Below, one piece after another: positions 1-64,000 of a stretch of 64,000 nucleotides of DNA. Location of the stretch: positions 1,206,252-1,270,251 of the forward strand of contig NZ_CP007287.1 of NCBI RefSeq assembly GCF_000737865.1, written 5' to 3'. Positions within the stretch are counted from its first letter, which is position 1. Each line of letters opens with the position of its first letter. The stretch comes from Bifidobacterium coryneforme. Its GTDB lineage: Bacteria; Actinomycetota; Actinomycetes; Actinomycetales; Bifidobacteriaceae. A program made the translations under genes and the position numbers. Under the pieces are notes generated by a model that was given only the letters and a program-made list of their open reading frames with translations, was not told the DNA's origin and did not search any database.

Positions 1-2035
1 CCCTGGGTCTTGGACCTGAGATCGCCGATGTACCCGAACATCTCCGACAGGGGCACCTTGGCATCGATGACCTTGACGCCGGTGGCGTCGGTCATGGACT
101 GGATGGAGCCACGGCGGGAGTTGATGTCGCCCATGACGTCGCCCATGTACTCCTCGGGGGTACGGACCTCGACAGCCATGATGGGTTCGAGGATCACGGG
201 CTTGGCCTTGGGAGCGGCCTCCTTGAAGCACATGGATCCGGCGATCTTGAAGGCCATCTCCGAGGAGTCGACCTCGTGGATCTGACCATCGGTCAGGGTC
301 GCCTTGACGCCCACAACCGGGAAGCCTGCCAGAACGCCCGACTCCATGGCCTCCTGCACGCCAGCATCAACCGAGGGGATGAACTCCTTGGTGATGTGGC
401 CGCCGGTGACCTTGTTGTCGAAGACGTAGGTTTCGCCCTCGGTGGTGTCCAGGGGCTCGAAGTTCATGAGCACCTTTGCGAACTGACCGGAACCACCGGT
501 CTGCTTCTTGTGGGTGTACTCCTGGTTCATGACGGGCTTGCGGATGGTCTCACGGTAGGCGACCTGGGGCTTGCCCACGTTGCACTCCACATGGAACTCA
601 CGACGCATGCGGTCAACCAGGATGTCGAGCTGGAGCTCGCCCATGCCGGAAATCAGGGTCTGGCCCGACTCCTCATCGGTCTTGACCTGGAAGGTGGGAT
701 CCTCCTCGGAGAGCTTCTGGAGGGCGACGCCCATCTTCTCCTGGTCGGCCTTGGTCTTGGGCTCCACGGCCACCTCGATCACGGGATCGGGGAAGGTCAT
801 GGACTCCAGCACCACCGGCTCCTTCTCGTCGCACAGGGTGTCACCGGTGGTGACGCTCTTGAGACCGACGAAGGCGTAGATGTTGCCGGCGATGGCCTCG
901 TCGACCGGATTCTCCTTGTTGGAGTGCATCTGGAAGAGCTTGCCGACGCGTTCCTTCTTGCCCTTGGTGGAATCCAGGATGGTGTCGCCCTGGGCGATCC
1001 TGCCGGAGTAGACCCGGACATAGATCAGCTTGCCGTAGAAGGGGTGGGTCGCAACCTTGAAGGCCAGAGCCGAGAAGGGCTCGTTCACGCTGGGCTTGCG
1101 GTCCATCTCAACAGACTCGTCGCCAACCTTGTAGCCCTTGATGGCGGGAATGTCCTCGGGGCTGGGCAGGAAGTCGACAACGGCATCCAGCATGGGCTGC
1201 ACACCCTTGTCCTTGAAGGCGGAGCCGCAGAAGACCGGGAAGGCGGTCTGGTCGATCGTCATCTTACGAACGGCCTTGCGAATCTCCTCCTCGGAGATCT
1301 CTTCGCCACCCAGGTACTTCTCCAGGAGCGCCTCGTCGGACTCGGCGACGGCCTCAATGAGCTCGGTCCGGTACTGCTCGGCCTTGTCCTTGAGATCGTC
1401 GGGGATGTCGATGGTGTCGTACTTGGCACCCAGATCGGCCTCGTCCTTCCAGTAGTAGGCGACCATGCGAATCAGGTCGACCACGCCATGGAAATCGTTC
1501 TCGGCACCGATCGGGAGCTGCATGACGAGGGGCTTGACACCCAGCTTGTCCTTGATGGTGTCGACCGAGTAGTAGAAGTCGGCACCCAGCTTGTCCATCT
1601 TGTTGATGAAGCAGATGCGGGGCACGCCGTACTTGTCGGCCTGACGCCAGACCGTCTCGGACTGGGGCTCGACGCCCTCCTTGCCATCGAAGACGGCGAC
1701 GGCACCATCGAGGACGCGCAGAGAGCGCTCCACCTCGGCCGTAAAGTCCACGTGGCCGGGGGTATCGATGATGTTGATCTGGAAAGTGTCCTTGGTGTCG
1801 TGCGACTGACGGTTCCAGAAGGCCGTGATGGCGGCGGAGGTGATCGTGATGCCACGTTCCTTCTCCTGGTCCATCCAGTCCATGGTGGAGGCACCGTCGT
1901 GGGTCTCACCGATCTTGTAGTTGACGCCGGTGTAGTAGAGGATACGCTCCGTCGTCGTTGTCTTGCCGGCATCGATGTGGGCCATGATGCCGATGTTGCG
2001 GACCTTGGTCAGGTCCGTGAGCACGTCTTGTGCCA
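1..2035 (-). CDS. fusA: Elongation factor G (3' end cut by window edge)
   Basis: Translational GTPase that drives ribosome translocation and, with RRF, ribosome recycling. Translation starts [20 protein letters not shown] and continues with the G1 P-loop [12 protein letters not shown]. Further on come the G3 motif DTPGHVDF and the G4 motif NKMDKLGAD, followed by the domain II-V regions expected of EF-G. About 678 codons are present, so only a short C-terminal part of a roughly 700-residue protein lies outside the window. It follows rpsL and rpsG in the classical str operon order, with a 27-bp gap after rpsG. The long plus-strand reading frame opposite it is a GC-skew shadow. Identity is certain. 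Confidence 0.98.
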
Positions 2036-2062
2036 TAATCCTGTGTTCTCGCTCTCTTCTGA

Positions 2063-2533
2063 TTACCAGCGATAGTGGGCGAAGGCCTTGTTGGCCTCGG
2101 CCATCTTGTGGGTATCCTCGCGACGCTTGACCGCTGCGCCCAGACCGTTGGAAGCATCGAGAATCTCGTTGGCAAGACGCTCGGACATGGTCTTCTCACG
2201 ACGGGCCCGGCTGTAATCGGTCAGCCAGCGCAGGGAGAGCGTGTTCGCACGGTTGGGCTTGACCTCAACGGGGACCTGGTAGGTGGCGCCACCGACACGA
2301 CGGCTGCGAACCTCCAGGCTGGGACGGATGTTGTCCAGGGCGCGCTTGAGCACCGCCACAGGCTCCTGGTCGGTCTTTTCCTTGACCTGCTCCAGGGCCG
2401 TGTAGACGATGTCCTCGGCGATGGACTTCTTGCCGTCAAGCAGAATCTTGTTGATCAGCTGGGCCACCACGGTCGAACCGTAGATGGGATCGGGCAGGAG
2501 CTGATGCTTTTTGGCTGGTCCTTTACGTGACAT
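2063..2533 (-). CDS. rpsG: 30S ribosomal protein S7
   Basis: Primary 16S rRNA-binding protein that nucleates the head of the 30S subunit. The 156 residues are the usual length for S7. The N-terminus (MSRKGPAKK...LPDPIYGS) and the loop [16 protein letters not shown] are diagnostic. It lies 3 bp downstream of rpsL and upstream of fusA on the minus strand, so the three are probably co-transcribed. Nothing unusual is visible. Confidence 0.98.
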
Positions 2534-2536
2534 GGT

Positions 2537-2908
<372 letters not shown>

Positions 2909-3251
2909 CTGATTCTCTCCGATTCAGTAGGTGTCACTCTTGTTCGTTCCTCTGTGAGGCCGCCACACTGCAGCCACAGTCACCCGAACAGACGGGAGAA
3001 ATCAGCCACTGTCCACCGGCCCGATGGCCCCTTGCCCTCCTGCAGGACATTACTGTCTGCAATCCACGGACTTGGGGATATCCCGGCCACACACCTGTGA
3101 CATAAGGCATGCTGCCGGCACACACAAGTTATCAGTATACCATCACGTGGGACAATCCCGCTCCCCTTGTCCCCGGCCGGTTTACGCGGCTGTCTCTTGA
3201 ATCGGCATGGTATCGGTCAAACATACAGGACGACCTGGGTAACCCTTTGTC
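2909..3251. other. Intergenic region upstream of the str operon
   Basis: No supported gene is seen in these roughly 340 bases. The small frames present have no ribosome-binding site and no recognisable product. The region must contain the str operon promoter and leader (see 3134-3142) and the 3' flank of the DUF488 gene. Confidence 0.5.
3134..3142 (-). promoter_or_regulatory. Candidate extended -10 promoter for the str operon
   Basis: On the minus strand the sequence reads TGGTATACT: a TATACT -10 hexamer preceded by a TGn extension, about 225 bp upstream of rpsL. No good -35 hexamer is visible at 17 bp spacing, so this is a weak, position-based assignment. Confidence 0.35.
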
Positions 3252-3605
3252 CTATAAAATCCCGGTGAGATAGTCACGCAGAACCAAAGCATGGTTGACC
3301 AGAGGGTCTTTGGCGGCATAAATCAGTGAAGTACGGTCATTCCCTCTGACAATGGCCAGAAGGTCGGCAACTGCCGGATTCCCATCCAACTCGGAACGGT
3401 ATCGGTCGGCGAACTCCCGGAATCGCTTCGGATCATGCTTCCACCATGTACGCAGGGCAGGGCTCGGTGCCACATCCTTGAGCCAGCCGTCCAGGGCCGC
3501 GGCTTCTTTGCTGACCCCTCGCGGCCAGAGACGGTCCACCAGGATCCTGACCCCATCCTCCTTGTCCGACTCTTCGTAGACCCGCTTGATTCTTACCTCG
3601 CCCAT
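3252..3605 (-). CDS. DUF488 family protein
   Basis: A 117-residue protein of the short DUF488 (YeaO-like) family, function unknown. The start MGEVRIKRVYEESDKEDG and the signature RILVDRLWPRGVSKE are typical, as is the WLKDVAPSPALRTWWKHDP stretch. A longer upstream extension is open, but the ATG at 3605 is preceded by GGGAGGTG at good spacing and matches the family start. It stands alone, divergent from the YwiC-like gene. Confidence 0.85.
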   Translation of the reverse strand: MGEVRIKRVYEESDKEDGVRILVDRLWPRGVSKEAAALDGWLKDVAPSPALRTWWKHDPKRFREFADRYRSELDGNPAVADLLAIVRGNDRTSLIYAAKDPLVNHALVLRDYLTGIL

Positions 3606-3718
3606 TGCTGTGCACCTCCCGAATCGACTGGTTGATGACGATTCCAGACTAGGTGGCAGTCGGTTCGTAAGGAAGCGTTTAGCGAGGCTTTTCCTTGTTC
3701 GGAATCCCGCGAAGGCAT

Positions 3719-4729
3719 ATGGTGGAGACCATGAACCAGGGACCGGAAAAAGACACTGCAAGCGACAACAGTAGTCATGCGAGTGCCGTTGGAGGGACTA
3801 CGATTGCCAAGCCCCCACAGTCCGACCGGAAACCAAGCGGCACCCGTTCGAATACGCTCCGCCGGTGGATTCCGAACCAGCCTGGTGCCTGGGCCATGGC
3901 TCTTATGCCGCCACTGGCAGGAACACTCATGGGAGGCGTCTCCTGGCGTAACCTCCTCCTGCTTCTTGCATGGGTCCTCTGCTATTGCACGGAATTCACC
4001 ACCGCACGGTGGCTGACCTCCCGTATGTCCAAGCGCTTCCTGCCTCCCGTTGCCGCCTATGCAGCCGTGACCGCCGTTTTCGGCCTTGCCCTGCTGGTTA
4101 CCACACCCGGTCTTTTGCGATGGGTTCCTTTATATATGGTCCTGGCGGCCCTGACCTTCCTGGCCGCCTGGAGACGTGTGGAGCGGTCATGGTGGAACAA
4201 CCTGGTATCCATCATCGCCGCCTGCACACTATGCCTGATTGCCTACTCGCTCGGGTCCGGCCCCCAGTCACAGGCGACCCACTCCCCTGACGTATACTTC
4301 GGCTGCCCACCGAATCCAGCCGTCAACTGCTTCAGCGAAGGACTCTTCCCAGCACAGGCATTTCCCCCGGTTGGTCTGGTGGCTACGCTTATCTTCGCCT
4401 ATACCGAGTTCGGATCGGTGCTTTATGTGAAGTCCCTGGTTCGCGAGCGCAAGCACCTATGGTGCACGGTGGCCTCCGTGGTATGGAATCTGATGCTGAC
4501 AATCGGTGCCGCGCTAGTCCTGCCGGAAGTCGGATTCTGGCCCCTATTCGCGGCGCTCATCCTGGTGATTCGCGCCGCGGCACTGCCTGCAATCGCCAGG
4601 AGGCACCGTATCCCCATCAAGCAGGTAGGCATGGTCGAGAGCATCGCCAGTCTCGTGGTCTTCCTGGTGACCATCGGAACTGCCGGGCCAATCACATCCA
4701 CCCTTCAAGGAGTGGGGCTGTTCCTTTAA
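3719..4729 (+). CDS. YwiC-like family membrane protein
   Basis: Integral membrane protein of about 336 residues. The hydrophilic N-terminus is followed by RRWIPNQPGAWAMALMPPL, which matches the N-terminal signature of the YwiC-like family. About nine to ten hydrophobic segments follow to the C-terminus. The molecular function of this family is not established. The start could be the ATG at 3719 (GAAGG just upstream) or at 3731 (GGTGGAG just upstream); both ribosome-binding sites are very close to their codon. Confidence 0.8.
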   Translation: MVETMNQGPEKDTASDNSSHASAVGGTTIAKPPQSDRKPSGTRSNTLRRWIPNQPGAWAMALMPPLAGTLMGGVSWRNLLLLLAWVLCYCTEFTTARWLTSRMSKRFLPPVAAYAAVTAVFGLALLVTTPGLLRWVPLYMVLAALTFLAAWRRVERSWWNNLVSIIAACTLCLIAYSLGSGPQSQATHSPDVYFGCPPNPAVNCFSEGLFPAQAFPPVGLVATLIFAYTEFGSVLYVKSLVRERKHLWCTVASVVWNLMLTIGAALVLPEVGFWPLFAALILVIRAAALPAIARRHRIPIKQVGMVESIASLVVFLVTIGTAGPITSTLQGVGLFL

Positions 4730-4892
4730 TACCAGGGTGGCATCCCATCCCACCGTGGTGCCACTTTTCCTTGACGCGCCCCCCTACCCCGGCGAAATAC
4801 TCATGCGAGGGTAGAACTGTTGTATGGCTCCTTCACGGCAAACACACCGCAAACAGGGTTCATCATCGACCGCCCATCATGAGGCGGCATCA

Positions 4893-5405
4893 ATGCAACA
4901 TGTGACCCATGGTTTCGGCCCGGTGTGGGATTCACGATCTCAGGTGCTGATTCTCGGTTCCATGCCCAGCCTCATGTCCCGCAAGGCCGGCTTTTACTAC
5001 ATGTTCCCACGCAACCGTTTCTGGCCGGTACTGGCCGCCCTCTTCGACAGCCCTGTACCTGAACCGGACCCCGACGTACGCCGGCGGTTTGCGCTCGAGC
5101 ATCATATAGCCCTCTGGGACGTCATCCAGGAATGTGACATCCATGGAGCCAGCGACGCCAGCATCACCAACGTGGTCCCCACCGATATCAGCAGCATCCT
5201 GACTGCGGCCCCCATCCGTACTGTATTCACCACAGGACGGAAGGCGGGGCAGCTCTACACCCGCCACTGCAAGCCGGCTCTCGATGCCATCGGGCCCGAT
5301 ATACCCATGGTGAATCTTCCCTCGACCAGCCCAGCCAACGCGGCCAAAAGCCTGGACGACCTCATTGCGGATTACGTCCCGATAAAAGCTGCCTTAGAGG
5401 CTTGA
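4893..5405 (+). CDS. Uracil/hypoxanthine-DNA glycosylase (UDG superfamily, family 6-like)
   Basis: Base-excision repair enzyme, probably removing deaminated bases from DNA. From MQHVTHGFGPVWD the protein shows the motif LILGSMPSLMSRKAGFYY, then PRNRFWPVLAALF, IALWDVIQECDIHGASDASI and a late LPSTSPANA. These match the hypoxanthine-DNA glycosylase family within the UDG fold. The ATG at 4893 has GAGG 8 nt upstream; an upstream in-frame ATG (4824) would add 23 poorly conserved residues. It comes 163 bp after the YwiC-like gene and may be transcribed with it. Confidence 0.82.
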   Translation: MQHVTHGFGPVWDSRSQVLILGSMPSLMSRKAGFYYMFPRNRFWPVLAALFDSPVPEPDPDVRRRFALEHHIALWDVIQECDIHGASDASITNVVPTDISSILTAAPIRTVFTTGRKAGQLYTRHCKPALDAIGPDIPMVNLPSTSPANAAKSLDDLIADYVPIKAALEA

Positions 5406-5563
5406 GATTGATCCGAATCACTATGATTACGGCGGCAATTCATAGCGTCGACCGTTTCCCCCTCTGGATGCCTGGACTTAGATCGGAATCCCGGCGTGCC
5501 AAATCCGGATATCGTGTATAGTTATCGTTTGTTGTACGGACTCGTGTGACGTGTTCGTTCCAT

Positions 5564-5640
5564 GGTGGCTATAGCTCAGTCGGTAGAGCACCTGATTGTG
5601 GTTCAGGAGGTCGCGCGTTCGAGCCGCGTTAGCCACCCCA
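5564..5640 (+). tRNA. tRNA-His (GTG anticodon)
   Basis: Cloverleaf with acceptor stem GTGGCTA/TAGCCAC. The anticodon stem-loop is CCTGA-TTGTGGT-TCAGG, with anticodon GTG at 5598-5600. The T-loop is GTTCGAGC. The extra G at 5564 pairs with discriminator C5637, the identity element of tRNA-His, and CCA is encoded (5638-5640). The 3' half (5595-5640) is repeated in diverged form at 34007-34052, so this gene is the likely attachment site of the adjacent prophage. Confidence 0.96.
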
Positions 5641-5644
5641 CCTC

Positions 5645-5677
5645 AAACCCCTACTCCCAACAGGGAAGCAGGGGTTT
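5645..5677 (+). terminator. Rho-independent terminator after tRNA-His
   Basis: Inverted repeat AAACCCCTACTCCC / GGGAAGCAGGGGTTTT with a short AACA loop, immediately downstream of the tRNA and ending in TTTT. Confidence 0.7.
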
Positions 5678-6129
5678 TACCATATGTAGCGGGGCACCAT
5701 CCATACCGTTCTTGTGTGCCAATCGTGCGCCATAGGCGGCAGGAAAACTAGCGACCAATTTTGTACTTGCACTCCAAAGCACTTGCTTCGCTCTCCTGGC
5801 CCGTACCTGATGGAGGCGATATCCGCCTTCACCTGCCGGTGCAGCTCGGCCAGGCTTTCGCAATCCAATCCGGTCAGGCCCGGCTGGTGTTCCTGGTCGG
5901 TGATCCGATCGAGGCACCTATGCAGGAGGACCGTGAGGTTTTCTCACCTGCCGGGAGGGGCGGGGATGTAATCGGGGCGGCTGCCGGGTATCTGCGAAAC
6001 GTCATCAGGGGAGTACACCATATCTGGGGTGATACGGCGCCAGCCCTCTGAGCCTCCGTCAACGACGCAAAAGACATCCCAGGCCCCCGCGATAGCCTTG
6101 AGTTCCCGAGCAGAGGGTATGCTCTCCAT
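5677..6129 (-). pseudogene. Disrupted ORF of unknown function at the left prophage junction
   Basis: One minus-strand frame is open from an ATG at 6129 to 5677 except for a single in-frame TGA at 5944-5946. The first part reads MESIPSARELKAIAGAWDVF and ITPDMVYSPDDVSQIPG; after the stop the frame continues through a segment with GLDCESLAELHRQVK and ends at 5677. The composition looks protein-like, but no family is recognised. It may be a broken cargo gene or a remnant displaced by integration. It runs into the tRNA-His terminator. Confidence 0.4.
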
Positions 6130-6183
6130 GCAGGACGCACGGTTGAAACGGCAACGACGCCATTGAAGATGAAGGAGTCAGTA

Positions 6184-7413
6184 GTGGGCAAGCAAGATCA
6201 GTTACTGGTTCTCGGCAACGGGTTCGACCTTCAATGCGGCCTGAAGTCAGCTTTCGCCGATTTCATGAAACCGAGGGAAACCCTGATGCTGGAAGCAGAT
6301 AGGGAGTGGCAGTCGAAACGCGGGCAGCCGTACCAGGGACCGGAAGGACCAAACGGCAAGCTGCCGGATGGTAATCACCACGCGTACCTGTTCTGGAACA
6401 AGGGTCTGACCGCGTGGGATTACATCCTAAGCGAAGATGAGCAGGAGCGAACATGGTACGACGTCGAGGAGTGCCTTAGAGCGTGGGTGGACTACGGAGC
6501 AACGACCGAGGATTCCCCCTGCGCAAATCACATGCAGCAGATACGTCCCATAGGAAAATCGAATTTGCCAGGCCGTAAACGAACTCAAGCTGAGAGAGCA
6601 GTGTACTTCTTTGCACGAGCGGTGTACCAGCTCAAACCTTCGAAATGGAATCCAGCCTCGGTTCTGTCCATCCTTCGGGAGGAGTTGCATCGTTTTGAGC
6701 GGGCGTTTGCCATATATCTCGTGGAACAAAAGAGAGAATGTGCCGATTACCATGATGTGGCTGAAAGGCTACTACTGGCCCTAGCAATCGACCAGCTGCA
6801 GACCAGTGTGCAAGCATCTACAACGGACTATACAATCAGTGCACTCCTCGAATCAACTAGCGTGCTCAACTTTAACTACACATGTCCAGTACTACCATCC
6901 GGATATGGCGAACCTTCCATGCTGAACGTCCATGGGCTGGCAAAAACAGGTAACATCATCTTCGGCATGGACGGTAAGGACCTGGACCCGACCCAACCCT
7001 ACTACGCCAGCACGGTCAAATTCACCAAGACCTACCGTCTTATGGGGCTGAGTAGCAAATCGCACCAATTACTGGTCCGCCCCTACGTCGCCGGGTCCCC
7101 AGACAGCGCAACAAGGATGGTCAAGTTCTTCGGGCATTCGCTGGGCGATGCCGACTATTCGTATTTCCAGGCCATCTTCGATGCGGTAAACCTCTACGAG
7201 AGCGATACACACCTAATCTTCTACTACAACCAGGACCGCAGGAATGAAATGGTCCAAGCAGGTTCCGTGCAGGAGGAGATGTTCGAGAAGGTCAATCGTC
7301 TCATCACCACCTACGGTGCCACCCTCGACAATAAAGACCACGGCAGGAACCTGCTGCACAAACTGCTCTTGGAAGGCCGGCTGACCATCAAACAGGCCCC
7401 CATTGAACGCTGA
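6184..7413 (+). CDS. AbiH family abortive-infection protein
   Basis: Probable anti-phage protein of the AbiH family, first known from lactococcal abortive infection; its biochemical activity is unknown. About 409 residues. The family hallmark is LLVLGNGFDLQCGL (residues ~7-20), then VLNFNYT (~227-233), LNVHG (~247) and FFGHSLGDADY (~315-325). The GTG at 6184 is preceded by AAGGAG with a 6-nt gap and is preferred over ATGs at 6163 and 6169. It is the only plus-strand gene at the left end of the prophage and faces the lysis genes across a strong hairpin, the usual place for lysogenic-conversion cargo. Confidence 0.85.
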   Translation: MGKQDQLLVLGNGFDLQCGLKSAFADFMKPRETLMLEADREWQSKRGQPYQGPEGPNGKLPDGNHHAYLFWNKGLTAWDYILSEDEQERTWYDVEECLRAWVDYGATTEDSPCANHMQQIRPIGKSNLPGRKRTQAERAVYFFARAVYQLKPSKWNPASVLSILREELHRFERAFAIYLVEQKRECADYHDVAERLLLALAIDQLQTSVQASTTDYTISALLESTSVLNFNYTCPVLPSGYGEPSMLNVHGLAKTGNIIFGMDGKDLDPTQPYYASTVKFTKTYRLMGLSSKSHQLLVRPYVAGSPDSATRMVKFFGHSLGDADYSYFQAIFDAVNLYESDTHLIFYYNQDRRNEMVQAGSVQEEMFEKVNRLITTYGATLDNKDHGRNLLHKLLLEGRLTIKQAPIER

Positions 7414-7447
7414 TTACCCTCTTTCAGCGCTTCCTAAACGCAGAAAA

Positions 7448-7479
7448 CACCCTCGCTCCGGTCTCCCGGAGCGAGGGTG
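7448..7479 (-). terminator. Terminator of the prophage late operon
   Basis: A perfect 14-bp stem (CACCCTCGCTCCGG / CCGGAGCGAGGGTG) with a 4-nt loop. On the minus strand the stem is followed by TTTT, so it terminates the leftward late operon 53 bp after the last endolysin gene. It lies between convergent genes and may also stop transcription from AbiH. Confidence 0.8.
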
Positions 7480-7531
7480 CACGTACAGCTACCCGACCCC
7501 CATCGTGTAACAGAACGCCGGGAGAGTCAGG

Positions 7532-8203
7532 CTACTTGAGTTTGGAATTGACGCTGTTTCGAATCTCCCGCAGCGCATACAGCGGGGTCTCCTCAAGGAC
7601 ACCGTTGCCGGGCCCGAACCAGATCTTATCGCTGATGTTCTGGGCATTGCCCAAGGCATCCAGTTTGTGCTTGATGTCCTGCAGAGCGTACTCCACGGTC
7701 GTGTTCATGCCGTCCCAGTTGATCGGATCAGTCTTCACTGGCATATCAATTTCTCCTTGTAAATCGTTGTTCCCCGTCCACCGCAGGTAGCAGTTCCACG
7801 GGAAGTTATAGTAATTGTTCACATTGGTTTCACCACCGGTCTGGTCGCCGGGGGCACCGGCGATACCGCCGGTCTCGCTGACGGAAGCCTGGGCGATTAG
7901 GCCCCCGCCGATGTACACGGCCACATGGTTGGCATCGTTGAGCAGGATGTCACCCGGATAGGGATTCCCGTCGTTTGACACCCTCGCCCAGCCGCGAGCG
8001 GTGAGGTTCGCACTCAAATTCCTGGTCGTATTGGCTGAACCGGTGTCGAAACCGGCCTCACGCAGACAGTGAATGACCAGGCTAGAGCAGTCACAGTTAC
8101 CGGCGGCGGGATCGAAATGCCACCGGTCGGACTGCGAATAGCCCATGTTGGCCTGCACGCACCAATATCTCATGCGCTCAATGAACTTTGAGACACTCGC
8201 CAC
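7532..8203 (-). CDS. Endolysin, phage peptidoglycan amidohydrolase (Amidase_5/NlpC-P60-like)
   Basis: Cell-wall hydrolase expected to cut peptidoglycan at the end of a lytic cycle. The N-terminal catalytic domain has NCDCSSLVIHCLREAGFDT, whose DCSS cysteine is the likely nucleophile, and NHVAVYIGGGLIAQA with the likely catalytic His. This resembles the phage amidohydrolase family PF05382. The C-terminal part (~155-223) is probably a wall-targeting or linker region. GTG at 8203 is chosen because GGAGGTGA lies 5 nt upstream; the ATG at 8218 overlaps that ribosome-binding site. Last gene of the late operon, separated by the holin from a second endolysin. Confidence 0.82.
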   Translation of the reverse strand: MASVSKFIERMRYWCVQANMGYSQSDRWHFDPAAGNCDCSSLVIHCLREAGFDTGSANTTRNLSANLTARGWARVSNDGNPYPGDILLNDANHVAVYIGGGLIAQASVSETGGIAGAPGDQTGGETNVNNYYNFPWNCYLRWTGNNDLQGEIDMPVKTDPINWDGMNTTVEYALQDIKHKLDALGNAQNISDKIWFGPGNGVLEETPLYALREIRNSVNSKLK

Positions 8204-8279
8204 CAGGATCACCTCCATTCATTGATTTCATTTATCCTCCTATTGTTTCCGCCCCCGGCCGGACGACCGAGGGCACAAT

Positions 8280-8564
8280 CTATCTGCCGGCCATCTGCCG
8301 GACACTGGCACCGGAATCCACCTCGGGTAGGCCGGCGATGCTGGTCAAAAGACTCATCATCGCGGACAGGGCAGCGGTGCCGGCCACCAGGGACCAGTCC
8401 ACCGTGCCGATGGTCGCGGCGCTGGCGGGTACAGCCGCCAAGGCCGCCTGGGCTGCGGTCTTGACCGCGCGTACGGCGGCGGCCTTGGCCCAGTTGGCGA
8501 GGCCTGACTGCGACCGGGGCGGGCAAGGAGTGGCGTGCCGGGGCATGGTCTCAGGGTCGGTCAT
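8280..8564 (-). CDS. Holin, phage r1t type
   Basis: A 94-residue membrane protein that should form the lysis pore. After a short polar N-terminus it has an amphipathic segment LANWAKAAAVRAVKTAAQAA, a first hydrophobic stretch and a second one (SLVAGTAALSAMMSLLTSIA). It ends GLPEVD, the pattern of r1t-family holins. It sits between two endolysin genes, 16 bp downstream of the amidase. Confidence 0.85.
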   Translation of the reverse strand: MTDPETMPRHATPCPPRSQSGLANWAKAAAVRAVKTAAQAALAAVPASAATIGTVDWSLVAGTAALSAMMSLLTSIAGLPEVDSGASVRQMAGR

Positions 8565-8580
8565 GAGTATCTCCTCTCAG

Positions 8581-9555
8581 TCAGAAGGGGTTGCCGTCAC
8601 TGATGGCGATCTGGAGGCGGTCCAGAGGTTCGCCGAACATGCCCGCGAAGGCATCCCCGCCATAGCTGGTGCCGTCGTCGCACACAGTGGGCAGCCATCC
8701 CTGACGGGCGGCGGTCTGACTGCGGTACCAGGCCTGGGCGAGGGTGCGCCCTGCCGGTGTCGTGTAGTGCAGCTGCACTGCGTCAATCACCTGTCCCGAC
8801 ACCCCCGCGCACCCGTTCACGGTGTCGTTGATGTCGGAGCGGTCCACCCAGTCGAGCCAGTCGCCGCCCAGCATGTGGACCCGGTAGCGCAGGTTGCCCT
8901 CATCCACGCGCACGGTCAGCAGGTCGTGGGCAGAGCAGGGCAGGCCAGCGAACCCCTCGTCGCCCGGCCCGTAGTCGGTCACCTCGTCGAGCCAGTCGCC
9001 GCCCTGCCGGCGCAGCCGGTAATGGACATGGGCGGCGAGGCCGGGCCGGACCTTGGCAGTACCCGCAGGGGCGGTGGCTGGCGGCGCATGTCCGGTGTCG
9101 GGCAGGCCCCGGGCAATCCGGTCGATTCTGGACAGGTCATAGGTGCCGGGGCACCGGGTATTGAACCAGCGACTGTGCGGGTACAGGGGCAGGTCCCCGT
9201 ACACGGCGCGCAGGTCCCGCACCAGTTCGGCGACCGTCCGGTAATCCCCGTCGCTCTGGCGGGGGTTGCACTCTATCGAGATGCTCGTGTCGTTGCCGCC
9301 CGACCCGACGCCCACGCCGTCCCCGCACGCCCAGGCGCGGTCACCCGGGGCAACGAGACAGGCCACACGCCCGTCCTCGACCACATAGTGGGCGGACGTG
9401 CCGCGCGCACCGGACGTGAACGTACGGATGACGCCATCGAAAGTGGGGCCGTCGCTCGGGTCGCCCCACCAGTGGATCGTGATGGATGTGATGCCATACG
9501 GCCTGCCGGGCGTGAAACAGGCGGCATTGTACTGGGTAATGTCCTGGTAGGACAT
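8581..9555 (-). CDS. Endolysin, N-acetylmuramoyl-L-alanine amidase with wall-binding repeats
   Basis: Zn-dependent amidase of the PGRP/Amidase_2 fold that cleaves between MurNAc and L-Ala. Residues ~1-170: SITIHWWGDPSDG (first Zn His), SAHYVVEDGRVACLV, SISIECNPRQ, and PHSRWFNTRCPG (second His and the Cys ligand). After a Pro/Ala linker come three related units with GGDWLDEV, GGDWLDWV and a final GEPLDRLQIAI, like the W-repeats used for cell-wall binding. ATG at 9555 follows GGAGG with 6 nt spacing; the open frame upstream is non-family. Confidence 0.88.
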   Translation of the reverse strand: MSYQDITQYNAACFTPGRPYGITSITIHWWGDPSDGPTFDGVIRTFTSGARGTSAHYVVEDGRVACLVAPGDRAWACGDGVGVGSGGNDTSISIECNPRQSDGDYRTVAELVRDLRAVYGDLPLYPHSRWFNTRCPGTYDLSRIDRIARGLPDTGHAPPATAPAGTAKVRPGLAAHVHYRLRRQGGDWLDEVTDYGPGDEGFAGLPCSAHDLLTVRVDEGNLRYRVHMLGGDWLDWVDRSDINDTVNGCAGVSGQVIDAVQLHYTTPAGRTLAQAWYRSQTAARQGWLPTVCDDGTSYGGDAFAGMFGEPLDRLQIAISDGNPF

Positions 9556-9625
9556 GGATACCTCCTCGCAGGAAAACGCCACCCAGGCGGGCGGCACGAA
9601 CAAAAACGGAACCGCGTGAACGCGG

Positions 9626-9787
9626 TCAGGCGGTAAGCAACATGAGCGCCAGGCAGAACGCCAGGAGCCGTCCCACACACCACGACAACGTCAGCCTGAC
9701 CGCCGCCACCACCACCGCACCGACCGCGACCACGGCCAGCAAGGTCAGGCAGAACAGAGCGACGGTCTTCAATCTCGGCAGCCGCAT
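9626..9787 (-). CDS. Small two-helix membrane protein of the lysis region
   Basis: A 53-residue ORF starting MRLPRLKTVALFCLT with GGAGG 4-5 nt upstream of the ATG. Two hydrophobic helices (VALFCLTLLAVVAVGAVVVA and VGRLLAFCLALMLLTA) flank a short polar turn. No family is recognised. Its position before the amidase and holin suggests an accessory lysis role such as an antiholin, but that is inference. Confidence 0.55.
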   Translation of the reverse strand: MRLPRLKTVALFCLTLLAVVAVGAVVVAAVRLTLSWCVGRLLAFCLALMLLTA

Positions 9788-9857
9788 ACGACCTCCTCTC
9801 AAAGGGATAAAAGAAAAGCCACCCGGACGGAGTGGCATGCATGGAGGAAGGGACTGG

Positions 9858-10175
9858 TCAGCCCACGGTTGACAGGACCTTAATCTCCTCATAGATCTTC
9901 GTGCCCGTCCCATTGCCGCCCAGGCTGTGGTACGCCTGGTAGATGCGCTCCACCTCCTCCATGGCCACCAGCGGGATACTGCCCAAGGGAACGTACCTGG
10001 CATGGATCTCCAGCAGTTCGGCACGTAGGAGTGTGCGTAGCCCGGCCTCCACGGCACGGTCCCGCTCCTCCTCCTTGCGGTGCCCGTTCAGCAGCCAGCC
10101 GCAGACACCGGTCAGGACGGGTATCAGCATGGGAGACACCAGGTTCTCCACCAGATCGATCAGCACTTCATTCAT
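9858..10175 (-). CDS. Small phage protein with N-terminal membrane helix
   Basis: 105 residues: a hydrophobic N-terminal segment (LVSPMLIPVLTGVCGWLLN) followed by a charged helical domain, LLRAELLEIHARYVPLG...VERIYQAYHSLGGNGTG. Proteins of this shape are common between tail-fibre and lysis genes of Gram-positive siphophages and are often listed as holin-like or of unknown function. It overlaps the stop of the preceding tail gene by 4 bp. Confidence 0.65.
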   Translation of the reverse strand: MNEVLIDLVENLVSPMLIPVLTGVCGWLLNGHRKEEERDRAVEAGLRTLLRAELLEIHARYVPLGSIPLVAMEEVERIYQAYHSLGGNGTGTKIYEEIKVLSTVG

Positions 10176-11698
10176 CGTGCCTCCGCCCAGAACATCTGGC
10201 CACTGAAGAAGTTGGCGGTCGTATTCGCGGTACCGATGCTGATGGTGCCTTGCGGCTGGCTCTCCCCTGGTCCGAACACATGGAAGCGGCCCATGGCGTA
10301 CGAGGTGCCGTAGGCCAGCACGTCCAGGCTGTGGTCGGGCATGATCGACGGGTCCAGGCGCACCACGGGGATGGTCTTCTGTGAGGGAACGACCCCTGTC
10401 CTCACCTTGATGTTCAGTTCCAGGAAGTACACCCCGGCCCTTTTGTACAGGCGGGTAGCGCCGTTATAGTCCTCGTAGTCCGCAGACCAGCCCAGGTAGG
10501 AGGAAGGGTTGTAGTCCTTGAACCCGGCAGGCAGTTCATTCACCGTCACTCTGGACGTATACATGTTGATGCTGCCCCCGGCGAGGTCCACTCTGCCCGC
10601 CACCATCGAGGCTGAGTCGCCTTCGCGGCTCGCTACAGCCGTGAACTGGGGCTGCTGCGGGCTGGTGCCCATCGACAGACGGTCGAACTCGTCCGAATGG
10701 GTCCCCCATATCAGCCAGTACGGGTGCGTCTTGTCGTCGCCGATGCCTTGCAGCCCGCCCGTCTTGGTGCCTTGGATCAGTGTCTGGCTCAGCTGTACAC
10801 GGTCCCCGCTCGAAGCAGTCTGCAACCCACCGACCGCATGCACGCCATCCCCGGTCGCCTTGAACAGAGTGTTACCGTCCTCGTCTTTGGCCCAGAAGCC
10901 CGACTTGTCGAAGCCCACCAGCCCATCAGCCGTGGTGAACGAGCCCGACCGGATGATACCCGCGCACAGCAGGCCGATGACCGCCGCATCCACCTGCACA
11001 TCGCGTGCGGACAGTTGGTCCAAGTACATGGCGACCGGAATCGGCTCCCACTCGGACCCGTCCCACCACCACTCGGCCACAAGGGCCGGCTTATCCCCCG
11101 TCCCGTACTGCATCCACAGATCACCGCGGTTCTTGCCCTCGCCTTGAGGCGGCGTCTCGCTCCTGGTGCGTTCGATGCCCAGACGCTCCGGGTCGATGTC
11201 GGCACCCGACACGACGACTTGTACGGGCGCGGTGGGTTCGCTGCCGTTGGGGGCGGGACTACCGTCCTCACCGTGCGCGTCATCCCATGCCACAGCGGAA
11301 ACCGAATGCGAAGACCCGACCTCGTATGGGCCCAGGGCCAGCGTGCCACGGGCCGTCATTCTGCCCGCCTCCACGTTATCCACCAGGACCTGCACATGGT
11401 CGAAATCGGCGGGAACGCCGCCCTCAAGGGTGCCGTCCCAGGACACCAGCACCATGCCCGCCGCCGATTCCACATCGATACCGGACGGAACCCCCGGGGC
11501 GGTCGTGTCCCCCACCCACTGCACGATGCCCTCGCTCCCCGCTGCGGGGCCTACCAAGGTCCGCGAACCATCAACGTTATGCCAGGCGGTGCTCGCCGAG
11601 AGGCTCGTCTGCTGATGGGACGAGGAGGTGAGCGCGTCGGTGGTAGCGGCCAGCACCTGTTCCATTGGGCTGAGTGTGAGGTTTGGGTGGTATACCAT
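10172..11698 (-). CDS. Putative tail-tip/receptor-binding protein
   Basis: 508-residue structural protein. N-terminal ~50 residues, then a fibronectin-III-like section around residues 65-150 (APGVPSGIDVESAAGMVLVS), a middle region repeated in many tail proteins (GDLWMQYGTGDKPALVAEWWW; VDAAVIGLLCAGIIRSGSFT), and a C-terminal beta-rich part with DFDRL-type loops that probably binds the host surface. Position after the Tal-like protein and before lysis genes supports a tail-fibre or receptor-binding role. Exact function is inference. Confidence 0.7.
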   Translation of the reverse strand: MVYHPNLTLSPMEQVLAATTDALTSSSHQQTSLSASTAWHNVDGSRTLVGPAAGSEGIVQWVGDTTAPGVPSGIDVESAAGMVLVSWDGTLEGGVPADFDHVQVLVDNVEAGRMTARGTLALGPYEVGSSHSVSAVAWDDAHGEDGSPAPNGSEPTAPVQVVVSGADIDPERLGIERTRSETPPQGEGKNRGDLWMQYGTGDKPALVAEWWWDGSEWEPIPVAMYLDQLSARDVQVDAAVIGLLCAGIIRSGSFTTADGLVGFDKSGFWAKDEDGNTLFKATGDGVHAVGGLQTASSGDRVQLSQTLIQGTKTGGLQGIGDDKTHPYWLIWGTHSDEFDRLSMGTSPQQPQFTAVASREGDSASMVAGRVDLAGGSINMYTSRVTVNELPAGFKDYNPSSYLGWSADYEDYNGATRLYKRAGVYFLELNIKVRTGVVPSQKTIPVVRLDPSIMPDHSLDVLAYGTSYAMGRFHVFGPGESQPQGTISIGTANTTANFFSGQMFWAEAR

Positions 11699-11707
11699 TC
11701 CTGTTCC

Positions 11708-12916
11708 TTACTGGATCGGGTTGTCCATGACATCGAAGGTGATTCGTGCCTTTGTGGTCTGATTGCCCGAGATCTTCATGATCGTTCCGGGGTAGTCGCC
11801 GTCCAGCAGACTCGGGAAGCCACCAATGTGGAGTGTGGTCGGCATTCCCGGGCGCAGAGTTGCGGGCGAGCAACGGATCCCGCCTGCGGCGGTGTCAGAG
11901 AAGTCGATGTCCGCCGATATCTGGATGAGTTTGCGCTTGTTCGCCGCAAGGCGTGACCGCACATGGTCCTTGAGCACGTCCACGTTCTCCGTGTCGGTGT
12001 CCGAGTATGCGCTTTCACGCAGTATCTGTGGGTCCATGCGGCTTACGACCTCGGCCATGTCCTCCGCATATGCGGTTATCGTCGCCTCATCGGTTCCCGC
12101 ACCGCTGGCGTACCACCTCTGAATCGGGGCGGCGTGGGACACCTGGAGGTCATTAAGATGGCCCGTGCCTGGATAGTAGGTCAGTTCGACGGGGGTTGCT
12201 CCGGCATAAAGTCCGAGGTCGGCGTCCGAGCCTGCCACGAACCTGACCCGGATGTGCTGCTGGTCCGATAGATAGGGTTCGAAGGCGAAATCGGGACCGT
12301 TGACGAGATTGGCTATGTCAGTCAGGAGCTTGTCTGCTTTGTTGTTCTGGACGTTCCATGCGTGGAGCGAGCTTTTCTCCCTGGTTCCCTTCTCGTTCGC
12401 GTACGGCCAGTCGATGGGGAGTTCACCGCCCTGTTTGCGGCTCGTAGCCAGCAGCCCGATGTCACTCATGATGGCCCGGTACGAGAGCCTGTTGTAACTT
12501 ACCGTGTCGGTGCTGTATCCGTCCTTGAACGTCCCCTCGCGTACCGCGATGCGCTCGGACAGCATGTCCAAAGGTGACTCAAGAGGGAAGCTGGTATCGG
12601 ACTGTCTGTCCTGGCGGGCCCCGATGACTCCCCATAGGACGGGATCGCCTATCCGGTCATCCGTGTCGTCATCCTTCCAGCACACGCACAGGGCCCGCCT
12701 GGTCGAGTCCAGCATCCGGTTCCGCCCGATGGGGTCGTCAGCCGGGACCGCCGTCCAGGGGACGGTGAGGTTACTGGCCGACCGGTCACCCATCTCCCTG
12801 GTCGACGTGTTGAAGCTCTGCTGCCGCCCACTGGACTCCCACTGGAAGCTGGGGATGTCGATGGGGCATACGATCCGTCCATCGCGGGCGTCGCAGATGT
12901 AGTGTCTCCAGCTCAC
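11708..12916 (-). CDS. Putative tail-associated (Tal/baseplate hub-like) protein
   Basis: About 402 residues starting at a GTG (12916) that overlaps the TGA of the upstream gene as GTGA; the longer open frame upstream is a shadow. Contents include FQWESSGRQQSFNTS, TVPWTAVPADDPIG and RALCVCWKDDDTDDRIGDPVLWG, then a long mixed domain. Such a protein directly after Dit and its neighbour normally forms the tail-tip hub. No catalytic motif is evident. Confidence 0.65.
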   Translation of the reverse strand: MSWRHYICDARDGRIVCPIDIPSFQWESSGRQQSFNTSTREMGDRSASNLTVPWTAVPADDPIGRNRMLDSTRRALCVCWKDDDTDDRIGDPVLWGVIGARQDRQSDTSFPLESPLDMLSERIAVREGTFKDGYSTDTVSYNRLSYRAIMSDIGLLATSRKQGGELPIDWPYANEKGTREKSSLHAWNVQNNKADKLLTDIANLVNGPDFAFEPYLSDQQHIRVRFVAGSDADLGLYAGATPVELTYYPGTGHLNDLQVSHAAPIQRWYASGAGTDEATITAYAEDMAEVVSRMDPQILRESAYSDTDTENVDVLKDHVRSRLAANKRKLIQISADIDFSDTAAGGIRCSPATLRPGMPTTLHIGGFPSLLDGDYPGTIMKISGNQTTKARITFDVMDNPIQ

Positions 12917-13776
12917 CTGGATACCCCCACATCGGTCACTTCGAGCGACCGGAACCCCCTCCACCACCAGCGCGGCCTGCTGACAGCAGGCTTGATGGCG
13001 ACATGCACCTTGTGCGTGTCCCCGCCCGCCAACGCCACCCGCCAGCGGCACGACTGGCGCGCCCAGGGTTCAAACACCGCGCATTCGTCCTTGCCGTCAC
13101 TGACCGGCTGATCGTCGACGTACAGGTTCGCAACGAACGAACCTATCCCGCCCGACGTGGACGCCCTGTAGGCCCACACCACGTCCACCAGGCGATCCGT
13201 GGAAAGCCGGCTTGTCGTCAGGGACAACTGGTGTTGCTCCATGCTGGCCCACTGCAGGCCGTCCGTGTCCGTCCGCTGTGCGTAGCCCAGCCTGCCCAGC
13301 GACCCTCCGTAGGGGATGGCGTACTCCATGCTCTGCGCATATGTGGCCGACATCGTGGAGGCCGCACCCGCTGGCATGACGAAGGACCGTAGCGGCAACG
13401 CACCTGACGGCAGGTCAGGCATCGGGGTTGATGCGGACGGTGTCCCTTCGGCCACGTGCAGGCTCACCTGGCCGCCAGCCTTGGTGTCCGCTAAAAGGTA
13501 GACGGTATCGATGCGTGGGTAGGCGCTGTCTCCCGCCGACACAGCCTCCTCAGTCGGCCCGCCAGGCCAGTACGCCTCCACAAACCCGTCCGCCAGGCCG
13601 TCGGAACATACAGCCACCCCGGAAGCCGCCTTGTACCGGAGTCCGGAGTCGCCGGACACCTCCAGCCCTTCGACCACGCCCGTATTTTCGTAGTGCGCCG
13701 CCAGGATGCGGCGGTGCGTCAACGCATCAAGTCCGTTGCCATCCACGTCCTGGGCAACACCCAAAGCCGTCACCAT
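12913..13776 (-). CDS. Phage tail-tip structural protein, function unassigned
   Basis: 287 residues. The N-terminus (MVTALGVAQDVDGNGLDALT) and an early beta-rich section containing YKAASGVAVCSDGLADG and YPRIDTVYLLADTKAG resemble the N-terminal part of phage baseplate upper or receptor-binding proteins. It lies between Dit and the Tal-like protein and overlaps the latter by 4 bp, so it is probably part of the tail tip. Confidence 0.65.
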   Translation of the reverse strand: MVTALGVAQDVDGNGLDALTHRRILAAHYENTGVVEGLEVSGDSGLRYKAASGVAVCSDGLADGFVEAYWPGGPTEEAVSAGDSAYPRIDTVYLLADTKAGGQVSLHVAEGTPSASTPMPDLPSGALPLRSFVMPAGAASTMSATYAQSMEYAIPYGGSLGRLGYAQRTDTDGLQWASMEQHQLSLTTSRLSTDRLVDVVWAYRASTSGGIGSFVANLYVDDQPVSDGKDECAVFEPWARQSCRWRVALAGGDTHKVHVAIKPAVSRPRWWWRGFRSLEVTDVGVSR

Positions 13777-13809
13777 AAGAACCTCCTCTATATGTATTTC
13801 GCTTGCCTG

Positions 13810-14682
13810 TCAGATGTAGGTGTCGCACGTAAGCACGTCCACCCAGCCGCCGCCTGCACTCAGCAGACGAAGCATGATGTCACCGCCCGGCTCGATTTGG
13901 GGGAAACCGCGCCGCACCAGTCCCCTGCTGACATCCACACCGCCCATCATGGCGGTCTGCGAACGGCAGTCCAGAACCAGAGGCACACCTGGGCTCACGC
14001 GCCCCCTCCACTCAAGGCCGCCGCCCTTGCCCCACATGAACAGGAGACCATCGGGCCAGTCACCGTTGGCCGTCAGCACCGGGTAGGCGCAGGTGGTGCC
14101 CGCGTTGCGCAACAGAAGCCTGCTCTGGTCGGCAGACTGCACCCCGTAATCCAGCGGGTACGCAAGTCCACGCCCCCCATCGCCGTACGACAGCCCGCCA
14201 GGGGTGGCCTCAGGGGCGACGATCTGTCCAGTTTGCGCCTCCCAAGCCAGACGTTCAGGTCTCGGACACACAAAGGTGAGCGTGCCTGAAAGCAGCTGAC
14301 GGCTCCAGTCCGACCCGTACTCCGAGCGCAGATAGCACTCGACATACGTGTCCTCGCCCTCGTCAGCCACTCGCAGTCGTAGCATTCGACCGCTCATGGA
14401 GTTCACCTGCCGCGCCAGGGCCTGCAGCTCGGAACGGAGGGTGCCTACAAGGTCGATGTGGATGGTAACGGTGCGCGCGGAATACGAGATACCGTCCGCG
14501 GGGACATCGTGTGCGCCGTTGCCCCATGCTCGTTCCACCAGCTCGGTCTTGATCGGAGGAGTGGACAGCCACCCCTCGATGCCTTCCTTGGCGATCATCA
14601 CGCCGCGCCCATCCGGGGGCCGGGACCGGCCCCCATGGAATCGCACCGTACGGTCACCGTCGTAGAGATACGCGTCAGCCAT
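13810..14682 (-). CDS. Distal tail protein (Dit-like)
   Basis: Expected to form the ring joining tail tube and tip. About 290 residues: an N-terminal domain with GIEGWLSTPPIKTELVERAWG, GISYSARTVTIHIDL and ALARQVNSMSGRMLRLRV typical of siphovirus Dit, then a galectin-like C-terminal domain. Two adjacent ATGs (14685, 14682) exist; the second has AAGGAG 6 nt upstream and overlaps the tape-measure stop as TGATG. Confidence 0.8.
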   Translation of the reverse strand: MADAYLYDGDRTVRFHGGRSRPPDGRGVMIAKEGIEGWLSTPPIKTELVERAWGNGAHDVPADGISYSARTVTIHIDLVGTLRSELQALARQVNSMSGRMLRLRVADEGEDTYVECYLRSEYGSDWSRQLLSGTLTFVCPRPERLAWEAQTGQIVAPEATPGGLSYGDGGRGLAYPLDYGVQSADQSRLLLRNAGTTCAYPVLTANGDWPDGLLFMWGKGGGLEWRGRVSPGVPLVLDCRSQTAMMGGVDVSRGLVRRGFPQIEPGGDIMLRLLSAGGGWVDVLTCDTYI

Positions 14683-17600
14683 CATTGACTCCTTACCGTC
14701 TGCATCGCCGCAGCCGCCAGCTGGCGACCGAGGATGGTGCCTTCGACGAAGGGGTTGCTCACCCCATAGTTGGTGATGTTGACCTCCTGCGCGAAAGCAG
14801 GAGACCCCTTGCCTGGGTGTCCGCCCTGGGAGGACGGACCATCCGCCGAGACGCTGGCACCAATCCGCATGGCGGCGACCGTAGACCTGGCCTTACGTGC
14901 GGCCATGTCAGCCATCTGGGTCACCGAGTCATAGAGCGCAGGAGCGCCATCTTCGACACCCTTTGCGATGCCTGCGGGGATGAAGGGACCCACCTGCTTC
15001 GCCATCACCCGGGAGGGCGAGTGGATACCTAGACGGTCCTTGATCCATTTGGGTATCCAATCGGCCACGGACGCAATCCTGTCCTTGAGCCACTGCTTGG
15101 CATTCTCCATGCCCCGCCACAGACCCTCGATGGCATTCCTGCCGATGTCGCTCAGCCAGGAACCCGCACCGCTGAACGCGCCCAGGATCCAGTCCTTGAC
15201 ATTGCCGAACATCTGACCGCACCACTCGCCGAGGGCGAGCGCGGCATCAACCAGGCCGTTGATGATCTTCCTGCCCACCTCGCCCCAGTCCGCGTTGACA
15301 ATGCCGTTCCATATGGCCTCGACTATCTTGACAACCGCATCGAGGATGTAAGCGATGGCTTTGATAAGTCCAACAGCGAGCGCCCAGATTATTTTGAGTC
15401 CAGCTTCTGTTATCTCTGGCATGTTGTTGATAAGTCCCGTTACCAGATTTTCGAGTATCTGACAGGCGGCTTCGATGATCTTGTCGAGATTGTCGACAAT
15501 TCCTCTCACCAAGGCTTCCACGAATTGCACGGCGACTTCGAGGATCAGGGGAAGGTTGTCGATCAGCCCCTGGGCCACGGCGGCGATGATGTCCAAGGCC
15601 GCGTCCACCAGCTGCGGCAGTGCCTGGTCGATTCCCTCGATCAGGCCTTGTATGAGCTTGAGCGCTGACTCAATCAGAGAGGGCAGGTTGTCCACAATTC
15701 CCCGGGCCAGGCTCTTGACGATGGTCAGGGCCGCCTCTATAAGCTGCGGGAGACTTGTGGTGAATCCATCGACCAGGCCCTTGATGAGTGTAGTCGCCGC
15801 AGTGATGATGGCGGGCATATTGTCCGCAATGGCCTTGGCGAGGGTCTTGACGATGGTCATGGCCGCCGTGGTGATGGCGGGCAGCGCGTCCACCAGTCCC
15901 TGCGCGAGCATACTTATCAGGTCAGTGGCGGCGGTGACCATGTCGGGGAGGCTCTGTGTCAGTCCCGACACGAGGCTGTCGAGAATCTCGCCGAACGACT
16001 GCGCCAGTGTTGGCCAAGACCTCATGACCCCTGAAATCAGACCGTTGACGAGACTGGTTCCGGCATCCAAGAGCGCCGGTAGTGCCGTGCCCAGTGCGCG
16101 CACGATGGCGGGCACCATCCCAGCGAACGACTCCGCCGCCTTGGGTATTCCCGAAGCGATGCCGTCCGCCATCCTGGATACCTGTCCACTAAACGCCGTC
16201 ATGTCACCGCCTGTCGCGGCCAGTCCGATGACGGCTGCGGTCAGTACGCCGACCGGCCCGCTGAGAATCTTCAACGGTCCATTGAGGCCGCCGAGCATGC
16301 CGCCGACTACCGGCACCCGCGTGAGCAGGCCTGCGAGCCCTTCGGAGCCGAGGGCCACGAATGCCGCCGTGAGCGGCCCCAGGATCGGCTTGAGTGATGC
16401 AAGCTTGCCGGTGAGTGCGTCGGAGTTCTCGCCGAATCCGCGGAACCTGTCGGTCAGCCAGTCCACTACCGGGCCGATCTTGTCTCCCAAAGCGGCCCCT
16501 ATGGCCGAGGCTTTCTCCTCGATTGGTGCGAGGGCCTGGGTAATGGCATTGAGCAACGGTGCAAGTCTGGGGAGCAGGCCCGATTGCAGGTTCTGGCCTA
16601 TACGGCTCCATGCCGCCTGGAGATCATCGATGCCTTTCATATGACTGAAGCCATCGCTAATGAGCGCGCCTATGCTGTCGGCCCCTGCGGCCACAGCTCC
16701 GGTGGCGAAGCTTTTGACGGTCTGTCCCACACTGCTGACGGCGGACGCGATGCCCCTACCTATGCCCGACAAGGCAGAGGTAACCATGCTTGCCAGAGAA
16801 CCGAGTATCTTGCCAATACCCGAGAAGGCGACGGCGAACGCCTTGCCAAGGCCTTCGGCGACCACCTTCCCGACCTCCATGACGAGCGAAAACGCCGCCT
16901 TGGCCGTTGGGGGGATCTCGGAAAATCCACCCTTGATCTTGCCGACGGCGGCTCCGAGCGCGCCGCCGAGGGACGATGCCAGCTGTGTGACAGCTGGCAT
17001 CATGGGGGACAGAGCCGATTTGAACCTGGTCCCCAGACCCTGGAACGGGGTGCTGATGGCGGAACCCATATTGAGGAACATCGTTCCCGCGGAGGACGCA
17101 AAGTTGGATACGTGCCCCTCGACAGCCGTCATGTCCCGTCCTGCCGCGCTGACAGCCGGGGACAGAAACTCTCCCGCCTTCTGCCCGACCACCGACAAGG
17201 GTGCCATGATGGATGCCGCCGCGGCTGAGGTCTGCGAGGAGAGAGTTGAGAATGCAGAGGAGACAGCGGAAGCCGCCCGTGAGGCGATGGCGGACACCTG
17301 GGAAGAGACGGATTCTGCGATGGACACGGTTGACAGGAGCGCCCGCCCCACACCGTCCGCAACAGTGGAGGACATTGATGAAATCTTCTGCCCCGTGGAT
17401 TGGAACAGGGCAAGGACCTGGTACGAGACGTTCCCGAAGGCCGAGATCACAGGTCCTGCGAACGTGGAGAGAACCGCGCCAATACTGCCGACTGCGGAGG
17501 ACACCGACGAGACCACCGGTTGAAAGAACCCTGCGACAGAGTAGGCCAGCGCCGACAGACCGGCCCCGACCGTCGAAACCAGGTTCGTGGCCCACGACCC

Positions 17601-18191
17601 GACGAGGGTCCCTACACGGGTGAGTTCGGCCCACACCCCCTGCCCGACTTCTGCTACGCTCTTCGTCAGCTCCAGGGAAAGGTCCTGTAGGGCCTTGGCG
17701 ATGGCCCCGGTTAGGAGTGACAGGCTGGAGGAGATGGATGAAATGAAAGGTGTTGCGCTAATCCCGGAGGATGCGAGGGAGTAGCTGGTCTTCAAAGCAC
17801 TGCCCAGGCTACCGGTCTTGCCGATCAACGAGTCGATCTGGGCCGTGAGCTGTCCCAGGACGCCGGTCTGATGCTCAGTCGTTTCTGTTGCGGTCCTCGT
17901 GGCAGCGGATAGGGAGGACTGGGCTGCTTCCAGCTGCTTGACGCCCGCCGCCGTATCCGCGCGAAGCTTGTCAATACCAGTGCTGGACAGGTCCCGGGTC
18001 AGCCTGTCCATGCTGGACTGGAGCTCCTTACCGAGGGTGCGCCCTATGCCTGTGCCGCAGCCCTTGAACGCGTCGGCCAGGGCCTTGGCACCGGCCTCGC
18101 CGGCAAACTTCACGCCTTTGGAGACGGATGCTTTGAAACCGGTCATCACCGGGAAGATGTGTATGGCCCCCTGGCCGACGATGGCTGTCAT
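14682..18191 (-). CDS. Tail tape measure protein
   Basis: Sets tail length and is ejected during infection. About 1169 residues from MTAIVGQGAIHIFPVMTG. It has an N-terminal coiled region (~40-130), a long Ser/Ala-rich low-complexity section, hydrophobic segments around residues 500-700, then at least ten tandem 22-residue amphipathic repeats (DNA 15315-15974), and a C-terminal region RLGIHSPSRVMAKQVGPFI typical of tape measures. ATG at 18191 has AAGGAG 5 nt upstream; the Arg-rich extension upstream is a shadow of the chaperone gene. Confidence 0.93.
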   Translation of the reverse strand: MTAIVGQGAIHIFPVMTGFKASVSKGVKFAGEAGAKALADAFKGCGTGIGRTLGKELQSSMDRLTRDLSSTGIDKLRADTAAGVKQLEAAQSSLSAATRTATETTEHQTGVLGQLTAQIDSLIGKTGSLGSALKTSYSLASSGISATPFISSISSSLSLLTGAIAKALQDLSLELTKSVAEVGQGVWAELTRVGTLVGSWATNLVSTVGAGLSALAYSVAGFFQPVVSSVSSAVGSIGAVLSTFAGPVISAFGNVSYQVLALFQSTGQKISSMSSTVADGVGRALLSTVSIAESVSSQVSAIASRAASAVSSAFSTLSSQTSAAAASIMAPLSVVGQKAGEFLSPAVSAAGRDMTAVEGHVSNFASSAGTMFLNMGSAISTPFQGLGTRFKSALSPMMPAVTQLASSLGGALGAAVGKIKGGFSEIPPTAKAAFSLVMEVGKVVAEGLGKAFAVAFSGIGKILGSLASMVTSALSGIGRGIASAVSSVGQTVKSFATGAVAAGADSIGALISDGFSHMKGIDDLQAAWSRIGQNLQSGLLPRLAPLLNAITQALAPIEEKASAIGAALGDKIGPVVDWLTDRFRGFGENSDALTGKLASLKPILGPLTAAFVALGSEGLAGLLTRVPVVGGMLGGLNGPLKILSGPVGVLTAAVIGLAATGGDMTAFSGQVSRMADGIASGIPKAAESFAGMVPAIVRALGTALPALLDAGTSLVNGLISGVMRSWPTLAQSFGEILDSLVSGLTQSLPDMVTAATDLISMLAQGLVDALPAITTAAMTIVKTLAKAIADNMPAIITAATTLIKGLVDGFTTSLPQLIEAALTIVKSLARGIVDNLPSLIESALKLIQGLIEGIDQALPQLVDAALDIIAAVAQGLIDNLPLILEVAVQFVEALVRGIVDNLDKIIEAACQILENLVTGLINNMPEITEAGLKIIWALAVGLIKAIAYILDAVVKIVEAIWNGIVNADWGEVGRKIINGLVDAALALGEWCGQMFGNVKDWILGAFSGAGSWLSDIGRNAIEGLWRGMENAKQWLKDRIASVADWIPKWIKDRLGIHSPSRVMAKQVGPFIPAGIAKGVEDGAPALYDSVTQMADMAARKARSTVAAMRIGASVSADGPSSQGGHPGKGSPAFAQEVNITNYGVSNPFVEGTILGRQLAAAAMQTVRSQ
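15315..15974 (-). repeat. Ten tandem 66-bp (22-residue) repeats in the tape measure gene
   Basis: Consecutive units such as LARGIVDNLPSLIESALKLI are each exactly 22 residues long with conserved L/V-x-x-G-[ILF] at the start and L-P-x-[LI] in the middle. DNA units have diverged, so this is a protein-level repeat. Repeat number probably tracks tail length. Confidence 0.85.
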
Positions 18192-18213
18192 GGCGTCTCC
18201 TTGGCGTGTGCCG

Positions 18214-18564
18214 CTAGCTAGTGAACTTGATTTCCGCGTCGAGTTCGCGGAGGGCCTGCTCCCGTTCCTCCGGGCTGACCTCGTATCGGGCCTTCTCCTC
18301 GATGTCCGCCTGGACCGCCCACGGGGTCGCCTTCTCAAAGGTCTTCCGATCCTTGATGGACGCCGCAAGCAGGAACAGGTCGTTCATGCCGACCGGGTAG
18401 GCCCACCCGGCCACTTCCGCACCCAGAGGCGTGGACGTGTCGGCCATGGCATGCCGGGTGAGACGCACCGCCTCACCCAGCAGACCCGGCTCTTTCTGCC
18501 CGGTTCCAATCCCGTAGCAGCCCCTCAGTGTCGCCGTCAGAGTGTCCGGGTGTTCGTGGTACAC
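18214..18564 (-). CDS. Tail assembly chaperone, T-frame (gpT-like)
   Basis: 116 residues from a GTG at 18564. It lies between the first chaperone gene and the tape measure, the position of the T frame of the gpG/gpGT pair that coats the tape measure during assembly. The frame is -1 relative to the upstream gene and is open back through its last ~10 codons, so a -1 ribosomal frameshift could make a G-T fusion. I see no canonical XXXYYYZ slippery heptamer, and independent initiation at the GTG is the alternative. Confidence 0.65.
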   Translation of the reverse strand: MYHEHPDTLTATLRGCYGIGTGQKEPGLLGEAVRLTRHAMADTSTPLGAEVAGWAYPVGMNDLFLLAASIKDRKTFEKATPWAVQADIEEKARYEVSPEEREQALRELDAEIKFTS

Positions 18565-18578
18565 CCTGGCGACGAAAG

Positions 18579-18962
18579 CTATTCCGGGAGTGAGGCCCCG
18601 GACATCTTCTCAACGACACGGAAGTACTTCGTCGCGAAGTCCTGCACCTCGGCGAACGAATGCTCCAGAACCAACTGAGCCGTCTTCTCGTCCTCACACA
18701 TGGCATCCAGCAGTTCACGCAGCTGCGCGACCGCCCCCTGCTCCTCCAGGGAGCTGAGCTTTTCGACCTCCTGCACCGAGAAGAGCAGGGGCACTTCGAC
18801 CACCTTCCCGTCATGGAACTTGGCGACGAAGGCCTTGCCCTTCTCCAGGATGATGTACTTGACGCTCAGCTCATCTCGCAGAGCGTCGATGATCTTGTCC
18901 TCGTCGAAATTGTCGAAGTCATAATCAGCCTGTGTCTGCTCGTCGATGGGGTTCATTTGCAT
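18579..18962 (-). CDS. Tail assembly chaperone, G-frame (gpG-like)
   Basis: 127-residue acidic protein starting MQMNPIDEQTQADYDF, with FHDGKVVEVPLLFSVQEVEK and a helical C-terminal half ending MSGASLPE. Size, acidity and location immediately downstream of the major tail protein and upstream of the T frame and tape measure fit the first tail-assembly chaperone of siphophages. Confidence 0.75.
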   Translation of the reverse strand: MQMNPIDEQTQADYDFDNFDEDKIIDALRDELSVKYIILEKGKAFVAKFHDGKVVEVPLLFSVQEVEKLSSLEEQGAVAQLRELLDAMCEDEKTAQLVLEHSFAEVQDFATKYFRVVEKMSGASLPE

Positions 18963-18986
18963 TGTTCTCCTTTGCTTTCTTTCTGA

Positions 18987-19610
18987 CTACTTGGATGAGC
19001 CGGTCTGCCTGGCTTCAGGGGCCGACGATTCGATGGGCGGCTGGGGGCCGAACTGCTTATAGGGCTTGTCCTTGAACAAGGGGTCGGGCCGCCATTCGAG
19101 GGTCACACTCTTGCCGCGCGGCTCTCCGGTGGTCTCCTGGTCCATCTCCATGGCCGTGACCTGGGCTACACCATGGAGTCGTTCCTCATCGCCGTTGCGG
19201 AACTTGGTGACGGCCAGAAGGATGACCTTTGCCGCAGGAAGGCCGGAATCCACGTAGACGATGCCGTTCTGGTCAGGTTCCTTGCCTTCGGTCAGCTTCA
19301 TCACGGCGGTGTTGTTCTCCGCGAGGCTGGCCTGGATGCTGCGTTTGCCGTCACCGGGGATGCTGTAACCCTCCTGCCAGAGGTCGGTCGCCTCGCCCGC
19401 TTCGAGCCCCTTCTGCGGTGCACCGTCCGCCTTGATGAGACCAAGCTTGCGGTACCCTTCAGGTAGCTCCAGCGGGACCTTGCCAAGCTTGTCATCGGCT
19501 ATGACGTTCTCCGATGCGTACGGGGCGAACGCGATATACCCGCCGATGGGTACACCGACGCGTATGAGGTCGTTGCCCTGACTGTCGGGGCCGGTCTGGT
19601 TCTGTGCCAT
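18987..19610 (-). CDS. Major tail protein
   Basis: 207-residue tail-tube subunit. It contains GGYIAFAPYASE, a long stretch with DLWQEGYSIPGDGKRSIQASL, a middle beta region (MKLTEGKEPDQNGIVYVDSG), and AVTKFRNGDEERLHGVAQVT followed by SVTLEWRPDPLF. This arrangement is characteristic of the tube proteins of Gram-positive siphophages. It is the first intact late gene; the head genes that should precede it are absent. Confidence 0.85.
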   Translation of the reverse strand: MAQNQTGPDSQGNDLIRVGVPIGGYIAFAPYASENVIADDKLGKVPLELPEGYRKLGLIKADGAPQKGLEAGEATDLWQEGYSIPGDGKRSIQASLAENNTAVMKLTEGKEPDQNGIVYVDSGLPAAKVILLAVTKFRNGDEERLHGVAQVTAMEMDQETTGEPRGKSVTLEWRPDPLFKDKPYKQFGPQPPIESSAPEARQTGSSK

Positions 19611-19686
19611 GTTGATCCTCCTTGGGAATCACAAAAGGGGCCTCCACGGCGGAGACCCCCACATTTGGGTTGGTTTGGCGTGCGGG

Positions 19687-19929
19687 CTATACAGGCTCGC
19701 CCACAACGGAGTATTCGACGATCATCATCCGGGCCAACACGTCCAGGTCGTCGACCACCAGGTATCAGCCGAAGCAGGAGTCATCCACGACGGCGGCGAT
19801 GGGCGACCGGGTTTCATCGACGACATCCTGACTGGTTGCGTTCCTGGTGGTCTGTTCACGCAGCTCATCCAAGAGGGCCCGCGCGGTTGAAGTTGCCCGG
19901 CTCACGTCCGAGTATTGGAATTGTGGCAC
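19687..19929 (-). pseudogene. Broken head-tail connector-like remnant
   Basis: A minus-strand frame from a GTG at 19929 reads (V)PQFQYSDVSRATSTARALL, continues to DDSCFG, hits TGA at 19765-19767, and continues in the same frame (YLVVDDLDVLARMMIVEY) to TAG at 19687. No ribosome-binding site precedes the GTG. It occupies the slot just before the major tail protein, where tail terminator or connector genes normally lie, so it is probably the last trace of the lost head/connector module. The product family is inferred from position only. Confidence 0.45.
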
Positions 19930-19984
19930 GGCCGGGCAAGAATGATGCCCACAGGGGAAAGGTAGGAAAGCCTGCGGGCAAGTT

Positions 19985-20287
19985 TTATGAGGCTGGCTGG
20001 CATTCGGCGTCGCTCAGCCGCCAGCCGTTATTCAGGAGTTCGAACAGCGTGGGGACCCAGGGGATGTACCCATAGCGGAATGATGTGGTCAGGTGGTCAT
20101 GCGTAGGCTGTCCTGCCGCCCCGGTCTCTGGGTCGTCATGGGCTTTGCACAGCTTGATGCTCGCGTCTTGCTTCCAGTGGGGCAAACGGGCGGCGACAAC
20201 CTCGCGATGTTCCTTGGGGCACTCGAGCGATTGGTTGACTCCAGCAGTAATAGCCCTTTGTAACCGGTTTGAAGAGGTGCTGCTCAT
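19985..20287 (-). CDS. Hypothetical protein in the head-module gap
   Basis: 100 residues from ATG 20287: MSSTSSNRLQRAITAGVNQS, then a middle containing HWKQDASIKLCKAHDDPETG and a C-terminus with YIPWVPTLFELLNNGWRLSD. Composition is protein-like but no family is recognised and there is no clear ribosome-binding site. It is downstream of a terminator (20364-20403) and may be a cargo ORF or a relic. Confidence 0.4.
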   Translation of the reverse strand: MSSTSSNRLQRAITAGVNQSLECPKEHREVVAARLPHWKQDASIKLCKAHDDPETGAAGQPTHDHLTTSFRYGYIPWVPTLFELLNNGWRLSDAECQPAS

Positions 20288-20363
20288 GATAAAGGGAGCG
20301 GTGAGGCACGTTACTTCATCACGAAGATAGCCCGCTCGGATACCGGAATCCCAGGCGCAAGGA

Positions 20364-20403
20364 AACAAAAAGTAAAGGCCGGACACAATCGCCCGACCCT
20401 TAC
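20364..20403 (-). terminator. Terminator closing the prophage early/middle operon
   Basis: On the minus strand GTAAGGGTCGG pairs with CCGGCCTTTAC (9 of 11 Watson-Crick, the others G:U/mismatch) around a 10-nt loop, followed immediately by TTTTTGTTT. It lies 46 bp after the 20449-21207 gene. Confidence 0.7.
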
Positions 20404-20448
20404 AGTTAAATCAACTATATTTAACTATCGCACTCAAACGACAGTTTG

Positions 20449-21207
20449 TCAAGTCGCCAGGCGCATTCCCTCGGCGCACTCCAGCAGCTCGGGTTTTGCC
20501 CACTGCCAAACGCCCCTGGTTTCGGTCTCCACAGGATGAAGCAGTCCCCTACTCCGCCAATTGCTCACGTCGCCCCTTTTGATCTCCAACCCTGTCTCCC
20601 GGCAGACCCACTGCGCGGCCACCTTGGGTTGCCCGATGATGTACTGTCCCTCCATACGCTCACGGCGTACCCGTCTGACTTCGGCCACCACCCACGCATT
20701 TCCGCACTTGCTGCAGGTGGACATGGTGTCGTCGGGCAGTCCGGACAGCTCGGCCCCACAGGTAGGGCTGAGGCAGTGTCCGTGGATGATGCGCTCCTCC
20801 GGCGGTGTTATATGCAGTTGGACCTTCCGGTTGGTGCGAGTGAGGTCGCGGTAGTCACGTCCGCTGTTAGGCGCGTTCGCCAGCCTGCCCATCCTGCCGG
20901 CCAGCTTGGTGAGGAGCTGCAGGGCCTCGCCGGCCCATAGGCCGATGTCGCCTGCCACGTCCTGGATGATTTCCTCCGCATAGTCGTACAGGCTGGCGGC
21001 GGTCATGTCTATGAGGGTTGGCGAGAACACGGACCTGACGGCTCTCTCACCGTGCGGCTTATGGCGCACCTCGCGACGTTCCATACGCTTCAGCTCGTAC
21101 ATGCCGAGCCTGAGCTCATGGATTGTCTTGGCAAGTTCCTGCCGGTGGGCTTTGCACAGGGGTCCGCGCGGCAGTCCCTCGCATATCGGACATTGGTTTC
21201 TGGTCAA
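20449..21207 (-). CDS. Phage zinc-ribbon / HTH protein, function unknown
   Basis: 252 residues. Two putative zinc sites are visible: CPICEGLPRGPLCKAH at the N-terminus and CLSPTC...CSKC in the middle (~residues 145-170). The C-terminal part (QPKVAAQWVCRETGLEIKRG, then WRSRGLLHP) looks like a winged or MerR-like DNA-binding motif. This suggests a phage regulator or accessory replication protein, but the family is not certain. It overlaps the next upstream gene by 4 bp. Confidence 0.65.
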   Translation of the reverse strand: MTRNQCPICEGLPRGPLCKAHRQELAKTIHELRLGMYELKRMERREVRHKPHGERAVRSVFSPTLIDMTAASLYDYAEEIIQDVAGDIGLWAGEALQLLTKLAGRMGRLANAPNSGRDYRDLTRTNRKVQLHITPPEERIIHGHCLSPTCGAELSGLPDDTMSTCSKCGNAWVVAEVRRVRRERMEGQYIIGQPKVAAQWVCRETGLEIKRGDVSNWRSRGLLHPVETETRGVWQWAKPELLECAEGMRLAT

Positions 21208-21494
21208 AACTTGGGTCCTTCCTTCTTGATGTTCGACTCCCAGGAGATGGTGACGTGCATGGCATTGATGACGGCTTGCCTGTACCTGTACCTGCGGGTG
21301 ATGTCATGGTCGGAGGCCGTTTCGTGGATACCGGCCAGGGATTTGGTTTGATGGGATGCGTAGCTCAAACTTCCTCCCGGATAGTCCCCGTACGTGCTTT
21401 TACATCCCTTACTCGTCCGTTCCTCATCCCACCCGCACCCGGGTTTTGCCGGACACTCAGAGGGTTCTTTTTTGCGGTTCGTATGGTTGCTCAC
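21204..21494 (-). CDS. Hypothetical small phage protein
   Basis: 96 residues, MSNHTNRKKEPSECPAKPGC at the start. Polar throughout, with no recognisable domain. It overlaps both neighbours by 4 bp, which supports translation as part of the early operon. Confidence 0.55.
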   Translation of the reverse strand: MSNHTNRKKEPSECPAKPGCGWDEERTSKGCKSTYGDYPGGSLSYASHQTKSLAGIHETASDHDITRRYRYRQAVINAMHVTISWESNIKKEGPKF

Positions 21495-21736
21495 TTTGTG
21501 CCTCCTATCATGCTGCTGAGGTCTTCGGCACCAAGCCGCTCAACCCCACCGCCGATAAAGTGGCCCGTTAGGCGGGGTTTTGGTTCTGGCTTGGGCGGTT
21601 CAATGACCAGCTGGGCGGCTTTCATGGCCTTGACGCGAGCCTCCTCGATTGGGGCCCCCTGGCGAGTCTGGGCTATAAGGGTCCGCCTGTATGGGATTGA
21701 CCGGGGACTGCTGATGCCGATGCCGTCCTGCTCCAT
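21491..21736 (-). CDS. Hypothetical small phage protein
   Basis: 81 residues from ATG 21736 (MEQDGIGISSPRSIPYRRTL...), with a Pro/Lys/Glu-rich middle and a GHFIGGGVERLGAEDLSSMI tail. Starts 4 bp after the previous stop and overlaps the next gene by 4 bp. The longer open frame upstream lies over the previous gene and is rejected. No family is recognised. Confidence 0.55.
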   Translation of the reverse strand: MEQDGIGISSPRSIPYRRTLIAQTRQGAPIEEARVKAMKAAQLVIEPPKPEPKPRLTGHFIGGGVERLGAEDLSSMIGGTK

Positions 21737-21740
21737 GAAC

Positions 21741-21998
21741 TCATGGGATTCGTACCGCGTCGGGTATTCGAGGGCCTTGGATGCGGCGGATGCCTGCGTT
21801 GACGTCCCCGCTGAGCATCCACCGGCCCGTCTCGTTGTTCGCGTAGAAACGTCTGACGGATTCCATCGCATCGGCCAGGTTCGCGTCGGCCCGAAGCTCC
21901 TCATGAAAGGTGCGCGCCTCCAGGTCGGTGATGGGTGCGTTGCCGTGGTGCGCCCGGATCTTGGCAAGCACGAGGGTGCTTTCAGCGAGGGTTAGCAT
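21741..21998 (-). CDS. Putative helicase-loader-type protein (G39P-like)
   Basis: 85 residues from ATG 21998 (AAAGGAG about 8 nt upstream). Helical throughout: LAESTLVLAKIRAHHGNAP, TFHEELRADANLADAMESVR and WMLSGDVNAGIRRI. Small helical proteins with this pattern follow the replisome organiser in many phages and load the host helicase (compare SPP1 G39P). The role is inferred from shape and position. It overlaps the replisome-organiser gene by 7 bp. Confidence 0.5.
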   Translation of the reverse strand: MLTLAESTLVLAKIRAHHGNAPITDLEARTFHEELRADANLADAMESVRRFYANNETGRWMLSGDVNAGIRRIQGPRIPDAVRIP

Positions 21999-22852
21999 GC
22001 GGGTATCTCCTTTCTCGGGATCTGCGGAATTTCCTCTTGCACATACCGGGCTATGAGGGCGGCGTTCGCATCCTGGTTCTGCTGAGCCCTGCTCGCCTGC
22101 CGGTCCGGCTGCCTGGCCCGCGGTTTGGGCTTGTTCTTCCAGCCGCCATCGTGGAGCCATTTGGATGCGGCGGGAATGTACCGGGGGTCCCGTTGTTCGT
22201 CCCGGAGCATCTGGGCTCCCTGAAGCAGGGCGACGAGGTTCACGCGTTCCGTCCCGGTCCGGCGCAGGACGCGTTTGAACTCGCGGACGGCGGCATCAGG
22301 GTAGTCGTGGTTCGGGTAGAGCGACCAGAACTGTCGGAACTGGGCCGCCTCATCCGACGACGGCTCCCTGACGGGCTGCCGGTCGGCGTCGGCCCCCGTT
22401 GGGGGGTTGGGGGATTTATTGTCGGGTAAATGTTCTTGTGTTCTGGTGTTTTTGTGTTTAGTCCGGTTCAACTCGGATTCATCACGATGAGTCGCTGTTG
22501 AATCTCTGTTGAATCTGCGCTTTCGATAGTTTTCTGCGTTCCTTTCCCTGCTTTTCTCCACCTGGTCACGCCTGCTGTTGTGCTCCGTGTAGTCATGGAT
22601 CACGTACCCACTGTTGCCGTCCGGCTCCAACAACTCGACCTTGCACAGCGCGTTGATCTCCTCATCGGTGACCCCGAGCACATAACGAAGGTCACGATCG
22701 GGGATGCGACCGTCTGTCAGATTGTCCGAGCAGTAGGCGATGGCGAACACGAACGCCCCCACCGCAGATGGGCAGACGACACGTAGCTCCTTGACCTTCC
22801 CGTTCAGGTAGAAGTCGTTCTTCAGCTTCGCGTAACCGCGTCTACCGGCCAT
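21992..22852 (-). CDS. Phage replisome organiser / DnaD-like replication protein
   Basis: 286 residues. N-terminal winged-helix region (MAGRRGYAKLKNDFYLNGKV, then VGAFVFAIAYCSDNLTDGRI), a charged linker around 100-165, and a C-terminal helical domain (FRQFWSLYPNHDYPDAAVRE...AASKWLHDGGWKN), the usual layout of phage initiators that bind the origin and recruit the helicase loader. AAAGGAGG lies 7 nt before ATG 22852. A phage origin may lie within or beside this gene. Confidence 0.72.
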   Translation of the reverse strand: MAGRRGYAKLKNDFYLNGKVKELRVVCPSAVGAFVFAIAYCSDNLTDGRIPDRDLRYVLGVTDEEINALCKVELLEPDGNSGYVIHDYTEHNSRRDQVEKSRERNAENYRKRRFNRDSTATHRDESELNRTKHKNTRTQEHLPDNKSPNPPTGADADRQPVREPSSDEAAQFRQFWSLYPNHDYPDAAVREFKRVLRRTGTERVNLVALLQGAQMLRDEQRDPRYIPAASKWLHDGGWKNKPKPRARQPDRQASRAQQNQDANAALIARYVQEEIPQIPRKEIPAC

Positions 22853-22948
22853 GACAGCCCTCCTTTCTTTCTTCCTTCCTCATTGGCATCCGCATAACTT
22901 GGACTGTCCGCCCGTCAGGTTCCGCCCGGCCTTGGTGCCGATCTGCCC

Positions 22949-23371
22949 TCAATCGCACCGGCATACTCGCATGATGTCGGCCCCGCGCCGTCCCGCATAG
23001 CCGAGCATGGTCAGCATCCCGAGCCGCCAGTCCCTGGGAACCTCGATACGGCGCACGTACCCGGGGAACAGGACCCCGTCCCCTGGAAAGTCGCATGCAG
23101 TTCTGCTCGTCCTCGGCAGGCTGGCACCCCCGTGCCTGAGGGCGGACCTCGACCTCATAGCCCTTGCTCCGCGCCAGGCGGTGCGCCATAGCCTCCTCGC
23201 CTTCCGGAAAGGCGGAAGACCACCATTCTGTGGTCGGCCAGTGAGAACCGGTCGGCATTCCTGTTGTAGGGTCTTCCGGCGGATCATGCCCTCGGGGTCG
23301 CTTATACGGTCACGCAGGTACCGCAAGACGGCGGTCTCGAACCTCGTACCCTTGTCCTTTCTTCCGTCTGC
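22949..23371 (-). pseudogene. Frameshifted early-region ORF
   Basis: No single frame covers this stretch. One frame has KDKGTRFETAVLRYLRDRIS with no start codon after a TAA. A second has GEEAMAHRLARSKGYEVEVR. A third ends with VLFPGYVRRIEVPRDWRLGM. The opening GTRFETAV-type segment resembles the start of phage PD-(D/E)XK resolvase-like proteins, but the rest cannot be aligned to them. One or two genes inactivated by frameshifts is the simplest reading. Confidence 0.35.
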
Positions 23372-23515
23372 TTATGCGTACGCCTCCCAGGACGGCCACC
23401 CGCAGCCCAAGCAGCGGCCCACCATGCCGACCGCGCCACCGCACTCGGGGCACACGCGGTCAGGCTCGGGCGGCGTCTCAACCCCGGCGAACGGATCAAA
23501 ACTCAGGTTCGTCAT
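23372..23515 (-). CDS. Small zinc-ribbon protein
   Basis: 47 residues beginning MTNLSFDPFAGVETPP with CPEC and CLGC motifs 10 residues apart and ending WPSWEAYA. Two CxxC knuckles suggest one bound zinc. The start overlaps the last 20 bp of ssb (translational coupling). No specific function is known. Confidence 0.55.
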   Translation of the reverse strand: MTNLSFDPFAGVETPPEPDRVCPECGGAVGMVGRCLGCGWPSWEAYA

Positions 23516-24050
23516 TGCCGCCCCCTACCCACGGGTCCTGTTCCGGCGCACCTGTTTGTCCACCTGCCGGTCCCGGTGCGCACGAGGCCGATGACGCGGG
23601 AATCGGGGACGCTCCCCCACCCCACGAGAACTGCTCGCCGAACCCAGCACCGCCGCCCGAATTGCCGCCACTATTATTGTTCCGAGTCACCTGGGCGGTG
23701 CTCCGAGTCAGGGCCGGGCCAATCTCGTCCAGGCACAGCTCCACGAACATACGGTTGTTGCCATTGCGGTCCTGGTAGGAGCGCTGCACCAGACGGCCCT
23801 GGGCAATCACCCTCATGCCCTTGGTCAGGCTCGCCTGCATGTTCGAGGCCAGGGGCTGGTGCTGCGTATCCCATGCCGAGCAACGCATGAACAGAGCATC
23901 CCCGTCCTCCCACTGACCCGACGTCCTGTTGAACTGCCTGGGCGTGGAGACGATGGTGACATTCGCCACTCTGCCCCCGTTCGACGTCGACCGAATCTTA
24001 GGGGCCGCCGTCAGGTTGCCGATGATGGTAATGATGGCGTCTCCGGCCAC
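23496..24050 (-). CDS. ssb: Phage single-stranded DNA-binding protein
   Basis: 184 residues. OB-fold start DAIITIIGNLTAAPKIR with GGRVANVTIVSTPRQF, then FMRCSAWDTQ, GMRVIAQGRLVQRSYQDRNG and FVELCLDEIGP, as in bacterial SSB. A Gly/Asn/Pro-rich tail ends DEPEF rather than the usual DDDIPF, though still acidic with a terminal Phe. GTG start at 24050 with GGAGG upstream inside the preceding gene's 3' end. Works with the ERF annealing protein and nuclease encoded upstream. Confidence 0.92.
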   Translation of the reverse strand: MAGDAIITIIGNLTAAPKIRSTSNGGRVANVTIVSTPRQFNRTSGQWEDGDALFMRCSAWDTQHQPLASNMQASLTKGMRVIAQGRLVQRSYQDRNGNNRMFVELCLDEIGPALTRSTAQVTRNNNSGGNSGGGAGFGEQFSWGGGASPIPASSASCAPGPAGGQTGAPEQDPWVGGGNDEPEF

Positions 24051-24051
24051 G

Positions 24052-24264
24052 TCAGGCCTCCTTCTTGAAGTCGTCGATTACAATCGGGTTGTCCTCGCTC
24101 CGGTAACGGCGAGTGACAGGATGTGAACGCTCGGCTTCCCAGTTGCATGTATAGCCATGCCAGATGGTCTTGGCACACGACGGAGACCAGCACTTGCAGC
24201 ACTCGCCCTGGGTGAGCCGGGAACAAGTCGAACAAGGACAGCCGGCCCTGGTTGATAGCGTCAT
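24052..24264 (-). CDS. Cysteine-rich small phage protein
   Basis: 70 residues with eight cysteines between residues 9 and 40 (GCPCSTCSRLTQGECCKCWS, then PSC and YTC). Likely a compact metal-binding module, family unknown. It overlaps the upstream ORF by 4 bp (ATGA) and stops 1 bp before ssb, so it belongs to the coupled early operon. Confidence 0.6.
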   Translation of the reverse strand: MTLSTRAGCPCSTCSRLTQGECCKCWSPSCAKTIWHGYTCNWEAERSHPVTRRYRSEDNPIVIDDFKKEA

Positions 24265-24542
24265 GAGTCGGCATCCTCTCGATGCTCCGGGCAGCAGTAG
24301 AGCCGGTCCAACACATCTCCCCTCTGCCAGCCGTACTTGACGATTCCCAGGTCGAAAGCGGTTTCCGCGTCGTCGACTCCGCACACCAGCTGGTGCAATT
24401 CGGAGCGAAAACGGGTGCCGTCGATTACGTGCCCGTCCCTGTAGATGGAGATAAATCTGATGCAGTTGGGCACATCGCAGTCGAACCGCCACCCGTCCTC
24501 GGGGACGTGCACCGTATAGCCATGCACCTTGAGCTTGCTCAT
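24261..24542 (-). CDS. Hypothetical phage protein
   Basis: 93 residues: MSKLKVHGYTVHVPEDGWRF then CDVPNCIRFISIYRDGHVIDG and a C-terminal YCCPEHREDADS. No family is recognised. It overlaps both neighbours by 4 bp. Confidence 0.6.
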   Translation of the reverse strand: MSKLKVHGYTVHVPEDGWRFDCDVPNCIRFISIYRDGHVIDGTRFRSELHQLVCGVDDAETAFDLGIVKYGWQRGDVLDRLYCCPEHREDADS

Positions 24543-24700
24543 GAGCGCTCACCCCTTTCCATGCACCAGCCGAACCCTGCCAGGGCGGCCAGGTCAAGCA
24601 GACCAAGCTGAGGGTGTGCGAGCGTCCAGCAGGAAGCGAACACGCACACCGCGCCGCAGAAACCGGCGGCGCACAGCCAGAGGAAATCAACGAGAGGCAT
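24539..24700 (-). CDS. Small two-helix membrane protein
   Basis: 53 residues from MPLVDFLWLCAAGFCG, with two hydrophobic stretches separated by a short turn and a polar tail WCMERGERS. The ATG at 24700 (or 24703) lies inside the 3' end of the ERF gene. Function unknown. Confidence 0.5.
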   Translation of the reverse strand: MPLVDFLWLCAAGFCGAVCVFASCWTLAHPQLGLLDLAALAGFGWCMERGERS

Positions 24701-25361
24701 CATCGGAATCACCCACCTTGCCGAGTTCATCAAGTATCCTGTCCGCCTCGGCGGGCGTCAGATTCGCGGAGCCCAGGTTGCCCGTGATCTGCCTGCCGAT
24801 CAGGCGGCTCACCGTCTCCTTCTGCTCGGCTGGCACGTTCACCCCCGCCGCCACCAAGGCCGCGCGGATACGCGTCAGGGACGACTCCGGGGCCGAAGCG
24901 AACCGCTGCCTGCTCACGAACCCCCGCTGCTGGCGCTCCTCCTCCCGGGCCGCCGCCTGCTCCGAGCCGCCCTCGTCACCCGAAGCCAGGTTGAAGGCAC
25001 TCGTGATCGCGTACCGCTTGCAGCTGGTCCAAGTGCCCGCGTCCTTCTTCACATCCTTCCCCGTCAACACGCAGGGGTAGTCGAGCAGATCCTCGGCCTG
25101 GCCCGTCTTCACGTCCACGACCCGGACGCGCACCGCGTTATTCGCCAGGTGCGTGGACAGCCACAGGTCCTGCTTCGCCAGGGCGTCGGTGACAGCCTTG
25201 TACAGGTCGTCGATCGTCGAGTACCTGATCCGGTTGCCGCTGATGGTCAGCTGGCCGGACTGTTCCGGTTTCATCTCCATGCGCGCCTTCTGCAGGCGCT
25301 CCCACACCGTCAGCTCCTGCTCAGCCTGCTCCTGCTTTGTCTTGTTTTCCTGACCGCTCAT
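24687..25361 (-). CDS. ERF-family single-strand annealing recombinase
   Basis: Phage recombinase that anneals complementary single strands, normally acting with an exonuclease. 224 residues. The core has YSTIDDLYKAVTDALAKQDL, LLDYPCVLTG, and the signature CKRYAITSAFNLASGDEG, typical of ERF-superfamily proteins. A C-terminal helical region from ~165 is variable. Its start overlaps the nuclease gene stop by 4 bp, so the two form a recombination pair. Confidence 0.8.
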   Translation of the reverse strand: MSGQENKTKQEQAEQELTVWERLQKARMEMKPEQSGQLTISGNRIRYSTIDDLYKAVTDALAKQDLWLSTHLANNAVRVRVVDVKTGQAEDLLDYPCVLTGKDVKKDAGTWTSCKRYAITSAFNLASGDEGGSEQAAAREEERQQRGFVSRQRFASAPESSLTRIRAALVAAGVNVPAEQKETVSRLIGRQITGNLGSANLTPAEADRILDELGKVGDSDDASR

Positions 25362-26194
25362 ACTTCCATCTCCTCGTACTCTCTGTCGATCCGCCAGCCG
25401 GGGAACCCCACCGTGCGGGGAGTCTTGTCCAGCCCGTACTCCCCCATGCGCTGCTTCCAGTCGTCCGGACTGTCACGCCTGAACCCGGCCAGCTCATCCA
25501 ACGCCTGCGCGATACGCTCACCGGCCAGCACGGTCTCCGGGCCATCCTCGTCCATCCGCCACACCATGTAGTCGTAAGGACGCTTCTTCTCCTGCACCAC
25601 GAACTCGAACCCGAGCAGGCCCTGGAAACCGGTCAGCCGGTACAGCATCATGTAGAAGGCCGCCTGGATGTGGTAGCCGAAACGGGCCGCCTCGCCGGGG
25701 AACTCCCTCGGGTCCGCGCTCGTAGTCTTGTAATCACGGATACGCAGCACCCCGTCCTCGTCCGGACCGTCAGGCAGCCAGTCGAACTTGCCCTTCAACC
25801 GCAGCCCACTCCCCGGGTCGTCCGCGACCACCACCATCTCCGGCCTGCCGGGAAGCGACCTGAAATACGGGGCCGAAACAGCCCCCATCTTCCGCAGACG
25901 CTCCCTGTCACCGGAGGAGACAACCACCGCGTCCGAAGCGCGCAGCTCCTCCATCAGGGCCTTGCCCGCCTTCGTACGCAGATTCGGCCTGTCGACGACC
26001 TCCGCACCAGTGCCCAGCACCCGCGCATGCGCCGCCTTGCCGAAATCCAGAGCATCACCGGACACATCCAGACCATGATCGAGATAATCCACATACGACA
26101 ACGGCGACACCATGAATCGCTTCAACGCAGACTGATCCAACGCCGGGTCAGCGAAGTACTCCCGATCCGCCATCTCCTTAATCTCAAACCCCAT
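25358..26194 (-). CDS. PD-(D/E)XK nuclease-like protein
   Basis: 278 residues. After YFADPALDQSALKRFMVSPL and LDFGKAAHARVLGTG come the active-site strands KGKFDWLPDGPDEDGVLRIR and DYKTT (D-x(n)-DYK), then FGYHIQAAFYMMLYRLTGFQ with the QxxxY helix. This matches RecB/Cas4-like and RecE-type phage exonucleases. It should resect ends for the downstream ERF protein. Starts as TGATG with the small ORF before it. Confidence 0.82.
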   Translation of the reverse strand: MGFEIKEMADREYFADPALDQSALKRFMVSPLSYVDYLDHGLDVSGDALDFGKAAHARVLGTGAEVVDRPNLRTKAGKALMEELRASDAVVVSSGDRERLRKMGAVSAPYFRSLPGRPEMVVVADDPGSGLRLKGKFDWLPDGPDEDGVLRIRDYKTTSADPREFPGEAARFGYHIQAAFYMMLYRLTGFQGLLGFEFVVQEKKRPYDYMVWRMDEDGPETVLAGERIAQALDELAGFRRDSPDDWKQRMGEYGLDKTPRTVGFPGWRIDREYEEMEV

Positions 26195-26304
26195 CAGTTG
26201 TCCCCTTCAATTCGGCCTTCAATCACGGTGTCGCTGTCAAACCTGGCGCGGACATGCATGCCCGTTATTTCCCCCGGGTCCAAGCGGTCAAATAGAACAC
26301 TCAT
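26194..26304 (-). CDS. Very small early-operon ORF
   Basis: 36 residues, MSVLFDRLDPGEITGMHVRA then RFDSDTVIEGRIEGDN. It overlaps the upstream gene by 4 bp and the nuclease start by 1 bp (TGATG). The coupling at both ends is the main support; no function is suggested. Confidence 0.5.
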   Translation of the reverse strand: MSVLFDRLDPGEITGMHVRARFDSDTVIEGRIEGDN

Positions 26305-26627
26305 TTCCTGTTTCCTTCACGATTGTTTTGTTTGATTCCCTTGACTTGCGCCTGCTCCTCAACGTGCGGTGACGATGACGACGACCGGCATTCACAGCAT
26401 TGACAGCATTCACGCGAATTCGCGACCAACACCCACCGCGACAACCGCTCCACCTTGTCCGCCGCATCATCAAGCACCCTGTCCGCCTCGTCAAGATCGG
26501 ACGGTCTGCAATAGTTCCGTTTCCCCAGACGAATCACATGGTCACCGCAGAGCGTTTTGAACGTACGCTCCGGTATCCCGCCCACATACTCACGGGCCTC
26601 CTCCTCACACAGCAATGCCCTGCTCAT
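26301..26627 (-). CDS. Excisionase-like small DNA-binding protein
   Basis: 108 residues. N-terminal EEEAREYVGGIPERTFKTLC and VIRLGKRNYCRPSDLDEADR resemble the winged MerR/excisionase HTH, with the RxYCRPSDLDEA tail after the wing. The C-terminal half carries an odd cysteine cluster (RECCQCCECR) and a Ser run. If it is an excisionase its integrase partner is missing. The regulator/excisionase call is moderate. Confidence 0.55.
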   Translation of the reverse strand: MSRALLCEEEAREYVGGIPERTFKTLCGDHVIRLGKRNYCRPSDLDEADRVLDDAADKVERLSRWVLVANSRECCQCCECRSSSSSPHVEEQAQVKGIKQNNREGNRK

Positions 26628-26989
26628 ACCGCCATCCCCACATCCGAGAGACGGTACCGGGAGCAGGCGTGCCCGCTGGGACTGATGCCCTCACGGTCCG
26701 CGCACAAGACCAGGCCCTTACGCACGAGCTCTGGAAGACGACTACGAACCGTGCTGTCCGCCAGCCTGCGCCCCAACTGCTGCTCCACCTCAGCCTCAAC
26801 CTCCCACTGCGTGAAAGGCCCCGGTCTTTCAGAACACAGGCGAGACAAAGCCTGCAGGGTAAGAGCCTGCATATGACCAGTCCTCACCTCAGCCGCAGCC
26901 GCAAACGACGTCTCAGGATTACCCCTTCGCGTCGGAGCGGTTGATACACTGAAATCCGACATTGATTGCTTACCTACTTTCTTTGTCAT
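26624..26989 (-). CDS. Winged-helix phage protein
   Basis: 121 residues. LQALSRLCSERPGPFTQWEV followed by LADSTVRSRLPELVRKGLVL looks like a winged helix-turn-helix used for DNA binding. It overlaps both neighbours by 4 bp and is an early regulator candidate. The start may be the second Met (MSDFSVST). Confidence 0.6.
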   Translation of the reverse strand: MTKKVGKQSMSDFSVSTAPTRRGNPETSFAAAAEVRTGHMQALTLQALSRLCSERPGPFTQWEVEAEVEQQLGRRLADSTVRSRLPELVRKGLVLCADREGISPSGHACSRYRLSDVGMAV

Positions 26990-27156
26990 CGCCGCAGTGG
27001 CAGCTGCGGCATTCTTCTTACTTGGGCAAGAATCAGAGGCGATGACGATAGGACTCGAAGCATGATCATCTCTTCCATCGGGGTTGCGACAGGTCCCTCC
27101 GGGTGAGACGAAACGACAAGTTCGAGCAGTCCTTCACCTAGCCTTAGCCAATCCAC
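26986..27156 (-). CDS. Hypothetical early ORF after the Cro-like gene
   Basis: About 56 residues from a GTG at 27156, 1 bp after the stop of the HTH gene, ending with a 4-bp overlap to the next gene. The translation VDWLRLGEGLLELVVSSHPE is unremarkable and no ribosome-binding site is visible. Translational coupling is the only support. Confidence 0.35.
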   Translation of the reverse strand: MDWLRLGEGLLELVVSSHPEGPVATPMEEMIMLRVLSSSPLILAQVRRMPQLPLRR

Positions 27157-27157
27157 C

Positions 27158-27430
27158 TCACGCCACCAGACTGCTGTCAGACAAATCTTGCTTACGCATG
27201 GCAGCATCGAACTCAGCTGATTTGATCAAGTCGTTAAAGGTGATACCCAGCCATTCAGCCACCTGATTCAGATCCTCGGTCGAAAATGGCTTTTGAAACC
27301 TGAACCGCTCGTATACGTATTTCGGGTCCCTGCCCAGTGCCTTTGCCACGTCCTTACCGCTATATCCGCAACGGGCCGCTTCCGCCCTCACTGCCCGGAT
27401 CACCCGAGTGGAGGATTGCTTGAGTCTCAT
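27158..27430 (-). CDS. Cro-like/XRE helix-turn-helix regulator
   Basis: About 90 residues from MRLKQSSTRVIRAVRAEAAR. HTH region: YSGKDVAKALGRDPKYVYER, then FSTEDLNQVAEWLGITFNDL. First gene of the leftward early operon, divergent from the repressor at 27527, so it is in the position of Cro. A GTG at 27439 is an alternative start. The operator-like repeats lie right at its start. Confidence 0.75.
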   Translation of the reverse strand: MRLKQSSTRVIRAVRAEAARCGYSGKDVAKALGRDPKYVYERFRFQKPFSTEDLNQVAEWLGITFNDLIKSAEFDAAMRKQDLSDSSLVA

Positions 27431-27433
27431 TTT

Positions 27434-27505
27434 TGGCACATCCTGATAGTGCCATATTTGGGACTATCTGTCAACCAAGAACGGTACTTATTGCAAAAAG
27501 TGCCA
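27434..27505. promoter_or_regulatory. Operator region of the lysogeny switch
   Basis: Between the divergent HTH genes an inverted repeat TGGCAC-N9-GTGCCA (27434-27454) is followed by another half-site GTGCCA at 27500-27505, flanked by A/T runs. Such sites between cro and cI bind the repressors and control both promoters. Which protein binds is not known. Confidence 0.6.
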
Positions 27506-27526
27506 AAATTGACTACTATGAGGAAC

Positions 27527-27913
27527 ATGAAAGAGATAGACGCATTCACTGACCAGGCGATCAAAACGATTGAGTCCACCAGGCAGGAAGTGGGCATGAC
27601 GACTCAGGAACTCATCCAACGTTCCGGAATCAGACGATCCACGTTCTTCAGAAAGATGCGCGGGGATACCAGCTTCACCACCGAGGACATCGATGCGCTG
27701 GCCAGAGCCATGGGAGTCGACCCATTCCTTATCCTCAGCGACGCGGCCGAAAGAGCCGATGCAACCAAAAGAACCGACATGGATCTCTCCTGGCTCCCCG
27801 AGGAGGAGAAGGTGGCCTACGTGCTCGGCAAGGTCAAGGCAGACGACCAGGCGTTGGCGGCCATGAACGACCCGAACAAGGAGAAGGAAGCAGAAGGCGG
27901 CGATGGCAGATAA
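27527..27913 (+). CDS. CI-like repressor, XRE family
   Basis: 128 residues from MKEIDAFTDQAIKTIESTRQ. HTH: MTTQELIQRSGIRRSTFFRK followed by FTTEDIDALARAMGVDPFLI. The C-terminal part is a short acidic helix region rather than a peptidase domain, so inactivation probably depends on the ImmA-like protease just downstream. An alternative ATG is at 27518. Overlaps the protease gene by 11 bp. Confidence 0.78.
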   Translation: MKEIDAFTDQAIKTIESTRQEVGMTTQELIQRSGIRRSTFFRKMRGDTSFTTEDIDALARAMGVDPFLILSDAAERADATKRTDMDLSWLPEEEKVAYVLGKVKADDQALAAMNDPNKEKEAEGGDGR

Positions 27914-28355
27914 GGGCCCGAGGCTCCTGGACGGCCTGACGTCGACGATGACATACGGGCAGATGCGCTGCTACACCGACACCCTGGACGTCACCATCAG
28001 CAGCGCACTCCTGCCGGAAGGCATGACCGGCTTCTACGATGAAGCCACCAGAACCATCCTCATCGACCGTAGGCTTACTTACTGCCAGAAGCGCTGCACA
28101 CTCGTCCATGAACTCATCCATTGGCAGCATGCCGACACCACCCGCTCAGGCGTGTACGGGTCGCGCATAGAGAACCGAGCACGTCGAGAGACCGCACTCA
28201 AGCTCGTGGATCCAATCGAGTACCAGACCGCCGAAACCATCTACGAGGGGGACTCTTACCAAATTGCCTGCGAACTTGACGTGACCCTCCAGATTATTCA
28301 GGACTACCAACGGATACTCGACACAAACCACTCGCGCTACAACGCAACACGTTAA
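27903..28355 (+). CDS. ImmA/IrrE-like metallopeptidase
   Basis: 150 residues with the zinc-binding HELIH motif at ~69-73 (CTLVHELIHWQHAD) and a downstream acidic helix. Such proteases cleave the neighbouring phage repressor to start induction. The gene overlaps the repressor, a standard repressor-antirepressor pair as in ICEBs1 and many Gram-positive phages. Confidence 0.82.
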   Translation: MADKGPRLLDGLTSTMTYGQMRCYTDTLDVTISSALLPEGMTGFYDEATRTILIDRRLTYCQKRCTLVHELIHWQHADTTRSGVYGSRIENRARRETALKLVDPIEYQTAETIYEGDSYQIACELDVTLQIIQDYQRILDTNHSRYNATR

Positions 28356-28426
28356 TCGAATCAGCCATACTCGCCATACAAAACGACTGATGGCCTGCTT
28401 ACAGTCACAGAGGACAAGAAGCCATC

Positions 28427-28999
28427 ATGAACCCACTGTCGCAGCCGCATTAGCGCCCGTACTGACGTTGTCAGTCTGCGGCACTGCCGAGACCACGACC
28501 AATATGAAGGACAAACCGGCAGCGATCCCGCAGATTCGCCAAGTTAAACAGTAAGTGAAACATCGTCAAGCAGGTGGACGACGAGACCGGCATCACCGGT
28601 GAAGACGGCAAGGACGTGGCCATCTGGACGGTGGCCAAAATCATCCCCGACCCGACCTGCTCAGACCACGAACCTCGACAGCCGGAGCACGACCATTTCG
28701 TCGAATTTGACATAACCGCCACAAGAACCGAGAAATACAATCCCGCCAAATACGGCCCATTGGATGTCGGCACCACATACCGGCGGCAGCTCATCCAGAA
28801 AGACGGCATACAGTGGAACGGGATGCTTGGACCCATGGCCGCATAATCCCCCATGACGCAAACAGACAAACTGCCAGACTCGTTGAACCCGTCAGCAAAA
28901 GCACAGGGCAAAGTCATATTCGACATACCCTCATTGGATGGAACCCTGCACTACCCGCAAATGGGCAAAGCGGATGGACGGAGGTACCCGCTCCAATGA
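28427..28999 (+). pseudogene. Degenerate phage lipoprotein gene
   Basis: The original signal peptide lies in one frame (AALAPVLTLSVCGTAE, with a lipobox ending in Cys) but the ATG at 28427 enters another frame. Frame then changes to DDETGITGEDGKDVAIWTVA, stops at a TAA at 28844-28846, and resumes in frame (KLPDSLNPSAKAQGKVIFDI...GTLHYPQ) to TGA at 28999. Secreted immunity-region lipoproteins next to repressor/ImmA genes are common in Gram-positive prophages. At least three lesions make this inactive. Confidence 0.55.
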
Positions 29000-29361
29000 A
29001 ATACGACATGCCCCCAGCCCCCGGCGCTCGTTAAAGGCCCACACCACATGCAAACGGAAAAGCGGGCGAAGAAAGCCCTCATACCCGGATACGGGAAGAA
29101 GGACATGGGCTGGGTCAAGAACAGAGAAAGACCACGTTCAGCCTCTGGGACCTGCTCAAGTAGAAGGCGTTTATCTGCCCCACTTCGGCAGGGTCTTCTC
29201 GCTAGCACACAATTGCGTTTTGCGAATATCGGCTTCTACCCCTAACTTTTCCGAACTTCATGCTGACACATTCCGAGCAGGAGAAGATTCTTTATACCAC
29301 AAGCGCAAAGTCTTCCGTCTCTTTTTAACGTTTTCCTTTGCTATCATGCTATTCTATAAGG
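29000..29361 (+). other. Non-coding transition to the AT-rich defence operon
   Basis: No supported gene is seen. Base composition shifts to AT-rich near the end, and TATTCT/TATAAG -10-like hexamers lie just before the ATG at 29362, so the IetAS-like operon promoter is probably here. Confidence 0.4.
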
Positions 29362-30465
29362 ATGCCGGAAGAAAAAAGCAAGTTCCTTAAAGAAATGGTG
29401 CAGTTATCTCGTCTGGGACTGGAGAACAAACAAGACGATTTACGAATGTACCTTACTAGATTGATCAAGCGATATCGTCATACTCAACCAGAGTTCTCAA
29501 ATCAACTTTCACAACTCCTGCATACTAGTTCTCCTACTCAAAGAGTTATACCTCCACGCGAGTTTCCAAATTATTCGTCCATGGCTATACAAGACGCATC
29601 CTCAAATGAAAAGCCACATCTAAATAGCGTGATTGAATCGCAATTAAACGAAATCATAGTAGAACGAAAACAAGCAAAGGAATTGTTGAAAGTAGGATTG
29701 TCGCCTGTCTCTTCTGCAATTTTTACTGGTGCCCCCGGAGTAGGAAAAACAATGGCCGCCAAGTGGCTTGCGCATGAGTTGAATTTTCCTTTATACAGAC
29801 TTGACCTTGTTGCGTCCGTATCGAGCAAATTAGGAGAGACCGGCATAAATTTGCAGACAGTTTTCCGCCAAGCATCCGCTGAACCTTCAATATTGTTCCT
29901 AGACGAAATAGATGCGGTGGCCAAAACTAGATCGGACGTTCACGATATAGGAGAGATGAAACGGTTAGTTACAGTGCTGCTCCAGTTGCTTGATATGTGG
30001 AATCCTCAGGGAATAGTTTTAGCGGCAACAAATAATCCGGAGCTGATCGACCCGGCTGTATGGAGGAGATTCGAACTCAAAGTCGACTTTCCGATGCCGA
30101 CTCAAAAAGACTTATACGAAACACTTAAAGCAGATACTGCCTTATGGAAAAATAGTATGAACGATACATACTTGGAAATGCTGTGTATAGTTCTGTCTGG
30201 AAAATCCTACAGCGAAGCAAGATTATCACTGTCATCTATTAGGAAACAGTCAATTATCACAGGAAAGTCTATGGAAATGGCAATTGTTGATTATGTCTCG
30301 GCACATGTAGCATCGATGTCTCATCGCAATCGTATACAGTTGGCAACAAAACTAGCTGTTGGAACGGATCTTTCGCAGCGCGCCATTGCAGCAGCCACGG
30401 GGGTTAGCAAAGAGACCATACGGAAGTACAGAAATCAAAGTAAATCTGAGGAGGAAGGCAGATAA
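29362..30465 (+). CDS. AAA+ ATPase of an IetAS-like defence/stability module
   Basis: 367 residues from MPEEKSKFLKEM. N-terminal helical region, then AAA+ core with Walker A FTGAPGVGKTMAAKW (~residues 121-135), Walker B ILFLDEIDAVAKTR (~177), sensor VLAATNNPELIDPAVWRRFE with the Arg finger, and a small C-terminal HTH-like segment LSQRAIAAATGVSKETIRKY. The partner is a subtilisin-like protease starting at the last base of this gene. The pair matches IetA/IetS, first seen on the pTiC58 plasmid and later listed among anti-phage systems. Clearly AT-rich relative to neighbours, hence acquired. A TTG at 29338 is an alternative start. Confidence 0.8.
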   Translation: MPEEKSKFLKEMVQLSRLGLENKQDDLRMYLTRLIKRYRHTQPEFSNQLSQLLHTSSPTQRVIPPREFPNYSSMAIQDASSNEKPHLNSVIESQLNEIIVERKQAKELLKVGLSPVSSAIFTGAPGVGKTMAAKWLAHELNFPLYRLDLVASVSSKLGETGINLQTVFRQASAEPSILFLDEIDAVAKTRSDVHDIGEMKRLVTVLLQLLDMWNPQGIVLAATNNPELIDPAVWRRFELKVDFPMPTQKDLYETLKADTALWKNSMNDTYLEMLCIVLSGKSYSEARLSLSSIRKQSIITGKSMEMAIVDYVSAHVASMSHRNRIQLATKLAVGTDLSQRAIAAATGVSKETIRKYRNQSKSEEEGR

Positions 30466-32681
30466 TGGTACGGCATTATCTAATAGGCAGAGGCGAACGT
30501 CTCACAGAGATCGTAAAAATCCCACAAGGTGGAGGAGAATCTAAACCGGTATATTCTTACGAGGACTCACGTGAACGGCTACTCCCTGAACTCCAAGGAT
30601 TAATTAACTCCTTTAGCACCAATCAGCTATATGCTCCAGATGAAATACACGTGGCACAATTCATCCTTCATCCAAAGTACATCGCGAAATCCTATCAGCC
30701 CACAGATCTTTTTGACTCATTTAGTATGCGACTTCTTGGTAGCCGACCTTGTCGTATTGTTACGCAGGACCGCCCTGATGAATCACACATTTCTACATCT
30801 CTCCTCATTGCAGGGAAACGCCATTCTTTTGTCGATCTCCTTACAGATTTGCAAAAAAAGGCCACCGTGGACAAAAGCGAAGCTCTGGCTAGCGTTATAC
30901 GTATTGAAGAGATTCGCTCCTTTGATGCAGTCGATAAGATTCACACGGCAGTAGGCAATGATGATTGGTATGAACTCGTGCTTCACAAGTTCGATCGCAC
31001 CTATGCGCCTAATAATACTCAAGGATTGCATACTCTTGCAGGAGAACTTGAAGTTGAGATTAAAGATAAGTTAATCTTCGAAGCGAATAACTTGGTGTTC
31101 TACCCCGTACATGGAGCAAAAAAAGGAGTAGAACAGCTAGCCAAGTACTCCACTATCCGTGCAATAAGACCGATGCCGAAGTTACGGATGGAGCCAATGG
31201 GGGATACACTGCGTTCTTTCCCTACTTCCGTACAACTGCCACTATTCCAAAAAAGCAACAATAGAGGGCCTGCAATCATTGTTCTCGACGGTGGACTTCC
31301 CGACGACTGCCCAATTAATGATTGGGTTGAGCGGTACAGTCTATCCAATCCCGATGCGGATAATGTAGATGATTTTGCTTCCCATGGATTAGCGGTATGT
31401 TCTGCGTTGCTCTTCGGAAACATAAGAGGAGTTCCCGAACCACTTCACACACAGATATCAGTGGCCAGGGTTATAGATAGTTCTTGTAAAGAGGATGACC
31501 CTCTAAGTCTATATAAAGCACTCGCAAATATAAAATCAGAGTTAGAGACAGGGGCCTATGATTTCGCGAATCTCAGTTTAGGGCCTGAACTCCCAATTGA
31601 AGACGACGACGTCAGCGCTTGGACTGCCGTACTTGATTCGCTGCTCGTAACGGGAGAGTGTCTTGTCACTGTTGCAGTAGGTAACAATGGTGAAAGGGAT
31701 CAAAATTCAGGCAATGCTCGTATTATGATTCCAAGCGATTGCGTCAATGCTATGAGTGTTGGGGCGGCAACTTCTGAAGAAGATGAGTGGGATCGTGCCC
31801 CTTATTCTGCAATCGGTCCTGGGAGAAGCCCGGGAATAGTGAAACCAGACGTAGTGGCTTTTGGTGGCGTAAAGGGGCATGAATTCCATGTGCTGACTCC
31901 AGGCAGATCTCCTCACGTTGGCAGCATAATGGGAACAAGTTTTGCTGCACCTCTTGCTCTTCGTAAGGCCGTGCAAGTTTATGAGGCCGGGGAAGGTTCG
32001 CTCTTGCCACTGACAACCAAGGCGTTACTAATCCATACAGCGGAACCCCATGAGACAAAAGACAAAGACGAGACGGGATGGGGACGCATATCTTCTAATG
32101 TTGAGAACATTGTGACGACAAATAATGGTGAAGCCACGATTGTGTACCAGGGTCATTTAAACCCTGGAAAATACCTACGGGCACGGATACCAATACCTCA
32201 ACAGGTGTCTCAAATATCCGAGAAGGTCGAAATATCGGCAACGTTCGCTTTTAGTTGTCCGGTTGATCCACAATCGCCGGATGTGTATACGCGGGCAGGC
32301 CTTACCCCTACCTTTAGGCCAAAAACATCACTTACTGGGACGGGCACTCATCCCTCTTCCCAAGCATTTTTTACATCAAGAGATACATCGACTCTATACC
32401 CAACCGAGGAGCAACAGCGCAAGGATCAAGGCAAATGGGAGACGGTACGTCATTCGAGCATCCGAAAACTTGGAACAAGTTTGAGCAATCCTGTGTTTGA
32501 CGTTCATTATATTTCTCGGAAGAGTGGCGGAGTAGCCAAAAATGCGGAACCGATACCATACTCCTTAATAATCACGCTAAAAGCACCTAAGATATCAAAC
32601 TTATCTGAGTTGATACTCAATGAGTATCAACAGCTCATTGAGCTGAAGCCCACAATCGATGTCAGCGATATCGAAAATTGA
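30465..32681 (+). CDS. Subtilisin-like (S8) protease of an IetAS-like module
   Basis: 738 residues. N-terminal ~265 residues of unknown fold precede the peptidase S8 core. Catalytic Asp in AIIVLDGGLPDDC (~275), His in VDDFASHGLAVCSALL (~307), oxyanion Asn in VAVGNNGERDQNSG (~407) and nucleophilic Ser in GSIMGTSFAAPLALRK (~492). No signal peptide is seen, so it should act in the cytoplasm. The TAATG overlap with the ATPase gene implies coupled expression. By analogy with IetAS the protease is the effector, held in check or activated by the ATPase; that is inference. Confidence 0.82.
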   Translation: MVRHYLIGRGERLTEIVKIPQGGGESKPVYSYEDSRERLLPELQGLINSFSTNQLYAPDEIHVAQFILHPKYIAKSYQPTDLFDSFSMRLLGSRPCRIVTQDRPDESHISTSLLIAGKRHSFVDLLTDLQKKATVDKSEALASVIRIEEIRSFDAVDKIHTAVGNDDWYELVLHKFDRTYAPNNTQGLHTLAGELEVEIKDKLIFEANNLVFYPVHGAKKGVEQLAKYSTIRAIRPMPKLRMEPMGDTLRSFPTSVQLPLFQKSNNRGPAIIVLDGGLPDDCPINDWVERYSLSNPDADNVDDFASHGLAVCSALLFGNIRGVPEPLHTQISVARVIDSSCKEDDPLSLYKALANIKSELETGAYDFANLSLGPELPIEDDDVSAWTAVLDSLLVTGECLVTVAVGNNGERDQNSGNARIMIPSDCVNAMSVGAATSEEDEWDRAPYSAIGPGRSPGIVKPDVVAFGGVKGHEFHVLTPGRSPHVGSIMGTSFAAPLALRKAVQVYEAGEGSLLPLTTKALLIHTAEPHETKDKDETGWGRISSNVENIVTTNNGEATIVYQGHLNPGKYLRARIPIPQQVSQISEKVEISATFAFSCPVDPQSPDVYTRAGLTPTFRPKTSLTGTGTHPSSQAFFTSRDTSTLYPTEEQQRKDQGKWETVRHSSIRKLGTSLSNPVFDVHYISRKSGGVAKNAEPIPYSLIITLKAPKISNLSELILNEYQQLIELKPTIDVSDIEN

Positions 32682-33049
32682 TGATAGAAGGTGCTAGAAA
32701 GCCGCGTTCTCATAAGCTAATCGCACGCCACATAAAAGGAGTCGTTAACTTATGAGAACGTGTTTACCTATTAAACCGCCATAAATTGCCCCTATGAGCT
32801 GGCATCACAGCATATTTATTTCCTTTTTGACCTTCGTCATGTCTGCGACGGAAACGTCTACAACCTACAACGTGTGTCTAATCTCAAAGGTCCTAAGAAA
32901 CCCTCTTTCCCATAATTTTATCTACACCAAGCATCGGATGACCGACCCTCGCAAAGATTGACTCAAATAAATGAGTATGGCAGCGCGGAAAATAAGACCA
33001 GATATCCTCTCTCCATGCGAGACACTAAAATAGTGCTTCGTCATTGCGT
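32682..33049. other. Gene-free stretch after the protease gene
   Basis: AT-rich, no supported ORF. Contains the inverted repeat at 32705-32760, but otherwise nothing recognisable. Confidence 0.4.
32705..32760. repeat. 12-bp perfect inverted repeat downstream of the protease gene
   Basis: CGTTCTCATAAG (32705-32716) and CTTATGAGAACG (32749-32760) are exact inverted copies separated by 32 nt. It may act as a terminator-like hairpin (though no T-run follows) or be the inverted ends of a tiny mobile sequence; neither is proven. Confidence 0.6.
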
Positions 33050-33371
33050 TCAAGTACTGGCTTCTTCGATATCGAGCTCACTATCGAGTTTAAACATAGC
33101 TTGTTTGCGTTCGTCGAGTCCTGCGGTACGGTAGTGCATGGTCATGCCTGGGACGAGCGGCCCATATCTGCCTTCTTCGGTATGGGCCGCCGCCGTGTCG
33201 GTGGAATATGAACCCGCGGAGATTGTCCATGTCTTTAGTGACCAGCTCATACCGTTGTATGGCTTCCATCAGCAGGAGCACGACGAATGCAATCCTGCCG
33301 ATCCTGGACTTAGGGCGGGGCAAAGCGTCAGCATTGTACAGAGGACGCATGTCGTAATCGTCGGGGGTCAC
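33050..33371 (-). pseudogene. Frameshifted ORF of unknown function
   Basis: Two minus-strand frames complement each other: MTPDDYDMRPLYNADALPRP...RIAFVVLLLMEAIQRYELVT opens in one frame; the other frame ends RTAGLDERKQAMFKLDSELD. A single frameshift around 33200-33230 would join them. No family is recognised. Confidence 0.35.
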
Positions 33372-33900
33372 CTATGTGGCGCCAGAGCACAGAGCGAATT
33401 GGCGCCTGCCGCACGGACACGACCCGCCGGAAGGCTCGCCGCACCTGTGGGCCTTGTAGCAGTCTGCAGCTTCCAATCAACCGTGTACATGCTGCTGCAC
33501 ATATTCAGGCTGTCCCAGGTCACGCTGAGTATCCCCTCCCCTGCGGTATAACCTCTACAACCAGATGTGGCCTCCTCCATGGGCATGTAAGAGGCCACAT
33601 CGAGCATGGGGCGAAACTCGGCTACGCTGAACTCACTGCACTTCCTTGCCCTTCCGGCTCTCGTTGTCTTGACCGCCTCGCTGGTCTTCACCGTGAGAGT
33701 CCTGCATATACGTTGACCCGAGGAGTCGTGCCCGGGTCGAACAGGACCTTCTAACACTGGACGGGCTTCTCCCTTGTGCCGCTGCCCGCATCCTTGACCG
33801 TGTACGTGGCCCAGTACTTGTACAACTTGGCCACTCCCGTCGCCTTAATTTGTGGCGTCCCGGCCTCCTGCCAAGGCTCTTGTATGCCCTTTTGTATGCC
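33368..33900 (-). pseudogene. Degenerate ORF near the right prophage end
   Basis: A frame reading VAKLYKYWATYTVKDAGSGT is broken by a TAG, continues as KVLFDPGTTPRVNVYAG, then shifts into a frame with LTVKTSEAVKTTRAGRARKC and ILSVTWDSLNM. The protein-like composition and multiple lesions indicate a decayed gene. It occupies the region where a tyrosine integrase would be expected, but no integrase motif is present. Confidence 0.35.
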
Positions 33901-34006
33901 AGGCCTTTACGTGGCTAAGGTTGTGCTACAGACATGCAGCAGACCTATTTTTGCTTTGTTTCGCCTTTTCCTCTTCAACTATCATAGTCGAAACTCGTTT
34001 CTCATA

Positions 34007-34052
34007 ATTGTAGTTCAGTAGGTCACACGTTCGAGCAGAAGCCGCCACCCCA
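34007..34052 (+). repeat. Diverged attR-like copy of the tRNA-His 3' end
   Basis: Aligned without gaps to 5595-5640: 26 of 30 matches over the anticodon-to-T-loop part (ATTGTAGTTCAG...ACGTTCGAGC) and 9 consecutive matches over GCCACCCCA at the 3' end, 36 of 46 overall by eye. The T-stem no longer pairs and there is no 5' half, so it is not a tRNA gene. It is best explained as the far attachment site of the prophage after sequence drift. Confidence 0.6.
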
Positions 34053-34373
34053 TCAGCAAATCTTCTATTTCTAATCAGAAATGCGATATTCCTTCAAGAT
34101 ATCGCAATCCGATATCTGTCACCCGCCATCCACCTGCAATAATCGATACCGGATCTGCATTCGCGTTGAAACCTCCTGTCATAATTCCTGTCGAGGTATC
34201 CAATGCAGGTATAACAAGCCCGCAATCGGGTCTGGTCAGCGACTACGAGACACCTACCCGGTTCCTGCTCGTTATCCTGCACTATTGCTGCGCGCAGAAC
34301 AGGGACCTCTTCACCCCACACAAAAGCTTTTGTTAGGCTTGCTTCGTCAGTGTAGGCAAAAGAAAGGGATATC
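34053..34373. other. Non-coding flank right of the prophage
   Basis: No supported gene is seen. It contains the hairpin TGCGATAT-N9-ATATCGCA at 34082-34106, possibly a terminator or operator. Confidence 0.4.
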
Positions 34374-34625
34374 ATGACCAACCCCGAACAGGACCAGAGG
34401 CCCTCGAAGGCGCCGAATCCGCTTCCTGAGCCCAAGAAGGAAGAGAAGAAACCGGATAAAAAGGCAAAGTGGCCCAGTATCCTCATAGCAGCGCTTGCCG
34501 CTATGGTAGCCGCCAATGTGGGCAGCGGACTTTCTCACCGCACCAAGGCGGAAGCCCCCGTTTCCGTGGTTTCCCAGCAGGTGCAGACAGCATCAGACAC
34601 GCTGCAGCACGGCCTGGGTATGTGA
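34374..34625 (+). CDS. Small membrane protein of unknown function
   Basis: 83 residues: a Pro/Lys/Glu-rich cytoplasmic N-terminus (KAPNPLPEPKKEEKKPDKKA), one transmembrane segment (WPSILIAALAAMVAANVG), and a short external tail. A GAAAGGGA ribosome-binding sequence lies 4-5 nt before the ATG. No family is recognised. Confidence 0.55.
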   Translation: MTNPEQDQRPSKAPNPLPEPKKEEKKPDKKAKWPSILIAALAAMVAANVGSGLSHRTKAEAPVSVVSQQVQTASDTLQHGLGM

Positions 34626-34854
34626 TATCTCCCTGCCGACTGCATAAACCTGGCCTCGCTCCGTCGGGGCCTCCTCTTTTTCGCATGGATCCTGTCAAGA
34701 CAACCGCAACGACGAGGTTCGATACGATCGGCATGCCGGTACAGTGACAAACAGCCGACTCGACTCGGTGTTGCAACTCCCATGATATTTGCAATTCTCC
34801 GATAATTAGCTGGCACAATTACCCATCAGGAATACAGGAGTCGACTCTGTGCGC
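34626..34854. other. Intergenic region
   Basis: No gene or clear regulatory signal is visible. Confidence 0.4.
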
Positions 34855-35170
<316 letters not shown>

Positions 35171-35311
35171 TCGGTTGCATTCTTCACTTCAATACCCGCT
35201 TTGCCATTCGCAGCTGCATACACTGACAGAAAAGGCAGTCATATAGCCCTCGAGATTCGGGCGGACTTCTTCTTCCCCGGACCTTCTGGGCGCTTACAGG
35301 TGGGAGTTGAA

Positions 35312-36388
35312 ATGAACAGTAAGCAGAACAGAAGAAACGGTCGGCATCAGGATCGGTACAGGATTCACAGTGACGATACAGGGCAACCGAGGCCCACGGA
35401 CGCGGGCAAGATGGACGAAGCCACATCTACAGCGCCAGATGAGCCGCTGTTGCCGGAACCGGGCGAGGACCAACAGCAAAACCCGGAAAATGCAGAAGAT
35501 GTTAGCCACGCCTCCAGCCGGTCCGATGCCCACAAGGCCGGAAGGAAAAAGACCGAAACAACCAGGACCGACGAAGACCACTCCTCCTCAAGCGAATCAG
35601 GCACGGTGAGCACAGATGAACCCGGAGCCACAGAATCCGCACCCGATGAAGATGAGCAAGAAAGGACATCAGCAGCGGAAACCGATTCCGGTGAGGATAA
35701 ACCTGACACGGAAGGACCCGATCGGAAACCGGAAGCCAAAGACGGAGCAGGCAGCGAAGGTCCCGCTGTTCCCGGTCGCGAGAGACCCAAGCCCGATATG
35801 AGTCGAGCAGATGCAGCCGAGGTCGACAAGGCACGTCGCGTCAAGGATGATTCGCCACGAACAAACCGACCAGATGATCCGCACAGCGACAAGAAGCAGG
35901 CAGGTACCGGGACCACCGGCAAGCGCGGCAGGACCAAGAATCTCGGTTCCTTCTACCTCGGCCTAGCAGCCGCTTTCCTGGTAGCCGCCTTGGGACTCAG
36001 CCTGAGCACCCTACCCATCTTCTTCTCCATCCCCTTGGCTGCGGTCCTCTTCGGAATCGGCATCTGGTTGCTTTCTTACGCCAGCCTCCAATCCCCCGAC
36101 CAGGCACCGGAACCAGGATCCGGAGCCGACCGGCACACTGCGACGGTTGTGATAACGGCGGTCCTCCTGGTCCTCCAGACATTCATCATGGACGTTTTCA
36201 TCTTTACCAGGATGGGGTCGGTCCAGAAGTACCAGAACCCGGTCATCATCACCTGGATTCTTGCCACCGTGGTCGAAACCATCGCCGCCTTCGCCTTGAT
36301 CTACCGCCACAACCCTTCTTCCAAGGCCCCGAAACCTCAGCCCAAGGAGGATGCTGATCAACAGGAGATGTTGCCTCCGAAACAATGA
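35312..36388 (+). CDS. Membrane protein with long disordered acidic N-terminus
   Basis: 358 residues from ATG 35312 (GGGAG 5 nt upstream). Residues 1-210 are low-complexity, rich in Glu, Asp, Ser, Thr, Pro, Lys, with no predicted fold. Residues ~220-345 hold four hydrophobic helices, for example FYLGLAAAFLVAALGLSLST and TATVVITAVLLVLQTFIMDV. The C-terminus is polar. No family is recognised; it could be an envelope-associated protein. Confidence 0.6.
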   Translation: MNSKQNRRNGRHQDRYRIHSDDTGQPRPTDAGKMDEATSTAPDEPLLPEPGEDQQQNPENAEDVSHASSRSDAHKAGRKKTETTRTDEDHSSSSESGTVSTDEPGATESAPDEDEQERTSAAETDSGEDKPDTEGPDRKPEAKDGAGSEGPAVPGRERPKPDMSRADAAEVDKARRVKDDSPRTNRPDDPHSDKKQAGTGTTGKRGRTKNLGSFYLGLAAAFLVAALGLSLSTLPIFFSIPLAAVLFGIGIWLLSYASLQSPDQAPEPGSGADRHTATVVITAVLLVLQTFIMDVFIFTRMGSVQKYQNPVIITWILATVVETIAAFALIYRHNPSSKAPKPQPKEDADQQEMLPPKQ

Positions 36389-36450
36389 CCGACGGGGAAT
36401 GAGACCGGCTGTGCATCCCCAAAAGCCATCCCGACAGCATAGGGCGTGAA

Positions 36451-36490
36451 TGCAAAAGGTGCATCATCTGCGCCATCTGCATCTTTTGCA
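36451..36490. repeat. Inverted repeat upstream of the aldolase gene
   Basis: TGCAAAAGGTGCA (36451-36463) and TGCATCTTTTGCA (36478-36490) pair at 12 of 13 positions around a 14-nt loop. Possible terminator of the preceding gene or a regulatory hairpin. Confidence 0.5.
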
Positions 36491-36517
36491 TCCTCGCCCG
36501 CACCAGATGCTGAGATA

Positions 36518-36553
36518 AATGGGTGGGGCATTGATTCTCATGCCCCACCCATT
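36518..36553. repeat. Second inverted repeat upstream of the aldolase gene
   Basis: AATGGGTGGGGCAT (36518-36531) and ATGCCCCACCCATT (36540-36553) form a 14-bp perfect stem with an 8-nt loop, about 130 bp before the next start. Not followed by a T-run on the plus strand; on the minus strand TTTAT follows. Confidence 0.6.
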
Positions 36554-36684
36554 CGCCACATCCGCACCCGTCCAGCCACATCTCCCACCTGCACCACATG
36601 GGAGCCCTAAGCCATATGCTGATAGAGATTGGCACACGTGTCACCGGCAAAACCCGGAATGAAGACCGGACAGAAAGGACAGCC

Positions 36685-37710
36685 ATGCTCTCATTCGTCA
36701 ACGACTATTCCGAAGGCGCCCATCCCGCAGTCCTTCAGCGGCTGATCGACACCAACATGGAGCAGCTCCCCGGATACGGCAGGGACCGGTATTGCAGCTC
36801 GGCAGCACGCAAAATAGCCGAAGACTGCTCCTGCCCCCAGGCCCAGGTCTTCTTCATGGCGGGTGGCACACAGACCAATCAGACCATCGTCTCCTGCATC
36901 CTCAAGCCTTGGCAGGGCCTTGTCGCCGCGGATACCGGACACGTGAACGTCCACGAAGCGGGGGCCATCGAGGCAGTCGACCACAAGGTCCTTACGGTCG
37001 AGGGAGACCGGGGGAAGATTCGCCCTGACACCCTGGATTCATACCTTGAAGGGTTCTACGCCGACGGCAACCACGAGCAGATGGTCTTCCCCGGCATGGT
37101 GTACATATCCCACCCCACCGAATACGGCACGCTCTACACCCGGCAGGAACTTGAGCAGCTCTCTGATATCTGCCACCGGTATGAGATCCCCCTCTATCTG
37201 GATGGCGCCCGGTTGGGATACGGCCTGGTGGCACCGGGGACGGATGTGGACCTGGACGACATCGCCGCTCTCTGCGACATCTTCTATATCGGTGGAACCA
37301 AGGTGGGCGCCCTCTGCGGTGAGGCCGTGGTCTTCCCCAAGGGTGACGCCCCTGAGCACATGAGCACGATGATCAAGCGGCGTGGGGCCCTCCTGGCCAA
37401 GGGAAGGCTGCTCGGCATACAGTTTGATGCCCTCTTCACCGATGACCTGTACAAGCGGATAAGCCGCAATGCCATCGACACCGCCACGATGATCAAGGAT
37501 GCCTTGAGGGAGAAGGGCTATCAAATCTATATGGACTCCCCCACCAATCAGACCTTCGTACGCCTGGACAACAGGAAGATGGAGGAGCTGGCCGAGCATG
37601 TGGCCTTTGACTTCTGGGAGCGCAGCGATGCCGACCACACAATCATCAGGTTCGCCACATCCTGGGCCACATCAATCGAGGACACCAAGGCCCTGATTGA
37701 CCTGCTCTGA
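36685..37710 (+). CDS. Threonine aldolase-like / beta-eliminating lyase, PLP-dependent
   Basis: 341 residues of the fold-type I aldolase/beta-eliminating lyase family, likely splitting L-threonine or allo-threonine to glycine and acetaldehyde. Start MLSFVNDYSEGAHPAVLQRL with AAAGGA upstream. Core motifs: MAGGTQTNQTIVSC, ADTGHVNVHEAGAIEA, PLYLDGARLGYGL (PLP-binding Asp/Arg) and YIGGTKVGALCGEAVV with the Schiff-base Lys. Substrate preference cannot be told from sequence. Confidence 0.82.
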   Translation: MLSFVNDYSEGAHPAVLQRLIDTNMEQLPGYGRDRYCSSAARKIAEDCSCPQAQVFFMAGGTQTNQTIVSCILKPWQGLVAADTGHVNVHEAGAIEAVDHKVLTVEGDRGKIRPDTLDSYLEGFYADGNHEQMVFPGMVYISHPTEYGTLYTRQELEQLSDICHRYEIPLYLDGARLGYGLVAPGTDVDLDDIAALCDIFYIGGTKVGALCGEAVVFPKGDAPEHMSTMIKRRGALLAKGRLLGIQFDALFTDDLYKRISRNAIDTATMIKDALREKGYQIYMDSPTNQTFVRLDNRKMEELAEHVAFDFWERSDADHTIIRFATSWATSIEDTKALIDLL

Positions 37711-37841
37711 TTGAACCTGGTCAGGCTTGGAACATACGACGACACGACCCCGACTTCGTCCCACCCATCGGTATACTGGTACAGCACCGCCCGGGATTGC
37801 CGGGCTGTCGATGTCGTCGTTCCAGCGGAACCGTCATCAGT

Positions 37842-37917
37842 GCGGGCATAGCTTAGTTGGTAAAGCGCGACCTTGCCAAGGTCGAGACCGCGGGTCCGAG
37901 TCCCGTTGCCCGCTCCA
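37842..37917 (+). tRNA. tRNA-Gly (GCC anticodon)
   Basis: Acceptor GCGGGCA/TGCCCGC, anticodon stem-loop CGACC-TTGCCAA-GGTCG (GCC at 37875-37877), T-loop with TCCGAGT, discriminator T and encoded CCA (37915-37917). Confidence 0.93.
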
Positions 37918-38005
37918 CTCCCCACTCCTTCCTTTTTGACATATTCTCCCTGGCGCAGTTGGACCCGGAAGTCCCCTGTACCGGCTCCGGGCCCATCGCC
38001 ACCTA

Positions 38006-38869
38006 TCAGTATGAGAAGGCAGGGACGGCGGCCCCCTTGTAATACCGGTTGATGGCGTCGGCCACATACTTGCTGTGATAGGCGGAAACCAGGGTCTTCA
38101 AGTCCGGACGTTCCTTGTCGGCGGCCCTGGCCACGATGATGTTGACATAGGGGTGGTTGGCAGGTGATTTGAGACCGCCCGGCACCTGGTAGATGGCATC
38201 GTCAACCTTCATGCCGGCATCGATGATGAAGTTGGTGTTGGTGATTCCAGCGGCATAGTCGGGCAGCAGGTTCACGATGCCGGTCGGATCCACCTGGTCC
38301 AGGACCAGACCCCGCGGATTGCCCACAACATCTTCCGGTACCGGTGTGGTGGCCTTGGGGTCACGCAACGTAATCAGCCCGGCACTGTCCAGGACCTTCA
38401 AGGCCCGCCCCAGGTCTATCGGATCATTGGGGATGGCCAGACGCTCACCCGGTTTGATCTGGTCGACGCTGGCGTAACGCTTGGAATAGAGGTTGAGCGG
38501 GGAGATGTAAGTGTCGCCTACAGCAGCGAAGTGGTACCCGTTCTTCCTGGACTCCTGCTCCATGAAGGCATAGTGCTGGAAGGCGTTGAGATCCGTCTCC
38601 TTATTCGCCAAGGCCTGGTTGGCGTATCGCCCGTACTGGAAGGACTTCAGCCTCACCCGGATTCCGGTGTTGCGGGCATCAAGCTCATGCTGGACTGCCT
38701 TCCATATCTCCTCGTCTGCATTGCCCACGACACCGATGCTGATTTCCCGCTCCCCCTGGGTCGGCCGGTTGATACGGACGTATGCAACGCCCATCAGGAT
38801 GGCCACAACTACCATGAGCACGGACACGACAGCCAGTTCCCTCTTGGCCCTGGTTCTTCTGTTTGCCAT
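38006..38869 (-). CDS. metQ: MetQ/NlpA-family substrate-binding protein (first)
   Basis: 287 residues. NlpA-type motifs: EISIGVVGNADEEIWKAVQH, NAFQHYAFMEQE, YISPLNLYSKRY, LAIPNDPIDLGRALKVLDSA and LLPDYAAGITNTNFIID. Substrate is probably methionine or a related compound. The N-terminus is a single hydrophobic helix with no lipobox Cys, so it looks membrane-anchored by an uncleaved segment rather than a lipoprotein. Last gene of the transporter operon and a close paralogue of the next one. Confidence 0.88.
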   Translation of the reverse strand: MANRRTRAKRELAVVSVLMVVVAILMGVAYVRINRPTQGEREISIGVVGNADEEIWKAVQHELDARNTGIRVRLKSFQYGRYANQALANKETDLNAFQHYAFMEQESRKNGYHFAAVGDTYISPLNLYSKRYASVDQIKPGERLAIPNDPIDLGRALKVLDSAGLITLRDPKATTPVPEDVVGNPRGLVLDQVDPTGIVNLLPDYAAGITNTNFIIDAGMKVDDAIYQVPGGLKSPANHPYVNIIVARAADKERPDLKTLVSAYHSKYVADAINRYYKGAAVPAFSY

Positions 38870-38914
38870 CTTCTTCCCCTCTTCCCGGACTGCGCGCCGC
38901 CCCGTTCCCGCCTG

Positions 38915-39793
38915 TCAAACCTTGAAGGCCGGCACACAGGCCCCCTTGTACACCCTGGTGATTGTGTCGGCCACCAGCTTGGAGTGGTAGGCCTTGACCA
39001 CCTTGGCATAGGTCGGATTGTCCTTCTGATCACTGGTTGTAACGATGATGTTGATATAAGGCTTATTGGCCGGATTCTGCAGGTCGTATGGGACCTCGTG
39101 GATGGCATCGTGCACACTCATGCCCGCATCAACGACGAAATTGGCATTGGTCACCCCACCGGCATAATCGGGCAGGAGGTTGAGGATCCCCGCCGGATCC
39201 ACCTGCTCCAACCGGAGATGCTTGGGGTTCTCAACCACATCCTCAGGCAGGGGGTTGGTGGCCTTGGGGTCGCGCAGACCAATCAGTTTGGCATCTGCCA
39301 GGACCTTCAATGCGCGACCCATGTTGGTGGCGTTGTTGGGGATGGCCACCTTGTCGCCATCCTGGAATTGGGAGGGCTTGGAGTACCTCCGTGAGTAGAG
39401 GTTCATCGGAGAAATGTAGGTGTCCCCGATGACCGAGAGCTTGTAGTGGTTCGTTCTGGCGTCATCCTCCAGATAGGCATAGTGCTGGGCTGCATTGAGG
39501 TCCACCTCCCGGTTGGCCGTGGCCTGGTTGACGTAGATGGCATCCTGGAAGGGCTTCAGCCTAATCCTGATATGTTCGTTCCGGCGGTCCAGCTCCTGCT
39601 GGACCGCCTTCCATATCTGATCATCGGAACTGCCGATGACCCCTATGGTGACCGTCTGGGCCCCGGCACCGGCGCGATCCAGGTGGAGGTCGACCCCCAC
39701 GACTGCCGCCAGGAGAAGTATCATGACCAGGCTCAGGACCGCCAGCTCCTTCTTTGCCCGGCTTTTCCGACCCGCATGTTTGGTTTGTACCAC
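38915..39793 (-). CDS. metQ: MetQ/NlpA-family substrate-binding protein (second)
   Basis: 292 residues, paralogue of 38006-38869 (shared HYAYLED, YISPMNLYSRRY, AIPNNATNMGRALKVLADAK, LLPDYAGGVTNANFVVD). Again the N-terminus is a Lys/Arg-rich tail plus transmembrane helix without lipobox Cys. It lies 24 bp from the permease gene. Two binding proteins for one permease and ATPase suggest broadened substrate range. Confidence 0.88.
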   Translation of the reverse strand: MVQTKHAGRKSRAKKELAVLSLVMILLLAAVVGVDLHLDRAGAGAQTVTIGVIGSSDDQIWKAVQQELDRRNEHIRIRLKPFQDAIYVNQATANREVDLNAAQHYAYLEDDARTNHYKLSVIGDTYISPMNLYSRRYSKPSQFQDGDKVAIPNNATNMGRALKVLADAKLIGLRDPKATNPLPEDVVENPKHLRLEQVDPAGILNLLPDYAGGVTNANFVVDAGMSVHDAIHEVPYDLQNPANKPYINIIVTTSDQKDNPTYAKVVKAYHSKLVADTITRVYKGACVPAFKV

Positions 39794-39817
39794 TCTGCTC
39801 GACCCTCCACCCGGCGC

Positions 39818-40498
39818 TCAGTGCTCGATGACCTCGGCCAGGAGCCGGCCGAAGAGTTCAATCAGGGCGATGAAAATGACCAGAACGATGATTGTGGCCA
39901 TGGTCACGTCATACATGTACCGCTGGTAGCCCAGCCGGATGGCGAAGTCCCCCAGCCCGCCTCCGCCCACGATACCCACGGTGGCCGTCTCCCCCACCAG
40001 ACTGACGATGGTGATTGTGGTCACCCGGATGATGGCCGGGATGCTTTCACGAAGATACACGTGCCAGATAATCTGCCAGGTGGACATGCCCATGGATTCC
40101 GCGGCCTCGATGTATCCCGGATCCAGACCCGCCAGGGCGGACTCTATCTGTCTGGAAAAGAAGGGGGTGATTCCCACAACCAGGGGGAAGATGGCACCCT
40201 TGGGCCCGATGGCCGTCCCCATCAACAGCCTGGTCAACGGCACCAGGGCGGCCGCCAGGATGATGAAGGGGATGGATCTGAACAAATCGATCAGTTTGTC
40301 GAGGACATTGAAGACCAGACCGTTGCGTCTGATGCCGTTGCGGCGGGTCACAATCAGGCCCACACCGATAATCAGGGACAGGACGAAGGAGATGACTCCG
40401 GATACCCCGACCATGACCAGGGTCTGGACCAGGCTGTCGAAGAACTCGGGAAGCCGGCTCATCACATTGGGGAACCAGTCGGTAAGCAACGATGTCAT
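39818..40498 (-). CDS. metI: Methionine-type ABC transporter permease
   Basis: 226 residues with five to six helices and the EAA-type loop region EAAESMGMSTWQIIWHVYLR (family: EAA...G). Typical MetI features VETATVGIVGGGGLGDFAIR near the C-terminus. It overlaps the ATPase gene by 4 bp. Confidence 0.92.
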   Translation of the reverse strand: MTSLLTDWFPNVMSRLPEFFDSLVQTLVMVGVSGVISFVLSLIIGVGLIVTRRNGIRRNGLVFNVLDKLIDLFRSIPFIILAAALVPLTRLLMGTAIGPKGAIFPLVVGITPFFSRQIESALAGLDPGYIEAAESMGMSTWQIIWHVYLRESIPAIIRVTTITIVSLVGETATVGIVGGGGLGDFAIRLGYQRYMYDVTMATIIVLVIFIALIELFGRLLAEVIEH

Positions 40499-41547
40499 GA
40501 CTTGAGAACCTCGATTCCGATATTGCGACCCTTCAGGTACGCCAGGGCGTCCTCGATGTGCCCCTCCGTCCCGGCGACCTTGACCACCAGGCCCCCTAGT
40601 GGAGAGCCCTCGACCACATCGATATCACCGAAGATGATGTTGACATCCAGGTCGAAGGCGCGGGAGATATGCGAAACCAAGGCCTCTGATATCTCCTTGG
40701 AGACATAGGACATGCGCAGGATGACCTGCCCCGGATCCAGGGCCACCAAGGGCGAATCCTGGGCCAGGAGGTCGGTGATCTTGTCAAGATTGGAGGTGGT
40801 GTCCACGAATGACCTGGTCAGCTGGGCCTGGGGGTCGGCGAAGACATCGAAGACCCTCCCCTGCTCCACGATCGTGCCGTGGTCAATGACTGCGATCTTG
40901 TTGCATATCTGCCTGATGACGGACATTTCGTGGGTAATCAGGACCACCGTGATGCCCAGGCTGTCATGGAGGTCACGCAGAAGCTGGAGGATGGACTTGG
41001 TGGTGTTGGGGTCCAAGGCGCTGGTGGCCTCATCGCTGAGCAGGATGTCCGGCTCGTTGGCCAGTGCCCTGGCGATGGCCACACGCTGCTGCTGACCACC
41101 CGAGAGCTCTGCGGGGTAGTGGTCTGCCAGGTCCGACAATCCGACCAGGTCCAGAAGTTCGGCCACCCTGGATGCCCGCTCAGGTTTCCGCATACCGCCC
41201 CCAAGAAGGGGAAGCTCCACATTGCCTGCCACGGTGCGGGAGGGCATCAGATTGAAGTGCTGGAAGATCATCCCGGTGCGCTGCCGAAGGGAGCGCAGAT
41301 CGGCCGGATTCAGGTCGCGCACCTCCCGTCCCCGCACCCTGACACTGCCCGAGTCGTACCCCTCCAGGCCATTGATGCACCGAACAAGAGTGGACTTTCC
41401 GGCTCCGCTCAGGCCGATGATGCCGAAGATGTCCCCCTCCTCGATACTCAAGGAGACATCAGCCAGGGCCGTCTTGTCCTCTTCATCGTCACTGCGATAT
41501 GTCTTGGTGAGATCACGAATCTCCACCGCCGGTGTCTGATCGTTCAC
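40495..41547 (-). CDS. metN: Methionine-type ABC transporter ATPase with NIL domain
   Basis: About 350 residues. Walker A IIGLSGAGKSTLVRCI, signature LSGGQQQRVAIARALA, Walker B DILLSDEATSALD and the H-loop VVLITHEMSV. A C-terminal regulatory NIL domain (~265-350) follows, with SPLGGLVVKVAG. The GTG at 41547 has GGAAGG upstream; an ATG at 41562 lacks one. First gene of metN-metI-metQ-metQ. Confidence 0.92.
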   Translation of the reverse strand: MNDQTPAVEIRDLTKTYRSDDEEDKTALADVSLSIEEGDIFGIIGLSGAGKSTLVRCINGLEGYDSGSVRVRGREVRDLNPADLRSLRQRTGMIFQHFNLMPSRTVAGNVELPLLGGGMRKPERASRVAELLDLVGLSDLADHYPAELSGGQQQRVAIARALANEPDILLSDEATSALDPNTTKSILQLLRDLHDSLGITVVLITHEMSVIRQICNKIAVIDHGTIVEQGRVFDVFADPQAQLTRSFVDTTSNLDKITDLLAQDSPLVALDPGQVILRMSYVSKEISEALVSHISRAFDLDVNIIFGDIDVVEGSPLGGLVVKVAGTEGHIEDALAYLKGRNIGIEVLKS

Positions 41548-41735
41548 CTTCCCGCCTTCCATGTCGACTGAGTGTCATGGTAACGACCGCCAAGGCAAGG
41601 AACCAAGCCATTCCTTATAGGTCTTATTTATGAGCGCTTATTGCTGGGCGGAAGGGCGGGGCGGGAGGCGGTCCACCCGTGTGACATCCGGGCCAAGTGA
41701 ACCCTCCTGCGGGCACCCGGTGGCAGAATGAGACC

Positions 41736-43028
41736 ATGACCAATTCCGTCATGTCCGCCGGACCGCCATCCGCCACCGACCGCCCCCTGGGTAACCCACT
41801 GGGCAGTCAACCCACCAGGGTTCTCCTGCTCGGATCAGGTGAACTGGGGAGGGAAATCTGCATCAGCCTGATTCGGCTGGGGGCGTGGGTCTGCGCCGTC
41901 GATTCCTACCAGGGCGCACCGGCGGCCCAGGTGGCCCAGTCTTCCAAGGTTCTGCCCATGACCGACCCTGAGGCCCTGCGTGCCCTGATTACTGAAATCC
42001 GACCGGACCTGATTGTGCCCGAGGTAGAGGCCATCGCCACCGACCAACTGGAATGGGCCGCCAAGCAGGGCATCCAGGTTGTTCCGTCTTCCGGACTGGC
42101 CGCCATGTGCATGGACAGGGAGGCCCTTCGAACCTTCGCCCATGACACCGTAGGCCTGGATACGACCCCCTATCGATTCGCCCAGAATCCCGACCAGCTC
42201 CGCCTGGGAGCCGAGCAGGTGGGGCTGCCCTGCATTGTCAAACCCGTCATGAGTTCATCCGGGCACGGGCAGACCATGGTGCGCACCTGGCAGGACCTGG
42301 ATGAGGCCTGGCGGGTGGCCCAGACTGATGCCCGGGCGGGTGTCCATGAGGGCCGACCCTGCAGGGTGATTGTCGAAGCCCTGGCCCCCCTGGCCCACGA
42401 GCTGACCGTCCTGACCGTCTCCTCCAGTGCCGGAATCGCCACCTGCGAGCCCATCGGACAGTGTCAGGAGGACGGGGATTACCGACAGTCCTGGCAGCCC
42501 GCAGGTCTGGACCAGGCCATATTGGAGGGGGCAACCTCCATAGCACGAAGGCTGGTCCTGGCCATGACCAACCTGGCCCGGGAACAGGGAGAAACCGGCT
42601 GGGGGGTGTACGGGGTGGAGATCTTTGTCCTCAAAGACGGCCGTGTCCTCTTCAACGAGGTGTCACCAAGACCGCATGATACGGGCATGGTCACGATGAT
42701 CTCCCAGCGGCTTTCGGAGTTCGACCTCCATGCCCGGGCCATCCTGGGCATCCCGGTCCGTCAAGGGGATCTGGGACTCGTCCTGCCTCCGGGATGGAGC
42801 GCCGCCAGTCAGGCCGTGCTCACCCGGGGCGAGGGAGAGGTCACCTTCACTGGAGTCCCCCGGGTCCTGTCCGAGCCCGGCACCGATTTGCGCATCTTCT
42901 CCAAGCCCGAAGTCCATGGTCAACGACGGATGGCCGTTGCCCTGGCCCTGGGACCCGATCAGGATGAGGCCAGACGGAAGACCGACCAGATGGTCCAAGG
43001 ACTTCATGCCCGGGTGGGTAAAGGCTGA
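41736..43028 (+). CDS. purT: Formate-dependent phosphoribosylglycinamide formyltransferase (GAR transformylase 2)
   Basis: 430-residue ATP-grasp enzyme making FGAR from GAR, formate and ATP, replacing folate-dependent PurN. Motifs: VLLLGSGELGREICISLIRL, YQGAPAAQVAQSS, VPEVEAIATDQL, KPVMSSSGHGQTMV and NEVSPRPHDTGMVTM. Start ATG 41736; the frame upstream is not family-like. First gene of the purine run. Confidence 0.93.
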   Translation: MTNSVMSAGPPSATDRPLGNPLGSQPTRVLLLGSGELGREICISLIRLGAWVCAVDSYQGAPAAQVAQSSKVLPMTDPEALRALITEIRPDLIVPEVEAIATDQLEWAAKQGIQVVPSSGLAAMCMDREALRTFAHDTVGLDTTPYRFAQNPDQLRLGAEQVGLPCIVKPVMSSSGHGQTMVRTWQDLDEAWRVAQTDARAGVHEGRPCRVIVEALAPLAHELTVLTVSSSAGIATCEPIGQCQEDGDYRQSWQPAGLDQAILEGATSIARRLVLAMTNLAREQGETGWGVYGVEIFVLKDGRVLFNEVSPRPHDTGMVTMISQRLSEFDLHARAILGIPVRQGDLGLVLPPGWSAASQAVLTRGEGEVTFTGVPRVLSEPGTDLRIFSKPEVHGQRRMAVALALGPDQDEARRKTDQMVQGLHARVGKG

Positions 43029-43194
43029 GCACAAATCCGGGGGCCGGAGCGAACGGCAAAACAGGATTTAAGACTCCTCGTACCGCCACGCCGCTCCTGA
43101 CGAGTCCCGGGATTTGTAACTCGGCCTTGGTATTCTGGCCTCGTCCGCAGTCCGGTTATTTCCAATTCGCGAGCACGGCTCAGGAAGGCGAACC

Positions 43195-43944
43195 ATGGAA
43201 AAGTTGGGAATGCTCTACCAAGGCAAAGCTAAGAAGCTCTACGAGACGGATAATCCAGATGTGCTCTGGGTCGAATACACAGACCAGGCGACGGCAGGTA
43301 ACGGGGCCAAGAAAGAGAACATCGCAGGCAAGGCCCATCTCAACAACCAAATCACTTCGGTGGTCTTCAATCTCCTTGCCCGGAGGGGGATTCCCAGCCA
43401 TTTCATCCGTCGGATTTCCGACACCGAACAACTCAACCGACACATGACCATGTTCCCCCTGGAGATTGTCATGCGGAACAAGGCCGCAGGTTCCTTCGCG
43501 GAACGGTACGGGGTCGAAGAGGGGACCGTCCTCAAGCAGCCGGTCCTTGAGTTCTTCTACAAGTCCGATGCCTTGAACGACCCCTTCATCAACCGGGAGG
43601 ACATTCTGGCCCTGGACCTGGCCTCCGCGCAGGACCTGGACATCATCGCCGCCAAGACCCGTGAAATCAACCAGGCCCTGACCGCCATCTTCAAGGCCAT
43701 CGAGGTTGAATTGGTGGACTTCAAAATCGAAATGGGCCGCTCCTCCCAGGGGGTCATCCTCCTGGCCGACGAAATCACCCCCGACACCTGCCGCCTGTGG
43801 TCGACCCGGAACCGGGATGAGGGCATCACCCACCTGGACAAGGACATCTTCCGCAGGGACCTGGGAAGCATCATTCCTGCCTATCAGACCATTCTGGACG
43901 GTCTGACCCGCCTGGATCAGGCCGAAGAGACCAGGCAGGACTGA
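43195..43944 (+). CDS. purC: SAICAR synthetase
   Basis: Phosphoribosylaminoimidazole-succinocarboxamide synthase, 249 residues: [47 protein letters not shown] and [20 protein letters not shown], typical of PurC. AGGAAGG precedes the ATG. 166 bp after purT, so an internal promoter is possible. Confidence 0.95.
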
Positions 43945-44028
43945 GGCCGGTCTGTGCCGAACCTGGACCACCTTCTCCTCCATCATCCCTTCTGATTCCA
44001 AACGCCAGCACTCAGAAAGGCACCTTCC

Positions 44029-47000
44029 TTGGTCTTCCGTGTCTATACAGAAAAACAGCCCGGCTTCGATGTGGCAGCCCGCCAGCTGACCGAACAGATC
44101 CATACCGTCCTGGGCATCCACCAACTGCAATCCGTCCGCCTGATCAACAGGTACGACCTGGAGGGTATCGATACCGAACTCTTCAAGGAAAGCCTGCCTA
44201 CGGTATTCAGCCAGCCTCAGACCGACCGGGTCTCCCGAACCCTGGACCAGGCACTGGCGGCAAAAGACCCTGGAAGGGACGCCCACGGCGATCCTTCCAG
44301 GGTCTTTGCCGTTGCAGCCCTGCCGGGCCAGTTCGACCAACGCGCCGATTCGGCGGCCCAGTGCGTCCAGCTGATTGGACAGGGGCAGCGGCCCACCGTG
44401 GCTACCGCAACCGTCTATGTGCTTATGGGCGAACTCAGCGATGACCAGGTGTCGACCATCCAGGATTACGTCATCAACCCTGTCGAATCCCGATTGACCG
44501 GCCTGGAGAAGCCCGAAACCCTACAGATGAATCCGGGCAGCCCGAAAGAGGTGCCCGTCCTGACCGGTTTCCGAGACCTTGACGAGCAGGCCCTGCACGA
44601 TCTGATGACCAGTCAGGACCTGGCGATGGATCTGGACGATATCCGCTTCTGTCAGGACCACTACCGGCAAGAGGACAGGGACCCGACCCTGACCGAGCTG
44701 AAAGTAATCGACACATATTGGTCCGATCACTGCCGCCACACCACGTTCGGCACCGACCTGACCAATATCGAAATCGACGACAAGGTAGTCCGCCAGGCCT
44801 TCGACAGGTATCTGTCCCTCAGAAAGGACCTGGACCGCCAAGACCGCCGTCTCTGCCTGATGGATATGGGCACCATCGGTGCCCGATATCTGAAGAAGGA
44901 GGGGATTCTGCGGGGACTGGACGAGTCCGAAGAGGTCAACGCCTGCACCGTTCGCACCACCGTCGACGTGGACGGGGAGGACCAGGATTGGCTGTTCCTC
45001 TTCAAGAACGAGACCCACAACCATCCCACGGAAATCGAGCCCTTCGGAGGGGCGGCAACCTGCATCGGTGGCGCCATCCGTGACCCCCTGTCGGGACGCA
45101 GCTACGTCTACCAGGCCATGCGGGTGACGGGAGCGGCCGATCCCAGAACACCCTTGGAGCAGACCCTGGCCGGCAAGCTGCCCCAGCGCCGCATCGTCCA
45201 ATCAGCGGCCGACGGGTATTCGTCCTACGGAAACCAGATCGGTCTGGCCACCGGGCAGGTCCACGAGCTCTATCATCCCGGATACCAGGCCAAGCGCATG
45301 GAGGTCGGCGCAGTCGTGGCGGCCACCCCTGCCGACCATGTCATCCGTGAGGAACCAGCCCCCGGCGACCTGATCATTCTGGTCGGCGGTCGGACCGGGC
45401 GCGACGGGATAGGTGGAGCAACAGGCGCTTCGAAGTCGCAGAACACCGAGAGCCTCGACGAGTGCGGAACCGAGGTGCAGAAGGGCAACGCCCCTGAGGA
45501 GCGCAAGCTGCAACGTCTCTTCCGCCGTAAGGACGCCTGCCGCCTCATCAAGCGCTGCAACGATTTCGGAGCGGGCGGCGTGGCAGTGGCCGTGGGAGAG
45601 CTCGCGGACGGCCTCAAGATAAACCTGGACCGGGTTCCGCTGAAGTACCAGGGGCTTGATGGCACGGAAATCGCCATCTCCGAAAGTCAGGAACGGATGG
45701 CTGTGGCCGTGTCGGCCCGGGATGCCCAGACCTTCATCGGGTATGCCGAAGAGGAGAACCTTGAAGCCACCGTCATCGCCGAGGTGACCGAGGAACCCAG
45801 CCTGCATATGACCTGGCGGTCCAAGACCATCGTCGACATCCCCAGGGAGTTCCTGGGATCCAACGGTGCCCCGCATCAGGCGAGCGCCCATGTCCCCGCC
45901 GGGTGCGACTACCGCACCCCCTGGGACCACCCGGGGTCGCTGGAGTCCCGCTACCAGGAGCTCCTGGCCGATATCAACGTATGCTCCAACAAGGGGCTGG
46001 CCGAGCGTTTCGATTCCACCATCGGCGCCTCCACGGTCCTCATGCCCTTCGGCGGCGCCCGGCAGCTGACCCCGGCGCAGGCCATGGTCTCCAAGCTGCC
46101 GGTGGACGGATCCACATCGACCGCCTCCGCCATGGCCTGGGGGTTCAACCCCTATATCAGCCAGTGCAACCCCTACGCAGGCGCCTACCTGGCCGTCGCG
46201 GAGAGCCTGTCCAAACTGGTGGCATCCGGATTCAGCCGTTCAAGGGCCTATCTGAGTCTTCAGGAGTACTACCCCAAGCCGGGTCAGGACCCCGACCGCT
46301 GGGGTCTGCCGGTGGCCGGGGTCCTGGGGGCACTCCAGGCCCAGCTTGACCTGGGTGTCGGAGCCATAGGGGGCAAGGACTCCATGTCCGGCAGTTTTGA
46401 GGACCTGGACGTTCCACCAACCCTGATCAGCTTTGCGGTCAGCCTGGGAAAGGCCCAATCAGTCGTCTCACCTGAGTTCAAGCAGACCGGCAACCCGGTC
46501 TACCTCCTGACCCCCGACGCATCCGACCAGGAACTCCTTCCCTCGGCCAACGGTCTCAAGGCCGCGATGGACCTGATGGAAGACCTGTCCGGCAGTGGAC
46601 TGGTCCGGGCTGCGTCCACGCCCGGATACGGGTGCCTGGCCCAGTCCATCTTCGAAATGTGCCTGGGCAACCGGCTGGGACTGACCCTTGACCCCTCCGT
46701 GGAGGCAGACCGTCTCTTCCGCCCGGCATATGGCAGCTTCATCTTCGAGCTCGACCGGAACACCCCGATGCCCGACTGCCCTGCCGGCACATCCCTGACC
46801 AGGATGGGAACGGTCGAGGAGGAGTATCACCTGGTTCTGGGGCATGATGATCTTGACCTGGATGGACTGGAAGAGATCTGGGCGGAAGGCCTGGAGGACG
46901 TCTTCCCCTATCGAGGCAGGGGCGAAAAGGTGGAGGTCATAGGCCAGACTGGACCTTATAGAGCCTCCCACGAGGCCGCTGTGGCGCAACCGGCAGTTGG

Positions 47001-47847
47001 CAAAGACCAGGACATCACCACCGGGCCCGCCTTGGGCAGCCGGGCAAAACCCCGGGTCGTCATCCCGGTCTTCCCCGGCACCAACTGTGAGTACGATTCC
47101 CGCAAGGCCTTCATCGAGGCCGGTGCCGAGGTGGAGACTCTGGTCATCAGGAACCTGACCCCCGAAGACGTTTCCACCAGCAGCCGGGCCCTGGCCGATG
47201 CCATCGGATCCAGCCAGATCGTCATGCTTCCCGGCGGATTCTCCGGCGGCGACGAGCCGGACGGGTCGGCCAAGTTCATTGCCTCCTTCTTCCGCTCCGA
47301 CCGGGTGGCCGATGCAGTCCGTGACCTTCTGAAGAACCGGGACGGCCTTATGCTGGGCATCTGCAACGGCTTCCAGGCCCTGATCAAGCTGGGACTGGTC
47401 CCCTACGGCGATATCGTCGCCGCAGAATCAACGGCCCCCACCCTGACCTACAACACCATCGGACGCCACCAGAGCAAGCTGGTCAACACGCGAATCAGTT
47501 CCAATCGCTCCCCCTGGCTCTCGGCCTGCAGGGTGGGAGACATCCATACCATGGCCATCAGCCATGGCGAAGGAAGGTTCGTGTCCGACCAGTCGACCCT
47601 GCACAACCTGATAAAGCAGGACCAGGTGGCGGCCCAGTACGTGGATGCCGACGGACACCCCTCCATGGATCTGGACATCAACCCCAACGGGTCGTGCCTC
47701 TCCATCGAGGGCATCACCAGTCCGGACGGCAGAGTCCTCGGAAAGATGGGCCACACGGAGCGCAGCGGCCCCGACCTGTACAGGAACATCCCGGACAGGT
47801 GCTTCCAACCACTCTTCCGCTCGGGGGTGACCTACTTTGCCGACTAG
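44029..47847 (+). CDS. purL: FGAM synthase, single-chain (PurL with glutaminase domain)
   Basis: 1272 residues converting FGAR to FGAM using glutamine and [54 protein letters not shown] and GGKDSMSG mark the synthetase halves. The C-terminal class I glutaminase has [14 protein letters not shown], the nucleophilic Cys in [14 protein letters not shown] and the His in ISHGEGRF. The single-chain form explains the absence of purQ and purS. Start TTG at 44029 has GAAAGG 8 nt upstream. Confidence 0.95.
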
Positions 47848-47900
47848 GCCACACACATCAATCCCGGCACATATGGCCGATTCAGGAAGGAAGACAGCCC

Positions 47901-49469
47901 ATGTCCTTGGAACTTGAAAACGTCCACGAGGAGTGCGGGATCTTCGGGGTCTGGAACCACCCGGATGCAGCCAGGTTGACCTACTTCGGCCTGCATGCAC
48001 TCCAGCACCGCGGACAGGAGGGAGCAGGCATCGTCTCAAACGACCAGGGTCACCTGATAGGGCGTCGTGGCCTGGGTCTCCTGACCCAGGTCTTCCCCGA
48101 CGAGGCCAGCATCTCCGAACTGACCGGGAACAGGGCAATCGGACATGTGCGCTACGCCACCGCCGGGTCCGCATCCATAGACAACATCCAACCCTTCGTC
48201 TTCCGGTTCCGCGATGGGGACCTGGCCCTGGCCCACAACGGGAACCTGACCAACTGCCAGAGCCTCAAGAGGCAGCTGGAGGACGAGGGGGCCATCTTCC
48301 GTTCCAACTCCGACACCGAGGTGCTCATGCACCTGATTCGTCGCTCACACCACTCCGACTTCATGGCCGCCCTGAAAGAGGCCCTGGCCCAGGTGCATGG
48401 TGGCTTCGCCTACCTCCTCATGACCGGGGACTGCATGATTGGGGCCCTGGATCCCAACGGATTCCGCCCCCTCTCCCTGGGGCAGCTGAGTAACGGGGCC
48501 TATGTCCTGGCTTCCGAAACCTGCGCCCTCGACGTGGTCGGTGCCAGACTCATCCGGGACATCCGACCCGGCGAAATCGTCCGCGTTGATGATTCGGGCT
48601 ACCGTATCGAGTCGTACACCGACCACACGCAACTGGCCATCTGCTCCATGGAGTTCATCTACTTTGCCCGACCGGACTCCAACATATACGGGGTCAACGT
48701 CCACTCGGCCAGGAAGAGGATGGGGGCCAGACTGGCCCTGGAATCCCCGGTTGACGCCGACATGGTCATCGGGGTGCCCAACTCGTCCCTCTCTGCAGCC
48801 TCAGGGTACGCCGAGGCCTCGGGATTGCCGAATGAGATGGGGTTGATCAAGAACCAGTACGTGGCCCGGACCTTCATCCAGCCCAGCCAGGAACTGCGGG
48901 AGCAGGGTGTACGCATGAAGCTGGCAGCCGTCCGCGGCGTCGTGGCCGGCAAACGGGTGGTCGTCATCGATGATTCCATCGTCCGGGGAACCACCTCACA
49001 CCGAATCGTCCAGCTCCTGCGCGAGGCCGGGGCCAGTGAAGTCCACATGCGTATCGCCTCCCCTCCCCTGAGATACCCCTGCTATTACGGCATCGACATA
49101 CAACGCACTTCCGAGCTGATCGCCGCCAAGAAGTCGATTGACGAAATCAGGGACTTCATCGGTGCGGACTCTCTGGCCTACCTGAGCCTGGACGGGCTGG
49201 TGGAGTCCATAGGCCTGCATGAGGAGGGTCCATATCAGGGACTCTGCGTGGCCTACTTCAACGGGGACTACCCGACCGACCTGGACGACTACGAGGATTC
49301 CTTCCTCTCCTCCCTTACCGCCCAGGACAGGGAGGGGCTGTCAGGAACCAAGGGGTCCTATGGGCTGACCATGCCAGTGGACAGAAACCGCCGGCCCATA
49401 CGTCAGACGTCCATGACCACCAATCCTTCCGGAAAGACAGGAGAGCAGAACCATGCCAGGAGCATATGA
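47901..49469 (+). CDS. purF: Amidophosphoribosyltransferase
   Basis: First committed enzyme of purine synthesis (PRPP + Gln to phosphoribosylamine). 522 residues. An 11-residue propeptide precedes the catalytic Cys in [13 protein letters not shown]; further motifs are [22 protein letters not shown] and the PRPP loop [24 protein letters not shown] precedes the ATG. Overlaps purM by 17 bp. Confidence 0.95.
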
Positions 49470-50493
49470 GCAGGCAGGCGTCAAGGTCGAAGCCGGGTAT
49501 GAGCTGATTGAGCGAATTAAGGCCCATACCGCCCGCACGGCAAGGCCCGGTGCCGGCCAGATTGGCGGATTCGGCGGCCTCTTCGACCTCTCCTCCCTCG
49601 GATACCGGCAACCGGTCCTGGTCTCAGGCACCGATGGGGTCGGAACCAAACTCATGGTGGCCAAGGCGGCGGGGAAGCACGACACCATCGGAATCGATTG
49701 CGTGGCCATGTGCGTCAATGACATCATCGCCCAGGGTGCCGAACCGCTCTTCTTCCTGGACTACATCGCCTGCGGGCGCAACGACCCGGCCCTTCTGGAG
49801 CAGGTGGTCAAGGGCGTCGCCGATGGGTGCGTGCAGGCCGGAGCCGCCCTGGTAGGCGGCGAAACCGCCGAGATGCCCGACATGTATCAGCCCGACGAGT
49901 ACGACCTGGCCGGGTTCACGGTGGGTGTGGTCGAGAAGGAACGAATCATTGACGGCAGCGCCATCCGGCCAGGAGATGTGCTGGTGGGACTGCCCTCCTC
50001 CGGCGCCCACTCGAACGGGTTCTCCCTGATTCGCAAGGCGCTCTTCGAGCAGGGTGGTCTGAATCCGGGCGATCGACCCGAGGAACTGGGCGGTCCGACC
50101 CTGGCGGAGGAGCTCCTCACACCCACCAGAATCTATGTATCGGCACTGAAACCTCTTTTCGAGCAGGGCCTCCTTCATGGCGTCGCCCACATCACCGGCG
50201 GCGGATTCGTGGAGAAGGTCCCCCGGATTCTGCCCGCAGGTATGGCGGCCGAGTTCAGGGTCGATTCCTGGACGGTGCCGCCCATCTTCGACATGATCGA
50301 ACGCTACGGCCAGGTGGACCATATGGAGATGTACAACATCTTCAACATGGGTATCGGCATGGTCCTGGTGGTCGATCCGGACAAGCTTGATGCCCTGCAG
50401 ACGGCCCTGAATCAGGAACACGAGGACTTTTACCTGATTGGCCAAGTGGTCGAGGACCGGGGCGAGCGGGTCGTTCTGACCCGAGGCGACTGA
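49453..50493 (+). CDS. purM: AIR synthetase
   Basis: Phosphoribosylformylglycinamidine cyclo-ligase, 346 residues: [52 protein letters not shown] and [14 protein letters not shown], all family signatures. Starts inside the 3' end of purF and precedes purD by 29 bp. Confidence 0.95.
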
Positions 50494-50522
50494 ATCGTCG
50501 GAATCGGAAAAGGAGACGGAGA

Positions 50523-51797
50523 ATGTCGGATAGGATTCTGGTCATCGGTTCGGGAGCCAGGGAACATGCCATAGCGGTCACACTCCTGGCCGGGCGGGCC
50601 GTGAACGAGGTCTTCTGCGCCCCGGGCAATCCAGGTATGGCCCTGGATGGCATCCATCTGGCCGACCTGGACACGACGGACTCGGCGGCAGTAGTGGATT
50701 ATATCCATCAGCACTCCATCGATTGGGTCTTCGTTGGCCCCGAACAGCCCCTGATCGAAGGCCTGGTCGACCACCTGACCGAGGCCGGTATACGCGCTTT
50801 CGGCCCCACCCGGGCTGCCGCGCAGATTGAAGGATCCAAGGACTTCGCCAAGGCCCTGATGAGGCGCCATGGGATTCCCACCGCCGCCTATGCCACTTTC
50901 GATAGCCTGGAACCGGCACAACAGTACGTACGGGAGCATGGCGCACCGATTGTGGTCAAGGCCGACGGACTGGCTGCCGGCAAGGGGGTGACCGTGGCCA
51001 TGACCCTGGATCAGGCCCTGGATGCCCTGGAGCAGGTGTTCGTCGACAGGCGTTTCGGTCAGGCCGGGGCCAGGGTGGTCATCGAGGATTACATGAGCGG
51101 CCAGGAATGCTCCCTGATGTGCTTCGTCCGGGGCGAGCAGGTCTGGCCCATGCCCCTCGCTCAGGACCATAAGCCTGCCTATGACAATGACAAGGGGCCC
51201 AACACGGGAGGAATGGGTGCATACAGCCCCCTTCCCCAGTTCGGTGACGACCTGGCCGACATGGCCTTGGAGACCATCGTCAAGCCCACGGTCAAGGCGA
51301 TGGTCGAAGAGGGCGCACCCTTCACCGGCATCCTCTATACGGGACTGATGGTCACGGACCAGGGCCCCAAGGTGGTCGAGTTCAACGCCAGGATGGGGGA
51401 CCCCGAGACCGAGGTCGTGCTCCCCCTCCTCACCAGCGACCTGGCCCTCGGCATCAGGACACTGATGGACGGAGGGGAACCGACCTTCACCTGGCGCCGG
51501 GATGTGAGTGAAATCTGCGTGGTCCTGGCAGCCGACGGGTATCCCGGACATCCCGACAAGGGTGCCCCGGTACCCTTGGTTGAGCCGCAGGAAGACCTTC
51601 AGGCCTATTACGCCGGGGTTGATGGGTCCATCCAGGGCGGGCTGACCGCCGCCTCCGGCAGAACCGCCGTAATCCGGGCAAGCGGCCCTGACCTCCGTCA
51701 GGCTCAGGAGAGAATCTACGGTCTCCTGGATGGCCTGGACACATCCGGCCTCTTCTACCGTCATGATATAGGGCATAGGGGATTGGAAGCGCTCTGA
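50523..51797 (+). CDS. purD: GAR synthetase
   Basis: Phosphoribosylamine-glycine ligase, 424 residues, ATP-grasp. ILVIGSGAREHAIAVTLL at the N-terminus, VFVGPEQPLIEGLVDHL, IVVKADGLAAGKGVTVAM and NTGGMGAYSPLPQF with FNARMGDPETEVVLPLL. Last gene of the plus-strand purine run, followed by a hairpin terminator. Confidence 0.95.
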   Translation: MSDRILVIGSGAREHAIAVTLLAGRAVNEVFCAPGNPGMALDGIHLADLDTTDSAAVVDYIHQHSIDWVFVGPEQPLIEGLVDHLTEAGIRAFGPTRAAAQIEGSKDFAKALMRRHGIPTAAYATFDSLEPAQQYVREHGAPIVVKADGLAAGKGVTVAMTLDQALDALEQVFVDRRFGQAGARVVIEDYMSGQECSLMCFVRGEQVWPMPLAQDHKPAYDNDKGPNTGGMGAYSPLPQFGDDLADMALETIVKPTVKAMVEEGAPFTGILYTGLMVTDQGPKVVEFNARMGDPETEVVLPLLTSDLALGIRTLMDGGEPTFTWRRDVSEICVVLAADGYPGHPDKGAPVPLVEPQEDLQAYYAGVDGSIQGGLTAASGRTAVIRASGPDLRQAQERIYGLLDGLDTSGLFYRHDIGHRGLEAL

Positions 51798-51820
51798 GGT
51801 CCTGTACCCGAGGAACAACA

Positions 51821-51854
51821 AGGACCCGCCTCCCCGTGAGGGTTGGCGGGTCCT
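51821..51854 (+). terminator. Terminator after purD
   Basis: AGGACCCGCC / GGCGGGTCCT perfect 10-bp stem with a 14-nt loop that can pair further. The following bases are only moderately T-rich. Confidence 0.6.
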
Positions 51855-51876
51855 GCTGTATTCCCGGAGCCTGATT

Positions 51877-52056
51877 CTACTGTCCGGAAGAGGTGTCCTT
51901 CCCCTCCTGGTCTTCATCCACCTGCTGCCCGGCCTTGGTGGCCTTGGTCTTCTTCGCGGCCTGGGCCTGGGCCTTTTTCCGCGCGGCCTTGGCATCCGAT
52001 GCCCTGGTGGGCGTGGACATGAAGTCCGTTTCCTTCAGGTACTGCTCCCCGGCCAT
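51877..52056 (-). CDS. Small basic Ala/Lys-rich protein downstream of the sulfatase gene
   Basis: 59 residues, MAGEQYLKETDFMSTPTRAS followed by a Lys/Ala-rich helix (KAARKKAQAQAAKKTKATKA) and an acidic tail. Starts 15 bp after the LTA-synthase-like gene in another frame and has no strong ribosome-binding site, so it relies on coupling. Possibly an internal-frame artefact. Confidence 0.4.
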   Translation of the reverse strand: MAGEQYLKETDFMSTPTRASDAKAARKKAQAQAAKKTKATKAGQQVDEDQEGKDTSSGQ

Positions 52057-52070
52057 TATGTCGTACTGAA

Positions 52071-54083
52071 TCAGCCGCGGTAATCCTCCATCAACTGCTT
52101 GGTTCTCTTATCGAACTCCCTGGCATCCATGGGATTGCCCTGGTCATCCAGGTAGTTGGTCTGCCCCTCGGGAATCCTGTCCCATCCCTGAATCTGGTTG
52201 GCCACCGGCGGTTCCAGGGCCGAGATCCGCTGATGCAGGCAGGTCAGGAAGGCCGTATAGGGCGATACCTTGGTGTCCATGTGCTCGGCCGTCTGGGCCT
52301 GGAAGAAGTTCGGCGACGAGTACTGGCTGTTCGGTATCTGTCGCCCAGAGGAGGCCGAGGCCTTGTTGGACCAGATGAAGTAGTCCGTCAGGTGGAGGGC
52401 CAGGGAGTTGTTCTTGTCCCAGCTTGCCGTGCCGTAGATTCCGGGGAGATGGTCACCGTAGAAGACCACGGTTACGGGTTTTTCCTGCCTGTCCAGAGCA
52501 TCCAGGAAGTCCTTGGTGGCCTGGTCGGACAGACTGACCCCCTTGGCGTAGGTTCTGATCGAATTCATCTCGTCATCACCCAAAGGCCTTGACGGGTCAT
52601 CCGTGGAGACCGAGAACTGGTTGTCGTCGTACCAGTCGCTATAGGGCATGTGATTCTGCATCGTGATGATCTCGATGAACTGATTGCCCTGATCATCGCC
52701 CATTTTCTCCAAGGCGCTGTCATAGGAGGCCTTGTCCGAGGCGTACTGGCTGCGGCCGATTCTCTCCTGGTGGGCGATGTAGTCAGGGCCGGTCAGGGAG
52801 TAGAAATGCGAGAATCCGAACTTCTTGTAGTTATCCGCCCTTGAGTACATGGAGGACTCATAGGGGTGGAAGGCCTGGGACTGCGAAGGCTTGGCCCAGG
52901 CACGGTTGACGGTCGGTATCCACTGCAGGTGGGGAATCACCTGCTGATAAGGCGAGGTCAGCGAGGGGTCGAAGTTGGCCATGCTCAGGCCGGTCATGGC
53001 CTGGAACTCCAGGTTGGCCGTACCGCCGCCGTAGCCGGAGGAGAGCATGAGGCCGCTGGTCGTCTCCCGCTTGATCTGGCGGATGTTGGGCATGGGGTCC
53101 TCATTCAGAAGGACTCCGGGCACCCTGGTCGGGTCCGAATACGACTCGGAGAGGATGTAGACCAGGGTGGACTCATCGGTATAGGCCGACCTGTCCTGGT
53201 TGATCTTCTCGGCTTCCGACCTGTACCGCTTGGCCACGGACTCCATCGTGTCCTTGCTGTATCCGGCAGGCATTTCCATGACCTTGGGCTTGAGCTGCCG
53301 GGAGAAGGAGACGAAGACACCGTTGCGCTGGGCGTCATAGACCGAATCCCACATGGAGGGTTTGTCGCCCATCCACTGGGAGACATGATAAGCAGGGCTG
53401 CCGTAGGTGCCGACCGTTGACATGAAGATCGCAATCACCAGTGTCGGAACCAGAACACCGACAACGCGGACCGATGCCCCCAGAGGCTTGTTGCCGGTAC
53501 GGACCCAACGACCGCGCCCGGCGTCCATGTGGGTAAGAAGCCAGCAGATCAGAACCAGCAGGGCCAACACCACCAGACCGGCCAGAATCTTGATCAGGGC
53601 ACCGGAGGGTATGAAGGAGACCAGGTTACCGGCATCGGCATGGAGGAAATTCAGATCGGATGGAAGAATGACCTCGTACCTGGACTGGACCTTGAGTCGC
53701 TCGATGACGGCAATGACGGCAGCCACGGTCACGATGATGCCGGAGGAGACCCAGAACCGGTTGGTCAGGAAAATCAGAGCGGCATAGACCAGACCGATGG
53801 CAAGCATGTTGAGGATGAGCACGAAACGGCAATCGGTCCACATGGCCGAGATGAATCCCCAGAACCCGATCAGGGGATTGGAGAGCTCCACCCGGGAGCT
53901 GTCCAGGGAGACACCCCACTGCAGGATGCCCACCGTCATGAAGTCCATGCATATGAAAACCAAGGCATAGACCCATGCCTTGGGGGAGAAACGGTCCTTC
54001 AAGGCATCCAACCTTGATTGCGGGCGCTCCTGCCGGGTCTGAGAATCCTGGACGGACTCAGAGCTGGCATCTGTTTGACTCAC
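52071..54083 (-). CDS. LTA-synthase-family sulfatase (membrane)
   Basis: 670 residues. Cytoplasmic N-terminus, five transmembrane helices (~36-225), then an extracellular sulfatase-fold domain. Likely metal ligand Glu in VYILSESYSDP (~313), catalytic Thr in GGGTANLEFQAMTGLS (~355), and the conserved late GDHLPG segment. Expected to transfer glycerol-phosphate units onto lipoteichoic acid or a related polymer at the cell surface; the exact polymer is not known from sequence. Confidence 0.85.
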   Translation of the reverse strand: MSQTDASSESVQDSQTRQERPQSRLDALKDRFSPKAWVYALVFICMDFMTVGILQWGVSLDSSRVELSNPLIGFWGFISAMWTDCRFVLILNMLAIGLVYAALIFLTNRFWVSSGIIVTVAAVIAVIERLKVQSRYEVILPSDLNFLHADAGNLVSFIPSGALIKILAGLVVLALLVLICWLLTHMDAGRGRWVRTGNKPLGASVRVVGVLVPTLVIAIFMSTVGTYGSPAYHVSQWMGDKPSMWDSVYDAQRNGVFVSFSRQLKPKVMEMPAGYSKDTMESVAKRYRSEAEKINQDRSAYTDESTLVYILSESYSDPTRVPGVLLNEDPMPNIRQIKRETTSGLMLSSGYGGGTANLEFQAMTGLSMANFDPSLTSPYQQVIPHLQWIPTVNRAWAKPSQSQAFHPYESSMYSRADNYKKFGFSHFYSLTGPDYIAHQERIGRSQYASDKASYDSALEKMGDDQGNQFIEIITMQNHMPYSDWYDDNQFSVSTDDPSRPLGDDEMNSIRTYAKGVSLSDQATKDFLDALDRQEKPVTVVFYGDHLPGIYGTASWDKNNSLALHLTDYFIWSNKASASSGRQIPNSQYSSPNFFQAQTAEHMDTKVSPYTAFLTCLHQRISALEPPVANQIQGWDRIPEGQTNYLDDQGNPMDAREFDKRTKQLMEDYRG

Positions 54084-54300
54084 GGGAAACTCCTGACCTC
54101 AATACAATTCACAATCTGCACAATGATGGAATCATCGGAAACACCATACCAGGCAATTCTTCACAGCCGATGAGACAATCCGCAGGCAAAAGAGGCTTCA
54201 CCCGAACCCCTTTCCGGATCCGCGCCGGTTCGTCGCGCCTCCACCGGGGCCCCTCCACGCAGGCAGCGAGGCCAGGGTGGCATGTCGGGCACCACCGGAC

Positions 54301-55209
54301 TCAATCGGCGGCGGTGGCAAACTCCTCAATCAGGGCGTCGATCCAATCCTCCAGGGTCTGATACTCGGACGGCATCTGCTCGCTGACCCGGACAACGGGA
54401 ATCTTGGAGGCCATGGACGCCCCCATGATCTGGTCGGTGATGCTGTTGGACTCCTGGGAATTGAAGACCAGAAGGTCCACCTTGGACTCTCTGAGAAGTT
54501 CCTGGAACTGACGGATATCGTCCGGAGACGGCTCGCTCTCGTTGGCCGCCGCCCTCAGGTACCCTTGCGGGGTCAGATCCTCCATGCCCAGGTCCTCGGT
54601 CAGGTAGTTGGCCACGGATTCGGTGGCCGCGAACCGCTTCCCCCTGGTCTCCTCCCCCACCTTGGCGATACGCTCCTTGAGCTCGGTCTGTTTCCGGTTC
54701 CAGGCCTTATTGAGGCTGTCGAACTGCTTGGATTCCTGGGGCCGCAGCTTCTTGTAAGCCTGGGTGACGGCCTTGGCCGCATCGGACCGGGCCTGGGAGG
54801 AGAACCAGATATGCGGATTGTCGCCCGTCCGGTGCCCTGATCGGGCCGCCAGGTCAACGAGCTCCGTCCCATTGGTCTTGGCGGCCTTGGTGGCCCATCC
54901 ATCCAGCCCGGCCCCGTTGACGATGACCAGGTCGGCCTTGTTGATCATGGCGATATCGGCCGTGGTGGGTTCATAGTCGTGGGCATCGGTGGAGGTGTTC
55001 TTCAGGATGGTCTTCACCTCGACCTGGTCCCCGCCCAGCTGTGTGACTAGGGAGGACCACTGGTTGATGCTGGTGACCACGGAAATCGGCCCGGAACCCT
55101 GCCCACCCTGCTCGGAGGCACCACAGGCTGCCGTGGAAACCAGAAGGGCCAGGCAGACCAGGGCAGCCACAATGGATGGGAGGGATGAGAGAAGACTGCG
55201 TTTGGGCAT
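54301..55209 (-). CDS. Zinc/manganese-type ABC substrate-binding lipoprotein
   Basis: 302 residues of the ZnuA/TroA-like cluster A-I. Signal peptide with lipobox STAAC (Cys29), then ISVVTSINQWSSLVTQLGGD and metal-ligand motifs TDAHDYEPT and DNPHIWFS. There is no His-rich loop. No permease or ATPase gene is adjacent, so partners must be elsewhere. The Fur/Zur-like box at 55261-55279 lies 52 bp upstream of the start, suggesting zinc (or iron) control. GGAG is 13 nt from the ATG, a little far. Confidence 0.82.
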   Translation of the reverse strand: MPKRSLLSSLPSIVAALVCLALLVSTAACGASEQGGQGSGPISVVTSINQWSSLVTQLGGDQVEVKTILKNTSTDAHDYEPTTADIAMINKADLVIVNGAGLDGWATKAAKTNGTELVDLAARSGHRTGDNPHIWFSSQARSDAAKAVTQAYKKLRPQESKQFDSLNKAWNRKQTELKERIAKVGEETRGKRFAATESVANYLTEDLGMEDLTPQGYLRAAANESEPSPDDIRQFQELLRESKVDLLVFNSQESNSITDQIMGASMASKIPVVRVSEQMPSEYQTLEDWIDALIEEFATAAD

Positions 55210-55260
55210 GGTTGCTCACGGGCTCCTTCTCCGGACCTGTTACATCCGGATAACTTTACT

Positions 55261-55279
55261 GAGATTGATTATCAATAAG
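55261..55279 (-). promoter_or_regulatory. Fur/Zur-like box upstream of the metal-binding lipoprotein
   Basis: GAGATTGATTATCAATAAG is centred on TTGATTATCAA, nearly palindromic. It matches 13 of 19 positions of the classic GATAATGATTATCATTATC Fur consensus. A Fur-family regulator is encoded at 59640-60047. Confidence 0.5.
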
Positions 55280-55536
55280 AGTAGCATCCTCCACCCTGTG
55301 GACAGTCCCGGTGCCCCGGGCCGACACGCCGACGGCCCGGCCTGTATCACCACAGGATTCGGCCAGGTTCGGAGTAGCGCTACCCGTGAAGAGAACTGGA
55401 TAGCATTGAAGTTTGCGCCAGGGGAACGTAATGCGGGGCAAATAGGAGTAAAACAGTCATCAGCAGAGACGGAATTCCACCCCGTTCAGGACGGTCCACA
55501 CACCGAACGGGACGATGATTTGATTGGAAGGAACCC

Positions 55537-56973
55537 ATGCTCAAGTGGTTGTCTCGGATTCGTCTGACATCAGGGGGACTGCCCACCACCCTGTTCACCC
55601 TGACCGCTTTGACGCTGGTGGCCCTGATTGTCATGGCGCTCCTGGACCGCCGCCCCAAGGACCTGCTCCGTCAAGTGGCCGTTGGTCTCATCAGCGGCGC
55701 TACTGGACTCCTCCTGGCCTGGCTTGTCTCCGATGTCTTCATGGTCTTCGGGGTATCCCTGGGCTGGATGGTCATCCTGACCGTTGGTCTGGGCTGCCTT
55801 GCGGCCGGATTCGCGACCATGGCCCTGATGCACAATCATGGATGGAAACGGGCCCTGGCCGCCCTGACCATCCTTTTCACGGTTCTGTCCGCAGCCTTGC
55901 GCATCGACATCATATACGGGGAATACACAACCATCGGATCCATCTTCAGCGTGCCCATCTACCAGGAACTGAAAGAGTCCTCCCCCAAACAGCCGGTTAT
56001 GTCGGTTGCGGACTGGCAGGGCCTGGCCTCCAGGGGGGAGACACCACCGCATCCAGCCCGGGGGCAGGCATATACAGTCAGAATCGTCGGCAGAGAGTCC
56101 AGCTTCCACGCCCGCCCCGCCGATGTCTATCTGCCACCGGCTGCCTTGAGTCCCAAACCACCCGCACTGCCCGTCTTCGTCCTCCTGGCAGGTCAGCCCG
56201 GCAGCCCCGACCGTCTCTTCACCGCCGCGGGCATCCCATCGCTCATGGATTCTTACGCCGCCCGTCACAACGGACTGGCACCCATCGTCGTCTCCCCCGA
56301 CCAGAACGGATCCTCCACCCACAACAGCCTCTGCGTGGACTCCCCCGTTTACGGAAATGCGGAAACCTACATGAGCCGAGACGTACCGAACTGGATCAGG
56401 GAACACCTGCCAGTCGCCAACCAGCCTTCCATGTGGACCATCGGCGGATTCTCCCAGGGCGGCACCTGCTCCACCCAGCTCGGACCACGCCACCCCGAAA
56501 TCTACGGGAACATCCTTCCCGCCGACGGGGAGCTGGAACCCACCCAGGGCAAGCAGGAACAGATGATCCGGGACTACTTCGGCGGCGACCGTTCCAGGTT
56601 CCTGGCCCAGGTCCCGACCAAGGCCATCGCCGCCAAAGCGCCGTCCAAGCAGACCCTCTTCACGGCCGCCGGCTCCCAGGACCCCCACTCCCGGCAGAGC
56701 ATGATGACCATCGCCAAGGCCGCCAAATCCGCTGGAATGACGGTTGAGGCGGTCGTGGCCCAAGGATCGGGCCACGACTGGCATACGGTCAGGACCGCCT
56801 GGAGCCCCGGTTTGGAATGGCTGGGAGAACGTATGGGGATGGGCCCCATGGACCGAGCCATCGAAGACCATCCCCAATATCACCAGACTGCAGTTGCAGT
56901 AATCACCACAGACCATCGGCAGGAACAGGAATCGAAGCGAACATGGAAACAATGCAGCAAGGCCCGAACATGA
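55537..56973 (+). CDS. Alpha/beta-hydrolase esterase with N-terminal membrane domain
   Basis: 478 residues. Four transmembrane helices (~15-125) precede an esterase/D-type domain. The nucleophile elbow is IGGFSQGGTCS, with GHDWHTVRTAW near the C-terminus supplying the probable catalytic His. Its family includes the putative esterases related to mycolyltransferases. It overlaps the next gene by 31 bp, so the two are probably an operon acting in the cell envelope. Confidence 0.75.
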   Translation: MLKWLSRIRLTSGGLPTTLFTLTALTLVALIVMALLDRRPKDLLRQVAVGLISGATGLLLAWLVSDVFMVFGVSLGWMVILTVGLGCLAAGFATMALMHNHGWKRALAALTILFTVLSAALRIDIIYGEYTTIGSIFSVPIYQELKESSPKQPVMSVADWQGLASRGETPPHPARGQAYTVRIVGRESSFHARPADVYLPPAALSPKPPALPVFVLLAGQPGSPDRLFTAAGIPSLMDSYAARHNGLAPIVVSPDQNGSSTHNSLCVDSPVYGNAETYMSRDVPNWIREHLPVANQPSMWTIGGFSQGGTCSTQLGPRHPEIYGNILPADGELEPTQGKQEQMIRDYFGGDRSRFLAQVPTKAIAAKAPSKQTLFTAAGSQDPHSRQSMMTIAKAAKSAGMTVEAVVAQGSGHDWHTVRTAWSPGLEWLGERMGMGPMDRAIEDHPQYHQTAVAVITTDHRQEQESKRTWKQCSKART

Positions 56974-59624
56974 TGGAGAAGTCCGCCCGGGCCGTTCTGG
57001 CCCAGGATGCAATCAGGTGGATGAAGCGACATGTTCTTGCCCTGACTTTCACCCTGGTCCTGGTGGCCGTCAATCTCTTTTCATGGCTGATCATATGGTT
57101 CCTGGGCATACCCCGTTCCACCCGTATGGGAACCCCCCTGGCCGACCTGATTGCCCGCCAGCACCTGGCGCCCCCGCCCGGGTCCCATGCGCCAGGGCTC
57201 CCCCTCCAATTCGCACGACTCCTCATCACCCTCTTCATCACCAGCAATCCCGGGCAGCTGATTGTCGATTCCCTCCTGGTTCTGGTCGTGCTCTGCATTG
57301 CGGAAACCCGCCTGGGCAGGCGCAGAACAATCATGGCCTCCTTGATCAGCGCCGTGGGCGGGGCTGTGGTTGGCCTACTGATATGCGCGGGCATCAATGC
57401 CCTGGAAGACCATTGGTCCTGGTTCCTCCGCATCCCCATGACCTTGAATCCGATAGCACTGGTCATCGGCGCCCTGATGGCCTCCATCCCCTTCAGCGAT
57501 TTCCTCTGGCGCAGAAGAATCGGGCTGATCGGATACACGGCCCTTATCCTCCTGGTCCTCTACACCGGCAATCCAGGCGTTTACTGCACCCTGGCCGCGG
57601 CCCTGATCGGCCACATGGTCGGCCACATCTGGCACGGCCCCCTCAAGGATGCCGACCTGCCAGGCAAGAGCGGAGCCTATGAGACCAGACACCTCCTCGG
57701 AGCCATTTCCACGGTCCTCGCGCTCGGCCCCCTGGTAACCGTCTCATCCAAGGTCAGGGCGGGGTTCTTCACCCCCCTGGGCATGTTCCTGAGTCCGAAC
57801 CATGCCACCAGCACCAGCCTGGCACGCTGCCTGTCCAGGGACAACCAGGCCAGCTGCTATGCCCAGTATGGATTCACGCCAAACCACACCATCGGTGGAG
57901 CCCTGCTGACCCTGCTTATGCCGACCCTGGTCATGCTGGCCATTTCCTGGGGCATCTACCACGGTCGGCGGGTGGCGGCCGCCGCAAGCCTGGCTTTGAA
58001 TGGTCTGACCGTGGTGCTCGCCCTGCTCTACTATCTGGTCTTCCCCATGACCATCGGCGACGGATTGCCCCAGGCCATCAGGCACGGAGCCGTCCCGTCC
58101 CTCCTGGTCATCGCCCTTCCCCCACTGGTTTTCTGCCTCTTCATCATCCGCAACATGCATGTCTTCCTGGTGCGCACCATACCCTCCCGTATCCGCATCG
58201 GCTGGGTGGCGATCCTGGTGGGATTCGTGACCACGGCAGTCGGGTACATCGCCTTCGCCACGGCGAGCCCCTGGTCCTTCCGGCCCAGGGCAACCCTGAA
58301 CACGGTCATGTCTGAACTGCCTGAGCTCTACCTCCCCAACGGCATTGCCGGACGGTTCCGCCCCTTCATGGTTCCCCGGACGCTGACCAGCCTGGTGGTC
58401 AGCGATGCGGTCGGATTCATCTTCTGGATGGTCTTCCTGGTGGTCCTCCTGGCCTGGATGCGTTCCTCCGTCATCCAGAATGAGAGCGAGCGCCTACGGG
58501 CCGGCGCCCTGGTCCAGACCGGCGGTGAAAGCATGTCGTTCATGACCACCTGGGAAGGCAACAACTACTGGTTCTCACCCACCGGCCGGTCGGCAATCGC
58601 CTACCGGGTCATGCACGGCATCGCCCTGACCACCACCGGCCCCTTCGGCGACCCGGACGAATTCATGACGGATCTGGATGACTTCTCCCGGTACTGCTCC
58701 GAGCACTCCTGGTCCCCGGTCTTCTACAGCGTCCACAAGCCCCAGCGGGACCAGCTGGCCCTCCGGGGCTGGTCCACCCTGAAAGTGGGCTCGGAGATGG
58801 TCGTCACCCCCAGCCAGTGGCAGACCCGAGGAAAGAAATGGCAGGATATCCGCACCGCCATCAACAAGGCCAAGCGGGACAATATCACCGACGTGCTGAC
58901 CACCTTCAACGACGCACCCTGGGATGTCCAGTCCCAGATCGTGGATATATCCGAACAGTGGGCAGAGCTCAAGGCCTTGCCCGAGATGAAGTTCACCCTG
59001 GGCGGTCTGGACGAGCTCCGAGACCCCCGCATGGCCATCCTCTATGCGATCGACGCCGAGGGAACGGTCCTCGGGGTGACCAGCTGGATGCCCACCTACC
59101 GGCAGGGGCAGATCATCGGATGGACCTTGGATTTCATGCGGCACCGGACCGACAGCCCCAACGGAATCATGGAGTTCCTCATAGCCCGCATGGCCGAAAG
59201 GCTGCGCGACCAGGGCACCGTCGAATTCATGAGCCTCTCGGCTGCACCACTGGCCGGAATGGACCCCGACCAGGACGAGGCACCAGGCAACACCGAGTTC
59301 CTCCAGCACGTTCTGGGCATGGTGGCCGATTTGATGGAGCCTGCCTACGGGTTCCACTCACTCTTCTTCTTCAAGAAGAAGTTCCAACCGGCTGAGCATC
59401 CTGTCTACATCTGCTACCCCGATCCCGCCCAGCTGGCACAGATCGGGCTGTCGGTACTCCAGGCCTATCTGCCCGATCTCAAGGCATCCCAGGCACTGGA
59501 TGCCTTGAAGTCCATCATGCCCAGCAGCTCCTCCAAAGAGAGGGCCGGAAGCAAGGAGCCGGATACCGGGCAACCCGGAGAAACCGACAGGGAAAACGAC
59601 CAACCGGACCACCCGGCCGCCTGA
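56943..59624 (+). CDS. Rhomboid-like/DUF2156 fusion (MprF-type lipid lysyltransferase-like)
   Basis: About 893 residues from METMQQGPNMMEKSARAV. The N-terminal half has about eleven hydrophobic helices with a degenerate rhomboid-like section (IAETRLGRRRTIMASLISAV; HMVGHIWHG). No GxSG active site is obvious. The C-terminal ~350 residues are a DUF2156 domain (SMSFMTTWEGNNYWFSPTGR, SWMPTYRQGQIIGWTLDFMR, DLMEPAYGFHSLFFFKKKF) as in phosphatidylglycerol lysyltransferases. Suggests modification of envelope lipids with an amino acid; substrate is inference. Confidence 0.75.
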   Translation: METMQQGPNMMEKSARAVLAQDAIRWMKRHVLALTFTLVLVAVNLFSWLIIWFLGIPRSTRMGTPLADLIARQHLAPPPGSHAPGLPLQFARLLITLFITSNPGQLIVDSLLVLVVLCIAETRLGRRRTIMASLISAVGGAVVGLLICAGINALEDHWSWFLRIPMTLNPIALVIGALMASIPFSDFLWRRRIGLIGYTALILLVLYTGNPGVYCTLAAALIGHMVGHIWHGPLKDADLPGKSGAYETRHLLGAISTVLALGPLVTVSSKVRAGFFTPLGMFLSPNHATSTSLARCLSRDNQASCYAQYGFTPNHTIGGALLTLLMPTLVMLAISWGIYHGRRVAAAASLALNGLTVVLALLYYLVFPMTIGDGLPQAIRHGAVPSLLVIALPPLVFCLFIIRNMHVFLVRTIPSRIRIGWVAILVGFVTTAVGYIAFATASPWSFRPRATLNTVMSELPELYLPNGIAGRFRPFMVPRTLTSLVVSDAVGFIFWMVFLVVLLAWMRSSVIQNESERLRAGALVQTGGESMSFMTTWEGNNYWFSPTGRSAIAYRVMHGIALTTTGPFGDPDEFMTDLDDFSRYCSEHSWSPVFYSVHKPQRDQLALRGWSTLKVGSEMVVTPSQWQTRGKKWQDIRTAINKAKRDNITDVLTTFNDAPWDVQSQIVDISEQWAELKALPEMKFTLGGLDELRDPRMAILYAIDAEGTVLGVTSWMPTYRQGQIIGWTLDFMRHRTDSPNGIMEFLIARMAERLRDQGTVEFMSLSAAPLAGMDPDQDEAPGNTEFLQHVLGMVADLMEPAYGFHSLFFFKKKFQPAEHPVYICYPDPAQLAQIGLSVLQAYLPDLKASQALDALKSIMPSSSSKERAGSKEPDTGQPGETDRENDQPDHPAA

Positions 59625-59639
59625 GGCCAGACCACCGAT

Positions 59640-60047
59640 TCACTGCTCGACCGGGGCCGCCTGACAATCGCCGCAGAGGCCATAGACCTCAAGGGTATGG
59701 GACGAGACCGTGAACCCGTATGCCTGCGCCACCGAGTCGAGCCACCCCCCATCTGGGGGAGTGATCTCGACGGTCCTTCCACATGATTCACAGACCAGAT
59801 GATGGTGATGGCGGCGTTGCGCTGCACAGATCCGGTACAGACGCACTCCGCCGTGTTCTATACAGTCAAGGTTCCCCGAAAGGTGAAGGGCACTGAGTTG
59901 CCGATATACAGTGGCCAGACCGATATGGCTCCCTGAATCGTTCAGGACCGTATACAGGTCCTGGGCCGAAACGAAATCATCCTGCGCGCGCAGGGCCTGC
60001 CAGACGGCGTCCTTCTGCCTGGTCTTCCTGGAAGCACTGGTGGTCAT
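59640..60047 (-). CDS. Fur-family regulator, probably Zur
   Basis: 135 residues. Winged helix with SHIGLATVYRQLSALHLSGN, then the metal-binding region RHHHHLVCESCGRTVEITPP and a second CxxC, GLCGDC. A histidine-rich stretch before the first CxxC favours zinc-sensing Zur, but Fur cannot be excluded. The zinc-type lipoprotein with a Fur/Zur box sits 4 kb away. Confidence 0.78.
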   Translation of the reverse strand: MTTSASRKTRQKDAVWQALRAQDDFVSAQDLYTVLNDSGSHIGLATVYRQLSALHLSGNLDCIEHGGVRLYRICAAQRRHHHHLVCESCGRTVEITPPDGGWLDSVAQAYGFTVSSHTLEVYGLCGDCQAAPVEQ

Positions 60048-60114
60048 CGTTCAGAGCCCTCCTTAAGCCATTCCACCCTACAGCACCCCGACTAAAGGGG
60101 TAAGTGGTTTCGGC

Positions 60115-61296
60115 TCAGCGCAGGTCATCCCAGCAGCCGGAGGCTTCCAGGTCCCGAGCCGTGGCCCGGGGATCATCGGTGAGGACGGTCAGATGCCCCA
60201 TCTTCCGGTCGGTCCGCACCTCGGCCTTGCCATAGTCGTGCAGGTTCCACTCAGGATGATCTGTAAGCTGCCCCAGGACCGGCCTTACATGCTGCCCCAG
60301 GATATTGACCATAACGGCAGGACTGAGCAGACGTGGCTGAGCCAGGGGCCATCCGGCGATACCTCGGATGTGGGCATCGAACTGATCCAGGGAGCAGGCC
60401 TCGATGGTGTAGTGACCGGAATTGTGGGGACGGGGGGCCATCTCGTTGACCACCAGGCCTCCGTCCGGCATCACGAAGAGTTCTATGGCCAGAGTGCCGG
60501 CCAGCCTGAATCCTTCAGCCAGCCTCAGGGCCAGTCGTCCGGCCTCCTCCTCGATCTCCCGGCCGGCCCCGGCCGGTGCCAGGGTCATGTGCAGGATGTT
60601 GTGTCGGTGGTCATTGCGAACCATCGGGAAGGTCACATATTGGCTTCCGTTGCCGGTCACCAGGACCGAGGCCTCAAAGGAGAAATCGACGAACCCCTCC
60701 AAAATAGAGGGCGGGAACCCCACCCCCCTTGCTGTGTCCTGTCTGGTCCGCTCGGCCACCTGCCACAGGTCGTCCGCCGACCGCAGGACCATCTGCCCGT
60801 GGCCGTCATAGCCACCAGTGCGCGTCTTGAGCACGGTCGGGTAACCCAACTCATCCAAGGCCTTCTCCAGGTCGTCCATCCCATCGACCTGTCTCCAGGG
60901 CGCTGTTGCAAACCCGTGCCGGTTGACGAAGGTCTTTTCGTGGACCCTGTCCTGGGTGACCCGCAAAAGCTCGGTCCCCTGGGGAATGGCCACCTGGTCC
61001 CGGACCCCGTCCAGGGCCTCGGCGTCAACATTCTCGAACTCGTAGGTCAGGACATCACTACGCTCCGCCAGCCGACGGATTGCATCCCGATCGTCATAGT
61101 CGGCCGTGATCTGAAAATCAGCCACCTGCCCCACCGGACAGTCGGGCATAGGGTCCAGCACGCCGATGCGGAATCCGCGATACCTGGCGCTCAGAGCCAT
61201 CATCCGCCCCAGTTGACCACCCCCGACGATGCCGATGACCGCGCCGGGTTCCAAATGATCGATACGCCCCGCCGTTTCCTCAGACAAGCTCGGCAT
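60115..61296 (-). CDS. purK: N5-carboxyaminoimidazole ribonucleotide synthetase
   Basis: 393 residues from [20 protein letters not shown], with GGAGGAG upstream. ATP-grasp: [48 protein letters not shown] and [17 protein letters not shown]. Makes N5-CAIR from AIR for PurE; overlaps purE by 17 bp. The long upstream frame is a shadow of purE. Confidence 0.94.
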
Positions 61297-61786
61297 TCGA
61301 CTCCTCCACCTTCTTGGCGAGTCCTTCGCGATAATCCGCCAGGTCCGCCGCCAAACCCTGGTCCGTTGTGGACAGGATACTGACGGCCAGCAGGCCGGCA
61401 TTGGTGGCTCCCGCCTTGCCGATGGCGGTGGTGGCCACAGGAATCCCGGAGGGCATCTGAACAATGGAGAGAAGGGAATCCACGCCACTCAGAGCACGTG
61501 ACTGAACGGGTACCCCAATGACCGGCAGGGTGGTTTGGGCAGCCAACATACCAGGCAGGTGGGCGGCACCCCCCGCTCCGGCGATGACGACCCTGATGCC
61601 TTTGGACCGAGCCTCATGGGCGAAGTCGGCCATGAGTCCCGGCGTCCGGTGAGCCGAAATGACCTGCTTCATGTAGGGGACCTGGAACCTGTCCAGAACC
61701 GCGCAGGCCTCCCGCATCGTCTCCCAATCGCTGGATGACCCCATCACCACTGCAACCAGGGCCTTATCGTCGTCTGTATCAACCAT
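61280..61786 (-). CDS. purE: N5-CAIR mutase
   Basis: 168 residues, class I Pur[51 protein letters not shown] and [20 protein letters not shown]. First gene of the purEK pair, transcribed opposite to the other purine genes in this window. Confidence 0.95.
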
Positions 61787-62042
61787 TCGGATCTCCCTCG
61801 CTCGGCAGTTTCGATAGTACCCATCCCCGGAGAGATTCCCGTTGAAAAACAGGCCGAATCACCCAGTTCATCGACCAACCGGAACTCCTGCCATGCGAAT
61901 CGTGTCAGTCTGATGGATGTTAGGGCCGGGCATCGTGAACATATGGGGTTCTGGAAGACATCGCATCACCCAGCCGATAGAATCGTTGCCGCATCGTGTT
62001 GGTCGTGGTCTACGGACCGGAAGGATGGGAAAGCTGACAGGC

Positions 62043-63938
62043 ATGGGTACACTTCTCGATGGAATCGACTCCCCTCAGGACCTGAAAAACCTGACCGGGG
62101 ATGAGCTGGACCGCCTGGCCCAGGAAATCCGTACCCTGTTGATCGATTACTGCAGACGATACGGGGGGCACCTCGGATCCAATCTGGCCGTCGTGGAGGC
62201 CACCATCGCCCTGCACAGGGTCTTTGACCTGCCCCATGATCATCTGGTCTTCGACGTCTCCCACCAGGCCTACACCCACAAGATCCTGACCGGTCGGAAG
62301 CAGGCCTTTACCAACCCTGAGCACTTTGGCAGCGTCTCCGGCTTCACATCCCCGGAGGAAAGCGAATACGACGACTTCGTTCTTGGACACACCGGAACCT
62401 CCATCTCCCTGGCCTGTGGCCTGGCCAAGACCCGAGACCTTGCGGGAGGCACGGGAAACGTCATCGCCCTCATAGGCGACGGCGCTCTGAGCAGCGGCCC
62501 GGCCTTTGAAGGCCTGAACTGGGCGGCCGAACAGGGCGGCAACCTGATCATCGTGGTTAACGACAACGAAATGTCCATCGCCGAGAACCACGGCGGACTC
62601 TACCGGTCACTGGCCGCCCTGCGGGCCACCGGCGGCCAATCCGAGCGAAATCCCTTCCGGGATCTCAACCTGGACTACCGATATGTGGAGGAAGGCAATT
62701 CCATAGGCCCCCTGGTGCAGGCCTTCTCGGAAGTCAAGGACATCGACCATCCGGTGGTGGTCCATATCCACACCCGCAAGGGGCTCGGACTCGGACAGGG
62801 CAGGAGCGAAGAACCCGGAGCCGGGGCGGATGAACCCACCCTGCCGGCACTGCCGGCCGAGGGACAGGTGGAGGCCAACCACTGGCAGAACGGCATCAAG
62901 GCCAACAGTAAGGCAGCCAATTCCCGTAAGGTCTACGGGAGGATGGCCATGCAAGCCCTCCAGCCCCGGTTCCAGAACGAACCCGGACTGGTGATCATCT
63001 CCCCCGCAACCCCCCTGTCCAATGGCATCGATCCCGAATTCCGCAGCGAGGCGGGGCGGCATTATCTGGATGTCGGTATCGCCGAATCACACGCCGTGGC
63101 CTTCGCGGCTGGACTGGCCAAGGCTGGCGGAACCCCCGTCGTAGCGACCTCATCCACCTTCTTCCAACGGGCCTACGACCAGATCGAGCAGGAGATGGCC
63201 ATCAATGGGAGTGCCGTCACCCTGCTGAACTTCTCCGTCGGAATATCCGGGACCGATGCCACCCACTCTGGGGCCAGCGACATCGCCATGATGAACTCCA
63301 TACCCGGACTGACCTGCCTGGCACCCGGGAGCGGCGCCGACTTCCTCCGGATGCTGGCCTGGGCCACCGGCCCCGCCCGTCGCCCGGTCGTCATTCGAGT
63401 GCCCGGAGAGCGCATCCTAGCCTCCGAACGCGCGGCCGGACTGCCCGATACCCTGGAGGGTCGGCTGTCCATGGAACCCGGGATGGCACCAGGTTCCAAC
63501 CATCCCGGAACCGGCACCGACTCCCAGGACCCTTGGGATTCCTACGGAGTGCTGCGAAAGGGCGATACCGTGGCAATCCTGGGGCTGGGCGACATGCTTC
63601 CCCAAGCCTGCCAGGTTGCCGATTCCCTCCGGGAGCGGGCCGGCATCAATGCGACGGTCATGGACCCTCATCAGTATTCGCATCCCGACTTGATCACCCT
63701 GCAAGCACTGGACCGGAACCACCGTCTGGTGGTGACCATTGAAGATGGGCAGCTCCTGGGCGGATGGGGACAAGGAATCGCAGCCAGCCTCGAATCCAAC
63801 ACCATCCAAGCCCTCACCTTCGGCGCCGACAAGGAAATCAATGACCGGGTGCCATTGACCACCCTCAATCAGCGGTACAGGCTGAACACGGAGGATATGA
63901 CCGATTCCATCATCTCGGCGCTTCACGGCAAAGACTAG
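62043..63938 (+). CDS. dxs: 1-deoxy-D-xylulose-5-phosphate synthase-type enzyme
   Basis: About 631 residues from MGTLLDGIDSPQDLKNLTGD (the ATG at 62025 is an alternative start). TPP-binding: GHLGSNLAVVEATIALHRVF, FDVSHQAYTHKILTGRKQAF, IALIGDGALSSGPAFEGLNW and VNDNEMSIAENHGG. Pyrimidine-domain: DVGIAESHAVAFAAGLAKAG; the C-terminal domain begins near DTVAILGLGDML. It makes DXP for the MEP isoprenoid pathway. Spacing between domains is shorter than in the classical enzyme around residues 260-300, which leaves a DXS-like paralogue as an alternative. Confidence 0.82.
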   Translation: MGTLLDGIDSPQDLKNLTGDELDRLAQEIRTLLIDYCRRYGGHLGSNLAVVEATIALHRVFDLPHDHLVFDVSHQAYTHKILTGRKQAFTNPEHFGSVSGFTSPEESEYDDFVLGHTGTSISLACGLAKTRDLAGGTGNVIALIGDGALSSGPAFEGLNWAAEQGGNLIIVVNDNEMSIAENHGGLYRSLAALRATGGQSERNPFRDLNLDYRYVEEGNSIGPLVQAFSEVKDIDHPVVVHIHTRKGLGLGQGRSEEPGAGADEPTLPALPAEGQVEANHWQNGIKANSKAANSRKVYGRMAMQALQPRFQNEPGLVIISPATPLSNGIDPEFRSEAGRHYLDVGIAESHAVAFAAGLAKAGGTPVVATSSTFFQRAYDQIEQEMAINGSAVTLLNFSVGISGTDATHSGASDIAMMNSIPGLTCLAPGSGADFLRMLAWATGPARRPVVIRVPGERILASERAAGLPDTLEGRLSMEPGMAPGSNHPGTGTDSQDPWDSYGVLRKGDTVAILGLGDMLPQACQVADSLRERAGINATVMDPHQYSHPDLITLQALDRNHRLVVTIEDGQLLGGWGQGIAASLESNTIQALTFGADKEINDRVPLTTLNQRYRLNTEDMTDSIISALHGKD

Positions 63939-64000
63939 TTCATGCCATCAGGCCCGACACCGGCCCTCGCGCACCGACCGTCTGCCGGTAACTCGCCGGG

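What the first reader, a model, noticed from the sequence alone, without database searches (positions are those of the whole stretch)
7532..28355. Tail-and-lysis prophage without a head module: tailocin-like relic
Seen: an intact order of major tail protein, two chaperones, tape measure, Dit, Tal-like, fibre, amidase, holin and second endolysin, plus replication and repressor genes. Not seen: terminase, portal, protease, capsid or integrase. Headless flexible-tail particles (F-type tailocins) in Listeria and Pseudomonas have this late-gene content. If the late genes are expressed, the strain might release contractionless tails that attack relatives. Retained early genes argue for recent decay instead.
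Basis: partly seen in the sequence, partly recalled or inferred. Interest (0 to 1): 0.7.

Follow-up and report, generated by a model that had tools for sequence, protein, structure and literature searches.

The report
Headless prophage relic, not a tailocin
A virus dormant in the chromosome of a bifidobacterium has lost its head genes and the gene that caps its tail, and two sister strains have lost the tail genes too, so it looks like an ordinary decaying relic rather than a weapon.

Summary
The observation largely holds: tail, lysis and early genes are present and open, and no head gene was found in the complete genome. Three results weigh against a tailocin. (1) The head was cut out at w~19,690-19,894. 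The scar keeps a short piece resembling large terminase and the C-terminus of the tail terminator gene with an in-frame stop, so the module lacks its own terminator; in siphophage TP901-1 that loss gives polytails. (2) The only other same-species genome held (Bifidobacterium indicum LMG 11587) and a third strain, itself found by searching for the scar, share the scar and have both also deleted the tail module, with different breakpoints; 11 of 14 lysis and early frames tested are open in all three. Open tail frames in the window strain do not require selection: its branch is short (P of no damage about 0.05-0.13, rough). Low pN/pS of shared genes cannot be credited to domestication, because synonymous divergence exceeds that of the scar. 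Best reading: a grounded siphoprophage in stepwise decay. Retained early genes alone do not exclude a tailocin, since rhizoviticin keeps them.

The parts
7532..8218 (-). NlpC/P60-ELLD type cell-wall hydrolase (second endolysin)
   Evidence: PF25309 above cut-off, phrog_14030
8581..9564 (-). Amidase_2 endolysin (start chosen by eye)
   Evidence: PF01510, phrog_3393/4018
9629..9787 (-). short hydrophobic frame of about 53 aa, possible holin
   Evidence: read from sequence; no family tested
9858..10175 (-). holin-like small protein conserved in related prophages
   Evidence: phrog_4105, unknown function; 66-70% identity in G001, G018, G010, G025, BigBern1
10172..11698 (-). tail fibre; G014 keeps 54 bp of it, L067 its 3' 1.1 kb
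11708..12967 (-). Tal-like minor tail protein (start uncertain)
   Evidence: phrog_1885; 59% identity to G018
12913..13776 (-). structural/baseplate protein
   Evidence: phrog_3398; 60% identity to G001 over 287 of 287 residues
13810..14685 (-). Dit-like distal tail protein
   Evidence: phrog_5577, phrog_33; 69% identity to G001
14682..18191 (-). tape measure protein, 1169 aa from ATG 18191
   Evidence: phrog_5493; start chosen
18214..18609 (-). second chaperone frame (gpT-like), reached by a -1 shift
   Evidence: no family scan; no XXXYYYZ heptamer found
18579..18962 (-). tail assembly chaperone gpG
   Evidence: phrog_18582
18987..19610 (-). major tail protein
   Evidence: phrog_10909; 40% identity to G001
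19690..19830 (-). scar part 3: C-terminus of the tail terminator gene with in-frame TGA at 19765-19767
   Evidence: 12/23 and 14/23 identities to intact G001 terminator P0003; same bases in the other two strains
19830..19892 (-). scar part 2: about 21 codons resembling the VLMDELREQ stretch of large terminase (recalled to be its Walker B motif)
   Evidence: 0 of 100 shuffles scored as high; short, protein E values weak (1.6e-4 to 0.9)
19893..20188 (-). scar part 1: sequence that in G018 lies upstream of the terminase
   Evidence: 71% identity to G018 L024:10660-10960; 79% to BigBern1 over 94 bases
20449..26989 (-). early genes: phrog_908 protein, replication initiation, SSB, Erf, exonuclease VIII, phrog_1123 protein
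27158..28355 (.). immunity region: repressor 27158-27439 (-), HTH regulator ~27377-27913 (+), metallo-protease-like 27903-28355 (+)
33132..33861 (-). degenerate prophage integrase in pieces, without match to the C-terminal ~120 residues
   Evidence: 5 of 5 integrases taken beside related prophages match here, best E from 2.9e-12 (G026) to 3.8e-6 (G025, an incomplete query); frames

Best explanation
This is a grounded (defective) siphovirus-type prophage of a bifidobacterium in stepwise decay. Deletions, probably two, removed the head and packaging module together with most of the tail terminator gene in an ancestor of at least three strains; the integrase also decayed. In two of those strains the tail module was then deleted as well. 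The window strain still carries open tail, lysis and early frames, most simply because its separate history is short. If the late operon is still induced, I expect lysis with no phage and at most unterminated tail tubes. Shown here: scar, its presence in three strains, the deletions, the integrase pieces. Inferred: order of events, absence of function, outcome of induction.
For: No head gene in G000 (seven searches) or G014 (the last six). G001 rings in 71-73, G018 in 108-110, G010 in 109. Relatives carry terminase, portal and capsid and/or protease between tail and early genes (G001; G018, G010). Scar anatomy. The scar is in G014, the one other same-species genome of 27 in the genus search, and in L067, which was found by the scar itself. 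Tail module lost in G014 (w10226-19740) and L067 (w11270-19610). Integrase pieces. TP901-1 terminator stop mutant: capsids with long polytails (PMC4493119, passages).
Against: The eight tail frames of the window strain hold no internal stop. P of this under neutrality is 0.05-0.13 at a branch of 0.5% (scar and non-coding sites) but 0.0003-0.004 if the prophage-wide 1.36% is used. Shared genes show pooled pN/pS 0.17-0.18 between window and G014, which could mean selection after head loss; but pS is about 5.9% against 1.9% in scar plus non-coding sites, so much of that divergence was probably imported by recombination. The terminase piece is short; if it is wrong, one deletion would explain the scar. 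The two tail deletions may be nested in one lineage.
Confidence: 0.85

Rival explanations
1. A young F-type tailocin: the window strain induces the late operon, builds flexible tails, lyses and kills relatives.
For: Open tail and lysis frames. Rhizoviticin shows that a headless prophage with replication genes and an integrase remnant can be a working tailocin.
Against: The terminator gene is destroyed. In rhizoviticin the deletion of 22970, a DUF3168 protein (recalled to be the tail terminator/completion family), abolished activity. Two sister strains lost the tail. In the genus search the major tail protein was found in 2 of 27 genomes, the window's and G001, whose copy sits beside head genes.
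Confidence: 0.07
2. A domesticated lysis or early cassette: the host keeps lysins and early genes for a use of its own, such as autolysis, while the tail is dispensable.
For: 11 of 14 lysis and early frames tested are open in all three strains; amidase pN/pS 0.16-0.23, phrog_908 gene 0.09-0.19.
Against: Synonymous divergence is patchy (dS 0 to 0.185) and larger than in the scar, so the signal may date from functional phages. The NlpC lysin has a different 3' part in L067; the small gene beside the scar stops early in L067, and 26301-26627 is out of frame in both sisters. No use is shown.
Confidence: 0.12
3. The head genes lie elsewhere in the genome, or their absence is an assembly error.
For: The genome holds a second phage remnant at G000:C1 ~1,086.5-1,091 kb. 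Two of the Pfam searches missed the G018 head type, so a further unknown head type cannot be excluded.
Against: Seven searches for head genes were negative in G000. Three IMG/VR records carry the same scar 24-mer, one being another record of the window sequence at 99.99%.
Confidence: 0.02

Closest known systems
Defective or 'grounded' prophages (Bobay et al. 2014, recalled; seen only as a reference in PMC12090994)
   Same: Immobile, integrase broken, head lost, remaining genes largely open with low pN/pS
   Different: Here the deletion scar can be read and further loss of the tail is seen in sister strains
Rhizoviticin, F-type tailocin of Allorhizobium vitis (PMC10811719)
   Same: Headless siphophage-like locus near a tRNA gene, with tail, lysis and replication genes and an integrase remnant
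   Different: Rhizoviticin needs its DUF3168 gene, and similar loci were found in eight strains; here the terminator is destroyed and the tail is gone in two of three strains
Monocin (ftb cluster) of Listeria (PMC7076858, passages) and F-pyocin of Pseudomonas (recalled)
   Same: Flexible-tail gene set plus lysis genes
   Different: Those are known bacteriocins; their terminator content was not checked here
Bifidobacterium phage BigBern1 (MT006237.1) and prophages of G001, G018, G010 in the same genus
   Same: Homologous tail and early genes
   Different: The three prophages have head genes; BigBern1's were not examined

Membership tests
F-type tailocin | no head or packaging genes | tested here: met
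F-type tailocin | complete non-contractile tail set including a terminator | tested here: not met
   terminator reduced to a C-terminal piece with an in-frame stop; whether F-pyocin and monocin have a terminator was not checked
F-type tailocin | lysis genes for release | tested here: met
   holin identity uncertain
F-type tailocin | headless tail locus kept across strains | tested here: not met
   tail kept in 1 of 3 distinct strains seen with the scar; small sample
F-type tailocin | tail particles that kill related strains | not testable with these tools
   needs induction, microscopy and a killing assay
Defective prophage | related prophages exist with the missing module in place | tested here: met
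   G001; G018, G010
Defective prophage | remnants of deleted genes at the breakpoint | tested here: met
   terminator piece; terminase piece weaker
Defective prophage | integrase absent or broken | tested here: met

The most novel reading that the evidence does not exclude
The window strain still makes tails without a terminator, and such unterminated tubes, released by the intact lysis genes, act on sister strains that have already lost the tail module: a tailocin caught at its birth or failure.
Probability: 0.06. Interest if true: 0.6.

Novelty: new member of a known kind. Interest (0 to 1): 0.22.

Why it matters
It gives a readable series of prophage decay within close strains: head lost first, then the tail, with most lysis and early genes still open. 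It also suggests a cheap check for tailocin claims: does the tail terminator survive at the scar, and do sister strains with the same scar keep the tail?

Tried and rejected
Tailocin and domesticated-cassette readings: see rivals. The neutral-decay test on the tail frames was inconclusive; one search used wrong frames for two genes and was redone. It assumes indel/substitution ratios of 0.02 and 0.043, 80% of indels shifting the frame. Reading low pN/pS as proof of selection was rejected because pS exceeds the divergence of the scar. The count for w20288-20448 depends on the alignment: 3 changes, 5. Of three chromosomal frames the synonymous counts were 0, 2 and 9 and the first had 13 non-synonymous, so that control says little. 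Search for an attachment-site copy of the tRNA-His 3' end: best match 30 bases at 86.7%, E 0.006, at offset 28307 of the piece searched; left open. The gpG/gpT fold showed nothing special (z -1.37). The pooled L067 figures (0.37, 0.40) include the NlpC gene, whose 3' part is not homologous there, and are not used as evidence.

Full report
What is there. The window is G000:C1:1206252-1270251 of a one-contig genome of 1,755,151 bases. A same-species genome, G014, has the length of NZ_CP006018.1, Bifidobacterium indicum LMG 11587 (1,734,546 bases), and I take them to be the same; that the window is B. coryneforme is recalled, not shown. Late genes lie on the minus strand from w19,610 down to w7,532, early genes from w20,449 to w26,989, and an immunity region reaches w28,355. 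Dit, fibre and baseplate protein are nearest to G001 (69%, 63% over 377 of 508 residues, 60%), the recombination genes to BigBern1 (79%), and the repressor to G018 (89%): an ordinary mosaic siphophage.

Head genes. PF03354, portal PF04860, the G001 terminase, capsid PF05065, the G018 terminase, phrog_9 and phrog_104 gave 0 matches in G000; all but one search were also run on G014, with 0 matches. G001 rang, G018 in 108-110 and G010 in 109. G018, which has head genes, was missed; that is why the last three were run. In G001 the major tail protein is followed upstream by terminator, neck, head closure, adaptor, capsid, protease, portal and terminase.

The scar. Between the major tail protein and the phrog_908 gene the window has 0.8 kb. 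From w20,188 to about w19,893 it matches sequence upstream of the G018 terminase (71%) and, over 94 bases, BigBern1 (79%). From about w19,892 to w19,830 one frame reads ALLDELREQ, against VLMDELREQ in the terminases of G001 and L046, with 86-90% DNA identity over 29-35 bases (E 2e-4 to 7e-4). By protein the match is weak: E 1.6e-4 for a short query, 0.018 to 0.92 for the longer one. Its best score against ten relative loci, 26.6 bits, was reached by 0 of 100 shuffles, maximum 23.9; the place of that best hit was not printed. From there to w19,690 the frame matches the C-terminus of the G001 tail terminator, 12/23 and 14/23 identities on either side of an in-frame TGA; the scar piece as a whole scores 52.8 bits against at most 25.8 in 100 shuffles. 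So the head was cut out, probably in two steps, and the tail terminator went with it.

Sister strains. G014 joins w10,225 to w19,741: no tail module, same scar. A scar 24-mer matched three IMG/VR contigs, which therefore carry the scar by construction: L068 is the window sequence again (99.99%), L069 is identical to LMG 11587 (100% over 13,548 bases), and L067 is a third strain about 97% identical. L067 joins w11,269 to w19,611, so its tail module is gone too, with other breakpoints. The stop in the terminator piece is in all three. G014 and L067 share a right end without w28,863-34,284 and with the same ~226 bases in its place, so they may form one lineage and the larger G014 deletion may extend the L067 one; two independent losses are not proven. 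IMG/VR searches with major tail protein, Dit and Tal-like protein, which reach close relatives only, found this tail in no other strain: besides the window sequence they gave a 69% relative for Dit, on the contig that carries G001's terminase, and one 38% match for Tal.

Other ends. Integrases lie beside five related prophages; 5 of 5 match broken pieces at w33,132-33,861, in different frames, beyond an IetAS-type defence pair at w29,338-32,681. The three PF00589 matches of G000 lie at 651, 659 and 829 kb, far from the window. tRNA-His at w5,565-5,640 is an inferred insertion site; no convincing second copy was found.

Is the tail under selection? The eight tail frames hold no internal stop. 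By the three-strain comparison the window branch has about 2 changes in 377 scar and non-coding sites (my arithmetic), 0.5%, a very small count. At that length the chance of no disabling change in 9,441 coding bases is 0.05-0.13; at 1.36%, half the window-G014 prophage divergence (299 of 10,960 sites), it is 0.0003-0.004. Shared genes show pooled pN/pS 0.17-0.18, window against G014, but pS is 111/1870, about 5.9%, against 7/375, 1.9%, in scar plus non-coding sites, and dS runs from 0 to 0.185 between genes. That fits recombination, so the low ratio may predate the head loss. Of 14 frames tested, 11 are open in all three strains; the NlpC lysin has another 3' part in L067, the small gene beside the scar stops early in L067, and 26301-26627 is out of frame in both sisters.

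Function. In TP901-1 a stop in the tail terminator gave capsids with long polytails (PMC4493119, passages). In rhizoviticin the deletion of 22970 (DUF3168) abolished killing, and five Region B genes were also needed (PMC10811719, sections 17 and 21). That DUF3168 is the terminator family is recalled; G001's terminator has no Pfam match and is named by phrog_6485 and phrog_123. A working tailocin is therefore unlikely but not excluded.

Literature. A survey of honey bee gut prophages found no intact prophage in one B. indicum and two B. coryneforme isolates (PMC10259446, passages). A search for 'tailocin' with 'Bifidobacterium' gave 14 papers, 12 listed; no listed title or start of abstract reports one in the genus. 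I claim nothing wider.

Noticed in passing
window 29338-32681: AAA ATPase and subtilase pair matching PADLOC IetA/IetS, between the immunity region and the broken integrase; absent from G014 and L067 at this place. Relatives of the subtilase occur in 12 phage records.
   Followed up: partly
window 6163-7413: AbiH-family protein beside the lysis end of the prophage; pieces 71-81% identical in DNA lie in the second remnant of the same genome.
   Followed up: no
G000:C1 ~1086500-1091200 (L018): Second phage remnant with a piece of exonuclease VIII 82% identical to the window's over 113 residues.
   Followed up: partly
window 21747: One-base difference (GGG against GG) from the IMG/VR record of the same sequence, inside an early ORF; variant or sequencing error.
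   Followed up: no
L016:16098-17222 (G014): G014 has an extra ~1.5 kb with a DNA methyltransferase-like gene between w23124 and w23252.
   Followed up: no
window 18560-18640: gpG/gpT overlap needs a -1 shift but shows no XXXYYYZ slippery heptamer; fold unremarkable.
   Followed up: partly
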